Below the pieces are notes generated by a model. That model was given only the letters and a program-made list of their open reading frames with translations, ran no database searches and was not told the origin of the DNA. Of a stretch of DNA of 64,000 bases, positions 1-64,000 are shown piece after piece. Origin of the DNA: Hirudinaria manillensis (lineage: Eukaryota > Annelida > Clitellata > Hirudinida > Hirudinidae); assembly GCA_034509925.1 (NCBI GenBank), contig CM067536.1, forward strand, positions 4,024,501 to 4,088,500. The letters are read 5' to 3'. Numbering within the stretch: the stretch's first letter is position 1; the number at the start of each line of letters is the position of its first letter. The position numbers were made by a program, and so were the translations under genes.

Positions 1-213
1 ATGAATGCAATCACTGGAGCGATATTGTAATTCACTAGGCACCAAGTGCATTTAATATTAAAATACCATAATTATTTTTATATGAATATTAATTATATTA
101 ATCAAAATATTAATAAAAGGTTAAGTGCAAGCATAATTGGAAGACTGGATTTTAACAACCAAAACGAGGGCATGTACATAGTTACGTATTGAAACGGTTA
201 ATTATTCTTTTAG

Positions 214-3200
214 AAATTTTTGGAGCCCCTGAAATCCGTCTTGGCCGAAAACAATTTCAAATTGATTTTTTCAGAAATAAAAGTAATTATTGAAATTTTA
301 CATTTTTAATTGTTTTTTTCGATTAATTCGATTAATGGCAATTATAAAAATTACGATTACCGTCAATTTGAAATAAAGCCAGTCTTGCAAAACTTCAGCT
401 TCTGTTGAAAATCCACAAATCTTTCTACGAGGAGTTAAGCAAATCAACAGAAAAGGATGCCACGCACGACATAGCAGATGTTTTCATAAAATTCAAGGAG
501 ACATTTCTCATATACGGACTTTACTGCAAGAAGTTGAAATCTGTTCTTGATTTATTGGAAACTTTGAAAGCGTCGAACGAAGTCTTTAAGTCTCGTCTGG
601 AGGTTTGACCGCGTCTTTGACGTGGAATTTGAGCTTAAGAATTCCTATAGTGGTTTTAAATTTTTTTACATTTATTAATTAATTATTTTTTATTATTTGC
701 TGGATTAATATTTAAATTCTAAAATATTTAAAATAAACGCTACCCATGTTCCCCTTTGAATCTTTCTTCGTAAAAATTTTAAACTATCTATACGACGTAA
801 TTAATTCGAGTCAGTAAATGAAAGTTATTATTTTAATTTATTATTTTCATTATAATTTTATTTATTTATTTTTGATGACAATACAATGAGTTGATTGACA
901 AACCTTTCAATCAGTTGTGCGAGAAGAGTATTAGGACGAAGGCCTTCAAACTGCACGAATACCTGACTGTTCCTATGCAGAGGGTTCTAAAGTACCCACT
1001 TATTCTCAAGGTTTGTATGTTAAATTATATTTATAATTATAATTTTATTAATAATTTATCAGTAATATTAAATTAAATTACCGGTAAATTAAATTAATAA
1101 TTAAAAATTAATTTGCTTCGTCTCAACTCTATTGAAACCAAAAATCCTTTAAAATTAATTAATTATTATTTTTATTATTATAATTATAATCTTGATATTA
1201 TTATTAAATGACTAAAATATTAATATATGATAATTACACCTAGAGGCGAGTCCATGGGCAAATAAGTTACAACCGTAGCGCAAAAATAATTGATTTTTTT
1301 AATTAATTTTACGGCGTTATATTCAGAATCTTTTTATCTCTCGGCGTCGATTAATTAAGTTGAGCAGGTCATCCGCAAAAAACACTGGTCACCGAGTATT
1401 GTTCCGACTACGTTTCTGTTTAAGTAAATTAATCAGGACAGGATATAGCAATAAGGAACTGTTATTTTCAATCATGACCAAATTTCCCTTTGAAACTCGC
1501 GCCGTCTCGAAGAATAATTTCACGAAAATTTCCGATTGGCCGAAAGTGATTTTGAAAAGGATTCCAGCGCAAACAATCGTCCAAAAGGAGCCCAACTACT
1601 GCCTGAAGTGTGGATTCGAATGCGAGGAAAGGAAAGAAGTATTTTGCTCTTATTGTCTGGATATTATTTACGAATCGTTCCACGATAACATCAGGTACGC
1701 TGCTAAAAATGCCAGAAAAGATCCTACAGATGGCGTCGCGTGGGATGATTTTATCAACACCATGGCATACATCTGCGACGATCAGGGCCCATTGAAACCA
1801 ACGAAAGAAGAAGGATCTCCTCTCAACTCAAACGAAGTTCCGACATTCCATGAACTTCTTCCTGCTTCCAACCTCGCCGGTTTAATCCCCACAATCCGTG
1901 TACCGACAAAAGAAAATAAAAAGCCCCTCTTCAAAGTTTACATCAAGAGAGGAACTGGGATTTGTCCGGTTGTTGTTCCTTTGCCGAATAAAAGTCTGGC
2001 AAAAACAAGCTTCACAATTAAAAATTTGGACGTGCCGACGATCAAGACCGGTGGCGAAATCACGATGTGTCAAGTCAGACCATTTGTCCATCCCTATGGC
2101 GTGAAATCGATGTACAAAACGAATGAGGAGACTGTCAAGAGAGGCCGTGGTAGACCACGCATTCATCATATCGCTGAAAAGGTTAGGTATGCTTCCTCTT
2201 CCGAGGAAAGTTACTCGGAACAAGTAAAAATCCTTCTAGACAGACCAAGTATTCACCCGATTGTTCGCCAAGAATGTAATCATGACTTACAAGACATCGA
2301 CGAACCTGTCGAAAGAAATCGTGACAATCCTGTCATCGAAAACAGCATCTGCAAACAGGTGAAAAGAGGTCGTGGAAGACCTCGTATTCATCCGATCGTC
2401 ACTCCACAAGAAGATGTGGAACTTCAGCAGAAAAACCAGAATTCGAAAACGTTGAAAAGAGGGAGGGGCAGACCAGGAAGTTACCAGGAAGATGAGGAGT
2501 CGGACTCCTTCGAGGAAGTGTCAGTAAGTCCAAAGAGAGGTAGAGGAAGACCGAGAAAGTATCCCAAATATGAGGACGATTGAACGGATTTTCCATTCTT
2601 GCACCGATTACATATCAATTTGATTTCCAAATTTGTTTTATGATGTTCACTCTTGCCGTTCCGTTTAATAATAAATATTTTATAAAAGTTTAATTTAAAA
2701 AAAACTACTTTTATTTTTTTTTTCCATGGACATAACAACATATTTTTATAACAACGCCGAAATTTCGCTCAATTTCTCACATCCCCGTTGATATCCTGAT
2801 GATGATGATATGACCTTCAATATTCCACGAACAGAAATATTTTCCTAGAATTCCAATCGTAAATCTAGCACAGTGAAATAACACAGACGAGAACAACGAA
2901 GTCATTGCAATTCATTTTTCTTAACATTTATTCATACGATATTCTTTGTACGATGTTCTTGCTGTTAACATGATAACATAGGTTAGGAGAATGATAATAT
3001 TGTTATTATCATATCATCATCGTAAACTATTAATTCTTTGTCAACTCAACTTGCTGATTCATTTGCTAGCCTCCCTAAGTCACGTTCTAAGGATATTCTA
3101 ATAGGTGACTAACAATGTAAAGAAACAAAATGTTTGTTTTCATAAAATTTATTTGTAATAATATTTTTATATAGTATTAAATATATATATATTATATTAT

Positions 3201-3253
3201 ATATTACATTGTAAAGTAATAATATATAATAATATTATAATACTATAATAATA

Positions 3254-3301
<48 letters not shown>

Positions 3302-3549
3302 CATCATTATTATTATTATTATGTAATAACTCAACTGATGGAATTAATCTGCACCTGATCGGGAGATTAAATTTGTTTCATTTTTAAATGTATTTATTAT
3401 TAATCTCAGGAGATGGCGAAGCAAGTGAAAGGGTCTCAGATACGATCATTTGAAAAAGCCATCGAAGAAACTGAAGTTTGTTTAATAATAATAATAATAA
3501 TAATAATACGAGTATATAATCATAATAATAATAATAAATAAAAAAAATA

Positions 3550-3584
<35 letters not shown>

Positions 3585-6500
3585 CATAAACAACATATAA
3601 TGATAATCTATAACACCCTGTTACGAGGGTTTTCGGAAATAGTTAATAAAATTCTGAAAGAAATGTTAACAATTACACGGATGTATTCTTAAAATCTGCA
3701 CAACATTTGAATAAATAATCAGACGATATATTTAAACCGATTTATTTTTATATTTATTTCCCAAGGACTTGGCCTGCTATGTCAACGAAGTAACACGTGA
3801 TCACGACATACTCAGACAAATTGAACTACTGAAAGCGAGGTTTAAAAAACATGTTATTTACGATTTTTAATGTATTAAATGATAATTTATCATCAAATAA
3901 ATAAATTATAAAATATTTATCACTTAAAATATTAATATTAATATTAGAAGTACAATATCAATTTTTAATTGGTTTATTAGATGGAAATTCATGGATAAAG
4001 TAAATGGATAAAAATACATTTTTACAGGATCAGTGGTTTACCACCAGTGAGAACAAACTATTGTTAATATTAAATATCATTTTATAATTATATTGGTTTT
4101 AAAATTATTAGTTAATATTATCATGAAATATTAATTAGTTTCAGTTCTTAGTTTGTCCGTAAATAAACATTCATTTTAATTTCCATATTTTTCATATTTC
4201 ATAAAAAAATGCTGCAAAAGTTAATTTAATCCCCTTAATTAATTTATTTATAATTTAATCATCTCTACATTATAAGTCGAAAATTTATTTAATTATATTT
4301 AATAACCATTTTTGTTTAAACTAAAACAGAAAGTTAGAAAGTTGGTGTAAATATAAATAGTATATAATATGTATATATAAATACTATATATATATATACT
4401 ATTTATTTATATAGTATATGGTAAATATATAGTATTTATATTAAATAGTATATAATATATATATACACTATTTATATTATACTACTTATACTTATATAAA
4501 TATAAAATCGAGCAAAACATTTTTAAAGGTGGATTTAAAAACCTTTGGTCGGACTGTGAAAGATGGCGAGGTGAGCGTAAAGGCTTCAAAGGGTTACAAA
4601 ATGAGGTTTGAAAATCTTCTATTTCTTGAATATTTTTTTATTATTATTTTCCTTTCATTGCAAATCTTAAATAGGTTTAAATTGTGATTTAATTACGATG
4701 TATTTTGAGTAACTGTAAATTTAGGTTGACCGAGTATAAATATATTCAATGTTCATAAATATTCAAATATTCATTGTTTTGTTATAAGGCAAGGATGCAA
4801 ATAATCATACATTGCATGGTTGATAGTGTACTGAATTTTTGTTTGATTTTTCTTATTATTTTGTGAATTTTTGTTAATAATGGTGACAATAATGATAGTA
4901 ATTTTATAAACTTGTATTTGCTTTTAGGCATTTGTTTCTTTTTGACAAGAAATTGGTGATTTGTAAACCGAAGGTAAGGAAAATGCATTTTCCCAGCTGA
5001 TTTAAATCAATTAACTTTGGATGCACTTTTAATTTTAATTATTCATTTTCTTAACAAACAGTCATTAAAAACGAAAATGAGAAAAAAAGAATAAAGAAAA
5101 ACTAATAAATTAAAACATGAACAACTCGATAAATAAATAAATAAACAAATTAGTTAATTATAATTAATAAGAAAGAAATCATAATGAATGTGATAATTGA
5201 TAATAAATAAGCGATATAGTAATGTTAAACATATAAAACAATATAAAACGTAAATAACATAAATCAAGCTCCTCGTTTGCAAACCCCACAGAAGAATGGA
5301 AACTTCATATTCTGTGAAATGCTTTCCACGCAGAACTTCAAGAACGTTGAAATTAAAAGCGAAACTGCCAAGGTTTCCATAACTTGATTATCAAATGACT
5401 TCCTGGTGATGATAATGATGACTTCGTTGTGATGGTGATGATGATGATAATGATGTCTTCGTTGTGACTTTGATAATGATCCTGATCGTGGTTATTATGA
5501 TTTAATGTAGAGTAGAATAGAAACTGCTTTCCATTAATAAGGAGATTTATGACTTATTGTGTAATACAACAATGTGTACCACTGCATGTGACGGTGTGAT
5601 GTTGTGCGTCGCACTTGAGACGTAAGAAGCGACACCTATTTTAGGACTGAGTTGCTAAATAATTTTCAGATTGATATTAAAGTTAATTAATATAACTTAA
5701 TCGAATTAACATTATTCATTATTTATTTTTATGTTATTAATATGTAAATAGACTGAAATAAATTAACATAATTACAGAAACCAATGAAGAAGCACCAGTA
5801 TATATGCACCATAGAAAGATGTGATGGACTGAAGGAAATCGTCCTTTTATCCAAATCTGAACATCACCTATCTTCATGGGCAGTTGCCTTCAACGACGCC
5901 AAGTGATTTTTTTATTGTGTTTAACTTTAAATTCGTAATAATTAGTTTTAAAAATATTAATTTCAGCCTTTAATTTATTTATAACTCAATATTGTTCTAA
6001 AATGCATCATTATATTCCATTAAACTAATATTAACATAGTTATCATTCAGAGCTGACTCCTCCCACTTTGCACTTTGTATTTACACCGTGATTCATTAAT
6101 AAAGTTTAGAATAATTAATTAATAATTTGTTGGCAGCTGTCAATCAAGAATTAATATTAATTTTCAAATATTATCCTTCAATGAATTAATAATGAAACTT
6201 AATTATAATATCCAGGGATAACTCCTCCCCCAAACATTCGGACAAACCCAACAGATTTTTTCAACTCAGCAATTTCACTGACGTTAAAATATGTGACGTT
6301 TGCAAAAAACTGCTCAGGTTAATAAAATATTATTGGAAATAATTATTAATATTATTATTATAATTATTATTGTTATTATTATTATCGTCATCATCATTAT
6401 CATTATTATTATTATTATAATTAATTTTGAATGACAAATGTTGTTGGAAATTATCGTTATTATCATTAATATTATTTTTTTATGTTTTTAAAATGTTAAA

Positions 6501-7538
6501 TTTGCATTCAAATAATATTTAATTAATGATTTTAAATCAATTTGTTTGAAAAATCAAATAATCTAAATTGCAGGGGTTTGTTCTGCCAGGGATATTATTG
6601 CAAAGGTCGGTTACACTGTGAATTTTCACTTGTAATATAAATAAACATTTGATGAATAATACTATAAATAAACTGTAAATTAGTAATTAATTAATGCAAA
6701 AGATCAACTAATTTATTTAAATAATTAATTTAAATTAATTAGAAATTAGTACTTAATTGGAAATTTTAAAATCTTTGTTTCAGAGGATGACATCATCTCG
6801 CACAAGGAATGTTTGTTTATCGCTCAACAAGTCGACAAAAGTAATTTATAGAGAAACTATTTCATATTTTTTTGTTTATTTAATACAAAAAATAGTCGCT
6901 ATTAGTAACAGAATAACAGATAAAGTGATACATTACATCCAAGGCTACTATCTCCATCTCACTGATGTCATGGAAGTTAAGAGTTGTAGACATTGATTAA
7001 CTCATATTATCATTATCATGATCACCACTTCGCAGGCACTTCACCTTATTATAAAAATTATAATAAATATAAATTAAATAAACAATTTTAATGTTTAGGG
7101 ACAATGATATTTCTTCCAAGACCATCGGTAAGCATCGTTGGTCCTTACCATTTCACCATTATATTAAATATATATAATATATATTACATATATATATTAC
7201 ATTATATATATATAATAGTGAATTATATAAATATATATATTATATTATATCATATTGTGTATAACTTATTTTTATTATATATATTTCTTAATTTGTTGAT
7301 TTAGAAAGAAATGTCAAAATCCTATTTGAATATCGGTTCCTACATCAACAGCGAAGTCGAAAATCAGCCGTGGTACGTTTGAGAAAGAAATTTTAAGAAT
7401 CATTCAAACACAGACTTTATGCCTCATCCTCTGATCCTCATTAATTATTCATTAGTTGTGTTAACAAAATTACGTTTATTTTTCTAAATAATGTTAACAT
7501 CACAAAAAGTATCATGTAATAATAATAACAACAACAAC

Positions 7539-7583
<45 letters not shown>

Positions 7584-9522
7584 CATCATCATCATCATCA
7601 TCACCGTTCTCGTCGTCGTCATCGTCATCATGAAAAACTGGTTATCGTTCTCAAGGTACGTGGGCAGTCTGAACAGGGAATTGGCCTTCAAGTTGCTGTC
7701 GAAGTTTCCCGAATCAACGTTTATGGTCAGAAAGAGAATCACTGGAGAGAAGGACTTCTGCATCAACCTCAAGTCATTTCATTCGTACCTTCTTCAGTTC
7801 ATCACTCGTCATTCAACTATTTCAATTTGTTTCATTTATTTAATTAATTAATTAATAATAATAAGTAAGTAATTAATAATAACAATTAATTAATAACAAG
7901 TTTATTTTTTACAAATTTTAAATGATACAAAAAGTAAATGAATTTCAGCTTAGGCATTTAAAACGTACAAAATGCTTGTTATTAAATTTAAACAACTATT
8001 AAATTAATTAAAGTAATAAGTTTAATTTTCGGTAGCCATTTTAATTAAAGAAAAACATTATTATCGTCCTAGTGGCGTCCACAATGCATACATACATACG
8101 TACGTTAAAACGCCATTTCTTTATAAGAGGATTTTCATAAATTTGTGGGATTATTTTTATGTAAATCCGACTTAATTAAGCATGTAATATTTATGCGCAG
8201 GTATTCGGAAAATATTCAAAACATCAAAATTTACCACAAAAACGGAAAATTTTTTCTTTCTGACATCAAGAAGTTCAGCAACGTTGTGGTCGGTGACTGA
8301 AAAGTACATTATTATTATTATTATCATTATCATCTCCATTCCCACTATCATCATCATCATCATCATCATCAACATTCTCACTATCATCATCATCATCTAC
8401 ATTCTCACTATCATTATCATCTCCATTCCCACTATCATCATCATCATCAACATTCTCACTATCATCATCATCATCTACATTCTCACTATCATTATCATCT
8501 CCATTCCCACTGTCATCATCATCATCTACATTCTCACTATAATTATCATCTCCATTATCACTATCATTATCATCTTCACTCCCAGTATTATCATTACCAT
8601 TAATGTCAAGTTTCACTTTCAACGTCATCATTATCTTCATTTCCAATATCATTATCAGTATGATTCATCGATACAGCCGCAAATCTCTGAGGTCAGATTA
8701 AGGTCAGCTGAATTAATTCATATCCGATGTGAAGTCTTTGCAAATAGAATAGAGTTCAACGTAAACTCCCTCAAACATTAAGAACTTTAAGTCTTTAAGT
8801 CTTGTAAGTGGTCTTCAGACCTTGCTCTGGTCATTTGACATTGACGATGACAGAGTTCTTAATGTTTGATGGAGCTTACGTTGTAACTCTATTTGAACAG
8901 ACTTCACATCGAATATGAAATAATGCGTGGTCTGTTAAACTCAGGATAATTTCAGGATTTACTAGAACTTTGTTGGTACAACACTTGCATAATGTTTCAG
9001 GAGCTGGTATCGTTCTACGAATCAAATAACCTACAATCCGTTTTCCGTCAAATCAATTCCCGTCTCCTTCTTCCAATCAAGGAGTCGCAGCCTTTGAGTG
9101 AGCATTTTGCTTCTTTATAGGTTAACATTACGTAATGATTTTCTTCCAAAACTAAAATTCGAAAATTAAGATCAATATATTATCCAAGCTTTCATTTAGT
9201 AAGCAATGTGAATTTATTAACGACTAAAGTATTTCGAAGAATTCGTTCGATTTTAAGTTTCTTGAAATATTAAAACAAAATTAATTTAATTACTCAGTGA
9301 TCTTATCCTACCTGATTGCAAATTATATTTTAACCTCATTTAAAAACCTCATTTGATCGAACAGACGACGGCTCTGCTAAGTTCTGCAGAACAATTACAT
9401 CGGCTTACTTCGGGAAGTGCGAATGGTTGGACTTTGAAAAAGGTGTCGAAATTCTCGTCGTGGAAGAAACTTCAGACAAGATCTGGTTTGGATATCTCGA
9501 TGGAATGGTTAAACGCTCTTAA
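214..9522 (+). CDS. VAV: VAV-like Rho guanine nucleotide exchange factor, 3' part of gene
   Basis: Multi-exon gene whose 5' end lies left of the window. Exons by eye: 214-282, 399-602, 891-1010, 3410-3475, 3766-3852, 4529-4605, 4928-4973, 5292-5372, 5778-5902, 6216-6317, 6574-6605, 6784-6840, 7099-7127, 7305-7372, 7656-7772, 8201-8288, 9001-9097, 9365-9522; phases join without stops. Domains in order: DH (FLEPLK, FYEELSKSTEK, LTVPMQRVLKYPL, DLACYVNEVTRDHDILRQI), PH (HLFLFDKKLVICKPK), C1-like (KICDVCKKLLRGLFCQGYYC ... SHKEC), a short proline-bearing linker, SH2 (WYVGSLNRELAF ... STFMVRKR) and a short SH3-like tail ending EETSDKIWFGYLDGMVKRS. VAV proteins activate Rho/Rac GTPases downstream of tyrosine kinases at the membrane. 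Oddities: the first SH3 seems absent, C1 lacks some zinc ligands, and the SH3 tail is truncated. The CH and acidic regions are not in the window. Introns are mostly AT-rich microsatellite DNA. Confidence 0.88.
1474..2583 (+). CDS. Intronless AT-hook / zinc-finger protein nested in a VAV intron
   Basis: Single uninterrupted frame of 369 residues from the first ATG; the frame is open 38 codons further upstream but without an ATG. It lies wholly inside the VAV intron 1011-3409, same strand. Near the N-terminus is a Cys-X2-Cys ... Cys-X2-Cys cluster (CLKCGFECEERKEVFCSYC) that looks like a small zinc-binding knuckle. The C-terminal half carries four AT-hook-like motifs: KRGRGRPRIHH, KRGRGRPRIHP, KRGRGRPGSY and PKRGRGRPRKYP at the extreme C-terminus. 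AT-hooks bind the minor groove of AT-rich DNA, so a nuclear chromatin or transcription role is likely. No named family recognised. Codon use and composition are richer in GC than the intron around it. An AATAAA at 2670-2675 is followed about 20 bp later by an A8 run. Confidence 0.75.
   Translation: MTKFPFETRAVSKNNFTKISDWPKVILKRIPAQTIVQKEPNYCLKCGFECEERKEVFCSYCLDIIYESFHDNIRYAAKNARKDPTDGVAWDDFINTMAYICDDQGPLKPTKEEGSPLNSNEVPTFHELLPASNLAGLIPTIRVPTKENKKPLFKVYIKRGTGICPVVVPLPNKSLAKTSFTIKNLDVPTIKTGGEITMCQVRPFVHPYGVKSMYKTNEETVKRGRGRPRIHHIAEKVRYASSSEESYSEQVKILLDRPSIHPIVRQECNHDLQDIDEPVERNRDNPVIENSICKQVKRGRGRPRIHPIVTPQEDVELQQKNQNSKTLKRGRGRPGSYQEDEESDSFEEVSVSPKRGRGRPRKYPKYEDD
2670..2675 (+). terminator. Poly(A) signal of the nested AT-hook gene
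   Basis: AATAAA 87 bp after the stop codon at 2583. An A8 tract at 2697-2704 lies at the distance where cleavage and polyadenylation would occur. Confidence 0.5.
3253..3322. repeat. (ATT)n microsatellite in VAV intron
   Basis: Near-perfect ATT trinucleotide run with one ATC interruption; more AAT/ATG trinucleotides follow at 3485-3595. Confidence 0.9.
7517..7604. repeat. (AAT)n / (ATC)n microsatellite in VAV intron
   Basis: AAT run passing into ATC and CGT trinucleotides directly before the SH2 exon at 7656. Its long homopolymeric frames (Asn, Ile) are not coding. Confidence 0.9.
8307..8600. repeat. ATC-rich minisatellite in VAV SH2 intron
   Basis: Imperfect tandem repeat built from (ATC)n alternating with CTACATTCTCACT and CTCCATTCCCACT segments, higher-order period roughly 50-100 bp. 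It begins about 20 bp after the SH2 exon end at 8288. The minus strand reads as an Asp/Asn/Ser-rich frame with no start context or homology. Confidence 0.8.
8712..8926. repeat. Inverted-repeat (foldback) element in VAV intron
   Basis: Left arm about 8712-8786 and right arm about 8846-8926 are imperfect reverse complements (shared cores: GATGTGAAGTCT, AATAGA, CAAACATTAAGAACT) around a loop of about 60 bp. It looks like a small foldback element or MITE. No open frame inside. Confidence 0.65.
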
Positions 9523-9539
9523 CATGCATCTTTAGGCGA

Positions 9540-9545
9540 AATAAA
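9540..9545 (+). terminator. Candidate poly(A) signal of VAV
   Basis: AATAAA 17 bp after the VAV stop codon (TAA at 9520-9522). Confidence 0.5.
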
Positions 9546-10139
9546 TTATAATATTTAATAAATTAATACAAATTACAAAGAATAATCCACGTAATATATA
9601 TTACTGATAATAAAATATGTATTATTAATAATGCGGAATAATTATAACCAACAATGAAACAACATGTCGAAAACTTGAAAAACTAATTTTAATTGTAAAT
9701 GCCATTATTATTAATATATAACAAATTAATAATAGCAGATAAATAACATTAATAATAACAAATTATTAATAATTATTATTTAAAATTTTCTGTTAACATC
9801 GAGCAACATTATGGATGTGAAATGTTATTAAAATTAAATTAACTAATAAAAGCACAATAAAAATTATTTATTTGCAAAACTCATCAAACATTACATTTCG
9901 AAAAATATTGTATTTTATGTTACATTTTTGCCTGTTATATTAAGAATTAATTAATTAAAGCTAAAATGACATAAAATTTTAAATAGGTGGGAAGGTTTGA
10001 CCTCAGATCAGTGGAAATCACAACATGAAGAGAATGTTCACTGCCTGCAATATAAACGTTTTTTTAACAATTTATTGATGCATTTTATTTTGTTAAATTA
10101 TTTTAATATTTAATTCTAGTAAATTATCTGGTTGGTTGG
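9546..10139. other. AT-rich intergenic stretch, nothing recognised
   Basis: About 600 bp of AT-rich DNA between the VAV 3' end and the duplicated HDAC6 3' segment. No coding frame, RNA gene or clear repeat seen. Confidence 0.6.
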
Positions 10140-10895
10140 AAACATTTGGAAATTATTTGGCACAACAAGTACTAGTGACCTTGCAGCATTATATGAAATG
10201 TGGTTCTTAAAGTTCAAAGACGTTGGCTGCTCAAAATAATAAGCAAAAAATGAAAATAAATTTAGGCAATTAAAGATTTAAGTGAACTACTACAAAATTC
10301 ATCTGAAGACATATTTGTAACATTATGATTGAAGATGATTAAAAAATACTTTTATTTTATTCGCTATAAGCAGATAATTATGCCCTATAATTACATAATA
10401 TCAGCGATAGCAAAATTTTGTTATCATCGTTTTATTTAAACCAAAGGGAATGTCCAACGAAAGACGAAGATGGTATATGTTAAATACTTCGCCACTAAAT
10501 GATCCTTAATGAAGACTCTCTTTTATTAACAAAGATTGTTGGTCAAATAAATAAATATTTTTTAAAATTTTGCTACAAATTTCCAAATCAATCTACTACT
10601 TTATTATGTCAAATTGTATTCAATTATCATTTTTTATTAATTTTTATTGCAATCAAAATTTAATTGCAAATATTTTTAGAAAATTTCATGTGACCATTGA
10701 TTGATGGCCGATTTATTAAAACCAAGTCTAAAAATAGTTCAAACAAAAAATTTGGGTTGTCCCGAGAGAAAGGTCTGAAAAACTGAACCAGATATGCTGT
10801 AGCGTTCCACCATGTGACCTTTGGCAAAACACAAGGACACATTAATATCTGGTAAATAAAAACAGACCTGTAGCACAAGTTAAGCACTTTTTCTG
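10140..10895 (-). pseudogene. Decayed duplicate of the HDAC6 3' end (last exon plus flank)
   Basis: Colinear, same orientation as the HDAC6 3' end at about 21020-21905. Shared blocks include the minus-strand stretch encoding MCPC next to the last-exon splice site, the CACATGGTGGAAC segment (HMVE), the TTTTTCAGACCTTTC segment (FSDLS), and downstream flank such as ATTATTTGGCA and TTTTATTTAAACCA. In this copy the splice acceptor region and part of the exon are deleted and the frame is shifted, so the ZnF-UBP cannot be made. It ends beside the helicase relic. Confidence 0.7.
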
Positions 10896-10949
10896 ATAGG
10901 AGATTTTGGTGATGGCCATCTTAATGGATAACAAGTACTGGCAACCTTT

Positions 10950-12876
10950 TCATGGTTGGTGAGCATAACTTCTGGAAAATTTGAAATTGCTACTTTTGTG
11001 GCCTTGCAAACTTCTTGCAAAGCGGTGGAGCTTTTCTTGCTGCTACAGAGTAAATTCTATGCACTTAATTTTCAACATGTAACAAAATTCCCAATGACGA
11101 ACAAGCCCTTCTTGGCTCGTGTCAAGGCTACGTTAAGTCTGTTGGTTTTTTGTCAAAGTTGCTCCTCACGAGAGACAGCAATACGATGTCGTTTTCCTTG
11201 CCTTGATAGTTGTCGACAAAGCAAATTCGCAGTCCCTGGAAAATGTTCTTGGGCATCTTGAGTTTTCTGATTTCAAACATCTGACCAGCATAAGGAGTAA
11301 GAATTGTGATCTGTTCCTTGGAGTAGCCCTGTTTAATGAGATACAAGTAAAATTTGGCAAAGCTGCCTCGTACTTATTGGAGGCACTCATCAGTTCACAG
11401 TCTTGAGTCTCCTATTCACAATGATGAACATTTGAATTGACGCCCATGACATGATCTTGATTTAAAACGGAATCGCCATCTTTTAGGATAGGTACGTTAT
11501 TCGAGCAAAGTCGGCGATTTCAAGCCTCATCCTGTGCTGCCTTTCCAAGGTAGTGTAAGGAAAATCGTTCGCCACGAGTCGTTCAAAAAGGGAACAGTTG
11601 AGATTATACTTTGTGCCCAATTTGTAAATATTTGCAGATGGACGGATTTGTTTATGATCTCCTATGAGGATCAGCATTCTGGATTGAGCATTCTCTCTCG
11701 TCGAGAGGCTTGCTATGACATGGGACTCCAGTACTTCTGCTGCCTCCTCTACTATGACGACCTTTGGTCTAATTGAAGACAAAAGGTTCCTAAATCTAGC
11801 TTCTGCACATGTTATTGTCATTTCAATGATTTTGGCCTCCTTCATGATCTATTCATCCTCATTAGAGTTGATATCTTTCAAGGTTTTTGCGAACAAATTG
11901 TAAGTTTGCATCTCATTAGCTATTCCTAATTTTAGACTAATTCTGTACTTCTGAAGCCAGTACCTAAAGAGCCTCCATCTGTCATTCATGTTTATCTACC
12001 ACACGTTGATCACCGACTCTCCTTCATGCTCGTCCATGACGTCGAAATTGGTAAAGTGCCTTTTCATGTTTTTTTCATGTTTCTTATTTGATTTCTCATT
12101 CATTATCAAGTTCCTTTTTATTTGCATTAAGCCTTATTTGAGCAGCTCTTACAAGTCGCATCCAATTCTCTTCGAACGTCAGATTATTGAACCCATAAAT
12201 TAAGTCATCATCAATTCTGCTTTGCTGCTCTTCGAGTTCTGCCTCATTTTCTACATCAAAATATTCCTGCTACCCTGGTTCAAGAAATGTTGGATTGTCC
12301 GTCTTCCCATCAGAAGATACTTCAGTGATTTCATTTTTTTGCAACCACTCCATCATGCATGAAGCGTTGCCCAAGAATTGGAGTTGGAATGAGACCAAGC
12401 TCGTAAACTGTTCCAGCTTCATAAATTGTCGGAAGACAGTTTTATAAATTATGTTCTTTTCAAGGCTTTCCAATTTAGTCTCTGCCCTTTCTCTTTATCC
12501 TGTAATGTTTTCATCTCTTGAAGAACATCCCTTTTCCTAGAGTAGATATCTCTTGGAATGTTCTTATTACTTCTCAAATTGTATCTTAATTGGCTTAAAT
12601 TGAAGCCTTTCATAAGTTCACTTTTACTTCTGCCCCCTACTTGAACTATACCTTTTTTTAAGAAATTATGAAATGCCCACCAAAAACTAATCAAGGGCAT
12701 GGTTCGTATAACAAACGACTAGAATTGGCTTTTCGTTGACATTCCACCTGCCCCAATTTTCCAAAAGGATTTCGACTATTTTCAAATCGATATAAGTTTT
12801 TCCAGTGCCCGGCGGACCCTGCACGACCGACACTTCGGACGTCAAGGAACTCCTCATAGCTTTAAGCTGATGAAGA
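10950..12876 (-). pseudogene. ZNFX1: ZNFX1-like superfamily 1 RNA helicase, broken
   Basis: Intronless minus-strand relic with helicase motifs in the right order. Near 12830: HQLKAMRSSLTSEV then Walker A in VQGPPGTGKTY. Near 12710: LVVCYTNHALD followed by a stop where ZNFX1 has Gln, then a second stop 7 codons on. Next VQVGGRSKSELMKGFN, then CMMEWLQ in another frame, RWRLFRYWLQKY, Walker B VVIVEEAAEVLESH (about 11750), GDHKQIRPSANIY, RQHRM, then [31 protein letters not shown] (about 11200) and, after a further frameshift, [16 protein letters not shown] (about 11120). ZNFX1 is an antiviral and small-RNA-linked helicase related to UPF1. Several stops and frameshifts mean no full protein is possible. 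N-terminal and zinc-finger parts are missing. Confidence 0.85.
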
Positions 12877-13312
12877 AGAAGAAGAAGGCTGTCTCGTCAT
12901 GTATACCCACTGTTGGCAAAGGGCGCAAGTGCGATTGGTAAACAAATGGTACGCTTGCTATGTTCCGCTGCTGAGCCCGCATTCGGTTTCTCCCACCAAG
13001 CCGGCAATAATATCTACTGGTCAAAAATTTTTCTAACTTTGGAAAATTATTTCAAGTGGAATCGAGCCAGATATTCTTAACGAAAGATTACCTATACATA
13101 ATCTCTTTCAATTTCATTGTGGTGTATCAAAATAAATTATATTTACCAATATCAAAAATTTATTAAATGCATCACAAGTTAGAATCGATAATTTTTATTT
13201 TCTTTTTATCTATATATGATCTTTCAATGATGATGTGCGAGCTATTAATTCTAAGGGGTTGAACACACAAAATAATTAAAATTGCAGTAACAACAAAATA
13301 CTGTCAATAGAA
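12877..13312. other. Spacer between helicase relic and repeat-protein locus
   Basis: No coding sequence recognised. The part around 13195-13260 resembles 14205-14265 (shared GAGCTATTAAT and ATCTTTCA), so it is the upstream flank of a duplicated locus. Confidence 0.5.
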
Positions 13313-13826
13313 ATGACTTTTAGTGAAAAGGTGCCGATAAATAAATCTATTATGCCAAGGGAAGAGCATTCATACCAGTTCGATGAATCATATTCCAGCG
13401 AAAGATCTTTTTCGGAAGTCCCACGAGGCAACAGATTCAGTCATACAAAGGTTCGCTCTAGAATAAGGAAATGTGCTTCCGCTTTTAAACAAACTCTAAG
13501 CAGTGATGATGAATACGACCTTTGCTTCAATAACTGTATCAGTTAATAGATCGATGTATAGACCATGGCAAGAACATCTTACCGAACATGATGAAGTTTC
13601 GCTCAGCGAGAAAATGTTATCAGAAGTCAGTATCTGCAGAAACAACGACAACATCTCGTGGTCAAAGGGGATTGTCAGCGAAGAGGCGCTAATGCATAAA
13701 CATCTTGTGCCACGGGAAGAGCAATCATACCAATCCCAGAAATCATATTCCAGCGAGAGATCTTTTTCGGAAGTCTCGCAAGGCAACAGATTTAGCCATA
13801 CAAACGTACTGGAAATAAATGGTTAA
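13313..13826 (+). pseudogene. Short divergent member of the repeat-protein family
   Basis: Two overlapping frames (13313-13546 and 13503-13826) encode divergent versions of the repeats found downstream: PREEHSYQFDESYSSERSFS, then SEKMLSEVSICRNNDNISWS and PREEQSYQSQKSYSSERSFS. A frame change near 13500-13550 separates them. Upstream flank matches the flank of the long locus at 14339, so this looks like an older, shorter paralogous copy. Function unknown. Confidence 0.45.
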
Positions 13827-14338
13827 TCGACCATTACCCGATCAGAAACGCCTCGGAATATGGGAATCTTAATTAAAAGTATATTTAAAATTAAACTATG
13901 CAACATACCTTGACAAACCTCAACCACTTCAACTATGCAGTTCCTGAACTCAATCTAAATCAATATCTTAAATGTAAAGAACTCTGACAAATCATTATCT
14001 GATAGAATTTATATTTTTATCCTCCAACTTTCTGTTCTATGATTTAATTTGCCGGAAAAATGGATTAAGTTTCATTCTGCGTTCTTGTCGATCGTGTATT
14101 GGCTTCGACCCTTCGATCGTTTTGTGAATAAACAATAATAATAAATTACATTTCCTAACACCAACCGTTAATTAAATTTATAATAATTTATTAAATAATA
14201 TTATTTTTTAATCTATCCATAATCTTTCAGTGTCAAGGTCCGAGCTATTAATACTACGCATTTACAATGGCTATATTTGATTGTAAAAAAATTCAAATAA
14301 CTAAAGCAAAGACTTTATAAATTATTCTTAGTGAAGAG
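13827..14338. other. Flank between the two repeat-protein loci
   Basis: AT-rich, no gene seen. 14205-14265 resembles 13195-13260, marking the duplicated upstream flank of the long repeat locus. Confidence 0.5.
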
Positions 14339-15739
14339 ATGTCGATGTTTACACTCTTCGTGATAGGGGAAGAGCAGCCACCCAAGTTCGAAGAACCTTA
14401 CACCAGCTCTCATACGAATTGCCAATCTAGACCAAAAACATATGTTTCGACTTTAAAGATAACTCTAAGTAGTGACCATAAACCAGCCAATGTAACAAGG
14501 GAAGAGCAGCCACCCCAGTTTGATGAATCTTCACTCAACCAGAGATGGCTTTCCGAAGTCAGCCTCGGCAATTCCAGAAGCAACGACGATATCTCGTGGT
14601 CCGAAGGGATTGTTGATGAAGAGATGCAGATGCATAGATACTGCGTGGTGCGGGAGGAGCAGCCACCCCAGTTCAGTGACCGTTACGCCAGTTTTCATAT
14701 GAATTGCCAATGTAGACCAAAAACATATGTTTCGACTTTAAAGATGAATCTAAGTAGTGATCATGGGCGCGCCATTGTAACAAGAACTATCATTCCTAAA
14801 AGATCAATATATGATGAATTGGGAGCAAGGGAACAGCCATTCCAGTTTGAATCTTTCCTCAACCAGAGATGGTTCTCAAATGTCAGCCTTAGCAGCAACA
14901 ACAAAAGGAACGATAACATCTCGTGGTCAGAAGGGAGTGTCGGTGTAGGGGGGCAAATGTATAGATCTTCCGAGTCTCGGGAGGAACACCCACACCAGTT
15001 TGGTGAATCTTCACTCAACCAGAGATGGCTGTCATACGTCAGCAACAGAAGAAGCAACGATAACATCTCGTGGACAGAAGGGAGTGTCGGGGAAGAGAGG
15101 CAAATGTGTAGATCCTTCAAGTCTCGGGAGGAACAGCCACACCAGTTTGATGAATCTTCACTCAACCAGAGATGGCTGTCATACGTCAGAAACAGAAGAA
15201 GCAACGATAACATCTCGTGGTCAGAAGAGAGTGTCGAGGAAGAGAGGCAAATGTGTAGATCCTTCGAATCACGGGAGGAACAGCCACACCAGTTTGATGA
15301 ATCTTCACTCAACCAGAGATGGCTGTCATACGTCAGAAACAGAAGAAGCAACGATAACATCTCGTGGTCAGAAGAGAGTGTCGAGGAAGAGAGGCAAATG
15401 TGTAGATCCTTCGAATCACGGGAGGAACAGCCACACCAGTTTGATGAATCTTCACTCAACCAGAGATGGCTTTCCGAAGTCAGCCTCTGCAACTCCAGAA
15501 GCAACGACGATATTTCGTGGTCCGAAGGGATTGTTGGTGAAGAGATGCAGATGCATAGATACTGCGTGGTGCGGGAGGAGCAGCCACCCCAGTTCAGTGA
15601 ACCTTACGCCAGTTTTCATATGAATTGCCAATGTAGACCAAAAACATATGTTTCGACTTTAAAGATGAATCTAAGTAGTGATCATGGGCGCGCCATTGTA
15701 ACAAGAACTATCATTCCTAAAAGATCAATATATGAATGA
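14339..15739 (+). CDS. Longest uninterrupted first block of the repeat protein (466 aa)
   Basis: Begins at an ATG just upstream of the first, most divergent unit (GEEQPPKFEEPYTSSHTNC) and stops at 15737-15739, where a small indel breaks the frame relative to the repeat consensus. The stop overlaps an ATG (15736) that opens the next block of 392 aa in the restored repeat frame. Rich in Ser, Glu, Arg, Gln and Asn, with conserved Trp and Cys positions in each unit. Confidence 0.4.
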   Translation: MSMFTLFVIGEEQPPKFEEPYTSSHTNCQSRPKTYVSTLKITLSSDHKPANVTREEQPPQFDESSLNQRWLSEVSLGNSRSNDDISWSEGIVDEEMQMHRYCVVREEQPPQFSDRYASFHMNCQCRPKTYVSTLKMNLSSDHGRAIVTRTIIPKRSIYDELGAREQPFQFESFLNQRWFSNVSLSSNNKRNDNISWSEGSVGVGGQMYRSSESREEHPHQFGESSLNQRWLSYVSNRRSNDNISWTEGSVGEERQMCRSFKSREEQPHQFDESSLNQRWLSYVRNRRSNDNISWSEESVEEERQMCRSFESREEQPHQFDESSLNQRWLSYVRNRRSNDNISWSEESVEEERQMCRSFESREEQPHQFDESSLNQRWLSEVSLCNSRSNDDISWSEGIVGEEMQMHRYCVVREEQPPQFSEPYASFHMNCQCRPKTYVSTLKMNLSSDHGRAIVTRTIIPKRSIYE

Positions 15740-18700
15740 GTGGGAGCAAGAACAGCCATTTTGAATCTTTCCTCAACCAGAGATGGTTCTCAAATGTCAG
15801 CCTTAGCAGCAACAACAAAAGGAACGATAACATCTCGTGGTCAGAAGGGAGTGTCGGTGTAGGGGGGCAAATGTATAGATCTTCCGAGTCTCGGGAGGAA
15901 CACCCACACCAGTTTGGTGAATCTTCACTCAACCAGAGATGGCTGTCATACGTCAGCAACAGAAGAAGCAACGATAACATCTCGTGGTCAGAAGGGAGTG
16001 TCGGGGAAGAGAGGCAAATGTGTAGATCCTTCAAGTCTCGGGAGGAACATCCACACCAGTTTGATGAATCTTCACTCAACCAGAGATGGCTGTCATACGT
16101 CAGCCACAGAAGAAGCAACGATAACATCTCTTGGTCAGAAGGAATTGTCGGGGAAGAGAGGCAAATGTGTAGATCCTTCGAATCACGTGGAGAACAGCCA
16201 CACCAGTTTGGTGAATCTTCACTCAACCAGAGATGGCTTTCCGAAATCAGCCTCTGCAACTCCAGAAGCAATGACGAAGGGATTGTTGGTGAAGAGATGC
16301 AGATGCATAGATACTGCGTGGTGAGGGAGGAGCAGCCACCCCAGTTCAATGAACCTTACGCCAGTTTTCATATGAATTGCCAATGTAGACCAAAAACATA
16401 TGTTTCGACTTTAAAGATTAATCTAAGTAGTACTCATGAGCCAGCCAAAGTAACAAGAACTATCCTTAATAAAAAATTGAGGTATGAAGAATTTGGGGCA
16501 AGGGAAGAACAGCCATCCCAATTTGAATCTTTCCTCAACCAGAGATGGTTCTCAAATGTCAGCCTTAGCAGCAATAACGAAAGTAACGATAACATCTCGT
16601 TATCAGAAGAGATTGTCGGTGAAGAGAAGAAAATATATATATCCCTCGAGTCACTGGCACATCAGCCACACCAGTTTGTTGAATCTTCACTCAGGCTATC
16701 AGATATCAGCAACAAAAGTAGCAACGATAACATCTCGTGGTCAAAAGGGATTGTCGGGAAAGAGAGACAAATATGTAGATCCTCCGAATCACGGGATGAA
16801 CAGCCACACCAGTTTGATGAATCTTCACTCAACCAGAGATGGCTGTCATACGTCAGCAACAGAAGAAGCAACGATAACATCTCGTGGTCAGAAGGAACAG
16901 CCACACCAGTTTGATGAATCTTCACTCAACCAGAGATGGCTGTCATACGTCAGCAACAGAAGAAGCAACGATAACATCTCGTGGTCAGAAGGGAGTGTCG
17001 AGGAAGAGAGACAAATATGTAGATCCTTCGAATCACGGAAGGAACAGCCACACCAGTTTGATGAATCTTCACTCAACCAGAGATGGCTGTCATACGTCAG
17101 CAACAGAAGAAGCAACGATAACATCTCGTGGTCAGAAGGGAGTGTCGGGGAAGAGAGGCAAATGTGTAGATCCTTCGAATCACGGATGGAACATCCACAC
17201 CAGTTTGATGAATCTTCACTCAACCAGAGATGGCTTTCCGAAGTCAGCCTCTGCAACTCCAGGAGCAACGACGAAGGGATTGTTGGTGAAGAGATGCAGA
17301 TGCATAGATACTGCGTGGTGAGGGAGGAGCAGCCACCCCAGTTCAATGAACCTTACGCCAGTTTTCATATGAATTGCCAATGTAGACCAAAAACATATGT
17401 TTCGACTTTAAAGATTAATCTAAGTAGTACTCATGAGCCAGCCAAAGTAACAAGAACTATCCTTAATAAAAAATTGAGGTATGAAGAATTTGGGGCAAGG
17501 GAAGAACAGCCATCCCAATTTGAATCTTTCCTCAACCAGAAATGGTTCTCAAATGTCAGCCTTAGCAGCAATAACGAAAGTAACGATAACATCTCGTTAT
17601 CAGAAGAGATTGTCGGTGAAGAGAAGAAAATATATATATCCCTCGAGTCACTAGCACATCAGCCACACCAGTTTGTTGAATCTTCACTCAGGCTATCAGA
17701 TATCAGCAACAAAAGTAGCAACGATAACATCTCGTGGTCAAAAGGGATTGTCGGGAAAGAGAGACAAATATGTAGATCCTCCGAATCACGTGGAGAACAG
17801 CCACACCAGTTTGGTGAATCTTCACTCAACCAGAGATGGCTTTCCGAAATCAGCCTCTGCAACTCCAGAAGCAATGACGAAGGGATTGTTGGTGAAGAGA
17901 TGCAGATGCATAGATACTGCGTGGTGAGGGAGGAGCAGCCACCCCAGTTCAATGAACCTTACGCCAGTTTTCATATGAATTGCCAATGTAGACCAAAAAC
18001 ATATGTTTCGACTTTAAAGATTAATCTAAGTAGTACTCATGAGCCAGCCAAAGTAACAAGAACTATCCTTAATAAAAAATTGAGGTGGGAAACAGTTTGA
18101 ATCTTTCCTCAACAGAGATGGTTCTCAAATGTCAGCTTAGCAGCAATAACGAAAGTAACGATAACATCTCGTTATCAGAAGAGATTGTCGGTGAAGAGAA
18201 GAACCCTCGAGTCACTGCACATCAGCCACACCAGTTTGGTGAATCTTCACTCAACCAGAGATGGCTATCAGATGTCAGCCTTAAGCAAAAGTAGCAACGA
18301 TAACATCTCGTGGTCAAAGAGATTGTCGGGAAGAGAGAAAATATGTAGATCCCTCGAATCACGGGATGACATCAGCCACACCAGTTTGGTGAATCTTCAC
18401 TCAACCAGAGATGGCTATCAGATATCAGCAACAAAAGTAGCAACGATAACATCTCGTGGTCAGAAGGGAGTGTCGGGAAAGAGACAAATATGTAGATCCT
18501 CCGAATCACGGGATGAACAGCCACACCAGTTTGATGAATCTTCACTCAACCAGAGATGGCTGTCATACGTCAGCAACAGAAGAAGCAACGATAACATCTC
18601 GTGGTCAGAAGGGAGTGTCGAGGAAGAGAGACAAATATGTAGATCCTTCGAATCACGGAAGGAACAGCCACACCAGTTTGATGAATCTTCACTCAACCAG

Positions 18701-20638
18701 AGATGGCTGTCATACGTCAGCAACAGAAGAAGCAACGATAACATCTCGTGGTCAGAAGGGAGTGTCGAGGAAGAGAGGCAAATGTGTAGATCCTTCGAAT
18801 CACGGGAGGAACAGCCACACCAGTTTGATGAATCTTCACTCAACCAGAGATGGCTGTCATACGTCAGCAACAGAAGAAGCAACGATAACATCTCGTGGTC
18901 AGAAGGGAGTGTCGGGGAAGAGAGGCAAATGTGTAGATCCTTCAAGTCTCGGGAGGAACATCCACACCAGTTTGATGAATCTTCACTCAACCAGAGATGG
19001 CTGTCATACGTCAGCAACAGAAGAAGCAACGATAACATCTCTTGGTCAGAATGGAGTGTCGAGGAAGAGAGACAAATATGTAGATCCTTCGAATCACGGA
19101 TGGAACAGCCACACCAGTTTGATGAATCTTCACTCAACCAGAGATGGCTTTCCGAAGTCAGCCTCTGCAACTCCAGAAGCAACGTCGAAGGGATTGTTGG
19201 TGAAGAGATGCAGATGCATAGATACTGCGTGGTGAGGGAGGAGCAGCCACCCCAGTTCAATGAACCTTACGCCAGTTTTCATATGAATTGCCAATATAGA
19301 CCAAAAACATATGTTTCGACTTTAAAGATTAATCTAAGTAGTACTCATGAGCCAGCCAAAGTAACAAGAACTATCCTTAATAAAAAATTGAGGTATGAAG
19401 AATTTGGGGCAAGGGAAGAACAGCCATCCCAATTTGAATCTTTCCTCAACCAGAGATGGTTCTCAAATGTCAGCCTTAGCAGCAATAACGAAAGTAACGA
19501 TAACATCTCGTTATCAGAAGAGATTGTCGGTGAAGAGAAGAAAATATATATATCCCTCGAGTCACTGGCACATCAGCCACACCAGTTTGGTGAATCTTCA
19601 CTCAACCAGAGATGGCTATCAGATATCAGCAACAAAAGTAGCAACGATAACATCTCGTGGTCAAAAGGGATTGTCGGGAAAGAGAGACAAATATGTAGAT
19701 CCTCCGAATCACGGGATGAACAGCCACACCAGTTTGATGAATCTTCACTCAACCAGAGATGGCTGTCATACGTCAGCAACAGAAGAAGCAACGATAACAT
19801 CTCGTGGTCAGAAGGGAGTGTCGAGGAAGAGAGGCAAATGTGTAGATCCTTCGAATCACGGGAGGAACAGCCACACCAGTTTGATGAATCTTCACTCAAC
19901 CAGAGATGCTGTCATACGTCAGCAACAGAAGAAGCAACGATAACATCTCGTGGTCAGAAGGGAGTGTCGAGGAAGAGAGGCAAATGTGTAGATCCTTCGA
20001 ATCACGGGAGGAACAGCCACACCAGTTTGATGAATCTTCACTCAACCAGAGATGGCTGTCATACGTCAGCCACAGAAGAAGCAACGATAACATCTTTTGG
20101 TCAGAAGGGAGTGTCGAGGAAGAGAGACAAATATGTAGATCCTTCGAATCACGGAAGGAACAGCCACACCAGTTTGATGAATCTTCACTCAACCAGAGAT
20201 GGCTTTCCGAAGTCAGCCTCTGCAACTCCAGAAGCAACGACGATATTTCGTGGTCCGAAGGGATTGTTGGTGAAGAGATGCAGATGCATAGATACTGCGT
20301 GGTGAGGGAGGAGCAGCCACCCCAGTTCAGTGAACCTTACGCCAGTTTTCATATGAATTGCCAATGTAGACCAAAAACATATGTTTCGACTTTAAAGATG
20401 AATCTAAGTAGTGATCATGGGCGCGCCATTGTAACAAGAATCATTCCTAAAAGAACAATATATGATGAATTGGGGACAGCCATCCAATTTTGAATCTTTC
20501 CTCAACCAGAGATGGTTTTCAGATGTCAGCATTTGCACCAGAAGTAATGACAACATGTCGTTGTCAAAATGGATTGTTAATGAAGATATGCCAATGCATA
20601 GAAACTTCGTGGCACAGGAGAAACGTAATCAATTGTGA
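14339..20638 (+). CDS. Long tandem-repeat protein locus, frame interrupted
   Basis: Unrecognised hydrophilic repeat protein. The basic unit is 147 bp (49 residues), e.g. REEQPHQFDESSLNQRWLS followed by a NDNISWSEGSV segment and a CRSFES end. Distinct unit classes recur in order, giving at least seven higher-order blocks. Edge units are divergent (about 14365 and 20490-20638), and the last one ends with a natural stop (TGA 20636-20638). The repeat frame is lost or shifted near 15735, 16905, 18085-18480, 19905 and 20480, so no single intact protein is readable; uninterrupted blocks include 14339-15739, 15736-16914, 16906-18100, 18480-19905 and 19906-20493. No signal peptide or membrane segment seen. 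It may be a pseudogene, a gene with sequence-assembly indels, or one with undetected introns. Confidence 0.45.
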
Positions 20639-20640
20639 TT
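14500..20640. repeat. 147-bp tandem array with higher-order structure
   Basis: Phase-exact 147-bp spacing is visible at 15131, 15278 and 15425 (GAACAGCCAC). Unit classes: D (WLSEVSLCN ... MHRYCVV) near 14550, 15470, 16235, 17230, 17840, 19147 and 20205; A (YASFHMNCQCRPKTYVSTLK) after each D; B (ESFLNQRWFSNVSLSSNN) after A; then variable numbers of C units (DESSLNQRWLSYVSNRRSN). Because 147 is a multiple of 3, other frames and the minus strand also stay open over long stretches. Confidence 0.9.
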
Positions 20641-21019
20641 TTGTAACTCTGAATGTGAATTGACACATCTACATTCAGATCATCAACTCTTAGATTTTCA
20701 AGACCTCATGAGCCTTAAACGACTAAACTTTCTTTAAATTCAATTTTAAAGTGCTGAATTTTTTTTATCTAGAAATAAACTTTGATACATTTAATAGTCA
20801 CAGATTAGTACTTCTTTTTTTTTTATACAATAACAGTTTAAGCCTATAACATTTTTGCTATAACAAACGTGACTTGAGCCATGAGCCTTATTTTAACAAA
20901 GTTAGCAAACCCCTCTTAAATCACCTTATTCTTTCACATTAATTCTAATTAATTTCATCATTAATTCAATTAAGTCATCTCAAAATTCAAATAAATTACT
21001 TCCTTGTTTAGAAAAAATA
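20639..21019. other. AT-rich spacer downstream of the repeat array
   Basis: No gene seen. Contains a possible poly(A) signal (AATAAA around 20773) for the repeat-protein locus. Confidence 0.4.
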
Positions 21020-21687
21020 AAAATTATTTGGCATAATATGTAACTGAATAATAAGCTCAAAACATTTTATGAGATGATTCTAGAAGTCCAAAGATGAGAA
21101 TGTTAAACATTTTTGCACACAAAAAAATCGAAAATAAAATGTACATCTAAAAGAAAGTGTACATCCTAAAAGTTTAAGAATTATTAGGCATTTCCCACAG
21201 AATTAACATTGTTAAATTCATTCAAAATACTAAATCCATTTAAAACAGGCAAACTTTTGCCACATCATTTGATTCAAATTGTCACTGATGAGTAGAAATA
21301 AAAAATTGTTGTTGATGGATGGTAAACATTAAATTTTAATGAATACAAAACGATTGATGTGCCTTGGCAAACATGGTTTTATTTTAAACCAACAATGAAA
21401 GTACAATGAAAGATGATGCATATTTAAACGATGTTGTAATCACACATCCTGATGATATCACGAATGATATCATTGTGAATCAAGCATTAAGAAGTTGTGC
21501 ATAGTGTTTTATCGATTATGATGTAATCATGGCATTTGACAGTGGAACTTGTCCAAATAGGCTGCTTCCTTGTATGATCTTAATACCTGCAAGTTAAACA
21601 ACAGCAACTTTAATCCATTTTGTCAATTTTCAAACTACTGCTAATTACATGCATTAAAGTATTAATATACTTTAACATTTAAAAAGT
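21020..21687 (-). other. HDAC6 3' flank (source of the 10140-10895 duplicate)
   Basis: Non-coding DNA downstream of the HDAC6 stop, probably 3' UTR and flank. Shares colinear blocks with 10140-10660. Confidence 0.5.
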
Positions 21688-24600
21688 TTAGTGATTTATT
21701 CCAAAATTTTCAAGAGAGAAGTCGCAAAGCCTTTTTTTTACCTCGTTGTCAACATAAGCCTGGCACTCGTAGCACCAGACGGAAAGGTCTGAAAAACTGA
21801 GAACTAGAGGATGTCCTGTTGCGCTGTTGTGTTCCACCATGTGACTATTTCTGAACCTCGAACAATACACCTGAGCACAAGGACACATTAACATATTATA
21901 ATAAAGCATGATAGCATTAATAACTAATATTAATGTTAGTAATACTAATAAACATTGACAATTAGCAGCAGTAGCAAATAGTAGCCTAGGTGAATATCAA
22001 TGGGTTGACTAAACAAAGTCAACCTAACCCTACCTCATTACATCTCAGGCAGATCCAATTCTCAATGGCATCTGAGCATTCAGAACATTCAGCTTTGGTG
22101 TCCACGGTTCCTACAAATGGCTGTTTGAGACAATCCAGGTGTGGACACCAGGTGAGAGGTTGGACGGCATGCAATTGGATAGAATCCTATTTAAAAAAAA
22201 AATGATTACCATGTTGCAATCAACATCAACAAGAACTAACAGAAGCAACAAACAAGATGAAACATTATAAAACTAAATACAAAAAAAACCATTACAAACA
22301 TGAATAAATGAAACAATTATGATAAATGCTGAACAATAATCACAAATGACATCGTTCTAGCAATCCAAATAATTATTCCCAAAGAGTTTATTTTGAAATT
22401 AAAATATTTTTCTTAGCTTTTTATTTTGCTTACCATTTGGAATGAAACAGAGAAGGTCATGATGAAAGAAGTTGTTTGACAATTAGTTGCAGAATTTACA
22501 GTGATGCACAAACACACACATATGCGCACACACACACACACACACACACAAGATCATGAAGTAATGCAGAAGACTTAACATTTAAAATCACAAAGTTTTA
22601 AAAATTTATTCTTTTTAAATTATTCTAAAAATGTTTAAATAATAAAATCAATAATGTAGTAAATCAATATTCGATGTGAAGGAAATTAAAATAGCACGAC
22701 CATCAAAGATTATAAATGACGTCACCATCATCGTCATCGTATCAATATGCTATCATCGTCATATCAATATTTCAATTTCAATTCCGCAAATATTTTAAGT
22801 GCCTTTTTTTATCCAAGTCCTAGGATGCCAAGGCACTGCCAACGCACATTAGGAGAGACATAATCGAGTACAATAAAATGAAATAGTGAGAATAAAAGTC
22901 GATTTAAAAAAAAAATTGCAAAATAAAATTTTTAATTAAGAATAACATTGATTTAAAAAATGAGTCTTTAAATTGGCATGTCATAATCATATTAATATGT
23001 TATCATCAACACAATCATAATCATCACAAATACCTCTCCAAGAGCCAGTTGTGAAAGGATGTCAAGAAATTCATCATCCACGAATGAAACGTTGAACGGT
23101 CCGTTGCTTGCGGCTGCACCTCTGCAGGCAGGTGAAGTTTCATCCGATCGAAGATGTTGTTGCTTTTGTTGCTCCTGCTGCTGTTGTTGTTGTTGCAAAC
23201 TACTTCCTCGAAGATGCCCGAAGGGTTGAGAACTCGACGGGACAGAGGACGAAGGACACGTGACTTCGACGTGCTTCAGTGCTTCTCGAACGACATTCCT
23301 CGACTTTGTGTCGTACTTCATCGACTCCCATCGTTTCGTCTGCTCGTCCAACCACCTCAAGGTGTCGTCTCTTGAAGGCAGATTGGCTGATTCAACAGAT
23401 ATAATAATAATAATTTATATTAATTTATGATTCTGCAATAATTTAAAATTACGAGAAACAACTGAATTGAATTGCACGTACGCAGGTTATATTGAAATAA
23501 CCCACGTTCAAGAAATGCTTTTAATAAACAACGGACCGACCTTGAAATGACAGACTCTTCCAATATTTCCGATGGACGTCAACAACTTCTCTGATCGTCC
23601 TGATGGCTCTGGAAATCAGTTATGATTCAAGTTGATACTTTCATCGCTTCAGAATCACATACTGCTTTGCAATTAAAATAATTAATTAAAGTAATTAATT
23701 AATATCATAATTAATCCATCATTGAAACAAGAAAATGAACTGAACATCATTGATCAACAACAACAACGATAAACAACTTCTTTAAAAGTGAATTGCAGGC
23801 TTAGAAGCTCCTGTGTCAGAAATAAATCAAGATGAAAGAGAACAAACTTTTCGTTGACGATGGACGGACAGACGGAAGTAAGGGGGTCTCCGAGGAGGAC
23901 GGAAACACAGGAAGCGGCAGAAGATGACAAAGCATTCAAGTTGTAGCCACCCTGAAACAGCACAAAAAAAACGTTACAAACATAATAATTAATTCAAATT
24001 AAATAATTTTTAATTGATTGCAACAAAACATATTAATTAATTAAAAATAATTAATAAATAAAATAAAAGTCTAATCATTAACTATTATTATTATTCATAT
24101 TATTGCATTATTCATATTATTATTACATTATCTGCATTAAAAGTAATTTATTAAAAATTAATTAATTAATGGTCAGCAGACTTTGGATTCGAACCTCGAG
24201 AATAAGAACGAGTCGACCATTTGCGAGTGAAGACAACATGTAAGTCATGTGACCAAACATGTCGGGGCTGACGTCGCATCCGCCCTGCAATCAATCGGTT
24301 GTTATTGGGTTCAATCAATCGGTTGTTATTGGATTCAATCAATCGGTTGTTATTGGATTCAATCAATCGGTTGTTATTGGATTCAATCAATTGGTTGTTA
24401 TTGGATTCAATCAATTGGTTGTTATGGGATTCAATCAATCGGTTATTATCAGATTCAATCCATCAGTTGAAATCAAATTTAATCAAGATGCTGACATTGG
24501 CTCATATTTAAATTAACTTGATATCTTTAAAGAACTTAAAAAGTCTAATCATTAACTATTATTATTATTATTATATTATTGCATTATTCATATTATTATT

Positions 24601-24999
24601 ACATTATCTGCATGAAGTTAAACATAGCATGAATAATAAAATGCCACCATTTAGCAAAGAATTTCAGCAATTTCTTTTTTAAATACAAATTCTAAATACA
24701 CGATATTCATTAAAACAACTGAAAACATAATAATATAACACATAATACATAATAATAATAATAATAATAATAATAAACATTGTAACTTGTAATATTCAAC
24801 TCACAAGCGGATCACCCGCTGCAGCATCAAAACCCGCGGACACCAAAACCAGGTCGGGACAGAACTGTTGGTCATTTTTTTAGGATTTAAAATTTAAAAA
24901 AAAAAACACAAATTTAAACTAATATTAACATTACAAATTACTTAATGTAGAAGTAATTATCCTCATTAATATATTGGTGAACAATTATTATTGTTATTA

Positions 25000-25081
<82 letters not shown>

Positions 25082-28000
25082 ATTAAGTCCTCCAGCCTCA
25101 TAAGCAACAGGCATGATGATCTGCTGAAAAGCTGCCATGTACTCTGCATCTCCCTGACGCCTCTGAAATTATTTAATAACTGACATCACTATCAACACCA
25201 TCGATCACAATCCATGATAAGGATCAGGATTATTTGTGACTATAATGTTTTTAAATTGATTAATTAATATTAAAAACCAATTAATTAAAATGCAGACAAT
25301 ATGTGTGGCCACATCAAAGAAGCCTTATCAAAAAACAACTTGATTGACACAAACAAAGGAAAACACAATGTATGTAATATAATATAATCAGTACATAATA
25401 TCAATAATAAACATAATAAACACAATAATAATAATAATAAACATAATATCAATATATTGTGATACACGTGTATCGCGATACAAACCTTTGGCCATGGAAT
25501 GTTGATGTTGAATCCAACTCCTTCACCTTCTCCTACCTGATCCATTGAATTCTCGTCTCCGATCGGATAAAAGTTTCCTCCATCTCTTCGGTGAATTGAA
25601 ATCACCAGCACGCTGCATTCAACAACAACAACAACATTATCATTAAGTTCACAATCACAAATTAGTCTTTAAAGCCATAACAAGGTAGGATAGAAGCACA
25701 CGATACTGGAGAAATACATGATACCGGAGAAACACATGCTACTAGAGATACACTTGATGCTGGAATAACATATGATACTAGAGAAACACATAGTCAGCGT
25801 AACTAGGTTAGAAATAATTAGGACTATGTCTGATCAGTTCACTGAGTTGCACGATTAACATAATTTATTCAAAAGAAAAAAAATTTGCTACGATTGGTCG
25901 GTTAGAGTTAACGACCTCGGATCGGAATAAAATGCTTGTTGCGTTCCGTTTCCATGGTGAACGTCCCAGTCCACAATCAGGATCCTGTGTTGTTGAATGA
26001 TGGATTTATGTTTATTTAAGTTTTATTTTCAAAAGTCCAATGACAATTATTTACAGAGGTCCAACAACAATTACATATTACATCATCACAATTATATTAT
26101 ATTTTATTTTAACTAAATTTCTTAAATTAATTCTTAAAATGCTACAAAAATCATCAACATTAGAGCAAACATCTCATACAACAATATGGCTGCAGTTCCG
26201 ATGCAACTCACCTTTTCAAGTTGTGTTCTTTTTGGCAATGTCTGGCTGCTATGGCAACGGTGTTGAAGAAACAGAAACCATTCGCTTGATTTCTTTCTGC
26301 ATGATGTCCGGGTGGCCTGTGCAACCAAAACATTAGTTCCGTTGTCACCACCAATCATCACCAACATTCTCATCATCATTATCATCATCTCGTATGGCAT
26401 CAACTTCATAAAACATTCTTTCGATTGTACCCAAATGGCATTGCTAATAACGTTATTACTGTTGTCATCATCATCATCATCACCATCAGCATCATCATCG
26501 TCGTCATCACAATCATCACCATGTAATTAGTAATCCTATAAATCTCACCTCACAACAGCAAATCCATTCCTACTCTGAAATATTAAACAAAGACTTTAAA
26601 GAAGCAAATATTCAGAATTAGTATTTGAACGAGCAAACTTTGCATGGCAGGTTTGTTGGAGTCTAGCAAGATATTAAGAATAAAATAATAAAAACAATCT
26701 TTAAGTAAAATTATCAAATAAAAACATCAAAATGGCAAGAATAAATCAATAAATAAATAAATCAATAAATCAATAAATAAATAAATCAATAAATAAATAA
26801 ACATGATCAATAAGAGGCACCAACCTTCCCGCTAATGACTTCATCAAGTACATTGAGGGCACAACCCACAGCCACAGATGCACATTCGAAGGTCGACTAA
26901 CGAATTAAATTTATTAAATTTTTATGCAAGTCCAGCTAAGAAAGTGGCAAGAAGTGCTCACATTCAGTATTTTTAACAAATTATTACTTAATAAATAGCA
27001 AATAAATAAATTAACAAGTTATTACTTAATAAATAGTTTATTTATTAATATTTAATAAATACTTCATTTATTAACGACTCCCTCAAAACAAACTCCTCAC
27101 CCTGCTCAAGTAGATGGATCTGATGACCGACAGGTCAGACTGAGACAATTCTTCCAACTCCTCCACGTCAAGTTTCGACCAACCTTCCACTTCCTTGATG
27201 TATTCCATGCTGATAAGTCATGTAGTTGTCATTGAGACATTAAAGTCCATGTTAGGCAATCATTACCATCACTTAGTTACTTAATAATTTAATTCATAAT
27301 GATGATGATAGAATAATAATAATTATTATTATTATTTTATTGGAAACATTTAAAAGGCACGAAATGAAAACTCACTCATGCACGAGATTCAATTCTTCAA
27401 GTGTTGCCTTCCTGCTCTTAAAGTAATAATAATAAATAAATATATAATGAGAGATGATGATGATAATAATATATTGATAATAAGAATAATGATATGCGAT
27501 GATAATTACCAACCAATATAAATCACACACCTGTATTAGTTTACACCTCTCCAACATGTTCAATTCCTCCAGTCTCTTCATGATCCTCTTGATTCTTTCA
27601 GGTTGTTCAGGATGACTCCTTAGCAAATGATTGTAATTGAATATAATTATTATTAAATATAACTGTAATTTAATATATTTTTTTTTTGAGTTTATGAGTT
27701 TATTGAACAAACAGTTATGTACACAAACGAAACAAATGAAACTTAAAATACAAAATAAACTCATAGGGTCAGTCTTAAGGAAGCGCAAGCTTCCGCTAAA
27801 CAGACTGGCCCTGGAAATCATAATATATATAAATACAACCATGTAAACTCAAACAGCTCTCACTAGATGAGATTTATACAATTTCTTAAACAATAAAAAC
27901 AATAATTCAAAAGAACATGAATGTAAACAACTTAACTCCCTAATTGAATGTGGTATAGAGGTATATAATCTGGGACCGTATTAAATATAATTTTAATCGA

Positions 28001-31000
28001 ATATATTTGTAATATAAAATAAAATATATTGTAATCGGTTTACAATTTATATTAATATTTCCTTGAATGACTGGTTGGCAAGAATAAATAAAATTGAAAA
28101 TTAATTCAATTTAAATGCGACAGATTTACTCGCGGGAATGAAAATATAAATGCCAATTTACATTTTTATTTAAAACAAATATAGGAACGAACCCCGAGAT
28201 TTGTTTGTGTTGGAGCATCAGATCGTCATAAGCGATGCAAGTCCTAAAAGATGAAGTTGGAATCTAATTTAAAATCGCTTTATCACCAAATTCGTTAATT
28301 TCTTAATTTTAATTAGTGACTTTGTTGTTAAAGTATTTTAAACTTATTCTTGTTTTATTATAAAATAACGACTTATAAAATAAAGATTAAAACTATTTTT
28401 ATCAAAAAAATAATTAACAAAGATAAACAAAATTATTGTAAAGAAAAAAAGCATTGATTTTTTGCCTTTCAAGCCTAAGTTGTATCCTATGACATGGATT
28501 AATCATTTGACACATAATAAGCATTGCATGAATAATGAAGCAGTCCTAGGATGTAAATATAATTAATATAATAAATAAAATTAAATATAATAAAAATTAA
28601 CATAAAATAGTCATTCAGACCTGTTTGGGGGCAGGATGAGTGCAGTTCTTTGAATCAATTCCTCCAATTCCAAGTCAAACTTTTCAATCTCCTCGTTTGA
28701 CATTTTTTCAAAAGCATTCAATTCGTAAACATCTTCGGGTCCCAAGACGTCAGCAAACGTCACGTCCCTGTGTAAAATGACATCAATTTAAAGCTTTAAA
28801 CTAGGGCCAAATTTAAAAATGGATTATAATGTGTATATTATAATTAGATTATAATGATTATAATGTCCAGGTCAATGTCAATAAATGTTGAATGCTGAAG
28901 ATAATATAAGAAAAATATTTACAATAATTAATGCACAAATATGCAGTAAACAAATGGTTGGCTAAATCCTTTGTGACACAAGATTAAAGATAAAATTAAT
29001 TTTATTTAAATTTTAAAAAAAAAGAAAATAACAAAGAAAATGACTCTTTGGGGGTAGTCACATCCAAAGACTGCAAAGCCTCATTTGGAGGGATCGAGTC
29101 GTCTGCTTGAAACTGAAGGCATCTCCAGAATGGTCTCAAAACTCTGATTGAATTCAAAATGCTCTCTTTTGTGCTGAAATTTGTTTTTTTTTATTTTTAA
29201 CATTATTTCCAAAGAAATGATTTTATTTTTCATTTTAATTCCATGGTGTTGCAGGCATAGAGATGTTTCCAGATAAATAATGATTATTGATGTGATGTTT
29301 ATTAGATTATTTTGTAATAATCAATTTATTTCACAAATCACCACTGACCTTTCCAGTGGAGGGTCAAGGGGTGAAAGCTGAGGACAGGGGTCATCAAGCA
29401 GGGTCTTCAGGGTCAAAGCAGTGCACTCTGCAAGCGACTTGAGACAGTATCCTCCCTAAGTTAAAAAACTTGAATGACACCATATTATTTAACCAGTGAT
29501 GCATTATTCAAATGATGATCAGATCATCCATCGAGCACAGTATTTTCTGTAAAAATACACAGAAGCAAAGATCAATTGGCAAACCTCAAAAATAAAGCAA
29601 ATCTTTCTGGTGATTTCCTTCAACATGTGCGTCAGGTGAGCAAAACATGCAGGTGTGACACGATTCAAACTCTTAAACATTAACCAATTTATAATAATTT
29701 ATTTTATTTACTTTTTAATAATTATCAAGCTTAACAAGTTATAATATCAAGTTAACCAATTTATACAAGTTAACCAATTTGCAAAAATAATACAAATGTA
29801 ATGTAAACACATTGTTCAGTTCAACTCAAAAGATTAAATGACAAAAATGGCTAATTGTAAATTATGTTGCCAATTTCATTTTAATTATATAAATGAATTA
29901 AGATGATAATTACAAACTAATACCATATGATTTACGTTAATTAATTGCAAACTTGCAATAATAGCATTAATTAATATTTTTAAAAAAAGACATTCTTGAT
30001 GCCATTCTTGTGCCCTTTTCTAATGCCTGTTATTTTATAAAGTTACTTAATTACAAAGTCATTATAAAATGAATACATTACAAGTGGCATTATTTATTAA
30101 TAATATATATATAAATAAGAGTATTAATATTAATATCATTTAAATATTATAATGACATTAAACCTCTGGATCTCCTAAAGCAGCATCGAATCCACAGGAA
30201 ACCAGCACCAGTTCTGGTTGAAACTTCAAAAAAATTATCGAAAAAGTGTTTTAAAAAGTTTTAAAAACTTAATTTTAAGTCTTAAGAACTTAATTTCATT
30301 TTAATTTTAATTTTACCTCAAATGCTATTGGCATCAAAATCTGTTGGAAAATGGCCATGTAATCACCATCTTTTAGACCGGTCTGTTATGCAGAATACAT
30401 CCAAGTATAGACGTTACATCGATCAGATGATATCAAGCATTTAGATAAAAAAATATATATAATGGTACATTTATATAACAACAAGGTATTTGTATGCAAT
30501 AAATAATTAATGAGAACGCATTAGCATTAAGAATAATTGTATGCGTACAAATCAAACGACTAGGAAACCTCATTGATTGGGACATTGATGTTGTAGCCCC
30601 TCCCCTCCTCTGAACCTACGAAGTCATAATCAGATTGGCGAAGGTTTGGCCAGAACTTGCCGTGTTCATAGCGGTGGCAGGAAAAGTACAGAACTCTAAA
30701 AGGATGAGTGAAAATAATTAATTAATTAATTAAAATAATATTATTAATGTACTAATGTAAATAGGCAAAACATTTAAGAACCGAAATGGTATTGCTTTAA
30801 ACAATAATTCATTTGATAATACTGGTTTGTGAAATGGCATAAATTTAAAATGTATACTAACTATGTGTATAGCATTAGTCGGATAAGTTAAGAATTGATT
30901 ATAAATAAAATATGATACTTAAAGATAATATAATAAAATCAAATAAACTATTATCTAAACATCAAAACATTCTCATTATTATTATTAACTATTAACTAAC

Positions 31001-32890
31001 TATTATTATTATCAGCTATTATTATTAAGAATTGCTATTAATTGCTATTAAGAATTATCATTACTATTACAAAACCACACAAACTAATGTAAATCCTACT
31101 AACCTCGGGTCATCATAAAACATAGACTGAGTCCCCTGCCCGTGATGGACGTCCCAATCCACGATGAGGATCTTCTCGACTCCGTGTTTTGTGCGAGCAT
31201 GCGCGGCTGCCAAAGCCACGTTGTTGAGGTAGCAGTAGCCATTTGCCTCGTCCTTCATTGCATGGTGACCAGGAGGTCTTTTGGGTAATTTATAAATTAT
31301 ACATTATTATTAATAATTGTTATTATTATTATTAAATTATAAACTGAAATGTTAAATTATATAACTTCAAATATTAAATTATAAATTCAAAAATTAAATT
31401 ATAAATTCAAATATTAAATTGTACATGTTCAGTTAAAATATATAATCAAATATGAAATTGATTTCCTTTTTTATATTATTTCATTGAGAAATAAATTTAT
31501 AAACATTTCAAATATTTCAGTCAGAATCTAACACAATATCAACTATGGAAATGGTGATTGAAATTGATCCATAGTATATGCAATTATTATTATTATTATT
31601 ATTATTACTGTTAGCGATATTTATTATTGTTGTAAATAAATAATATTAAAACACCTGATGATGGCAAACGATGACTGAACCTAAAAATAAGAATCTTTCA
31701 ATTACTTGGAATAATTTAAAATTCAAACAAATGCTTGTGGATCCCTTATTTAATGAATAATTTGGAAAGCAGTTGCTAAAGTTACCTGATTAATATCTAA
31801 TTGATATTATAAATAGTATTTCACATTTTTATTATTTATATATTCTAGTTTCAAATGTGTCAATGAAAACACCTTAAGCATATAATAAGATGTTTTAGTA
31901 AAACATGCAACCAGCAAATACTTAATAAAACCAACCTAAAATGCCAACATCATTTATTAACCTCAATTATAAAATAAACTTTGTAAACATGCATTCATTG
32001 GAACTGAATTTAACTTATTGAAAAGTGTGTAAATAGATGTTAAATATCAACTTGTTAATAATGAATATGCAAATATGCAAATAATCTAAATAAAAACATG
32101 TCAACAAACCTCTTCACTCAGAACGCTTTCCACTGCTTCAATGGCACAACCAGCTGACAACATTGCCGCATCAAATGATTTCTGATATAGTTTGATAAGT
32201 GTCACAACAAAGTGTTAAAGTATTCGCTAAAGTCATAACAATTAATGTTGATTTGATTAAATATTTCATTAAAAGTAGAAAATTCTCACAGGATGGAAAT
32301 AAATGCCATCAAACTTCATGGACAAATTCTTCAACTGCTCTTCACTCATGTGAGTGGTTTGTTCGAGCATTTGAAAATATTCTTCGCTGTGCATTCTCAA
32401 AACTTCATCTTTTCTAGCTCTTCTGGGCTTAAAATTTTAAATAACTTCAACAAACTTATCATTTGTAAATTTAAAGATCTGTGATTTCATCATTGATTAG
32501 GTAAGATTATTGGGAATTTGATGTCACAATTCATATAAAATTCATATGTCATAGCAAGTCAGAAATGTCAGAAAATTATGTCAGAATAATTCAGTGATCA
32601 TTAAACAATCTTTTGAATAACATTGAAAAATAACATTAAGGAGCAAACCTTAATGGTATGGCATCTATCAACCAAGCCATAGTATTTGCACCTATCTAAA
32701 GGTTTTCTTAGCCTATCGGGGCATTCGGGATAATCTGGTACCCATAAATGATGGTAAGAAGTCATTTGTTCGTCGTAAACCAACCCAACCTTTGGACATC
32801 TGGAATGTTAAAAGAACTGAGATGTTTGAAAAAATATGATTTTTTAGGTAACTAGAAAATCATTATCATATCTGACTTGTTATCATTCAT
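21688..32890 (-). CDS. HDAC6: Histone deacetylase 6, two deacetylase domains plus ZnF-UBP
   Basis: Thirty coding exons (high to low): 32890-32877, 32799-32649, 32427-32290, 32181-32110, 31680-31655, 31277-31104, 30695-30569, 30382-30317, 30223-30164, 29671-29585, 29455-29349, 29173-29045 (end uncertain), 28767-28621, 28243-28193, 27618-27531, 27416-27376, 27209-27101, 26896-26825, 26574-26549, 26316-26212, 25984-25916, 25612-25486, 25162-25097, 24864-24805, 24284-24195, 23951-23848, 23608-23541, 23386-23034, 22186-22034, 21870-21688; about 1020 aa (human 1215). DAC1: GLVYDEQM start, RPPGHH about 134-139, [22 protein letters not shown]2: RPPGHH about 562-567, [19 protein letters not shown]. 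Both keep the catalytic His pair, zinc Asp/His and Tyr. A linker has a short poly-Gln. The ZnF-UBP (about 910-1020) has [32 protein letters not shown]6 deacetylates tubulin in the cytoplasm and binds ubiquitin C-termini. The last exon may instead splice at 21742. Confidence 0.93.
22508..22550. repeat. (CA)n microsatellite in HDAC6 intron
   Basis: CA dinucleotide run with short TATGCG interruptions. Confidence 0.85.
24288..24486. repeat. 24-bp minisatellite abutting an HDAC6 splice acceptor
   Basis: About eight tandem copies of a 24-bp unit (core TCAATCAATCGGTTGTTATT), decaying to the right. It starts at the 3' splice site of the minus-strand HDAC6 exon 24284-24195, so the acceptor AG is formed at the array edge. 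Confidence 0.9.
24984..25082. repeat. (ATT)n microsatellite in HDAC6 intron
   Basis: About 100 bp of ATT with few interruptions, immediately downstream (on the minus strand) of HDAC6 exon 25162-25097. Confidence 0.9.
26740..26802. repeat. AATAAATC simple repeat in HDAC6 intron
   Basis: Tandem AATAAATC / AATA units. Confidence 0.8.
27678..27978 (-). mobile_element. Probable 3' end of a non-LTR retrotransposon in an HDAC6 intron
   Basis: On the minus strand this roughly 300-bp segment ends with AATAAACTCATAAACTC followed by A10 (T10 at 27678-27687 on +), i.e. a poly(A) signal and tail. It contains a short palindrome around 27780-27795 (GCGCAAGCTTCCGC). Upstream is a short open tail that ends at a stop ([11 protein letters not shown]), of the kind left at the end of a reverse-transcriptase frame. 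A TTATATTTAATA string occurs on both sides, possibly a target-site duplication. It is a truncated copy with no intact gene, and could also be a processed transcript of another kind. Confidence 0.45.
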
Positions 32891-33389
32891 TTCGCCGACG
32901 AATAGCTCAAACGTTGCCCCTAGTGAATAAAACGAATCTTTAAAAACCGCTGAGCAAGCCTCAGCATGCTTATTTATTTTGGTCCTGAATTGTTTGGCTG
33001 AGAAAATTTAAATTTGTGCAGTCAGTATTATTAAAGGAAATAACGTCTTTAATAATTTAAGTAGCTTATGTTAGTTTATATTGTAATATATATTATTGTT
33101 ATAATTCGTCTCCTCTTTTAATTTGGCACGAGTTCAGAAACATAATGCAATTGGAGTTTGAAAAACAATTATTTCAGAAAAATTCGACTGCTTAATTTAC
33201 TATTTTGTAAGGCAACGTATTATTCATATTTTTAGTTGACCGGCAAACTATAAATAATTTTTTAAACAGATATTATTCCCGCCTGGTCTGTTTATTGGTA
33301 TTGTTTATCCTTTGCTAACTCGACCGAAGGTTCTCGCATAATAACGTAATACTCGGTCTTATAAAGAAGTGGCGGATTAAATTTCAAAT
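32891..33389. promoter_or_regulatory. Divergent promoter region between HDAC6 and ASF1
   Basis: The two start codons face away from each other across 499 bp with no other gene. A TATAAA occurs at 33360-33365, only 25 bp before the ASF1 ATG, probably too close to act as the TATA box of a normal 5' UTR. Confidence 0.5.
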
Positions 33390-34534
33390 ATGGCAAAAGT
33401 AAATATTTGCAATGTTGTCGTCAAGGACAATCCCTGCCCTTTTTTCCGGCCATTCCAATTCGAAATTACATTTGAATGTTTGGAGGGCTTAGAAGAAGGT
33501 AAGAGTAACGGGCTGCAAAACGTTAACATCAGTATTGTACGATGACGTATAATTTCTTATCAGATCTGGAATGGAAAATTATATACGTGGGTTCAGCTGA
33601 AAGTGAAGCTTATGATCAAGTGCTTGATACAGTTGTTGTTGGACCTCTCTGTGGTGGAAGACACATGTTTGTCTTTGAGGTAATGTTTTCGAGTTTTTAA
33701 AGATTATAAATATATATTGGGGGCTTTATCAGGCTACCTTTCTGGTTTGAAAATTATAAATTAGCTATATGATAAATTATTGGCAACTTTTCTATTCCAG
33801 GCTGACCCACCCGAGCCTTCAAAAATTCCTCGTGAAGATGCTGTTGGAGTTACAGTTGTGCTCTTGACATGCTCATACAGGAAAGCTGAGTTCATCAGGG
33901 TTGGATATTATGTCAATAATGAATATTTTGACCCTGAGTTGAAGGAAAACCCACCAGCAGAACCAGATTTTGAAAAGGTAATCATTGTGAAATTAAATCC
34001 CATTTCATTTGCGACCTTTGATTTACTTAAATTTAGTGAATTTTTTGTTTCTTTTCTTTATTTGTCTTAAATCTTTCTATTTTTAAGTCACTTTGCTTTT
34101 TATTGATTTGATTTCTGAACATATTGTTAGGTTATCCTAATTTGCAACTTACCTAGTTAACTGCTAGAAGCAGCATCAACAATTTATCAGGATTAATTTA
34201 TTTAATTAACTTTGAAAAGCATCATTTTGCCACGTCTCAATTAGAAAATGTTGTTGCAATTTCACAGCTCCAGAGGAACATCTTAGCAACATGTCCGAGG
34301 GTCACGAGGTTCAAAATCAATTGGGGAGAAGCGGATTCAGAGAACGTCGCTCCTCTCTACAACCCAGAAAACGAGTCCAACCAAGTCGGAGTATCTGCCG
34401 AGAACTCGAGCGACAAACAGTACAATCCCGACACCAGACTCTTGGCTCAAAGTGCAAACGGTTCCGACGAGGAAGACGAGAGCCAATCCATGAAGGACGC
34501 CACCGAAAACGTCGAACCCATGGCCCTCGGATGA
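33390..34534 (+). CDS. ASF1: Histone chaperone ASF1
   Basis: Four exons, 33390-33498, 33564-33679, 33801-33977 and 34268-34534, giving 222 residues. The N-terminal 155 residues are the conserved ASF1 immunoglobulin-like core: MAKVNICNVVV start, PFQFEITFECLE, DLEWKIIYVGSAESE, YDQVL, GRHMFVFEADPP, AVGVTVVLLTCSYR, EFIRVGYYVNNEY, ENPPAEPDFEK, LQRNILATCPRVTRFKINW. ASF1 binds H3-H4 and hands it to CAF-1 or HIRA during nucleosome assembly in the nucleus. The tail (about 65 residues) is acidic and Ser/Asn-rich, as usual in the family, and poorly conserved. Divergent from HDAC6, convergent with DRC4. Confidence 0.97.
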
Positions 34535-34856
34535 GTTTCCTTTCGTGGATGACAAAACCAAAAGTGTCTTCTGGCAGAAGATGGATTGTATTTTTTTGTT
34601 GGTGACGATTATTTTCCAACGATTTCTCGTTTCCAGTCCTGCTTCTATCGGTTCGCACGTTTTCCGTGCATTTTCTTAGAAGGTTGATTGTGCGACATAA
34701 ATCAATAAATTTCTTCATAAAACTTATTCGTAAAGTAATGTAATGCAATGACAACCTGGTAGAACCTGTTACAAAATCATATAACTCATTGTACATGGTA
34801 CAAGCACATTCACCGTGAGTCTGTAAAGTCAAGGTCGCTTTTTCTTGTCGAGCATG
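34535..34856. other. Convergent 3' UTR region of ASF1 and DRC4
   Basis: 322 bp between the two stop codons. An AATAAA at 34704-34709 (+) can serve ASF1. I saw no perfect AATAAA on the minus strand for DRC4 here. Confidence 0.5.
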
Positions 34857-37800
34857 TCAGACGCTTTTCGACACCAGGCCGGCCGCGCCTTCTCCTAGTG
34901 CAGCGTCGTTTATGACGACCGTCTTGACGGGGAAGAATCCGGTTTCGTCGGAAGGAATTTTGAAAGACTCAAGTCTTGACTCGTACGTGTTCATGAGGTC
35001 GTTGTGTGCCTGCGAGCAAATGGTTCTTAATGGAAAAACTAACGAAGTCTCGGTCATCATGAAATGTTAGCTCGTAAAAGCTGATGATTAGTTCTTGGGT
35101 TCCGTTGGGTCAAATTGAGGAAAAGTTCTTGAATAAATTAGATCAAATCAGTTTCTAAATTAGATTGGAGCTGATTGCTTGGAGCGTGGTATGTGCCCTC
35201 CAATTGCCAGTGAGCTTTCTATATTCCTATTAGTGTTTATTTCAATAGCAAGCCACTTGGGTGATGTGCAATGGTCTGACACAATATTTCACTGCATGTC
35301 TGAAAAGTTTCAAATTTACACAGGCAAAAAGGTCCAACCTTGCAAACTCGTGCCAACTCATACTGAAGTTCTTGGATGGTTTTGTTCTTTGCCTCTAAAG
35401 TGCTCTGGAATTTAACAGACAATATTTGTATTTATGACTATTAAAAGAAGCTATTTTAAATTGGGTATGTAGCAGTAACAGTGCATACATATTTCTATAC
35501 AGTCCATAAATGGCATATAATTGCGATTGTATAATTGCTAATGTGAATGTTATGCAATCGTACCTCAATGGACTTTGTAAGTGCTTGAACAGCACTGGGA
35601 TCCAACTTGAAATGTCTGACGGTCTCGTCAAGATGAGTTGAGACAAGTTCCATCTCCTTTTTCAGGGATTCCAGTTTTATTTCCAGGAAGCAGTTCTTTA
35701 TTCCAGCTCGTTCTTGAATCTCGTGGATGGCCGTAACAAAATTCTGATATAGTTCATCCCGTTCTGCCTTGATCTGTTGATTAAATCAATTAACTTAATA
35801 ATTTTCAGTCCAGTAATCAGGATTCTCTCCAGCAAATCATGAGGAACACAAAAACACAAGGCACCCTTGATGCTGTGCACTTTATAAATTAACTGTTATT
35901 ATTATTATTTGCCAATTACAGTGCAAACATATTTCAACATGTATATATATGAAATTATTCAATTAAATATTCCCGTTCTATTAGGAGTTTCTATTATATA
36001 AATGTAGCTGACTTCTATCAGTGATATACACCCAAGTGGACTGAGGGTTTTAAAATATGGGTACATCACTGGCATCAATATACAATGAATTAATATAACA
36101 GTAACTTAACAGTAGTCTTGATTTGATTCAAAACTTCAATCTCTTTTTCTTGCCTCAGAACCACATCCTCAACTGATTTCAATTTGAAATCTTTTTCCTG
36201 TGAAATGAATGGTATCGTAATCACACTCATATGTATTTGCTTCATTTGAAAATATTAGGTGAATTCCTAGTCAACATTTAAACTAAGATTTTTTTGAACT
36301 TTATATTCTAGCATGAACAATAAATAACGAAGTTTGTTAGATTCTTATGTTCACTAGTAGAGATTTGTTCTGGTGACGGTGGACAGCCTTCAGAAACAAT
36401 TTTTTTATATTAATAAACGGCAACAAAATATTCCCAGACCCAGATTTCAGGAAATTCCAGCAAGCCTAATTTTATATAATTGATTAAATATTATTTAATA
36501 ATATAATTCGGATTCAAAATTAAGCGAAATCAAGATCGAAAGAGTGGCAGAAAGTTTGCAGACCTTCAGCATGTATTTGACATGTGTCAACCTTTTCAGT
36601 TTAGACGCATTGTCCCTCTGCATCTTCGTCATATCCACCATCTTCTGACTCGATTGTTTGCTCTCAGACGTCATGTCCGCCATCTTCTTTTCGAGCAATT
36701 CATCCTTCTTGCGAAGATTTTCGCATTCAATCTGATTTAATAGCAATTATCGCTATTGATATCGTCGGCTAACATTTCATTTCTATTTGTACTTAGTTTG
36801 AATGCTTTATATCTAGAATCAATATCAGACTAGGATGTAAAGATGCTTAATAACCTATCTGGCTTATCTATATATAGAGCTCCAACCCACATACGATCCA
36901 CAAGCTTGCTGCCAAAACCTGTTACCCACACGACTGATCTAACATTTACATGGAGTATTGCTGCATGTATGACCCAGCAATTATTGATCAATTATTTGAT
37001 TAATTGTCTGACCTTCAATCCATTAATGAGGTTTATTCCGTTTAGAACCAAGTCGTTGTAGTAATCTTTCATGTCTTTGTAAAGACGATCATGGGTTTGC
37101 ATAAGACTGAAGATTTCAAAGTTTTTCCTCTCCTCAACCTCGTGCAATTCGTTACGAAACTTGAGGTCATTGTCGGCTTCCCTAGACGAAATTTTGTTCT
37201 TGTATTTTGTCTCGATTTCCAGGACCCGTCGTTCGAAGTCCTGTTGGATGTTCGCCATGTCATCAGCATGTTTCTACAAAAAGTTCATGAACTGAAACAA
37301 AATTGGTCCAGTGGATTGCATTCGAGTTGGTTATTATGCGAACCACTTTTAGGTTTTTAACGCTCAGTTCATGGGCCGCTTGTTCCGATTTTAGTTGCAT
37401 TCTTAAGTTCTTCAACTCTGTCCTCAGCTGCATCAATTCCAATCTAGCATCATCTTGTATGGCTTTCATAGCCTGATTATTTTCGTTTACAGTTTCTTCG
37501 ATTTTTTTCTGATTTTCAAACATTAAATATTTGATCTTTTGCTTCATGACCTGGTAAAATAATGCGACGGTTATTAGGCGTCTAATAATAATTATAATTG
37601 CTTCGTAATCAGTTAAAAACCTTGATCTCGAAATTATGCGTCTCTTGTAGTTTTTCCATGTCGTAAATAATATTGCGATTCTCTTTCTCTTTCAGGTCCA
37701 ATCTGCTTCGGACAACCTCAAGTAAAGCAGCAATGCGGTCTCTTTCCTGCATGAAGTTGTCCCTTTCCTTTCTTTCTGTTTCAAGTTCGGCACGGATTCG

Positions 37801-38023
37801 CACCATGTGATCCATGAACTATCATGATATCGTAATATTCCACTTACAATCCTACACATATAATGGCACGTACATTTATAAAAGTTATTAACTTGAGCAG
37901 GCTTCATGCCTTCCAGAGGCGATGCATCGACCACTTTTTTACCTTTTTTCTTGGACTTAAAAGTGGATGAATGTAGTGTAAGTCGAATATCATTATAGAC
38001 CAAAAAAATTTATTAAATACCAT
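34857..38023 (-). CDS. GAS8: Dynein regulatory complex subunit 4 (GAS8)
   Basis: Ten coding exons (high to low): 38023-38021 (ATG only), 37955-37893, 37818-37621, 37550-37347, 37273-37013, 36731-36564, 36197-36111, 35773-35564, 35404-35339, 35009-34857; 470 aa against 478 in human. All phase 0. Starts MSKKKGKK as in GAS8. Almost entirely coiled coil: HMVRIRAELETERKERDNF, DFERRVLEIETKYKNKI, NELHEVEERKNFEIFSLMQ, DYYNDLVLNGINLINGLK, AERDELYQNFVTAIHEIQ, NKTIQELQYELARVCKAHND, and the conserved C-terminal block ETGFFPVKTVVI plus GEGAAGLVSKSV. DRC4 is a structural and regulatory subunit of the nexin-dynein regulatory complex in motile cilia, so the animal has motile cilia or flagella. Its ATG lies 128 bp downstream of the stop of the cholinesterase-like gene on the same strand. 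Confidence 0.96.
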
Positions 38024-38151
38024 CTTTAAGGCGATACGGAGGTTCAACAAATTCCAAACTCCTAGCGGCGAACGAAATTCAAAAACGTATTTACAACAAA
38101 ACAAATACGTCAGCTCAACGGATACCGACTATTTACAAGATCTGTCAATGT

Positions 38152-41100
38152 CTAAATTACAGAATGACTTATAGGGGCTGTTCGTTTGCAATGATCTGAA
38201 TACTGAGCTGCAGTCATTCGGGATACATTTGAAGAAGAATACATCGGAGTCGAGGATATTTCATTCTCACTATCTTCAGAGTCCATGAATTCACGACTTT
38301 TGGACTTTTGAATCCCTTGAGCATACAGGTTCTGATTTTTGTAAGCATAGCTTTGATGTTGATATTGAGCATCCTTCATGGCTTTGTTCTGATGCCACAT
38401 GAGGTAGAGAACTATGGCAACTGCCCCAAGGAGGAGAACGAGTAAGGACCCAACGCAGCCTGTCGAGATGACGTATTCGTAAGCCGCTGGAGTAGGAGTA
38501 GCAGTTGGATAAACTGTAACGTAATATTAATTATAATAAAATGTTTGGTATTGTAACTTTTAAGATAATATTATTATTTGACCCATTACTCACAGTAATC
38601 TTGTTTAGCCATCCTTGGAAAATATTCATTCCAGAAACCATACTGGGATTGCCTGTATCTGAACCAGAGATGAGCATACCATCTCACTTCCAAATAAGTG
38701 AAGTTGTAATCATTGAAGGTTTCCCAGGTCACATTTCGTGTGATGTTTGGAGTTGGTTCCCTTTTGGTAACAATAACTTAATTTTATGCTTTTTTAATTT
38801 GATATGGTGATATTGTTGATGTTTAACACTGAGCACAATTAAAGTATGTAAATAGAAATCAACTCTAAGTTCAGCAAAAATTATTTACATGAAAAGTAAG
38901 CCTTGTAATATTTATATAAATCTAAAAAATCTTTCTAATGCTTTGAATTAGTAACACTGGACCAACCCATAGATTGCAAAAGAGCTCCACATGTACATCA
39001 TAAAATCACTGATATTTCTGTCATCATAATCAAAATATTGCCTTGGCACCATTTCTGTTTCATTGAGGATGGTTTCATTTAAGAATGGGAAGCCCAGGAC
39101 ATATTGGACAGCAGAAGAATGAGACACACCTGTCCATTCAATCAACCAGATTTCATTTTTTTGAGTTTAAACCATGATTTAATTGCTTTTTATGACTAAA
39201 ATAAGTTGCAGTAATTCGAAGACATCATCAAACCAACCCATGTACCATGGCAACCAGTCGTTCCATGATTTCCAATTGAAGATGTACATGTAAGTTGGTG
39301 CCCATTCAGACTGCTGTTTCACAATTCTGTCCATTCCAATTCCATAGTTCAAATCGGTTATCATCTGTCAGCGAGAAAACATTACCTAATCATTGATTTT
39401 TAAACATAAAAGCTCTAGTAAAATAATTAAATTAAGAATCTCAGTGCTAAAAATTATTCATGTTGACCGAACATTAAGAAATTCTTGTCCTCTGGCCGTA
39501 GCATTGGTAGGGTCGGGCCAGTGAGTGTACTGAAACTCTACGGCATCTCTGACCCTTTCCCGGTAAATGTCCACCACCTTCCATTTGACCATCAGATTGT
39601 CGAGGAATTTTCTGAACTCGCTGATTGACAAACCCTTCTGCAAACCATCCATCGTTCGATCTTGGAAAATTAATTTGGATTTTAAAACTCCTAAAATATT
39701 CCACAAAGATGGTGCTAGAGAATTTACAAACTTGCAATTTCGGCTCCGTCGTGAGCATTTATTCCGATAATGCACGGAACTTTTGCAAACTGACCCTCCC
39801 TCCGGTAGTCGTCTGGTGACTCTGGAAGGAATCCTTCCGTCGGAATCGAGTAGAACAGTCCATCTTGGATTGGAGCCCAAACAGTACCAAGAATGCCATC
39901 CTTGATTTCAATATTTGATTGAACAATAACGGATGGTTAACAATAACATTTCAATCGTTCATATTGAACTCCAAGTCACGATTAAAAAAATAATTTCTTT
40001 AATTGAGATTCGCTTACATTTGGCTCGACTCGATGTTGTGCCTCAACAATCATGTTCCAAGTGACCGAGGAATTTTGTCTTAAACACTGGATCATTGAAT
40101 AAGAATCTTCTGCATAGCACCCCACCGCCTTGGCCAGTTTTTGGGCATAAATCCTCGGCCGATAGAACGGTCGTCCCAATCCGAACATCGAGAGATCCGT
40201 GCCGCTCATCATTATTGCTTGGTTAAAGAAAGCTGGAATCGATTGTGTTAATTATGTTTAACCTGATCAATGGTTGCAGCTTTGTTTTTTTGCATGTAAT
40301 CAAACTCTCAATTATTAGTTACTAGTAGTGAATAATATTAATATTAACATTAGCAGTTTTTTAAGATTTTGAAATTGCTATCCTATATAGTCAATACTTC
40401 CAAGTACCCATTTGTTTATCGACACACCTGGTTTATAAACATTATTGTTCTGATAATAATGCACTGCTTTGCCAAATATTGCCTACCATTACGATAACTG
40501 GCAGGCGATACGAGGTGGAGACCAACACTGACTCCACCAGCTCCTTCTCCCATGATGGTGATCCTGTTAGGGTCTCCTCTGAAGGCGATGATGTTCCTCT
40601 TGATGAACTCGAGGGCTTGTATCTGATCCCACATGCCGAAGTTGCCCGGGGAATGCTCATCTTCGGTTGTCAGGAATCCTATGGCAGAAGTATTTCTATT
40701 GTTCATTTATTGTGCAAACAATATGGGTCCTTTGTTTTAAGGTAGTTCTTAAGCATTCTTACATTCAGCTATAAATAATCATTAGGTAGATGTTTGAGGA
40801 ATTCATTCAATCATCTAACGATGATAAAGACTGGACTCACCCAATGCTCCGAGTCTGTAATTGAAGGTTACAACCACCACATCTCTCGTGGCGAGGACAT
40901 GTCCTGGCTGAGATTGAGAAGTTCCTGTACTGAAGTTGCCAGAATGGATGTATACAATGACTGGATAGATTTTCTTGTCAAATTCTAGGTTTGGAGCAGT
41001 CCTCTGAGACAATAATCCATGATTTAGTTGTTCATAAATGGCTTTATAAAGGTTGGTGCTATAAGAATTTAAAGTGACCAACATGTTTATTGGTTTTATT

Positions 41101-41987
41101 AATAAATATTTCAATAATGGAATTTTGAATTCAATTAAGCATTATGAACATGTTAAGAATAAAATCATTGGGATGATGAACTGACATTTGGAACAAAGAT
41201 GTTCATGTACAGGCAATCTTCACTGATGTTGACTTTCTGTATTGTTGGAATGTCTTGCTGTAAGTTCTCAATTTTTTGAGGACATGCTGGCCTATAGTAA
41301 GTAGCATCCCATGTTCCAACCCATCTCGGAGGGAGGGGCCTCTGAATCAATAACTCAATAATTACTATAAAAATATGAAAAATTGAGATGATTTCTGGTG
41401 TAATGTAAGAATATGATGTGCCCATTGAGATAATCACATGAAATTTATGAAATATTTTGTGACTTTAGCTGGGGTAACACTGAATTAATTCTGATTTGAT
41501 TCTTGATTGGTATTCACAATTAGTAAGTTTGCTGAAATAATTCATAATTAAAAATATAGGAAAAAGTGTCTGTAAGTATTGGCAATGCATTGTCCAAATA
41601 GATGGGCATAGATTAACAAACACATGACTCAACCTGGAACCTATATCTTCCAACTGGAGGTTCTGCATAAGGCACTCCAAGAAAGCAGTTTATCCTTCTT
41701 AAGTACCACTGAGGATATTCTCCCCAATTTATGTCCCAAAATGTATCTTCCAGGTACATTGGGATGGAAAATCCTTTGACGTATTCTCCATAAGCATCGA
41801 GTTTTCGCGAAAAAACGTATTTGTCAAATCTTTCAAGTGGCGACCTCCATGGGTTCCACTCAAGTGGTGGCAGTTGTCTTTTCCAACGACTCCAAAGCTG
41901 TTGCCCACAGGAAACATCGAGAACCAAAATGATTATTAGTGCATGCAAAAGATTTCTATTACAACTTAAAAATGAGTTGGGACCCAT
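38152..41987 (-). CDS. Transmembrane cholinesterase-like adhesion protein, catalytic Ser lost
   Basis: Eleven exons (high to low): 41987-41634, 41341-41186, 41003-40841, 40678-40487, 40232-40018, 39900-39732, 39660-39473, 39364-39238, 39129-38967, 38760-38594, 38513-38152; 751 aa. Domains: N-terminal signal peptide (hydrophobic LLHALIIILVLDVSC), carboxylesterase/cholinesterase domain (CFLGVPYAEPPVGRYRFQ, SEDCLYMNIFVP, VIVYIHSGNF, NYRLGALGF, GNFGMWDQIQALEFI), one transmembrane helix (about 645-668, GSLLVLLLGAVAIVLYLMW) and a cytoplasmic tail ending HSVI. The nucleophile motif reads GEGAGG instead of GESAG (about residue 270) and the acid position is Asp; the His (GVSH, about 525) is kept. So it is probably not an esterase but a neuroligin/gliotactin-type cell-surface adhesion protein. 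Which subfamily is unclear. Confidence 0.88.
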
Positions 41988-42417
41988 TTCTTAACGTAGA
42001 GTTACGGTAATTGTTTCTCTTTTTAGGTTATCCAAGTATCGCCGCACAGGTGTACTTATGTAATCAGGTAAATGTTTACATCAACTAAGTAATTCATTTA
42101 AATATGAATTATTATTTGTAAAACGATTTTAAAGAAAAAATTAATAGCCTCCAATCAAATTTTAAAATATGTGCCATATAAATTTATCCTTTGTTGTGAT
42201 GTTAATACCCGATTACTAAGCAGATATTTCGAGGAACACAACTTCTTAACGTCCAGCATTAAGAATTCATTATAGATTGTGGCTCATTTATATATTCAAT
42301 ATCATCAAACCATAATAAAAAAATATCAACATATTACAAGTTTAATGAGTCCTTTTTTTATAACTCATCTTTCAGCACCTTTTCCCACTTTTTACTATCA
42401 AATAAGATGCACATCGT
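41988..42417. other. Intergenic, upstream of cholinesterase-like gene
   Basis: AT-rich; likely 5' flank of the minus-strand gene. No gene seen. Confidence 0.5.
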
Positions 42418-42525
42418 CTCGCTTTCTTGGAGTGCCTTATGCAGAACTTCCGGTCGGAAGGTCTCCAGGTTGATTCATGTATTTGTTGATCTATGCTCGT
42501 CTATTTGGATAATGCGTTGCCAATC
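42418..42525 (+). pseudogene. Inverted partial copy of cholinesterase-like exon 1 end and intron start
   Basis: Encodes RFLGVPYAELPVGR on +, matching CFLGVPYAEPPVGR at the end of the minus-strand exon 41987-41634. The match continues past the donor site into the intron (TTTGTTGATCTATG / TCTATTTGGATAATGCGTTGCCAAT), so it is a genomic copy, not a cDNA. About 108 bp, inverted, roughly 0.75 kb from its source. Confidence 0.8.
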
Positions 42526-42760
42526 AATTGCGTTCACTATATATGGGCCCTGCATTACTGAAATCTCGCTTTGACAGTTTGTTGCCGGGATTGCAGCATT
42601 TTCCGTGCCAGTCAAGAGAGAGTGCGTTGAGAAATTTCTGACTTGTGATTTTCACCGCAATAGTTGAAAATCCAGGGCAAACAAAAACAGACATGCATTT
42701 ATCGATCTTATCCTCCTCTTCAGGCGTTACTTTTGCTCTTTTGTCAGCTATGTCCGTCAT
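42524..42760 (-). CDS. Unassigned small open frame (78 aa)
   Basis: ATG-initiated frame MTDIADKRAKVTPEEEDKI followed by a Cys-containing C-terminal half. No family recognised, no signal peptide or membrane segment. The frame is open a further 28 codons upstream. It could be a gene fragment, an exon, or chance; no partner exons found. Confidence 0.2.
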   Translation of the reverse strand: MTDIADKRAKVTPEEEDKIDKCMSVFVCPGFSTIAVKITSQKFLNALSLDWHGKCCNPGNKLSKRDFSNAGPIYSERN

Positions 42761-43325
42761 ATTAAATAATTTTAATAAATTTGGCGGGCGGTTGCTGAAG
42801 GAATTGGAACTAATTTGGATGTTTAGAACTTCTAAAATACGCAAAATAGCATTTCAGGCTTGCCCAAAAATAGGGGGACACTCTAAATTTCCTAATAACT
42901 CGATAACTATAAGTCCAACATTACTCAATTTTATAAATTATGTCACTTTATTGGTCATAAGACATCCTGTTAAATTGGAACTCATTTGAATGATTAGAAC
43001 TTGTAAAATATGCTAATTCGGGCTAAGATAACAATTGCTGCTTTTAAATACTGAACGCCAGCCCGGCCCGCTCATTTGTCCGAAATCCGTACAGACCCGG
43101 CCCTACTAGACTATCTATTTTGTTTTCACTTCACTCAGTTTATAAAAATATTGAGAACTAATTTAGATTGCATTATTTTAAAATTTGTAAAAGTTTGAAT
43201 ATAAATATTTAAAGATATGATTAAAATGATCAAATACTATGCTTTCATTTTTAATTATCGACGGTCTTGTTTTTGTTTGTGTTAAAATATTTTATCAGCC
43301 GTTTTTTTAAAAATAATTTTAAACC
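42761..43325. other. Intergenic, upstream of GTF3C5
   Basis: No gene recognised. Probably contains the GTF3C5 promoter; a short GC-richer patch lies at 43050-43105. Confidence 0.4.
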
Positions 43326-45958
43326 ATGGAGCTTGTTATACCAGACAAAAAGTTTGTTTGCATTGATTATCCAGGCGATGTTCATAATGTCGATAAAGCA
43401 TTAGAGACACTTGGAGGCTTGAAAATTCTACACAAGGTATTAAACTTAATTTAAAATATTAGTCATTTATTGTTAATCTTAATTTGTTATATGCAGACAT
43501 TTAAGGATAGGAATGTTCGCATTAAACTGAATTTTCGAAGTGATGACAGTTATTGCAAGCCAGCTTATGGCAACAGCATATCAAGAGCCTGCTTGATTAT
43601 GAAAGTGAGACGCAAAAAGAACACCCCTGAACAAGATATTAAAGGAAATATAGATGCAGAAATTATTGGGACTTCTGACACGGCATATAATTTTACTAGT
43701 ACAGTTTGCTCATTAAAACCAGTTTATATCCAAGTCTGCAATTAATTATTTATTTTACAGGCTTATGTGACTTCCAATATTTAGCCATGAATAGGCTAGA
43801 CAGTGGGGGCTATAAGGGTCATCTTGACGAATCTTTGGTTAAACAAGTTGAACCTAGGGAATGGTTATCAAAACCTGCACACCTCTTTATTTTGCCTCCA
43901 ATTTTCAGCAGGTTTGATCAACCAGTGCAGTATTGTTTCAGAGAAAATGCAAGCTACAAGAACTTTCAATTTCCAGACAATTGCATTGGAATGTGTGAGT
44001 TGGATTATAGTACTATATAAGATAATTATGAAATGTATTAGTATGATGCATTGTTTATGCCTGGATTGATTATACTTTATTTGGATTATGTGTAAAACGA
44101 AGTTATTGTTTTGCCAACATTACAAATTATAATTCTCAATTTTGAGTAATTCTTTTACATGTAATACATGGTGTATTTACAAATGTGATGCAAATCGACC
44201 ACTAAGTGAATGATGATGATGCTTGCATTATAAAAGAAGATTAGTTATCCAATAGCCACTTAATGAGGCTTTTATTAAAAGACATGTTTAGGATATTTTA
44301 CTGATTATAATTTATATGAAATTATGGGATTGCTTCAAGGTTTGGATTATAATAATATAATATTGCTAAAATTTTCAGCAAGGAGTAGGAGACCACACTT
44401 TACAACATTCTTCAAGTTCAGTAGTCCTTTGGTCCCATGCCAGCCTCATGAAGGTTGTTTGCAGAAACTTCAGCGAATGTCTTTGCCATCTTGGAAGATT
44501 GATGCTGTCAATGAGGTTTGCACAATATTATAAATGTGTTTATATATTATACTGTAATGATGGTATGCTTTGCACAGAAATTTGATCAGCAGAAGATTTG
44601 GTCAACAGTGGCCTTATATGCAGAAGTTGGACCATCTATGACAAGAGATGATCTCAAGATAATTCTTCCTTCGGTTGCATATTACTGTGCTGATGGTCCT
44701 TGGAGAGCCATGTGGGTCAAGCTGGGATATGATATGAGACAAGATCCATCATCCAAAATTTATCAAAATTTGGATACTAGGCAAGAAAAAAGTGAGCATT
44801 ACTGAAGTATTTTGAAAAATTTACTTTTTGCAGTGCAAATTCTCTAGTTTAATTTAAAAAATGATTTATATTATTGGAAAACACATGGGAATGGAAAATT
44901 CATGGGAATAATTTTTAATGATCTGGAGTTAACTTAGTGCACATTTATATGTAATTGTTACAGGGATATCTTCGTTGTATAAAAGCAAGATACCAGCTAA
45001 GAGAAGCACTTTCAATTATCACCTGCCAAATACTTTCACTAGGAATTCAGGTCATCAAGCTGCATCCGTTCAGCAGCCTTCCTCATTCAAACAACCAAAT
45101 AATGAAGAAACAGACTTTAAAAAGTCACTTGTGAGTCTCATAAAAGCTTGCATTTATATAGTAAATGAATTATGAAATTGCTTGCTGTTCAGGAATCTTC
45201 TTATATTTTTCGTCCTGGTGTGATGCCAAAACATAGGCAAATTTTTTATCATCTCTACAATATAAAAGAAGCAGAAGTTCAGAAATTGGTCCACATGAAT
45301 GATGGTATGGTAAGTGCTAATGAAGATTTTGGAATTTCATTTTATGCTTTAAGATTAAGACATTTGAAAGGGAATAATTTTTCGTTTTAGGAAAGTGAGT
45401 GTTCTGAGAAAGATGGTTGGTGCTTGCCAGACACAATTGAAAAGTGCAGGGCAATAATAAATTCATACAGATACAAAAGTAAGTATTTCAATGGCAATAA
45501 CCTTTTCAAACCAGAAAATGATATGTTTCTCCATATTAGAGTTTTACATTGATATGTGATCACTAATACTAAATGCCAAAATGTTGTGAAGAATCAGTTT
45601 GTAATATCAAATATTTAATTAATAACATAATTGTTTGCACTGATTACCTTAAGTTCTTGTATTATAAATTGAAAAACCGAAATAATTACTGGATCATATT
45701 GAAGATGCTGAAGAATCATCTAAGCAAACATCAAATGAAGCTTATGACGAGACAATTGACGATGACGATGAAGAAGAAATTGACAAGAATTGTACAGATG
45801 ATGAGGAGAGCCTAAATGATTATGAAGAGGAAGGTGAAGAGGATGAGGCCGACATAGATGATATTCATGATGGAACATTTAATAATGTGATAGACCAACA
45901 AAATTTTGATAATTTGTTGAAACTATTACCTCCAGATGAAAATGATTTAGATATCTAA
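43326..45958 (+). CDS. GTF3C5: General transcription factor IIIC subunit 5 (TFIIIC63)
   Basis: Nine exons: 43326-43436, 43497-43698, 43761-43994, 44379-44515, 44578-44791, 44964-45130, 45193-45309, 45391-45478, 45705-45958 (the last acceptor has a weak pyrimidine tract); 507 aa against 519 in human. Recognisable blocks: FVCIDYPGDVHNVDKALETLGG, LNFRSDDSYCKPAYGNSIS, CDFQYLA, LFILPPIFSRFDQPVQY, IGMSRSRRPHFTTF, KFDQQKIWSTVALYAE, DDLKIILPSVAYYCADGPWR, AMWVKLGYDMRQDP, KRSTFNYHLP, SYIFRPGVMPKHRQIFYHL, EKDGWCLPD, and a highly acidic C-terminus. TFIIIC binds the internal A and B boxes of tRNA genes and recruits TFIIIB and Pol III in the nucleus; this subunit belongs to the A-box (tau-A) lobe. A tRNA gene array starts immediately downstream. 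Confidence 0.95.
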
Positions 45959-45977
45959 TGAAATATGGAGATTTACA

Positions 45978-45983
45978 AATAAA
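45978..45983 (+). terminator. Poly(A) signal of GTF3C5
   Basis: AATAAA 20 bp after the GTF3C5 stop codon and about 35 bp before the first base of the tRNA array. Confidence 0.55.
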
Positions 45984-46015
45984 TACAATCAACAGCAATC
46001 GTTAAAATTCTTGAC

Positions 46016-46038
46016 ATCACGTTCGCTGGGAACAGACT
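46016..46038 (+). pseudogene. Truncated tRNA-Val(CAC) at the left edge of the array
   Basis: ATCACGTTCGC joined directly to TGGGAACAGAC: the anticodon loop, variable loop and most of the T arm are deleted, so the array begins inside a tRNA gene with an internal deletion. Confidence 0.75.
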
Positions 46039-46115
46039 TTTATCTGCTCGAGGACGAAAATCGTGATTTTGCAGACGCAAAAAGCTGCCGGACATCCTCT
46101 AACAAAAGACCGCCG

Positions 46116-46188
46116 TGTTTCCGCCCAGGCTCGAACTGGGGACCTTTCGCGTGTTAGGCGAACGTGATAACCACTACACCACGGAAAC
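46116..46188 (-). tRNA. tRNA-Val(AAC) copy 1
   Basis: Complete 73-nt cloverleaf on the minus strand: acceptor GTTTCCG / CGGAAAC, discriminator A, D arm with AGTGGTTATCAC, anticodon stem TTCGC / GCGAA around loop CTAACAC (anticodon AAC, read as IAC after deamination for GUU/GUC/GUA), T arm CCCAG-TTCGAGC-CTGGG. A TTTT terminator lies about 10 nt downstream. The internal A and B boxes serve TFIIIC. Confidence 0.97.
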
Positions 46189-46337
46189 AGACGCTCTCAA
46201 ACGCTTCCATAGGTCCACGCATGACTGCCTCTAGGCTTTTTCGGCGCCAAAAAGCCCATCCCATCGCCGCGCAGCGTCCTCATCGGCGCCAGGCAAAACC
46301 GGCCTGGGTCGGTCGGAAGCGTGAGAAAAATCCGCGA

Positions 46338-46409
46338 CTCCCTAGCGGGGAATCGAACCCCGGCCGCGGCGGTGAGAGCGCCGAATCCTAACCACTAGAC
46401 TACTAGGGA
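46338..46409 (-). tRNA. tRNA-Glu(CTC) copy 1
   Basis: 72-nt cloverleaf on the minus strand: acceptor TCCCTAG / CTAGGGA (7 perfect pairs), discriminator G, D arm AGTCTAGTGGTTAGGA, anticodon loop CTCTCAC (anticodon CTC, reads GAG), T arm with GGTTCGATTCC. TTTTT terminator at 46326-46330 read on the minus strand. About 150 bp upstream of Val-AAC copy 1 on the same strand. Confidence 0.97.
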
Positions 46410-46644
46410 AGTACGGCAGAACGTCCTCTGCTTAGAACGTTTTCCTATCTTCGGGCAGACGAGGACCGATTCTCTGAGCGTCTCATCGAATCTCTTCTAG
46501 ACTAGATTCGATCAGTCGTTCGTTATAGCCTTCGCGCTCAGATTGCTCTACCGGCGAACGGTCGACGAGAGCATCGTGGCAATCAGCACTCCTCGAGAAT
46601 CACGAAGGAGACGGAGATGAGTTCGTTCCCTCGAGAACATCCTT

Positions 46645-46717
46645 GTTTCCGTGGTGTAGTGGCTATCACGTTCGCCTCACACGCGAAAGGTCCCCAGTTC
46701 GAGCCTGGGCGGGAACA
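46645..46717 (+). tRNA. tRNA-Val(CAC) copy 1
   Basis: 73-nt cloverleaf: acceptor GTTTCCG / CGGGAAC (one T-G wobble), discriminator A, D arm AGTGGCTATCAC, anticodon loop CTCACAC (anticodon CAC, reads GUG), T arm CCCAG-TTCGAGC-CTGGG. Followed by TTTT. Differs from Val-AAC by three bases only (D loop, anticodon first base, acceptor). Confidence 0.97.
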
Positions 46718-46798
46718 GACTTTTATCTGCTCGAGGACGAAAATCGTGATTTTGCAGACGCAAAAAGCTGCCGGACATCCTCTAACAAAAGACCGCCG

Positions 46799-46871
46799 TG
46801 TTTCCGCCCAGGCTCGAACTGGGGACCTTTCGCGTGTTAGGCGAACGTGATAACCACTACACCACGGAAAC
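46799..46871 (-). tRNA. tRNA-Val(AAC) copy 2
   Basis: No difference from copy 1 seen; convergent with Val-CAC copy 1. Confidence 0.96.
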
Positions 46872-47020
46872 AGACGCTCTCAAACGCTTCCATAGGTCCA
46901 CGCATGACTGCCTCTAGGCTTTTTCGGCGCCAAAAAGCCCATCCCATCGCCGCGCAGCGTCCTCATCGGCGCCAGGCAAAACCGGCCTGGGTCGGTCGGA
47001 AGCGTGAGAAAAATCCGCGA

Positions 47021-47092
47021 CTCCCTAGCGGGGAATCGAACCCCGGCCGCGGCGGTGAGAGCGCCGAATCCTAACCACTAGACTACTAGGGA
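47021..47092 (-). tRNA. tRNA-Glu(CTC) copy 2
   Basis: No difference from copy 1 seen. Confidence 0.96.
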
Positions 47093-47327
47093 AGTACGGC
47101 AGAACGTCCTCTGCTTAGAACGTTTTCCTATCTTCGGGCAGACGAGGACCGATTCTCTGAGCGTCTCATCGAATCTCTTCTAGACTAGATTCGATCAGTC
47201 GTTCGTTATAGCCTTCGCGCTCAGATTGCTCTACCGGCGAACGGTCGACGAGAGCATCGTGGCAATCAGCACTCCTCGAGAATCACGAAGGAGACGGAGA
47301 TGAGTTCGTTCCCTCGAGAACATCCTT

Positions 47328-47400
47328 GTTTCCGTGGTGTAGTGGCTATCACGTTCGCCTCACACGCGAAAGGTCCCCAGTTCGAGCCTGGGCGGGAACA
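47328..47400 (+). tRNA. tRNA-Val(CAC) copy 2
   Basis: No difference from copy 1 seen. Confidence 0.96.
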
Positions 47401-47481
47401 GACTTTTATCTGCTCGAGGACGAAAATCGTGATTTTGCAGACGCAAAAAGCTGCCGGACATCCTCTAACAAAAGACCGCCG

Positions 47482-47554
47482 TGTTTCCGCCCAGGCTCGA
47501 ACTGGGGACCTTTCGCGTGTTAGGCGAACGTGATAACCACTACACCACGGAAAC
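47482..47554 (-). tRNA. tRNA-Val(AAC) copy 3
   Basis: Matches copy 1. Confidence 0.96.
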
Positions 47555-47703
47555 AGACGCTCTCAAACGCTTCCATAGGTCCACGCATGACTGCCTCTAG
47601 GCTTTTTCGGCGCCAAAAAGCCCATCCCATCGCCGCGCAGCGTCCTCATCGGCGCCAGGCAAAACCGGCCTGGGTCGGTCGGAAGCGTGAGAAAAATCCG
47701 CGA

Positions 47704-47775
47704 CTCCCTAGCGGGGAATCGAACCCCGGCCGCGGCGGTGAGAGCGCCGAATCCTAACCACTAGACTACTAGGGA
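47704..47775 (-). tRNA. tRNA-Glu(CTC) copy 3
   Basis: Matches copy 1. Confidence 0.96.
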
Positions 47776-48010
47776 AGTACGGCAGAACGTCCTCTGCTTA
47801 GAACGTTTTCCTATCTTCGGGCAGACGAGGACCGATTCTCTGAGCGTCTCATCGAATCTCTTCTAGACTAGATTCGATCAGTCGTTCGTTATAGCCTTCG
47901 CGCTCAGATTGCTCTACCGGCGAACGGTCGACGAGAGCATCGTGGCAATCAGCACTCCTCGAGAATCACGAAGGAGACGGAGATGAGTTCGTTCCCTCGA
48001 GAACATCCTT

Positions 48011-48083
48011 GTTTCCGTGGTGTAGTGGCTATCACGTTCGCCTCACACGCGAAAGGTCCCCAGTTCGAGCCTGGGCGGGAACA
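48011..48083 (+). tRNA. tRNA-Val(CAC) copy 3
   Basis: Matches copy 1. Confidence 0.96.
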
Positions 48084-48164
48084 GACTTTTATCTGCTCGA
48101 GGACGAAAATCGTGATTTTGCAGACGCAAAAAGCTGCCGGACATCCTCTAACAAAAGACCGCCG

Positions 48165-48237
48165 TGTTTCCGCCCAGGCTCGAACTGGGGACCTTTCGCG
48201 TGTTAGGCGAACGTGATAACCACTACACCACGGAAAC
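48165..48237 (-). tRNA. tRNA-Val(AAC) copy 4
   Basis: Matches copy 1. Confidence 0.96.
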
Positions 48238-48386
48238 AGACGCTCTCAAACGCTTCCATAGGTCCACGCATGACTGCCTCTAGGCTTTTTCGGCGCCAAA
48301 AAGCCCATCCCATCGCCGCGCAGCGTCCTCATCGGCGCCAGGCAAAACCGGCCTGGGTCGGTCGGAAGCGTGAGAAAAATCCGCGA

Positions 48387-48458
48387 CTCCCTAGCGGGGA
48401 ATCGAACCCCGGCCGCGGCGGTGAGAGCGCCGAATCCTAACCACTAGACTACTAGGGA
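48387..48458 (-). tRNA. tRNA-Glu(CTC) copy 4
   Basis: Matches copy 1. Confidence 0.96.
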
Positions 48459-48693
48459 AGTACGGCAGAACGTCCTCTGCTTAGAACGTTTTCCTATCTT
48501 CGGGCAGACGAGGACCGATTCTCTGAGCGTCTCATCGAATCTCTTCTAGACTAGATTCGATCAGTCGTTCGTTATAGCCTTCGCGCTCAGATTGCTCTAC
48601 CGGCGAACGGTCGACGAGAGCATCGTGGCAATCAGCACTCCTCGAGAATCACGAAGGAGACGGAGATGAGTTCGTTCCCTCGAGAACATCCTT

Positions 48694-48766
48694 GTTTCCG
48701 TGGTGTAGTGGCTATCACGTTCGCCTCACACGCGAAAGGTCCCCAGTTCGAGCCTGGGCGGGAACA
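48694..48766 (+). tRNA. tRNA-Val(CAC) copy 4
   Basis: Matches copy 1. Confidence 0.96.
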
Positions 48767-48847
48767 GACTTTTATCTGCTCGAGGACGAAAATCGTGATT
48801 TTGCAGACGCAAAAAGCTGCCGGACATCCTCTAACAAAAGACCGCCG

Positions 48848-48920
48848 TGTTTCCGCCCAGGCTCGAACTGGGGACCTTTCGCGTGTTAGGCGAACGTGAT
48901 AACCACTACACCACGGAAAC
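48848..48920 (-). tRNA. tRNA-Val(AAC) copy 5
   Basis: Matches copy 1. Confidence 0.96.
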
Positions 48921-49069
48921 AGACGCTCTCAAACGCTTCCATAGGTCCACGCATGACTGCCTCTAGGCTTTTTCGGCGCCAAAAAGCCCATCCCATCGCC
49001 GCGCAGCGTCCTCATCGGCGCCAGGCAAAACCGGCCTGGGTCGGTCGGAAGCGTGAGAAAAATCCGCGA

Positions 49070-49141
49070 CTCCCTAGCGGGGAATCGAACCCCGGCCGCG
49101 GCGGTGAGAGCGCCGAATCCTAACCACTAGACTACTAGGGA
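49070..49141 (-). tRNA. tRNA-Glu(CTC) copy 5
   Basis: Matches copy 1. Confidence 0.96.
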
Positions 49142-49376
49142 AGTACGGCAGAACGTCCTCTGCTTAGAACGTTTTCCTATCTTCGGGCAGACGAGGACCG
49201 ATTCTCTGAGCGTCTCATCGAATCTCTTCTAGACTAGATTCGATCAGTCGTTCGTTATAGCCTTCGCGCTCAGATTGCTCTACCGGCGAACGGTCGACGA
49301 GAGCATCGTGGCAATCAGCACTCCTCGAGAATCACGAAGGAGACGGAGATGAGTTCGTTCCCTCGAGAACATCCTT

Positions 49377-49449
49377 GTTTCCGTGGTGTAGTGGCTATCA
49401 CGTTCGCCTCACACGCGAAAGGTCCCCAGTTCGAGCCTGGGCGGGAACA
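49377..49449 (+). tRNA. tRNA-Val(CAC) copy 5
   Basis: Matches copy 1. Confidence 0.96.
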
Positions 49450-49530
49450 GACTTTTATCTGCTCGAGGACGAAAATCGTGATTTTGCAGACGCAAAAAGC
49501 TGCCGGACATCCTCTAACAAAAGACCGCCG

Positions 49531-49603
49531 TGTTTCCGCCCAGGCTCGAACTGGGGACCTTTCGCGTGTTAGGCGAACGTGATAACCACTACACCACGGA
49601 AAC
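49531..49603 (-). tRNA. tRNA-Val(AAC) copy 6
   Basis: Matches copy 1. Confidence 0.96.
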
Positions 49604-49752
49604 AGACGCTCTCAAACGCTTCCATAGGTCCACGCATGACTGCCTCTAGGCTTTTTCGGCGCCAAAAAGCCCATCCCATCGCCGCGCAGCGTCCTCATCG
49701 GCGCCAGGCAAAACCGGCCTGGGTCGGTCGGAAGCGTGAGAAAAATCCGCGA

Positions 49753-49824
49753 CTCCCTAGCGGGGAATCGAACCCCGGCCGCGGCGGTGAGAGCGCCGAA
49801 TCCTAACCACTAGACTACTAGGGA
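49753..49824 (-). tRNA. tRNA-Glu(CTC) copy 6
   Basis: Gene matches copy 1; the spacer just upstream of it (about 49830) has a small rearrangement and 1-bp loss. Confidence 0.96.
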
Positions 49825-50058
49825 AGTACGGGCAACGTCCTCTGCTTAGAACGTTTTCCTATCTTCGGGCAGACGAGGACCGATTCTCTGAGCGTCTCAT
49901 CGAATCTCTTCTAGACTAGATTCGATCAGTCGTTCGTTATAGCCTTCGCGCTCAGATTGCTCTACCGGCGAACGGTCGACGAGAGCATCGTGGCAATCAG
50001 CACTCCTCGAGAATCACGAAGGAGACGGAGATGAGTTCGTTCCCTCGAGAACATCCTT

Positions 50059-50131
50059 GTTTCCGTGGTGTAGTGGCTATCACGTTCGCCTCACACGCGA
50101 AAGGTCCCCAGTTCGAGCCTGGGCGGGAACA
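50059..50131 (+). tRNA. tRNA-Val(CAC) copy 6
   Basis: Matches copy 1. Confidence 0.96.
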
Positions 50132-50212
50132 GACTTTTATCTGCTCGAGGACGAAAATCGTGATTTTGCAGACGCAAAAAGCTGCCGGACATCCTCTAAC
50201 AAAAGACCGCCG

Positions 50213-50285
50213 TGTTTCCGCCCAGGCTCGAACTGGGGACCTTTCGCGTGTTAGGCGAACGTGATAACCACTACACCACGGAAAC
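50213..50285 (-). tRNA. tRNA-Val(AAC) copy 7
   Basis: Matches copy 1. Confidence 0.96.
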
Positions 50286-50434
50286 AGACGCTCTCAAACG
50301 CTTCCATAGGTCCACGCATGACTGCCTCTAGGCTTTTTCGGCGCCAAAAAGCCCATCCCATCGCCGCGCAGCGTCCTCATCGGCGCCAGGCAAAACCGGC
50401 CTGGGTCGGTCGGAAGCGTGAGAAAAATCCGCGA

Positions 50435-50505
50435 CTCCCTAGCGGGGAATCGAACCCGGCCGCGGCGGTGAGAGCGCCGAATCCTAACCACTAGACTACT
50501 AGGGA
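50435..50505 (-). tRNA. tRNA-Glu(CTC) copy 7, T-stem variant
   Basis: One base shorter than copy 1: a G is missing from the GGGG run on the 5' side of the T stem (minus strand), which weakens that stem. Possibly non-functional or a sequencing indel. Confidence 0.8.
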
Positions 50506-50740
50506 AGTACGGCAGAACGTCCTCTGCTTAGAACGTTTTCCTATCTTCGGGCAGACGAGGACCGATTCTCTGAGCGTCTCATCGAATCTCTTCTAGACTA
50601 GATTCGATCAGTCGTTCGTTATAGCCTTCGCGCTCAGATTGCTCTACCGGCGAACGGTCGACGAGAGCATCGTGGCAATCAGCACTCCTCGAGAATCACG
50701 AAGGAGACGGAGATGAGTTCGTTCCCTCGAGAACATCCTC

Positions 50741-50813
50741 GTTTCCGTGGTGTAGTGGCTATCACGTTCGCCTCACACGCGAAAGGTCCCCAGTTCGAGC
50801 CTGGGCGGGAACA
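50741..50813 (+). tRNA. tRNA-Val(CAC) copy 7
   Basis: Gene matches copy 1; the base just before it is C rather than T. Confidence 0.96.
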
Positions 50814-50894
50814 GACTTTTATCTGCTCGAGGACGAAAATCGTGATTTTGCAGACGCAAAAAGCTGCCGGACATCCTCTAACAAAAGACCGCCG

Positions 50895-50967
50895 TTTTTC
50901 CGCCCCGGCTCGAACTGGGGACCTTTCGCGTGTTAGGCGAACGTGATAACCACTACACCACGGAAAC
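50895..50967 (-). tRNA. tRNA-Val(AAC) copy 8, mutated acceptor and T stem
   Basis: Two substitutions relative to copy 1: the 3' base of the acceptor stem no longer pairs with G1, and one T-stem pair is broken. Probably a weakened or dead gene. Confidence 0.75.
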
Positions 50968-51114
50968 AGACGCTCTCAAACGCTTCCATAGGTCCACGCA
51001 TGACTGCCTCTAGGCTTTTTCGGCGCCAAAAAGCCCATCCCATCGCCGCGCAGCGTCTCATCGGCGCCAGGCAAAACCGCCTGGGTCGGTCGGAAGCGTG
51101 AGAAAAATCCGCGA

Positions 51115-51186
51115 CTCCCTAGCGGGGAATCGAACCCCGGCCGCGGCGGTGAGAGCGCCGAATCCTAACCACTAGACTACTAGGGA
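51115..51186 (-). tRNA. tRNA-Glu(CTC) copy 8
   Basis: Gene matches copy 1; two single-base deletions sit in the flanking spacer near 51055 and 51080. Confidence 0.96.
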
Positions 51187-51422
51187 AGTACGGCAGAACG
51201 TCCTCTGCTTAGAACGTTTTCCTATCTTCGGGCAGACGAGGACCGATTCTCTGAGCGTCTCATCGAATCTCTTCTAGACTAGATTCGATCAGTCGTTCGT
51301 TATAGCCTTCGCGCTCAGATTGCTCTACCGGCGAACGGTCGACGAGAGCATCGTGGCAATCAGCACTCCTCGAGAATCACGAAGGAGACGGAGATGAGTT
51401 CGTTCCCTCGAGAACATCCTCT

Positions 51423-51495
51423 GTTTCCGTGGTGTAGTGGCTATCACGTTCGCCTCACACGCGAAAGGTCCCCAGTTCGAGCCTGGGCGGGAACA
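51423..51495 (+). tRNA. tRNA-Val(CAC) copy 8
   Basis: Gene matches copy 1; one extra base immediately upstream. Confidence 0.96.
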
Positions 51496-51576
51496 GACTT
51501 TTATCTGCTCGAGGACGAAAATCGTGATTTTGCAGACGCAAAAAGCTGCCGGACATCCTCTAACAAAAGACCGCCG

Positions 51577-51649
51577 TGTTTCCGCCCAGGCTCGAACTGG
51601 GGACCTTTCGCGTGTTAGGCGAACGTGATAACCACTACACCACGGAAAC
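51577..51649 (-). tRNA. tRNA-Val(AAC) copy 9
   Basis: Matches copy 1. Confidence 0.96.
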
Positions 51650-51798
51650 AGACGCTCTCAAACGCTTCCATAGGTCCACGCATGACTGCCTCTAGGCTTT
51701 TTCGGCGCCAAAAAGCCCATCCCATCGCCGCGCAGCGTCCTCATCGGCGCCAGGCAAAACCGGCCTGGGTCGGTCGGAAGCGTGAGAAAAATCCGCGA

Positions 51799-51862
51799 CT
51801 CCCTAGCGGGGAATCGAACCCCGGCCGCGGCGGTGAGAGCGCCGAATAACCACTACTAGGGA
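51799..51862 (-). pseudogene. tRNA-Glu(CTC) copy 9, deleted D arm
   Basis: 64 nt instead of 72: two small deletions remove 8 bases from the D-arm/A-box region and its flank (reads GCCGAATAACCACTACTAGG on +). The cloverleaf and A box are disrupted. Confidence 0.8.
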
Positions 51863-52098
51863 AGTACGGCAGAAACGTCCTCTGCTTAGAACGTTTTCCT
51901 ATCTTCGGGCAGACGAGGACCGATTCTCTGAGCGTCTCATCGAATCTCTTCTAGACTAGATTCGATCAGTCGTTCGTTATAGCCTTCGCGCTCAGATTGC
52001 TCTACCGGCGAACGGTCGACGAGAGCATCGTGGCAATCAGCACTCCTCGAGAATCACGAAGGAGACGGAGATGAGTTCGTTCCCTCGAGAACATCCTT

Positions 52099-52171
52099 GT
52101 TTCCGTGGTGTAGTGGCTATCACGTTCGCCTCACACGCGAAAGGTCCCCAGTTCGAGCCTGGGCGGGAACA
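52099..52171 (+). tRNA. tRNA-Val(CAC) copy 9
   Basis: Matches copy 1. Confidence 0.96.
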
Positions 52172-52252
52172 GACTTTTATCTGCTCGAGGACGAAAATCG
52201 TGATTTTGCAGACGCAAAAAGCTGCCGGACATCCTCTAACAAAAGACCGCCG

Positions 52253-52325
52253 TGTTTCCGCCCAGGCTCGAACTGGGGACCTTTCGCGTGTTAGGCGAAC
52301 GTGATAACCACTACACCACGGAAAC
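52253..52325 (-). tRNA. tRNA-Val(AAC) copy 10
   Basis: Matches copy 1. Confidence 0.96.
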
Positions 52326-52475
52326 AGACGCTCTCAAACGCTTCCATAGGTCCACGCATGACTGCCTCTAGGCTTTTTCGGCGCCAAAAAGCCCATCCCA
52401 TCGCCGCGCAGCGTCCTCATCGGGCGCCAGGCAAAACCGGCCTGGGTCGGTCGGAAGCGTGAGAAAAATCCGCGA

Positions 52476-52547
52476 CTCCCTAGCGGGGAATCGAACCCCG
52501 GCCGCGGCGGTGAGAGCGCCGAATCCTAACCACTAGACTACTAGGGA
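52476..52547 (-). tRNA. tRNA-Glu(CTC) copy 10
   Basis: Matches copy 1; one extra G in the spacer near 52423. The spacer upstream of this gene (52575-52625) lacks about 8 bp including half of the ATCGAATCT palindrome. Confidence 0.95.
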
Positions 52548-52773
52548 AGTACGGCAGAACGTCCTCTGCTTAGAACGTTCCCTATCTTCGGGCAGACGAG
52601 GACCGATTCTCTGAGCGTCTCGCTTCTAGACTAGATTCGATCAGTCGTTCGTTATAGCCTTCGCGCTCAGATTGCTCTACCGGCGAACGGTCGACGAGAG
52701 CATCGTGGCAATCAGCACTCCTCGAGAATCACGAAGGAGACGGAGATGAGTTCGTTCCCTCGAGAACATCCTC

Positions 52774-52846
52774 GTTTCCGTGGTGTAGTGGCTATCACGT
52801 TCGCCTCACACGCGAAAGGTCCCCAGTTCGAGCCTGGGCGGGAACA
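52774..52846 (+). tRNA. tRNA-Val(CAC) copy 10
   Basis: Gene matches copy 1; preceded by C like copy 7. Confidence 0.96.
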
Positions 52847-52927
52847 GACTTTTATCTGCTCGAGGACGAAAATCGTGATTTTGCAGACGCAAAAAGCTGC
52901 CGGACATCCTCTAACAAAAGACCGCCG

Positions 52928-53000
52928 TGTTTCCGCCCAGGCTCGAACTGGGGACCTTTCGCGTGTTAGGCGAACGTGATAACCACTACACCACGGAAAC
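52928..53000 (-). tRNA. tRNA-Val(AAC) copy 11
   Basis: Matches copy 1. Confidence 0.96.
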
Positions 53001-53149
53001 AGACGCTCTCAAACGCTTCCATAGGTCCACGCATGACTGTCTCTAGGCTTTTTCGGCGCCAAAAAGCCCATCCCATCGCCGCGCAGCGTCCTCATCGGCG
53101 CCAGGCAAAACCGGCCTGGGTCGGTCGGAAGCGTGAGAAAAATCCGCGA

Positions 53150-53221
53150 CTCCCTAGCGGGGAATCGAACCCCGGCCGCGGCGGTGAGAGCGCCGAATCC
53201 TAACCACTAGACTACTAGGGA
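53150..53221 (-). tRNA. tRNA-Glu(CTC) copy 11
   Basis: Matches copy 1; one substitution in the spacer at about 53040. Confidence 0.96.
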
Positions 53222-53456
53222 AGTACGGCAGAACGTCCTCTGCTTAGAACGTTTTCCTATCTTCGGGCAGACGAGGACCGATTCTCTGAGCGTCTCATCG
53301 AATCTCTTCTAGACTAGATTCGATCAGTCGTTCGTTATAGCCTTCGCGCTCAGATTGCTCTACCGGCGAACGGTCGACGAGAGCATCGTGGCAATCAGCA
53401 CTCCTCGAGAATCACGAAGGAGACGGAGATGAGTTCGTTCCCTCGAGAACATCCTT

Positions 53457-53529
53457 GTTTCCGTGGTGTAGTGGCTATCACGTTCGCCTCACACGCGAAA
53501 GGTCCCCAGTTCGAGCCTGGGCGGGAACA
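53457..53529 (+). tRNA. tRNA-Val(CAC) copy 11
   Basis: Matches copy 1. Confidence 0.96.
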
Positions 53530-53610
53530 GACTTTTATCTGCTCGAGGACGAAAATCGTGATTTTGCAGACGCAAAAAGCTGCCGGACATCCTCTAACAA
53601 AAGACCCCAC

Positions 53611-53683
53611 AGTGTCCGCCCAGGCTCGAACTGGGGACCTTTCGCGTGTTAGGCGAACGTGATAACCACTACACCACGGAAAC
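53611..53683 (-). tRNA. tRNA-Val(AAC) copy 12, damaged 3' acceptor
   Basis: The 3' end reads GTGTCCGCCC on + instead of GTGTTTCCGCCC, with changed flank, so two acceptor-stem bases are lost. Probably non-functional. Confidence 0.75.
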
Positions 53684-53832
53684 AGACGCTCTCAAACGCT
53701 TCCATAGGTCCACGCATGACTGCCTCTAGGCTTTTTCGGCGCCAAAAAGCCCATCCCATCGCCGCGCAGCGTCCTCATCGGCGCCAGGCAAAACCGGCCT
53801 GGGTCGGTCGGAAGCGTGAGAAAAATCCGCGA

Positions 53833-53904
53833 CTCCCTAGCGGGGAATCGAACCCCGGCCGCGGCGGTGAGAGCGCCGAATCCTAACCACTAGACTACTA
53901 GGGA
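53833..53904 (-). tRNA. tRNA-Glu(CTC) copy 12
   Basis: Matches copy 1. Confidence 0.96.
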
Positions 53905-54139
53905 AGTACGGCAGAACGTCCTCTGCTTAGAACGTTTTCCTATCTTCGGGCAGACGAGGACCGATTCTCTGAGCGTCTCATCGAATCTCTTCTAGACTAG
54001 ATTCGATCAGTCGTTCGTTATAGCCTTCGCGCTCAGATTGCTCTACCGGCGAACGGTCGACGAGAGCATCGTGGCAATCAGCACTCCTCGAGAATCACGA
54101 AGGAGACGGAGATGAGTTCGTTCCCTCGAGAACATCCTT

Positions 54140-54212
54140 GTTTCCGTGGTGTAGTGGCTATCACGTTCGCCTCACACGCGAAAGGTCCCCAGTTCGAGCC
54201 TGGGCGGGAACA
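54140..54212 (+). tRNA. tRNA-Val(CAC) copy 12
   Basis: Gene matches copy 1; the downstream spacer near 54233-54248 is altered and contains T8. Confidence 0.96.
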
Positions 54213-54293
54213 GACTTTTATCTGCTCGAGGACTAAAATCTTTTTTTTGCAGACGCAAAAAGCTGCCGGACATCCTCTAACAAAAGACCGCCG

Positions 54294-54366
54294 TGTTTCC
54301 GCCCAGGCTCGAACTGGGGACCTTTCGCGTGTTAGGCGAACGTGATAACCACTACACCACGGAAAC
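54294..54366 (-). tRNA. tRNA-Val(AAC) copy 13
   Basis: Matches copy 1. Confidence 0.96.
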
Positions 54367-54515
54367 AGACGCTCTCAAACGCTTCCATAGGTCCACGCAT
54401 GACTGCCTCTAGGCTTTTTCGGCGCCAAAAAGCCCATCCCATCGCCGCGCAGCGTCCTCATCGGCGCCAGGCAAAACCGGCCTGGGTCGGTCGGAAGCGT
54501 GAGAAAAATCCGCGA

Positions 54516-54587
54516 CTCCCTAGCGGGGAATCGAACCCCGGCCGCGGCGGTGAGAGCGCCGAATCCTAACCACTAGACTACTAGGGA
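54516..54587 (-). tRNA. tRNA-Glu(CTC) copy 13
   Basis: Matches copy 1. Confidence 0.96.
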
Positions 54588-54822
54588 AGTACGGCAGAAC
54601 GTCCTCTGCTTAGAACGTTTTCCTATCTTCGGGCAGACGAGGACCGATTCTCTGAGCGTCTCATCGAATCTCTTCTAGACTAGATTCGATCAGTCGTTCG
54701 TTATAGCCTTCGCGCTCAGATTGCTCTACCGGCGAACGGTCGACGAGAGCATCGTGGCAATCAGCACTCCTCGAGAATCACGAAGGAGACGGAGATGAGT
54801 TCGTTCCCTCGAGAACATCCTT

Positions 54823-54895
54823 GTTTCCGTGGTGTAGTGGCTATCACGTTCGCCTCACACGCGAAAGGTCCCCAGTTCGAGCCTGGGCGGGAACA
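54823..54895 (+). tRNA. tRNA-Val(CAC) copy 13
   Basis: Matches copy 1. Confidence 0.96.
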
Positions 54896-54976
54896 GACTT
54901 TTATCTGCTCGAGGACGAAAATCGTGATTTTGCAGACGCAAAAAGCTGCCGGACATCCTCTAACAAAAGACCGCCG

Positions 54977-55049
54977 TGTTTCCGCCCAGGCTCGAACTGG
55001 GGACCTTTCGCGTGTTAGGCGAACGTGATAACCACTACACCACGGAAAC
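54977..55049 (-). tRNA. tRNA-Val(AAC) copy 14
   Basis: Matches copy 1. Confidence 0.96.
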
Positions 55050-55198
55050 AGACGCTCTCAAACGCTTCCATAGGTCCACGCATGACTGCCTCTAGGCTTT
55101 TTCGGCGCCAAAAAGCCCATCCCATCGCCGCGCAGCGTCCTCATCGGCGCCAGGCAAAACCGGCCTGGGTCGGTCGGAAGCGTGAGAAAAATCCGCGA

Positions 55199-55270
55199 CT
55201 CCCTAGCGGGGAATCGAACCCCGGCCGCGGCGGTGAGAGCGCCGAATCCTAACCACTAGACTACTAGGGA
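55199..55270 (-). tRNA. tRNA-Glu(CTC) copy 14
   Basis: Matches copy 1. Confidence 0.96.
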
Positions 55271-55505
55271 AGTACGGCAGAACGTCCTCTGCTTAGAACG
55301 TTTTCCTATCTTCGGGCAGACGAGGACCGATTCTCTGAGCGTCTCATCGAATCTCTTCTAGACTAGATTCGATCAGTCGTTCGTTATAGCCTTCGCGCTC
55401 AGATTGCTCTACCGGCGAACGGTCGACGAGAGCATCGTGGCAATCAGCACTCCTCGAGAATCACGAAGGAGACGGAGATGAGTTCGTTCCCTCGAGAACA
55501 TCCTT

Positions 55506-55578
55506 GTTTCCGTGGTGTAGTGGCTATCACGTTCGCCTCACACGCGAAAGGTCCCCAGTTCGAGCCTGGGCGGGAACA
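55506..55578 (+). tRNA. tRNA-Val(CAC) copy 14
   Basis: Matches copy 1. Confidence 0.96.
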
Positions 55579-55659
55579 GACTTTTATCTGCTCGAGGACG
55601 AAAATCGTGATTTTGCAGACGCAAAAAGCTGCCGGACATCCTCTAACAAAAGACCGCCG

Positions 55660-55732
55660 TGTTTCCGCCCAGGCTCGAACTGGGGACCTTTCGCGTGTTA
55701 GGCGAACGTGATAACCACTACACCACGGAAAC
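55660..55732 (-). tRNA. tRNA-Val(AAC) copy 15
   Basis: Matches copy 1. Confidence 0.96.
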
Positions 55733-55881
55733 AGACGCTCTCAAACGCTTCCATAGGTCCACGCATGACTGCCTCTAGGCTTTTTCGGCGCCAAAAAGCC
55801 CATCCCATCGCCGCGCAGCGTCCTCATCGGCGCCAGGCAAAACCGGCCTGGGTCGGTCGGAAGCGTGAGAAAAATCCGCGA

Positions 55882-55953
55882 CTCCCTAGCGGGGAATCGA
55901 ACCCCGGCCGCGGCGGTGAGAGCGCCGAATCCTAACCACTAGACTACTAGGGA
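55882..55953 (-). tRNA. tRNA-Glu(CTC) copy 15
   Basis: Matches copy 1. Confidence 0.96.
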
Positions 55954-56188
55954 AGTACGGCAGAACGTCCTCTGCTTAGAACGTTTTCCTATCTTCGGGC
56001 AGACGAGGACCGATTCTCTGAGCGTCTCATCGAATCTCTTCTAGACTAGATTCGATCAGTCGTTCGTTATAGCCTTCGCGCTCAGATTGCTCTACCGGCG
56101 AACGGTCGACGAGAGCATCGTGGCAATCAGCACTCCTCGAGAATCACGAAGGAGACGGAGATGAGTTCGTTCCCTCGAGAACATCCTT

Positions 56189-56261
56189 GTTTCCGTGGTG
56201 TAGTGGCTATCACGTTCGCCTCACACGCGAAAGGTCCCCAGTTCGAGCCTGGGCGGGAACA
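56189..56261 (+). tRNA. tRNA-Val(CAC) copy 15
   Basis: Matches copy 1. Confidence 0.96.
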
Positions 56262-56342
56262 GACTTTTATCTGCTCGAGGACGAAAATCGTGATTTTGCA
56301 GACGCAAAAAGCTGCCGGACATCCTCTAACAAAAGACCGCCG

Positions 56343-56415
56343 TGTTTCCGCCCAGGCTCGAACTGGGGACCTTTCGCGTGTTAGGCGAACGTGATAACCA
56401 CTACACCACGGAAAC
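56343..56415 (-). tRNA. tRNA-Val(AAC) copy 16
   Basis: Matches copy 1. Confidence 0.96.
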
Positions 56416-56562
56416 AGACGCTCTCAAACGCTTCCATAGGTCCACGCATGACTGCCTCTAGGCTTTTTCGGCGCCAAAAGCCATCCCATCGCCGCGCAGC
56501 GTCCTCATCGGCGCCAGGCAAAACCGGCCTGGGTCGGTCGGAAGCGTGAGAAAAATCCGCGA

Positions 56563-56634
56563 CTCCCTAGCGGGGAATCGAACCCCGGCCGCGGCGGTGA
56601 GAGCGCCGAATCCTAACCACTAGACTACTAGGGA
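56563..56634 (-). tRNA. tRNA-Glu(CTC) copy 16
   Basis: Gene matches copy 1; 2 bp are missing from the GGCTTTTT / AAAAAGCC spacer hairpin near 56478. Confidence 0.96.
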
Positions 56635-56869
56635 AGTACGGCAGAACGTCCTCTGCTTAGAACGTTTTCCTATCTTCGGGCAGACGAGGACCGATTCTCT
56701 GAGCGTCTCATCGAATCTCTTCTAGACTAGATTCGATCAGTCGTTCGTTATAGCCTTCGCGCTCAGATTGCTCTACCGGCGAACGGTCGACGAGAGCATC
56801 GTGGCAATCAGCACTCCTCGAGAATCACGAAGGAGACGGAGATGAGTTCGTTCCCTCGAGAACATCCTT

Positions 56870-56942
56870 GTTTCCGTGGTGTAGTGGCTATCACGTTCGC
56901 CTCACACGCGAAAGGTCCCCAGTTCGAGCCTGGGCGGGAACA
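56870..56942 (+). tRNA. tRNA-Val(CAC) copy 16
   Basis: Matches copy 1. Confidence 0.96.
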
Positions 56943-57023
56943 GACTTTTATCTGCTCGAGGACGAAAATCGTGATTTTGCAGACGCAAAAAGCTGCCGGA
57001 CATCCTCTAACAAAAGACCGCCG

Positions 57024-57096
57024 TGTTTCCGCCCAGGCTCGAACTGGGGACCTTTCGCGTGTTAGGCGAACGTGATAACCACTACACCACGGAAAC
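57024..57096 (-). tRNA. tRNA-Val(AAC) copy 17
   Basis: Matches copy 1. Confidence 0.96.
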
Positions 57097-57245
57097 AGAC
57101 GCTCTCAAACGCTTCCATAGGTCCACGCATGACTGCCTCTAGGCTTTTTCGGCGCCAAAAAGCCCATCCCATCGCCGCGCAGCGTCCTCATCGGCGCCAG
57201 GCAAAACCGGCCTGGGTCGGTCGGAAGCGTGAGAAAAATCCGCGA

Positions 57246-57317
57246 CTCCCTAGCGGGGAATCGAACCCCGGCCGCGGCGGTGAGAGCGCCGAATCCTAAC
57301 CACTAGACTACTAGGGA
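57246..57317 (-). tRNA. tRNA-Glu(CTC) copy 17
   Basis: Matches copy 1. Confidence 0.96.
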
Positions 57318-57552
57318 AGTACGGCAGAACGTCCTCTGCTTAGAACGTTTTCCTATCTTCGGGCAGACGAGGACCGATTCTCTGAGCGTCTCATCGAATC
57401 TCTTCTAGACTAGATTCGATCAGTCGTTCGTTATAGCCTTCGCGCTCAGATTGCTCTACCGGCGAACGGTCGACGAGAGCATCGTGGCAATCAGCACTCC
57501 TCGAGAATCACGAAGGAGACGGAGATGAGTTCGTTCCCTCGAGAACATCCTT

Positions 57553-57625
57553 GTTTCCGTGGTGTAGTGGCTATCACGTTCGCCTCACACGCGAAAGGTC
57601 CCCAGTTCGAGCCTGGGCGGGAACA
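57553..57625 (+). tRNA. tRNA-Val(CAC) copy 17
   Basis: Matches copy 1. Confidence 0.96.
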
Positions 57626-57706
57626 GACTTTTATCTGCTCGAGGACGAAAATCGTGATTTTGCAGACGCAAAAAGCTGCCGGACATCCTCTAACAAAAGA
57701 CCGCCG

Positions 57707-57779
57707 TGTTTCCGCCCAGGCTCGAACTGGGGACCTTTCGCGTGTTAGGCGAACGTGATAACCACTACACCACGGAAAC
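57707..57779 (-). tRNA. tRNA-Val(AAC) copy 18
   Basis: Matches copy 1. Confidence 0.96.
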
Positions 57780-57928
57780 AGACGCTCTCAAACGCTTCCA
57801 TAGGTCCACGCATGACTGCCTCTAGGCTTTTTCGGCGCCAAAAAGCCCATCCCATCGCCGCGCAGCGTCCTCATCGGCGCCAGGCAAAACCGGCCTGGGT
57901 CGGTCGGAAGCGTGAGAAAAATCCGCGA

Positions 57929-58000
57929 CTCCCTAGCGGGGAATCGAACCCCGGCCGCGGCGGTGAGAGCGCCGAATCCTAACCACTAGACTACTAGGGA
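57929..58000 (-). tRNA. tRNA-Glu(CTC) copy 18
   Basis: Matches copy 1. Confidence 0.96.
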
Positions 58001-58235
58001 AGTACGGCAGAACGTCCTCTGCTTAGAACGTTTTCCTATCTTCGGGCAGACGAGGACCGATTCTCTGAGCGTCTCATCGAATCTCTTCTAGACTAGATTC
58101 GATCAGTCGTTCGTTATAGCCTTCGCGCTCAGATTGCTCTACCGGCGAACGGTCGACGAGAGCATCGTGGCAATCAGCACTCCTCGAGAATCACGAAGGA
58201 GACGGAGATGAGTTCGTTCCCTCGAGAACATCCTT

Positions 58236-58308
58236 GTTTCCGTGGTGTAGTGGCTATCACGTTCGCCTCACACGCGAAAGGTCCCCAGTTCGAGCCTGGG
58301 CGGGAACA
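58236..58308 (+). tRNA. tRNA-Val(CAC) copy 18
   Basis: Matches copy 1. Confidence 0.96.
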
Positions 58309-58389
58309 GACTTTTATCTGCTCGAGGACGAAAATCGTGATTTTGCAGACGCAAAAAGCTGCCGGACATCCTCTAACAAAAGACCGCCG

Positions 58390-58462
58390 TGTTTCCGCCC
58401 AGGCTCGAACTGGGGACCTTTCGCGTGTTAGGCGAACGTGATAACCACTACACCACGGAAAC
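58390..58462 (-). tRNA. tRNA-Val(AAC) copy 19
   Basis: Matches copy 1. Confidence 0.96.
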
Positions 58463-58611
58463 AGACGCTCTCAAACGCTTCCATAGGTCCACGCATGACT
58501 GCCTCTAGGCTTTTTCGGCGCCAAAAAGCCCATCCCATCGCCGCGCAGCGTCCTCATCGGCGCCAGGCAAAACCGGCCTGGGTCGGTCGGAAGCGTGAGA
58601 AAAATCCGCGA

Positions 58612-58683
58612 CTCCCTAGCGGGGAATCGAACCCCGGCCGCGGCGGTGAGAGCGCCGAATCCTAACCACTAGACTACTAGGGA
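58612..58683 (-). tRNA. tRNA-Glu(CTC) copy 19
   Basis: Matches copy 1. Confidence 0.96.
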
Positions 58684-58918
58684 AGTACGGCAGAACGTCC
58701 TCTGCTTAGAACGTTTTCCTATCTTCGGGCAGACGAGGACCGATTCTCTGAGCGTCTCATCGAATCTCTTCTAGACTAGATTCGATCAGTCGTTCGTTAT
58801 AGCCTTCGCGCTCAGATTGCTCTACCGGCGAACGGTCGACGAGAGCATCGTGGCAATCAGCACTCCTCGAGAATCACGAAGGAGACGGAGATGAGTTCGT
58901 TCCCTCGAGAACATCCTT

Positions 58919-58991
58919 GTTTCCGTGGTGTAGTGGCTATCACGTTCGCCTCACACGCGAAAGGTCCCCAGTTCGAGCCTGGGCGGGAACA
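58919..58991 (+). tRNA. tRNA-Val(CAC) copy 19
   Basis: Matches copy 1. Confidence 0.96.
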
Positions 58992-59072
58992 GACTTTTAT
59001 CTGCTCGAGGACGAAAATCGTGATTTTGCAGACGCAAAAAGCTGCCGGACATCCTCTAACAAAAGACCGCCG

Positions 59073-59145
59073 TGTTTCCGCCCAGGCTCGAACTGGGGAC
59101 CTTTCGCGTGTTAGGCGAACGTGATAACCACTACACCACGGAAAC
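59073..59145 (-). tRNA. tRNA-Val(AAC) copy 20
   Basis: Matches copy 1. Confidence 0.96.
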
Positions 59146-59294
59146 AGACGCTCTCAAACGCTTCCATAGGTCCACGCATGACTGCCTCTAGGCTTTTTCG
59201 GCGCCAAAAAGCCCATCCCATCGCCGCGCAGCGTCCTCATCGGCGCCAGGCAAAACCGGCCTGGGTCGGTCGGAAGCGTGAGAAAAATCCGCGA

Positions 59295-59366
59295 CTCCCT
59301 AGCGGGGAATCGAACCCCGGCCGCGGCGGTGAGAGCGCCGAATCCTAACCACTAGACTACTAGGGA
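59295..59366 (-). tRNA. tRNA-Glu(CTC) copy 20
   Basis: Matches copy 1. Confidence 0.96.
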
Positions 59367-59601
59367 AGTACGGCAGAACGTCCTCTGCTTAGAACGTTTT
59401 CCTATCTTCGGGCAGACGAGGACCGATTCTCTGAGCGTCTCATCGAATCTCTTCTAGACTAGATTCGATCAGTCGTTCGTTATAGCCTTCGCGCTCAGAT
59501 TGCTCTACCGGCGAACGGTCGACGAGAGCATCGTGGCAATCAGCACTCCTCGAGAATCACGAAGGAGACGGAGATGAGTTCGTTCCCTCGAGAACATCCT
59601 T

Positions 59602-59674
59602 GTTTCCGTGGTGTAGTGGCTATCACGTTCGCCTCACACGCGAAAGGTCCCCAGTTCGAGCCTGGGCGGGAACA
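59602..59674 (+). tRNA. tRNA-Val(CAC) copy 20
   Basis: Matches copy 1. Confidence 0.96.
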
Positions 59675-59755
59675 GACTTTTATCTGCTCGAGGACGAAAA
59701 TCGTGATTTTGCAGACGCAAAAAGCTGCCGGACATCCTCTAACAAAAGACCGCCG

Positions 59756-59828
59756 TGTTTCCGCCCAGGCTCGAACTGGGGACCTTTCGCGTGTTAGGCG
59801 AACGTGATAACCACTACACCACGGAAAC
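59756..59828 (-). tRNA. tRNA-Val(AAC) copy 21
   Basis: Matches copy 1. Confidence 0.96.
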
Positions 59829-59977
59829 AGACGCTCTCAAACGCTTCCATAGGTCCACGCATGACTGCCTCTAGGCTTTTTCGGCGCCAAAAAGCCCATC
59901 CCATCGCCGCGCAGCGTCCTCATCGGCGCCAGGCAAAACCGGCCTGGGTCGGTCGGAAGCGTGAGAAAAATCCGCGA

Positions 59978-60049
59978 CTCCCTAGCGGGGAATCGAACCC
60001 CGGCCGCGGCGGTGAGAGCGCCGAATCCTAACCACTAGACTACTAGGGA
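59978..60049 (-). tRNA. tRNA-Glu(CTC) copy 21
   Basis: Matches copy 1. Confidence 0.96.
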
Positions 60050-60284
60050 AGTACGGCAGAACGTCCTCTGCTTAGAACGTTTTCCTATCTTCGGGCAGAC
60101 GAGGACCGATTCTCTGAGCGTCTCATCGAATCTCTTCTAGACTAGATTCGATCAGTCGTTCGTTATAGCCTTCGCGCTCAGATTGCTCTACCGGCGAACG
60201 GTCGACGAGAGCATCGTGGCAATCAGCACTCCTCGAGAATCACGAAGGAGACGGAGATGAGTTCGTTCCCTCGAGAACATCCTC

Positions 60285-60357
60285 GTTTCCGTGGTGTAGT
60301 GGCTATCACGTTCGCCTCACACGCGAAAGGTCCCCAGTTCGAGCCTGGGCGGGAACA
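60285..60357 (+). tRNA. tRNA-Val(CAC) copy 21
   Basis: Gene matches copy 1; preceded by C like copies 7 and 10. Confidence 0.96.
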
Positions 60358-60438
60358 GACTTTTATCTGCTCGAGGACGAAAATCGTGATTTTGCAGACG
60401 CAAAAAGCTGCCGGACATCCTCTAACAAAAGACCGCCG

Positions 60439-60511
60439 TGTTTCCGCCCAGGCTCGAACTGGGGACCTTTCGCGTGTTAGGCGAACGTGATAACCACTAC
60501 ACCACGGAAAC
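60439..60511 (-). tRNA. tRNA-Val(AAC) copy 22
   Basis: Matches copy 1. Confidence 0.96.
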
Positions 60512-60660
60512 AGACGCTCTCAAACGCTTCCATAGGTCCACGCATGACTGCCTCTAGGCTTTTTCGGCGCCAAAAAGCCCATCCCATCGCCGCGCAGCGT
60601 CCTCATCGGCGCCAGGCAAAACCGGCCTGGGTCGGTCGGAAGCGTGAGAAAAATCCGCGA

Positions 60661-60732
60661 CTCCCTAGCGGGGAATCGAACCCCGGCCGCGGCGGTGAGA
60701 GCGCCGAATCCTAACCACTAGACTACTAGGGA
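60661..60732 (-). tRNA. tRNA-Glu(CTC) copy 22
   Basis: Matches copy 1. Confidence 0.96.
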
Positions 60733-60967
60733 AGTACGGCAGAACGTCCTCTGCTTAGAACGTTTTCCTATCTTCGGGCAGACGAGGACCGATTCTCTGA
60801 GCGTCTCATCGAATCTCTTCTAGACTAGATTCGATCAGTCGTTCGTTATAGCCTTCGCGCTCAGATTGCTCTACCGGCGAACGGTCGACGAGAGCATCGT
60901 GGCAATCAGCACTCCTCGAGAATCACGAAGGAGACGGAGATGAGTTCGTTCCCTCGAGAACATCCTT

Positions 60968-61040
60968 GTTTCCGTGGTGTAGTGGCTATCACGTTCGCCT
61001 CACACGCGAAAGGTCCCCAGTTCGAGCCTGGGCGGGAACA
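60968..61040 (+). tRNA. tRNA-Val(CAC) copy 22
   Basis: Matches copy 1. Confidence 0.96.
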
Positions 61041-61121
61041 GACTTTTATCTGCTCGAGGACGAAAATCGTGATTTTGCAGACGCAAAAAGCTGCCGGACA
61101 TCCTCTAACAAAAGACCGCCG

Positions 61122-61194
61122 TGTTTCCGCCCAGGCTCGAACTGGGGACCTTTCGCGTGTTAGGCGAACGTGATAACCACTACACCACGGAAAC
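61122..61194 (-). tRNA. tRNA-Val(AAC) copy 23
   Basis: Matches copy 1. Confidence 0.96.
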
Positions 61195-61343
61195 AGACGC
61201 TCTCAAACGCTTCCATAGGTCCACGCATGACTGCCTCTAGGCTTTTTCGGCGCCAAAAAGCCCATCCCATCGCCGCGCAGCGTCCTCATCGGCGCCAGGC
61301 AAAACCGGCCTGGGTCGGTCGGAAGCGTGAGAAAAATCCGCGA

Positions 61344-61415
61344 CTCCCTAGCGGGGAATCGAACCCCGGCCGCGGCGGTGAGAGCGCCGAATCCTAACCA
61401 CTAGACTACTAGGGA
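61344..61415 (-). tRNA. tRNA-Glu(CTC) copy 23
   Basis: Matches copy 1. Confidence 0.96.
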
Positions 61416-61650
61416 AGTACGGCAGAACGTCCTCTGCTTAGAACGTTTTCCTATCTTCGGGCAGACGAGGACCGATTCTCTGAGCGTCTCATCGAATCTC
61501 TTCTAGACTAGATTCGATCAGTCGTTCGTTATAGCCTTCGCGCTCAGATTGCTCTACCGGCGAACGGTCGACGAGAGCATCGTGGCAATCAGCACTCCTC
61601 GAGAATCACGAAGGAGACGGAGATGAGTTCGTTCCCTCGAGAACATCCTC

Positions 61651-61723
61651 GTTTCCGTGGTGTAGTGGCTATCACGTTCGCCTCACACGCGAAAGGTCCC
61701 CAGTTCGAGCCTGGGCGGGAACA
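61651..61723 (+). tRNA. tRNA-Val(CAC) copy 23
   Basis: Gene matches copy 1; preceded by C. Confidence 0.96.
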
Positions 61724-61804
61724 GACTTTTATCTGCTCGAGGACGAAAATCGTGATTTTGCAGACGCAAAAAGCTGCCGGACATCCTCTAACAAAAGACC
61801 GCCG

Positions 61805-61877
61805 TGTTTCCGCCCAGGCTCGAACTGGGGACCTTTCGCGTGTTAGGCGAACGTGATAACCACTACACCACGGAAAC
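61805..61877 (-). tRNA. tRNA-Val(AAC) copy 24
   Basis: Matches copy 1. Confidence 0.96.
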
Positions 61878-62026
61878 AGACGCTCTCAAACGCTTCCATA
61901 GGTCCACGCATGACTGCCTCTAGGCTTTTTCGGCGCCAAAAAGCCCATCCCATCGCCGCGCAGCGTCCTCATCGGCGCCAGGCAAAACCGGCCTGGGTCG
62001 GTCGGAAGCGTGAGAAAAATCCGCGA

Positions 62027-62098
62027 CTCCCTAGCGGGGAATCGAACCCCGGCCGCGGCGGTGAGAGCGCCGAATCCTAACCACTAGACTACTAGGGA
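62027..62098 (-). tRNA. tRNA-Glu(CTC) copy 24
   Basis: Matches copy 1. Confidence 0.96.
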
Positions 62099-62333
62099 AG
62101 TACGGCAGAACGTCCTCTGCTTAGAACGTTTTCCTATCTTCGGGCAGACGAGGACCGATTCTCTGAGCGTCTCATCGAATCTCTTCTAGACTAGATTCGA
62201 TCAGTCGTTCGTTATAGCCTTCGCGCTCAGATTGCTCTACCGGCGAACGGTCGACGAGAGCATCGTGGCAATCAGCACTCCTCGAGAATCACGAAGGAGA
62301 CGGAGATGAGTTCGTTCCCTCGAGAACATCCTT

Positions 62334-62406
62334 GTTTCCGTGGTGTAGTGGCTATCACGTTCGCCTCACACGCGAAAGGTCCCCAGTTCGAGCCTGGGCG
62401 GGAACA
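62334..62406 (+). tRNA. tRNA-Val(CAC) copy 24
   Basis: Matches copy 1. Confidence 0.96.
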
Positions 62407-62487
62407 GACTTTTATCTGCTCGAGGACGAAAATCGTGATTTTGCAGACGCAAAAAGCTGCCGGACATCCTCTAACAAAAGACCGCCG

Positions 62488-62560
62488 TGTTTCCGCCCAG
62501 GCTCGAACTGGGGACCTTTCGCGTGTTAGGCGAACGTGATAACCACTACACCACGGAAAC
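62488..62560 (-). tRNA. tRNA-Val(AAC) copy 25
   Basis: Matches copy 1. Confidence 0.96.
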
Positions 62561-62709
62561 AGACGCTCTCAAACGCTTCCATAGGTCCACGCATGACTGC
62601 CTCTAGGCTTTTTCGGCGCCAAAAAGCCCATCCCATCGCCGCGCAGCGTCCTCATCGGCGCCAGGCAAAACCGGCCTGGGTCGGTCGGAAGCGTGAGAAA
62701 AATCCGCGA

Positions 62710-62781
62710 CTCCCTAGCGGGGAATCGAACCCCGGCCGCGGCGGTGAGAGCGCCGAATCCTAACCACTAGACTACTAGGGA
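62710..62781 (-). tRNA. tRNA-Glu(CTC) copy 25
   Basis: Matches copy 1. Confidence 0.96.
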
Positions 62782-63016
62782 AGTACGGCAGAACGTCCTC
62801 TGCTTAGAACGTTTTCCTATCTTCGGGCAGACGAGGACCGATTCTCTGAGCGTCTCATCGAATCTCTTCTAGACTAGATTCGATCAGTCGTTCGTTATAG
62901 CCTTCGCGCTCAGATTGCTCTACCGGCGAACGGTCGACGAGAGCATCGTGGCAATCAGCACTCCTCGAGAATCACGAAGGAGACGGAGATGAGTTCGTTC
63001 CCTCGAGAACATCCTT

Positions 63017-63089
63017 GTTTCCGTGGTGTAGTGGCTATCACGTTCGCCTCACACGCGAAAGGTCCCCAGTTCGAGCCTGGGCGGGAACA
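63017..63089 (+). tRNA. tRNA-Val(CAC) copy 25
   Basis: Matches copy 1. Confidence 0.96.
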
Positions 63090-63170
63090 GACTTTTATCT
63101 GCTCGAGGACGAAAATCGTGATTTTGCAGACGCAAAAAGCTGCCGGACATCCTCTAACAAAAGACCGCCG

Positions 63171-63243
63171 TGTTTCCGCCCAGGCTCGAACTGGGGACCT
63201 TTCGCGTGTTAGGCGAACGTGATAACCACTACACCACGGAAAC
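63171..63243 (-). tRNA. tRNA-Val(AAC) copy 26
   Basis: Matches copy 1. Confidence 0.96.
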
Positions 63244-63392
63244 AGACGCTCTCAAACGCTTCCATAGGTCCACGCATGACTGCCTCTAGGCTTTTTCGGC
63301 GCCAAAAAGCCCATCCCATCGCCGCGCAGCGTCCTCATCGGCGCCAGGCAAAACCGGCCTGGGTCGGTCGGAAGCGTGAGAAAAATCCGCGA

Positions 63393-63464
63393 CTCCCTAG
63401 CGGGGAATCGAACCCCGGCCGCGGCGGTGAGAGCGCCGAATCCTAACCACTAGACTACTAGGGA
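63393..63464 (-). tRNA. tRNA-Glu(CTC) copy 26
   Basis: Matches copy 1. Confidence 0.96.
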
Positions 63465-63699
63465 AGTACGGCAGAACGTCCTCTGCTTAGAACGTTTTCC
63501 TATCTTCGGGCAGACGAGGACCGATTCTCTGAGCGTCTCATCGAATCTCTTCTAGACTAGATTCGATCAGTCGTTCGTTATAGCCTTCGCGCTCAGATTG
63601 CTCTACCGGCGAACGGTCGACGAGAGCATCGTGGCAATCAGCACTCCTCGAGAATCACGAAGGAGACGGAGATGAGTTCGTTCCCTCGAGAACATCCTC

Positions 63700-63772
63700 G
63701 TTTCCGTGGTGTAGTGGCTATCACGTTCGCCTCACACGCGAAAGGTCCCCAGTTCGAGCCTGGGCGGGAACA
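63700..63772 (+). tRNA. tRNA-Val(CAC) copy 26
   Basis: Gene matches copy 1; preceded by C. Confidence 0.96.
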
Positions 63773-63853
63773 GACTTTTATCTGCTCGAGGACGAAAATC
63801 GTGATTTTGCAGACGCAAAAAGCTGCCGGACATCCTCTAACAAAAGACCGCCG

Positions 63854-63926
63854 TGTTTCCGCCCAGGCTCGAACTGGGGACCTTTCGCGTGTTAGGCGAA
63901 CGTGATAACCACTACACCACGGAAAC
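63854..63926 (-). tRNA. tRNA-Val(AAC) copy 27
   Basis: Matches copy 1. The Glu-CTC partner of this unit would start just past the window end. Confidence 0.96.
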
Positions 63927-64000
63927 AGACGCTCTCAAACGCTTCCATAGGTCCACGCATGACTGCCTCTAGGCTTTTTCGGCGCCAAAAAGCCCATCCC

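What the first reader, a model, noticed from the sequence alone, without database searches (positions are those of the whole stretch)
46016..64000. Large homogeneous Val-Val-Glu tRNA gene array
More than 26 near-identical 683-bp units hold 79 tRNA genes in 18 kb and the array is still open at the window end. Only two amino acids and three anticodons are represented (Val-CAC, Val-AAC, Glu-CTC). Spacers are as conserved as the genes, so the unit as a whole is being homogenised, as in rDNA or 5S arrays. Such an array could serve heavy demand for GUG, GUN and GAG codons, act as a chromatin boundary, or simply be an unequal-exchange amplicon.
Basis: partly seen in the sequence, partly recalled or inferred. 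Interest (0 to 1): 0.8.

Follow-up and report, generated by a model that had tools for sequence, protein, structure and literature searches.

The report
Leech tRNA genes in tandem arrays
A leech chromosome carries about 74 nearly identical copies of a block of three tRNA genes that look like the genome's main source of two valine tRNAs, and at least three other such arrays lie elsewhere in the genome, so this looks like a general way of housing tRNA genes rather than a special demand for two amino acids.

Summary
The array is real in the assembly and longer than the window: about 50.3 kb, 74 units of 683 bp, each with Val-CAC (+), Val-AAC (-) and Glu-CTC (-); ARAGORN genes. Of 73 full units 53 are identical and 11 more differ at one base. 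Assembly statistics point to the leech Hirudinaria manillensis. All 147 whole-assembly matches to the Val-AAC/CAC core are accounted for by this array; Glu-CTC has two solitary copies elsewhere. So the array is probably the working Val tRNA locus, not a silent amplicon. It is not unique: three more arrays turned up (Gly-TCC, 293 bp; Thr-AGT/Leu-CAG, 585 bp; Glu-TTC/Phe-GAA, 400 bp), which argues against a special Val/Glu demand. All four have GC-rich spacers (54-57%) in a 36% GC context, consistent with homogenisation by recombination, perhaps GC-biased (inferred). Tandem tRNA arrays are known in Entamoeba, Hydractinia, Nematostella and Arabidopsis; I saw no annelid report in the searches made. 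The gene ending 57 bp before the array is GTF3C5, a subunit of TFIIIC, the factor that binds tRNA promoters: possibly chance, possibly feedback. True copy number and expression are untested.

The parts
46016..64000 (.). tandem array of 683-bp units, as far as the window reaches; continues to extended coordinate 96278 (C11:4120778)
46798..47480 (.). one representative 683-bp unit (start of a Val-AAC gene to the next)
46644..46718 (+). tRNA-Val-CAC (first full copy; one per unit); T-run terminator 3 nt downstream of the call
46798..46871 (-). tRNA-Val-AAC (one per unit), tail to tail with Val-CAC, 70 of 73 positions alike; T run 8 nt downstream
47019..47093 (-). tRNA-Glu-CTC (one per unit); T run 6 nt downstream
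46016..46040 (+). left edge: stub of a Val-CAC gene with its middle missing, joined to AT-rich flank
49530..54292 (.). seven consecutive irregular units with small indels and substitutions; low-quality patch or diverged segment
51797..51870 (-). Glu-CTC copy broken by 3- and 5-nt deletions, not called by ARAGORN
43455..45958 (+). neighbouring protein gene, GTF3C5 (TFIIIC subunit, Tau95 family), exons read stretch by stretch; stop codon ends 57 bp before the array; not part of the repeat

Best explanation
This is a concertedly evolving tandem tRNA gene array in a leech, very likely Hirudinaria manillensis. It is one of several arrays, each given over to one or two amino acids' isoacceptors or a small mixed set. 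Each 683-bp unit carries three separate Pol III genes with internal promoters and their own T-run terminators. The array is the main, perhaps only, source of tRNA-Val-AAC and -CAC and the main source of Glu-CTC. Unequal exchange and gene conversion among units keep genes and spacers alike and let copy number drift. Shown: anatomy, homogeneity, decayed edges, no other Val-AAC/CAC core match in the assembly, three further arrays, GC-rich spacers. Inferred: transcription, unequal exchange, GC-biased conversion.
For: Intact genes at 59-62 bits, each with a T run 3-8 nt downstream. 53 of 73 full units identical, 11 more differ at one base, 9 carry other changes. Decayed units at both edges. Whole-assembly Val matches 73 + 74, the same numbers as in the array. 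Glu-CTC: 71 in the array, 2 solitary elsewhere. Three other arrays. B-box motif 1969 against 88 in the reversed control. Spacer GC 54-57% in four arrays against 36% in flanks.
Against: No expression data. Copy number rests on an assembly whose mean read length, 18.73 kb, does not span the array. Seven irregular units in a row may be a poor patch. Two solitary Glu-CTC genes could supply that tRNA. A Val gene with a diverged core would have been missed, and no Val-TAC was found by three patterns, which hints that the patterns may miss diverged genes. Many B boxes lie scattered outside arrays, so not all tRNA genes are in arrays. The GC link rests on five loci.
Confidence: 0.8

Rival explanations
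1. Silent redundant amplicon: the array grew by unequal exchange and is mostly off, as the Arabidopsis Ser-Tyr-Tyr cluster is in most tissues, with dispersed genes supplying the tRNA.
For: Precedent: a methylated, mostly silent tandem cluster with three tRNA genes per unit (PMC12308677, passages). Two solitary Glu-CTC genes exist.
Against: All 147 Val-AAC/CAC core matches of the assembly belong to the array, so silence would leave no such valine tRNA found here. Nearly all genes are intact with terminators. CpG is not depleted in the unit (observed/expected 1.30).
Confidence: 0.1
2. Special translational demand: the array was selected to supply unusual need for Val and Glu codons, as with silk-gland tRNAs.
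For: 147 Val genes and 71 intact Glu genes is a large number.
Against: Gly-TCC (at least 88), Thr-AGT (at least 63) and Glu-TTC/Phe-GAA (at least 80) arrays are of like size; listings were capped, so these are lower bounds. Codon usage was not computed.
Confidence: 0.06
3. Assembly expansion: a few real copies were multiplied by the assembler.
For: HiFi reads of mean 18.73 kb do not span 50 kb; one run of 17 consensus units is indistinguishable; seven irregular units in a row suggest a weak patch.
Against: Eleven one-base variants are scattered among consensus units; that run of 17 is about 11.6 kb, within the mean read length; both edges are decayed; other arrays with other units are in the same assembly. 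None of this measures depth.
Confidence: 0.05
4. Chromatin boundary: the array is kept mainly as an insulator or boundary element.
For: tRNA repeats at human 1q23.3 bind CTCF and were proposed as a boundary (PMC4041453, abstract).
Against: No motif, chromatin or contact data were examined here; nothing in the anatomy requires it.
Confidence: 0.04

Closest known systems
Tandem tRNA and other ncRNA arrays of Hydractinia, and tRNA arrays of Nematostella (PMC11067881, passages)
   Same: Animal genome; evenly spaced, nearly identical units with conserved spacers; tens of copies; several tRNA types, each in arrays
   Different: Annelid instead of cnidarian; in Hydractinia arrays are reported for tRNAs of all 20 amino acids, here four arrays were identified and the full set was not surveyed
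tRNA gene arrays of Entamoeba (PMC2652664, passages)
   Same: Units with one to several tRNA genes; uniform copies within a genome; unclear function
   Different: No short tandem repeats were seen between genes in this unit; solitary tRNA genes exist; telomeres are ordinary TTAGGG type and the array is internal
Arabidopsis Ser-Tyr-Tyr cluster (PMC12308677, passages)
   Same: Three tRNA genes per unit, two of one amino acid; tandem expansion
   Different: That cluster is redundant and mostly silent; here no other Val-AAC/CAC core match was found in the assembly
Human 1q23.3 tRNA repeat (PMC4041453, abstract)
   Same: GC-rich tandem units with tRNA genes; variable copy number is expected
   Different: 7.3-kb units with under 6% tRNA sequence and a CTCF site; here 683-bp units, about a third tRNA; no boundary evidence

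Membership tests
Tandem tRNA gene array (Entamoeba/Hydractinia kind) | Many head-to-tail copies of a unit with intact tRNA genes | tested here: met
   74 units, 220 called genes
Tandem tRNA gene array (Entamoeba/Hydractinia kind) | Spacers as uniform as the genes | tested here: met
   Whole-unit mean identity 99.8%; 53 of 73 units identical
Tandem tRNA gene array (Entamoeba/Hydractinia kind) | Several tRNA types housed this way across the genome | tested here: met
   Three further arrays with five other tRNA types; total share of tRNA genes in arrays not measured
Tandem tRNA gene array (Entamoeba/Hydractinia kind) | Nearly all tRNA genes in arrays (Entamoeba) | tested here: inconclusive
   Solitary Glu-CTC genes and scattered B boxes exist; lists capped at 100 places
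Silenced redundant cluster (Arabidopsis Ser-Tyr-Tyr kind) | Dispersed functional copies exist, so the cluster is dispensable | tested here: not met
   No Val-AAC/CAC core match outside the array; for Glu-CTC two solitary copies do exist
Silenced redundant cluster (Arabidopsis Ser-Tyr-Tyr kind) | DNA methylation and lack of transcription | not testable with these tools
   No methylation or RNA data
Boundary repeat (human 1q23.3 kind) | Insulator protein binding and boundary activity | not testable with these tools
   No chromatin data; no motif search made

The most novel reading that the evidence does not exclude
The array beside GTF3C5 is a homeostat. A TFIIIC subunit gene ends 57 bp before a large block of TFIIIC-binding tRNA genes, so Pol III occupancy or transcription there could damp GTF3C5 output (3' end formation, antisense interference or local chromatin) and tie the supply of the factor to its load. 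A yeast precedent is autoregulation of a promoter by TFIIIC (title of Kleinschmidt et al. 2011 seen in the reference list of PMC4228148, which places the ETC6 site at the TFC6 promoter; passages). Chance is the null: with 18,106 genes and some 26 Pol III machinery genes (recalled), one array has roughly a 0.3% chance of such a neighbour on either side, and this was noticed after the fact.
Probability: 0.07. Interest if true: 0.8.

Novelty: new member of a known kind. Interest (0 to 1): 0.5.

Why it matters
Tandem housing of tRNA genes was described in 2024 as unusual outside Entamoeba, with Hydractinia and Nematostella as animal cases and one mammalian example (PMC11067881). A leech with at least four arrays, one holding every Val-AAC/CAC core match found, adds a bilaterian phylum and a compact genome in which the effect of array copy number on tRNA supply, the speed of concerted evolution and GC-biased conversion can be measured. 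It also warns that tRNA gene counts from fragmented leech assemblies may be too low.

Tried and rejected
Rejected: a tRNA-like satellite or pseudogene array, because the genes are intact and carry terminators. Rejected: the idea that the Val genes are poor tRNAs because Rfam's first scan missed them. Rejected: uniqueness of the Val/Glu array.

Led nowhere: 18S rRNA identification (not completed). COX1: not answered, 25 answered. Val-TAC: no 0-mismatch match with three consensus patterns; this does not prove absence. A DNA search with the unit returned only two solitary Glu loci, since that search skips very common words. Pfam on four long window ORFs found nothing. Searches failed on my own term or frame errors; one search failed on a file name. 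A first count for the Val inverted pair (19 of 73) was an off-by-one error; the aligned value is 70 of 73. The 5S locus GC counted N as non-GC; one search replaces it. Literature on GC-biased conversion with tRNA arrays: one unrelated paper. The Val/Glu and Thr/Leu units share no 14-mer and one 12-mer. ORFs right of the array and left of the Thr/Leu array were listed, not identified.
Full report
What is there. The window is C11:4024501-4088500 of an assembly of 148,429,096 bases in 23 contigs. ARAGORN tRNA genes in the window, all in 46115-63926. Fetching the next 200 kb of the contig closed the array, with no N in the stretch: 74 units, about 50.3 kb, 220 called genes (74 Val-AAC, 73 Val-CAC, 73 Glu-CTC). 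One more Glu copy, in the unit that starts at 51576, is broken by small deletions and is not called. No other tRNA is called in the 264 kb.

The unit. It is 683 bp, with Val-AAC and Glu-CTC on the minus strand and Val-CAC on the plus strand. Val-CAC and Val-AAC stand tail to tail, 79 bp apart, and agree at 70 of 73 positions; they differ at the anticodon's first base and two other sites. Rfam scores are 61.9 (Val-AAC), 59.7 (Glu) and 59.0 (Val-CAC) bits. The first run of four or more T lies 8, 6 and 3 nt downstream of the three calls; 16% (plus strand) and 23% (minus strand) of 30-nt windows in the unit hold such a run. These are features of working Pol III genes; transcription was not tested.

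Homogeneity and edges. Of 73 full units, 53 are identical, 11 differ only by one base just before Val-CAC, and 9 carry other changes. Seven of those nine are consecutive (49530-54292) and hold small indels; this may be a consensus-quality patch or an older segment. Mean pairwise identity is 99.8%, minimum 96.8%. Both edges are decayed: a Val-CAC stub on the left, and on the right a Glu gene cut at its 5' end followed by a diverged piece of spacer that ends at extended coordinate 96278. Unequal exchange is the usual cause of such a picture; here it is inferred.

Which organism. The start of C11 carries TTAGGG-type telomere repeats. Contig C23 is 15,581 bp and begins with cox1, followed by tRNA-Asn, an ORF I read as cox2, tRNA-Asp, tRNA-Gly, tRNA-Tyr and an ORF I read as cox3 (cox2 and cox3 recognised by eye, atp8 not scored). 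The published HiFi assembly of the leech Hirudinaria manillensis has 22 scaffolds and a mitochondrial genome of 15,581 bp, with a longest scaffold of 14.76 Mb (PMC10671345, passages); here C1 is 14,755,599 bp. The totals differ slightly (148.59 Mb of scaffolds there, 148.43 Mb here). I take the identification as very likely.

Is the array the only source of these tRNAs? A 72-nt Val pattern with up to 3 mismatches finds 73 forward and 74 reverse matches in the whole assembly. A looser pattern on the conserved core, with free stem positions and a TAC anticodon, up to 3 mismatches, again finds 73 and 74. The same patterns run on the array's own sequence also give 73 and 74, so the array accounts for all 147, although the tool lists only the first 100 places. 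The Glu-CTC pattern finds 73 in the assembly: 71 in the array, one exact solitary copy on C1 and one with 3 mismatches elsewhere on C11. No Val-TAC was found. A valine tRNA gene with a diverged core would escape. With that reservation, an animal needs these tRNAs, so at least part of the array should be active.

It is one of several arrays. The 63 scored Rfam hits of the assembly form one array at C1:5.586 Mb with 585-bp spacing; a stretch of it shows Thr-AGT and Leu-CAG in each unit. B-box searches, whose lists stop at 100 places, show at least 88 copies at about 293-bp spacing from C1:3.362 Mb and at least 80 at about 400-bp spacing from C2:14.066 Mb. Short stretches of each identify Gly-TCC, and Glu-TTC with Phe-GAA. 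The Gly array has irregular spacing in its middle. The B-box motif occurs 1969 times against 88 for the reversed control. Scattered B boxes occur too, so not every tRNA gene need be in an array. A special demand for valine and glutamate is thus unnecessary, although codon usage was not computed. For another leech, Dinobdella ferox, 1308 tRNAs were predicted (PMC10494388, passages); for a draft of Hirudo medicinalis, 429 genes and 116 pseudogenes (PMC7303139, passages). Those passages do not mention tRNA arrays.

GC content. Spacers are 54.0, 56.9, 54.3 and 53.7% GC in the four arrays, against 36% in 49 kb of flank and 32-37% in the 300 bp on each side of the two solitary Glu genes. The 5S rRNA cluster on C6 (47 scored copies, 39-120 bits) is far less uniform; eight of its spacers are 44-47% GC. 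A link between homogenisation and GC fits GC-biased gene conversion, but it is a correlation over five loci, and open chromatin or another cause is possible.

Neighbour. Three stretches between 43455 and 45387 match human GTF3C5 among solved structures (E 3.4e-04, 1.4e-16 and 2.3e-08). One of them matches Pfam Tau95 at E 2.7e-21, and a fourth stretch matches it below the curated cut-off, E 0.0056; four other pieces gave no relevant Pfam match. An acidic reading frame in line with them ends at 45958, 57 bp before the array. GTF3C5 is a subunit of TFIIIC, which recognises the A and B boxes of tRNA genes (established knowledge; TFIIIC's role also in the abstract of PMC3799434, listing). Of the eight flanks of four arrays only this one was named, and the remark is post hoc. 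It is the most novel reading, at 7%.

Known kinds. Tandem tRNA arrays are known in Entamoeba (PMC2652664, passages), Hydractinia and Nematostella (PMC11067881, passages), Arabidopsis (PMC12308677, passages) and at human 1q23.3 (PMC4041453, abstract); large tRNA clusters are also reported in fishes and Nematostella (PMC2888827, passages). A Xenopus tRNA repeat is recalled only. In the listings of searches (30 of 76 papers shown; 15 of 36; 10 of 404; 2 of 2; 4 of 4; 15 of 3,123) I saw no report of tandem nuclear tRNA arrays in an annelid; subscription papers and supplements were not searched. I call it a new member of a known kind.

Noticed in passing
window 43455-45958: The protein gene just left of the array is GTF3C5, a TFIIIC subunit; the array holds the genes that TFIIIC binds.
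   Followed up: partly
G000:C9:3026446-3027786 (L026): A nuclear copy of the mitochondrial cox1 region scores the same 408.4 bits with the same 9 TGA as the mitochondrial contig: a very young insertion, or an assembly join.
   Followed up: no
G000:C6:6120088-6139823: 5S rRNA cluster of about 200-bp units whose copies range from 39 to 120 bits, much less uniform than the tRNA arrays.
   Followed up: partly
window 14893-20204: A 147-bp tandem repeat lies in long open frames and encodes repeats rich in Ser, Arg and Gln; no Pfam match for the one frame tested.
   Followed up: no
L006 about 6860-7530: A long simple repeat reading as Ser-Leu-Thr-His over and over lies about 4.6 kb beyond the right end of the array.
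   Followed up: no
G000:C1:3379487-3393658: The Gly-TCC array has an irregular middle in which B boxes are missing or spaced at 300-330 bp instead of 293.
   Followed up: no
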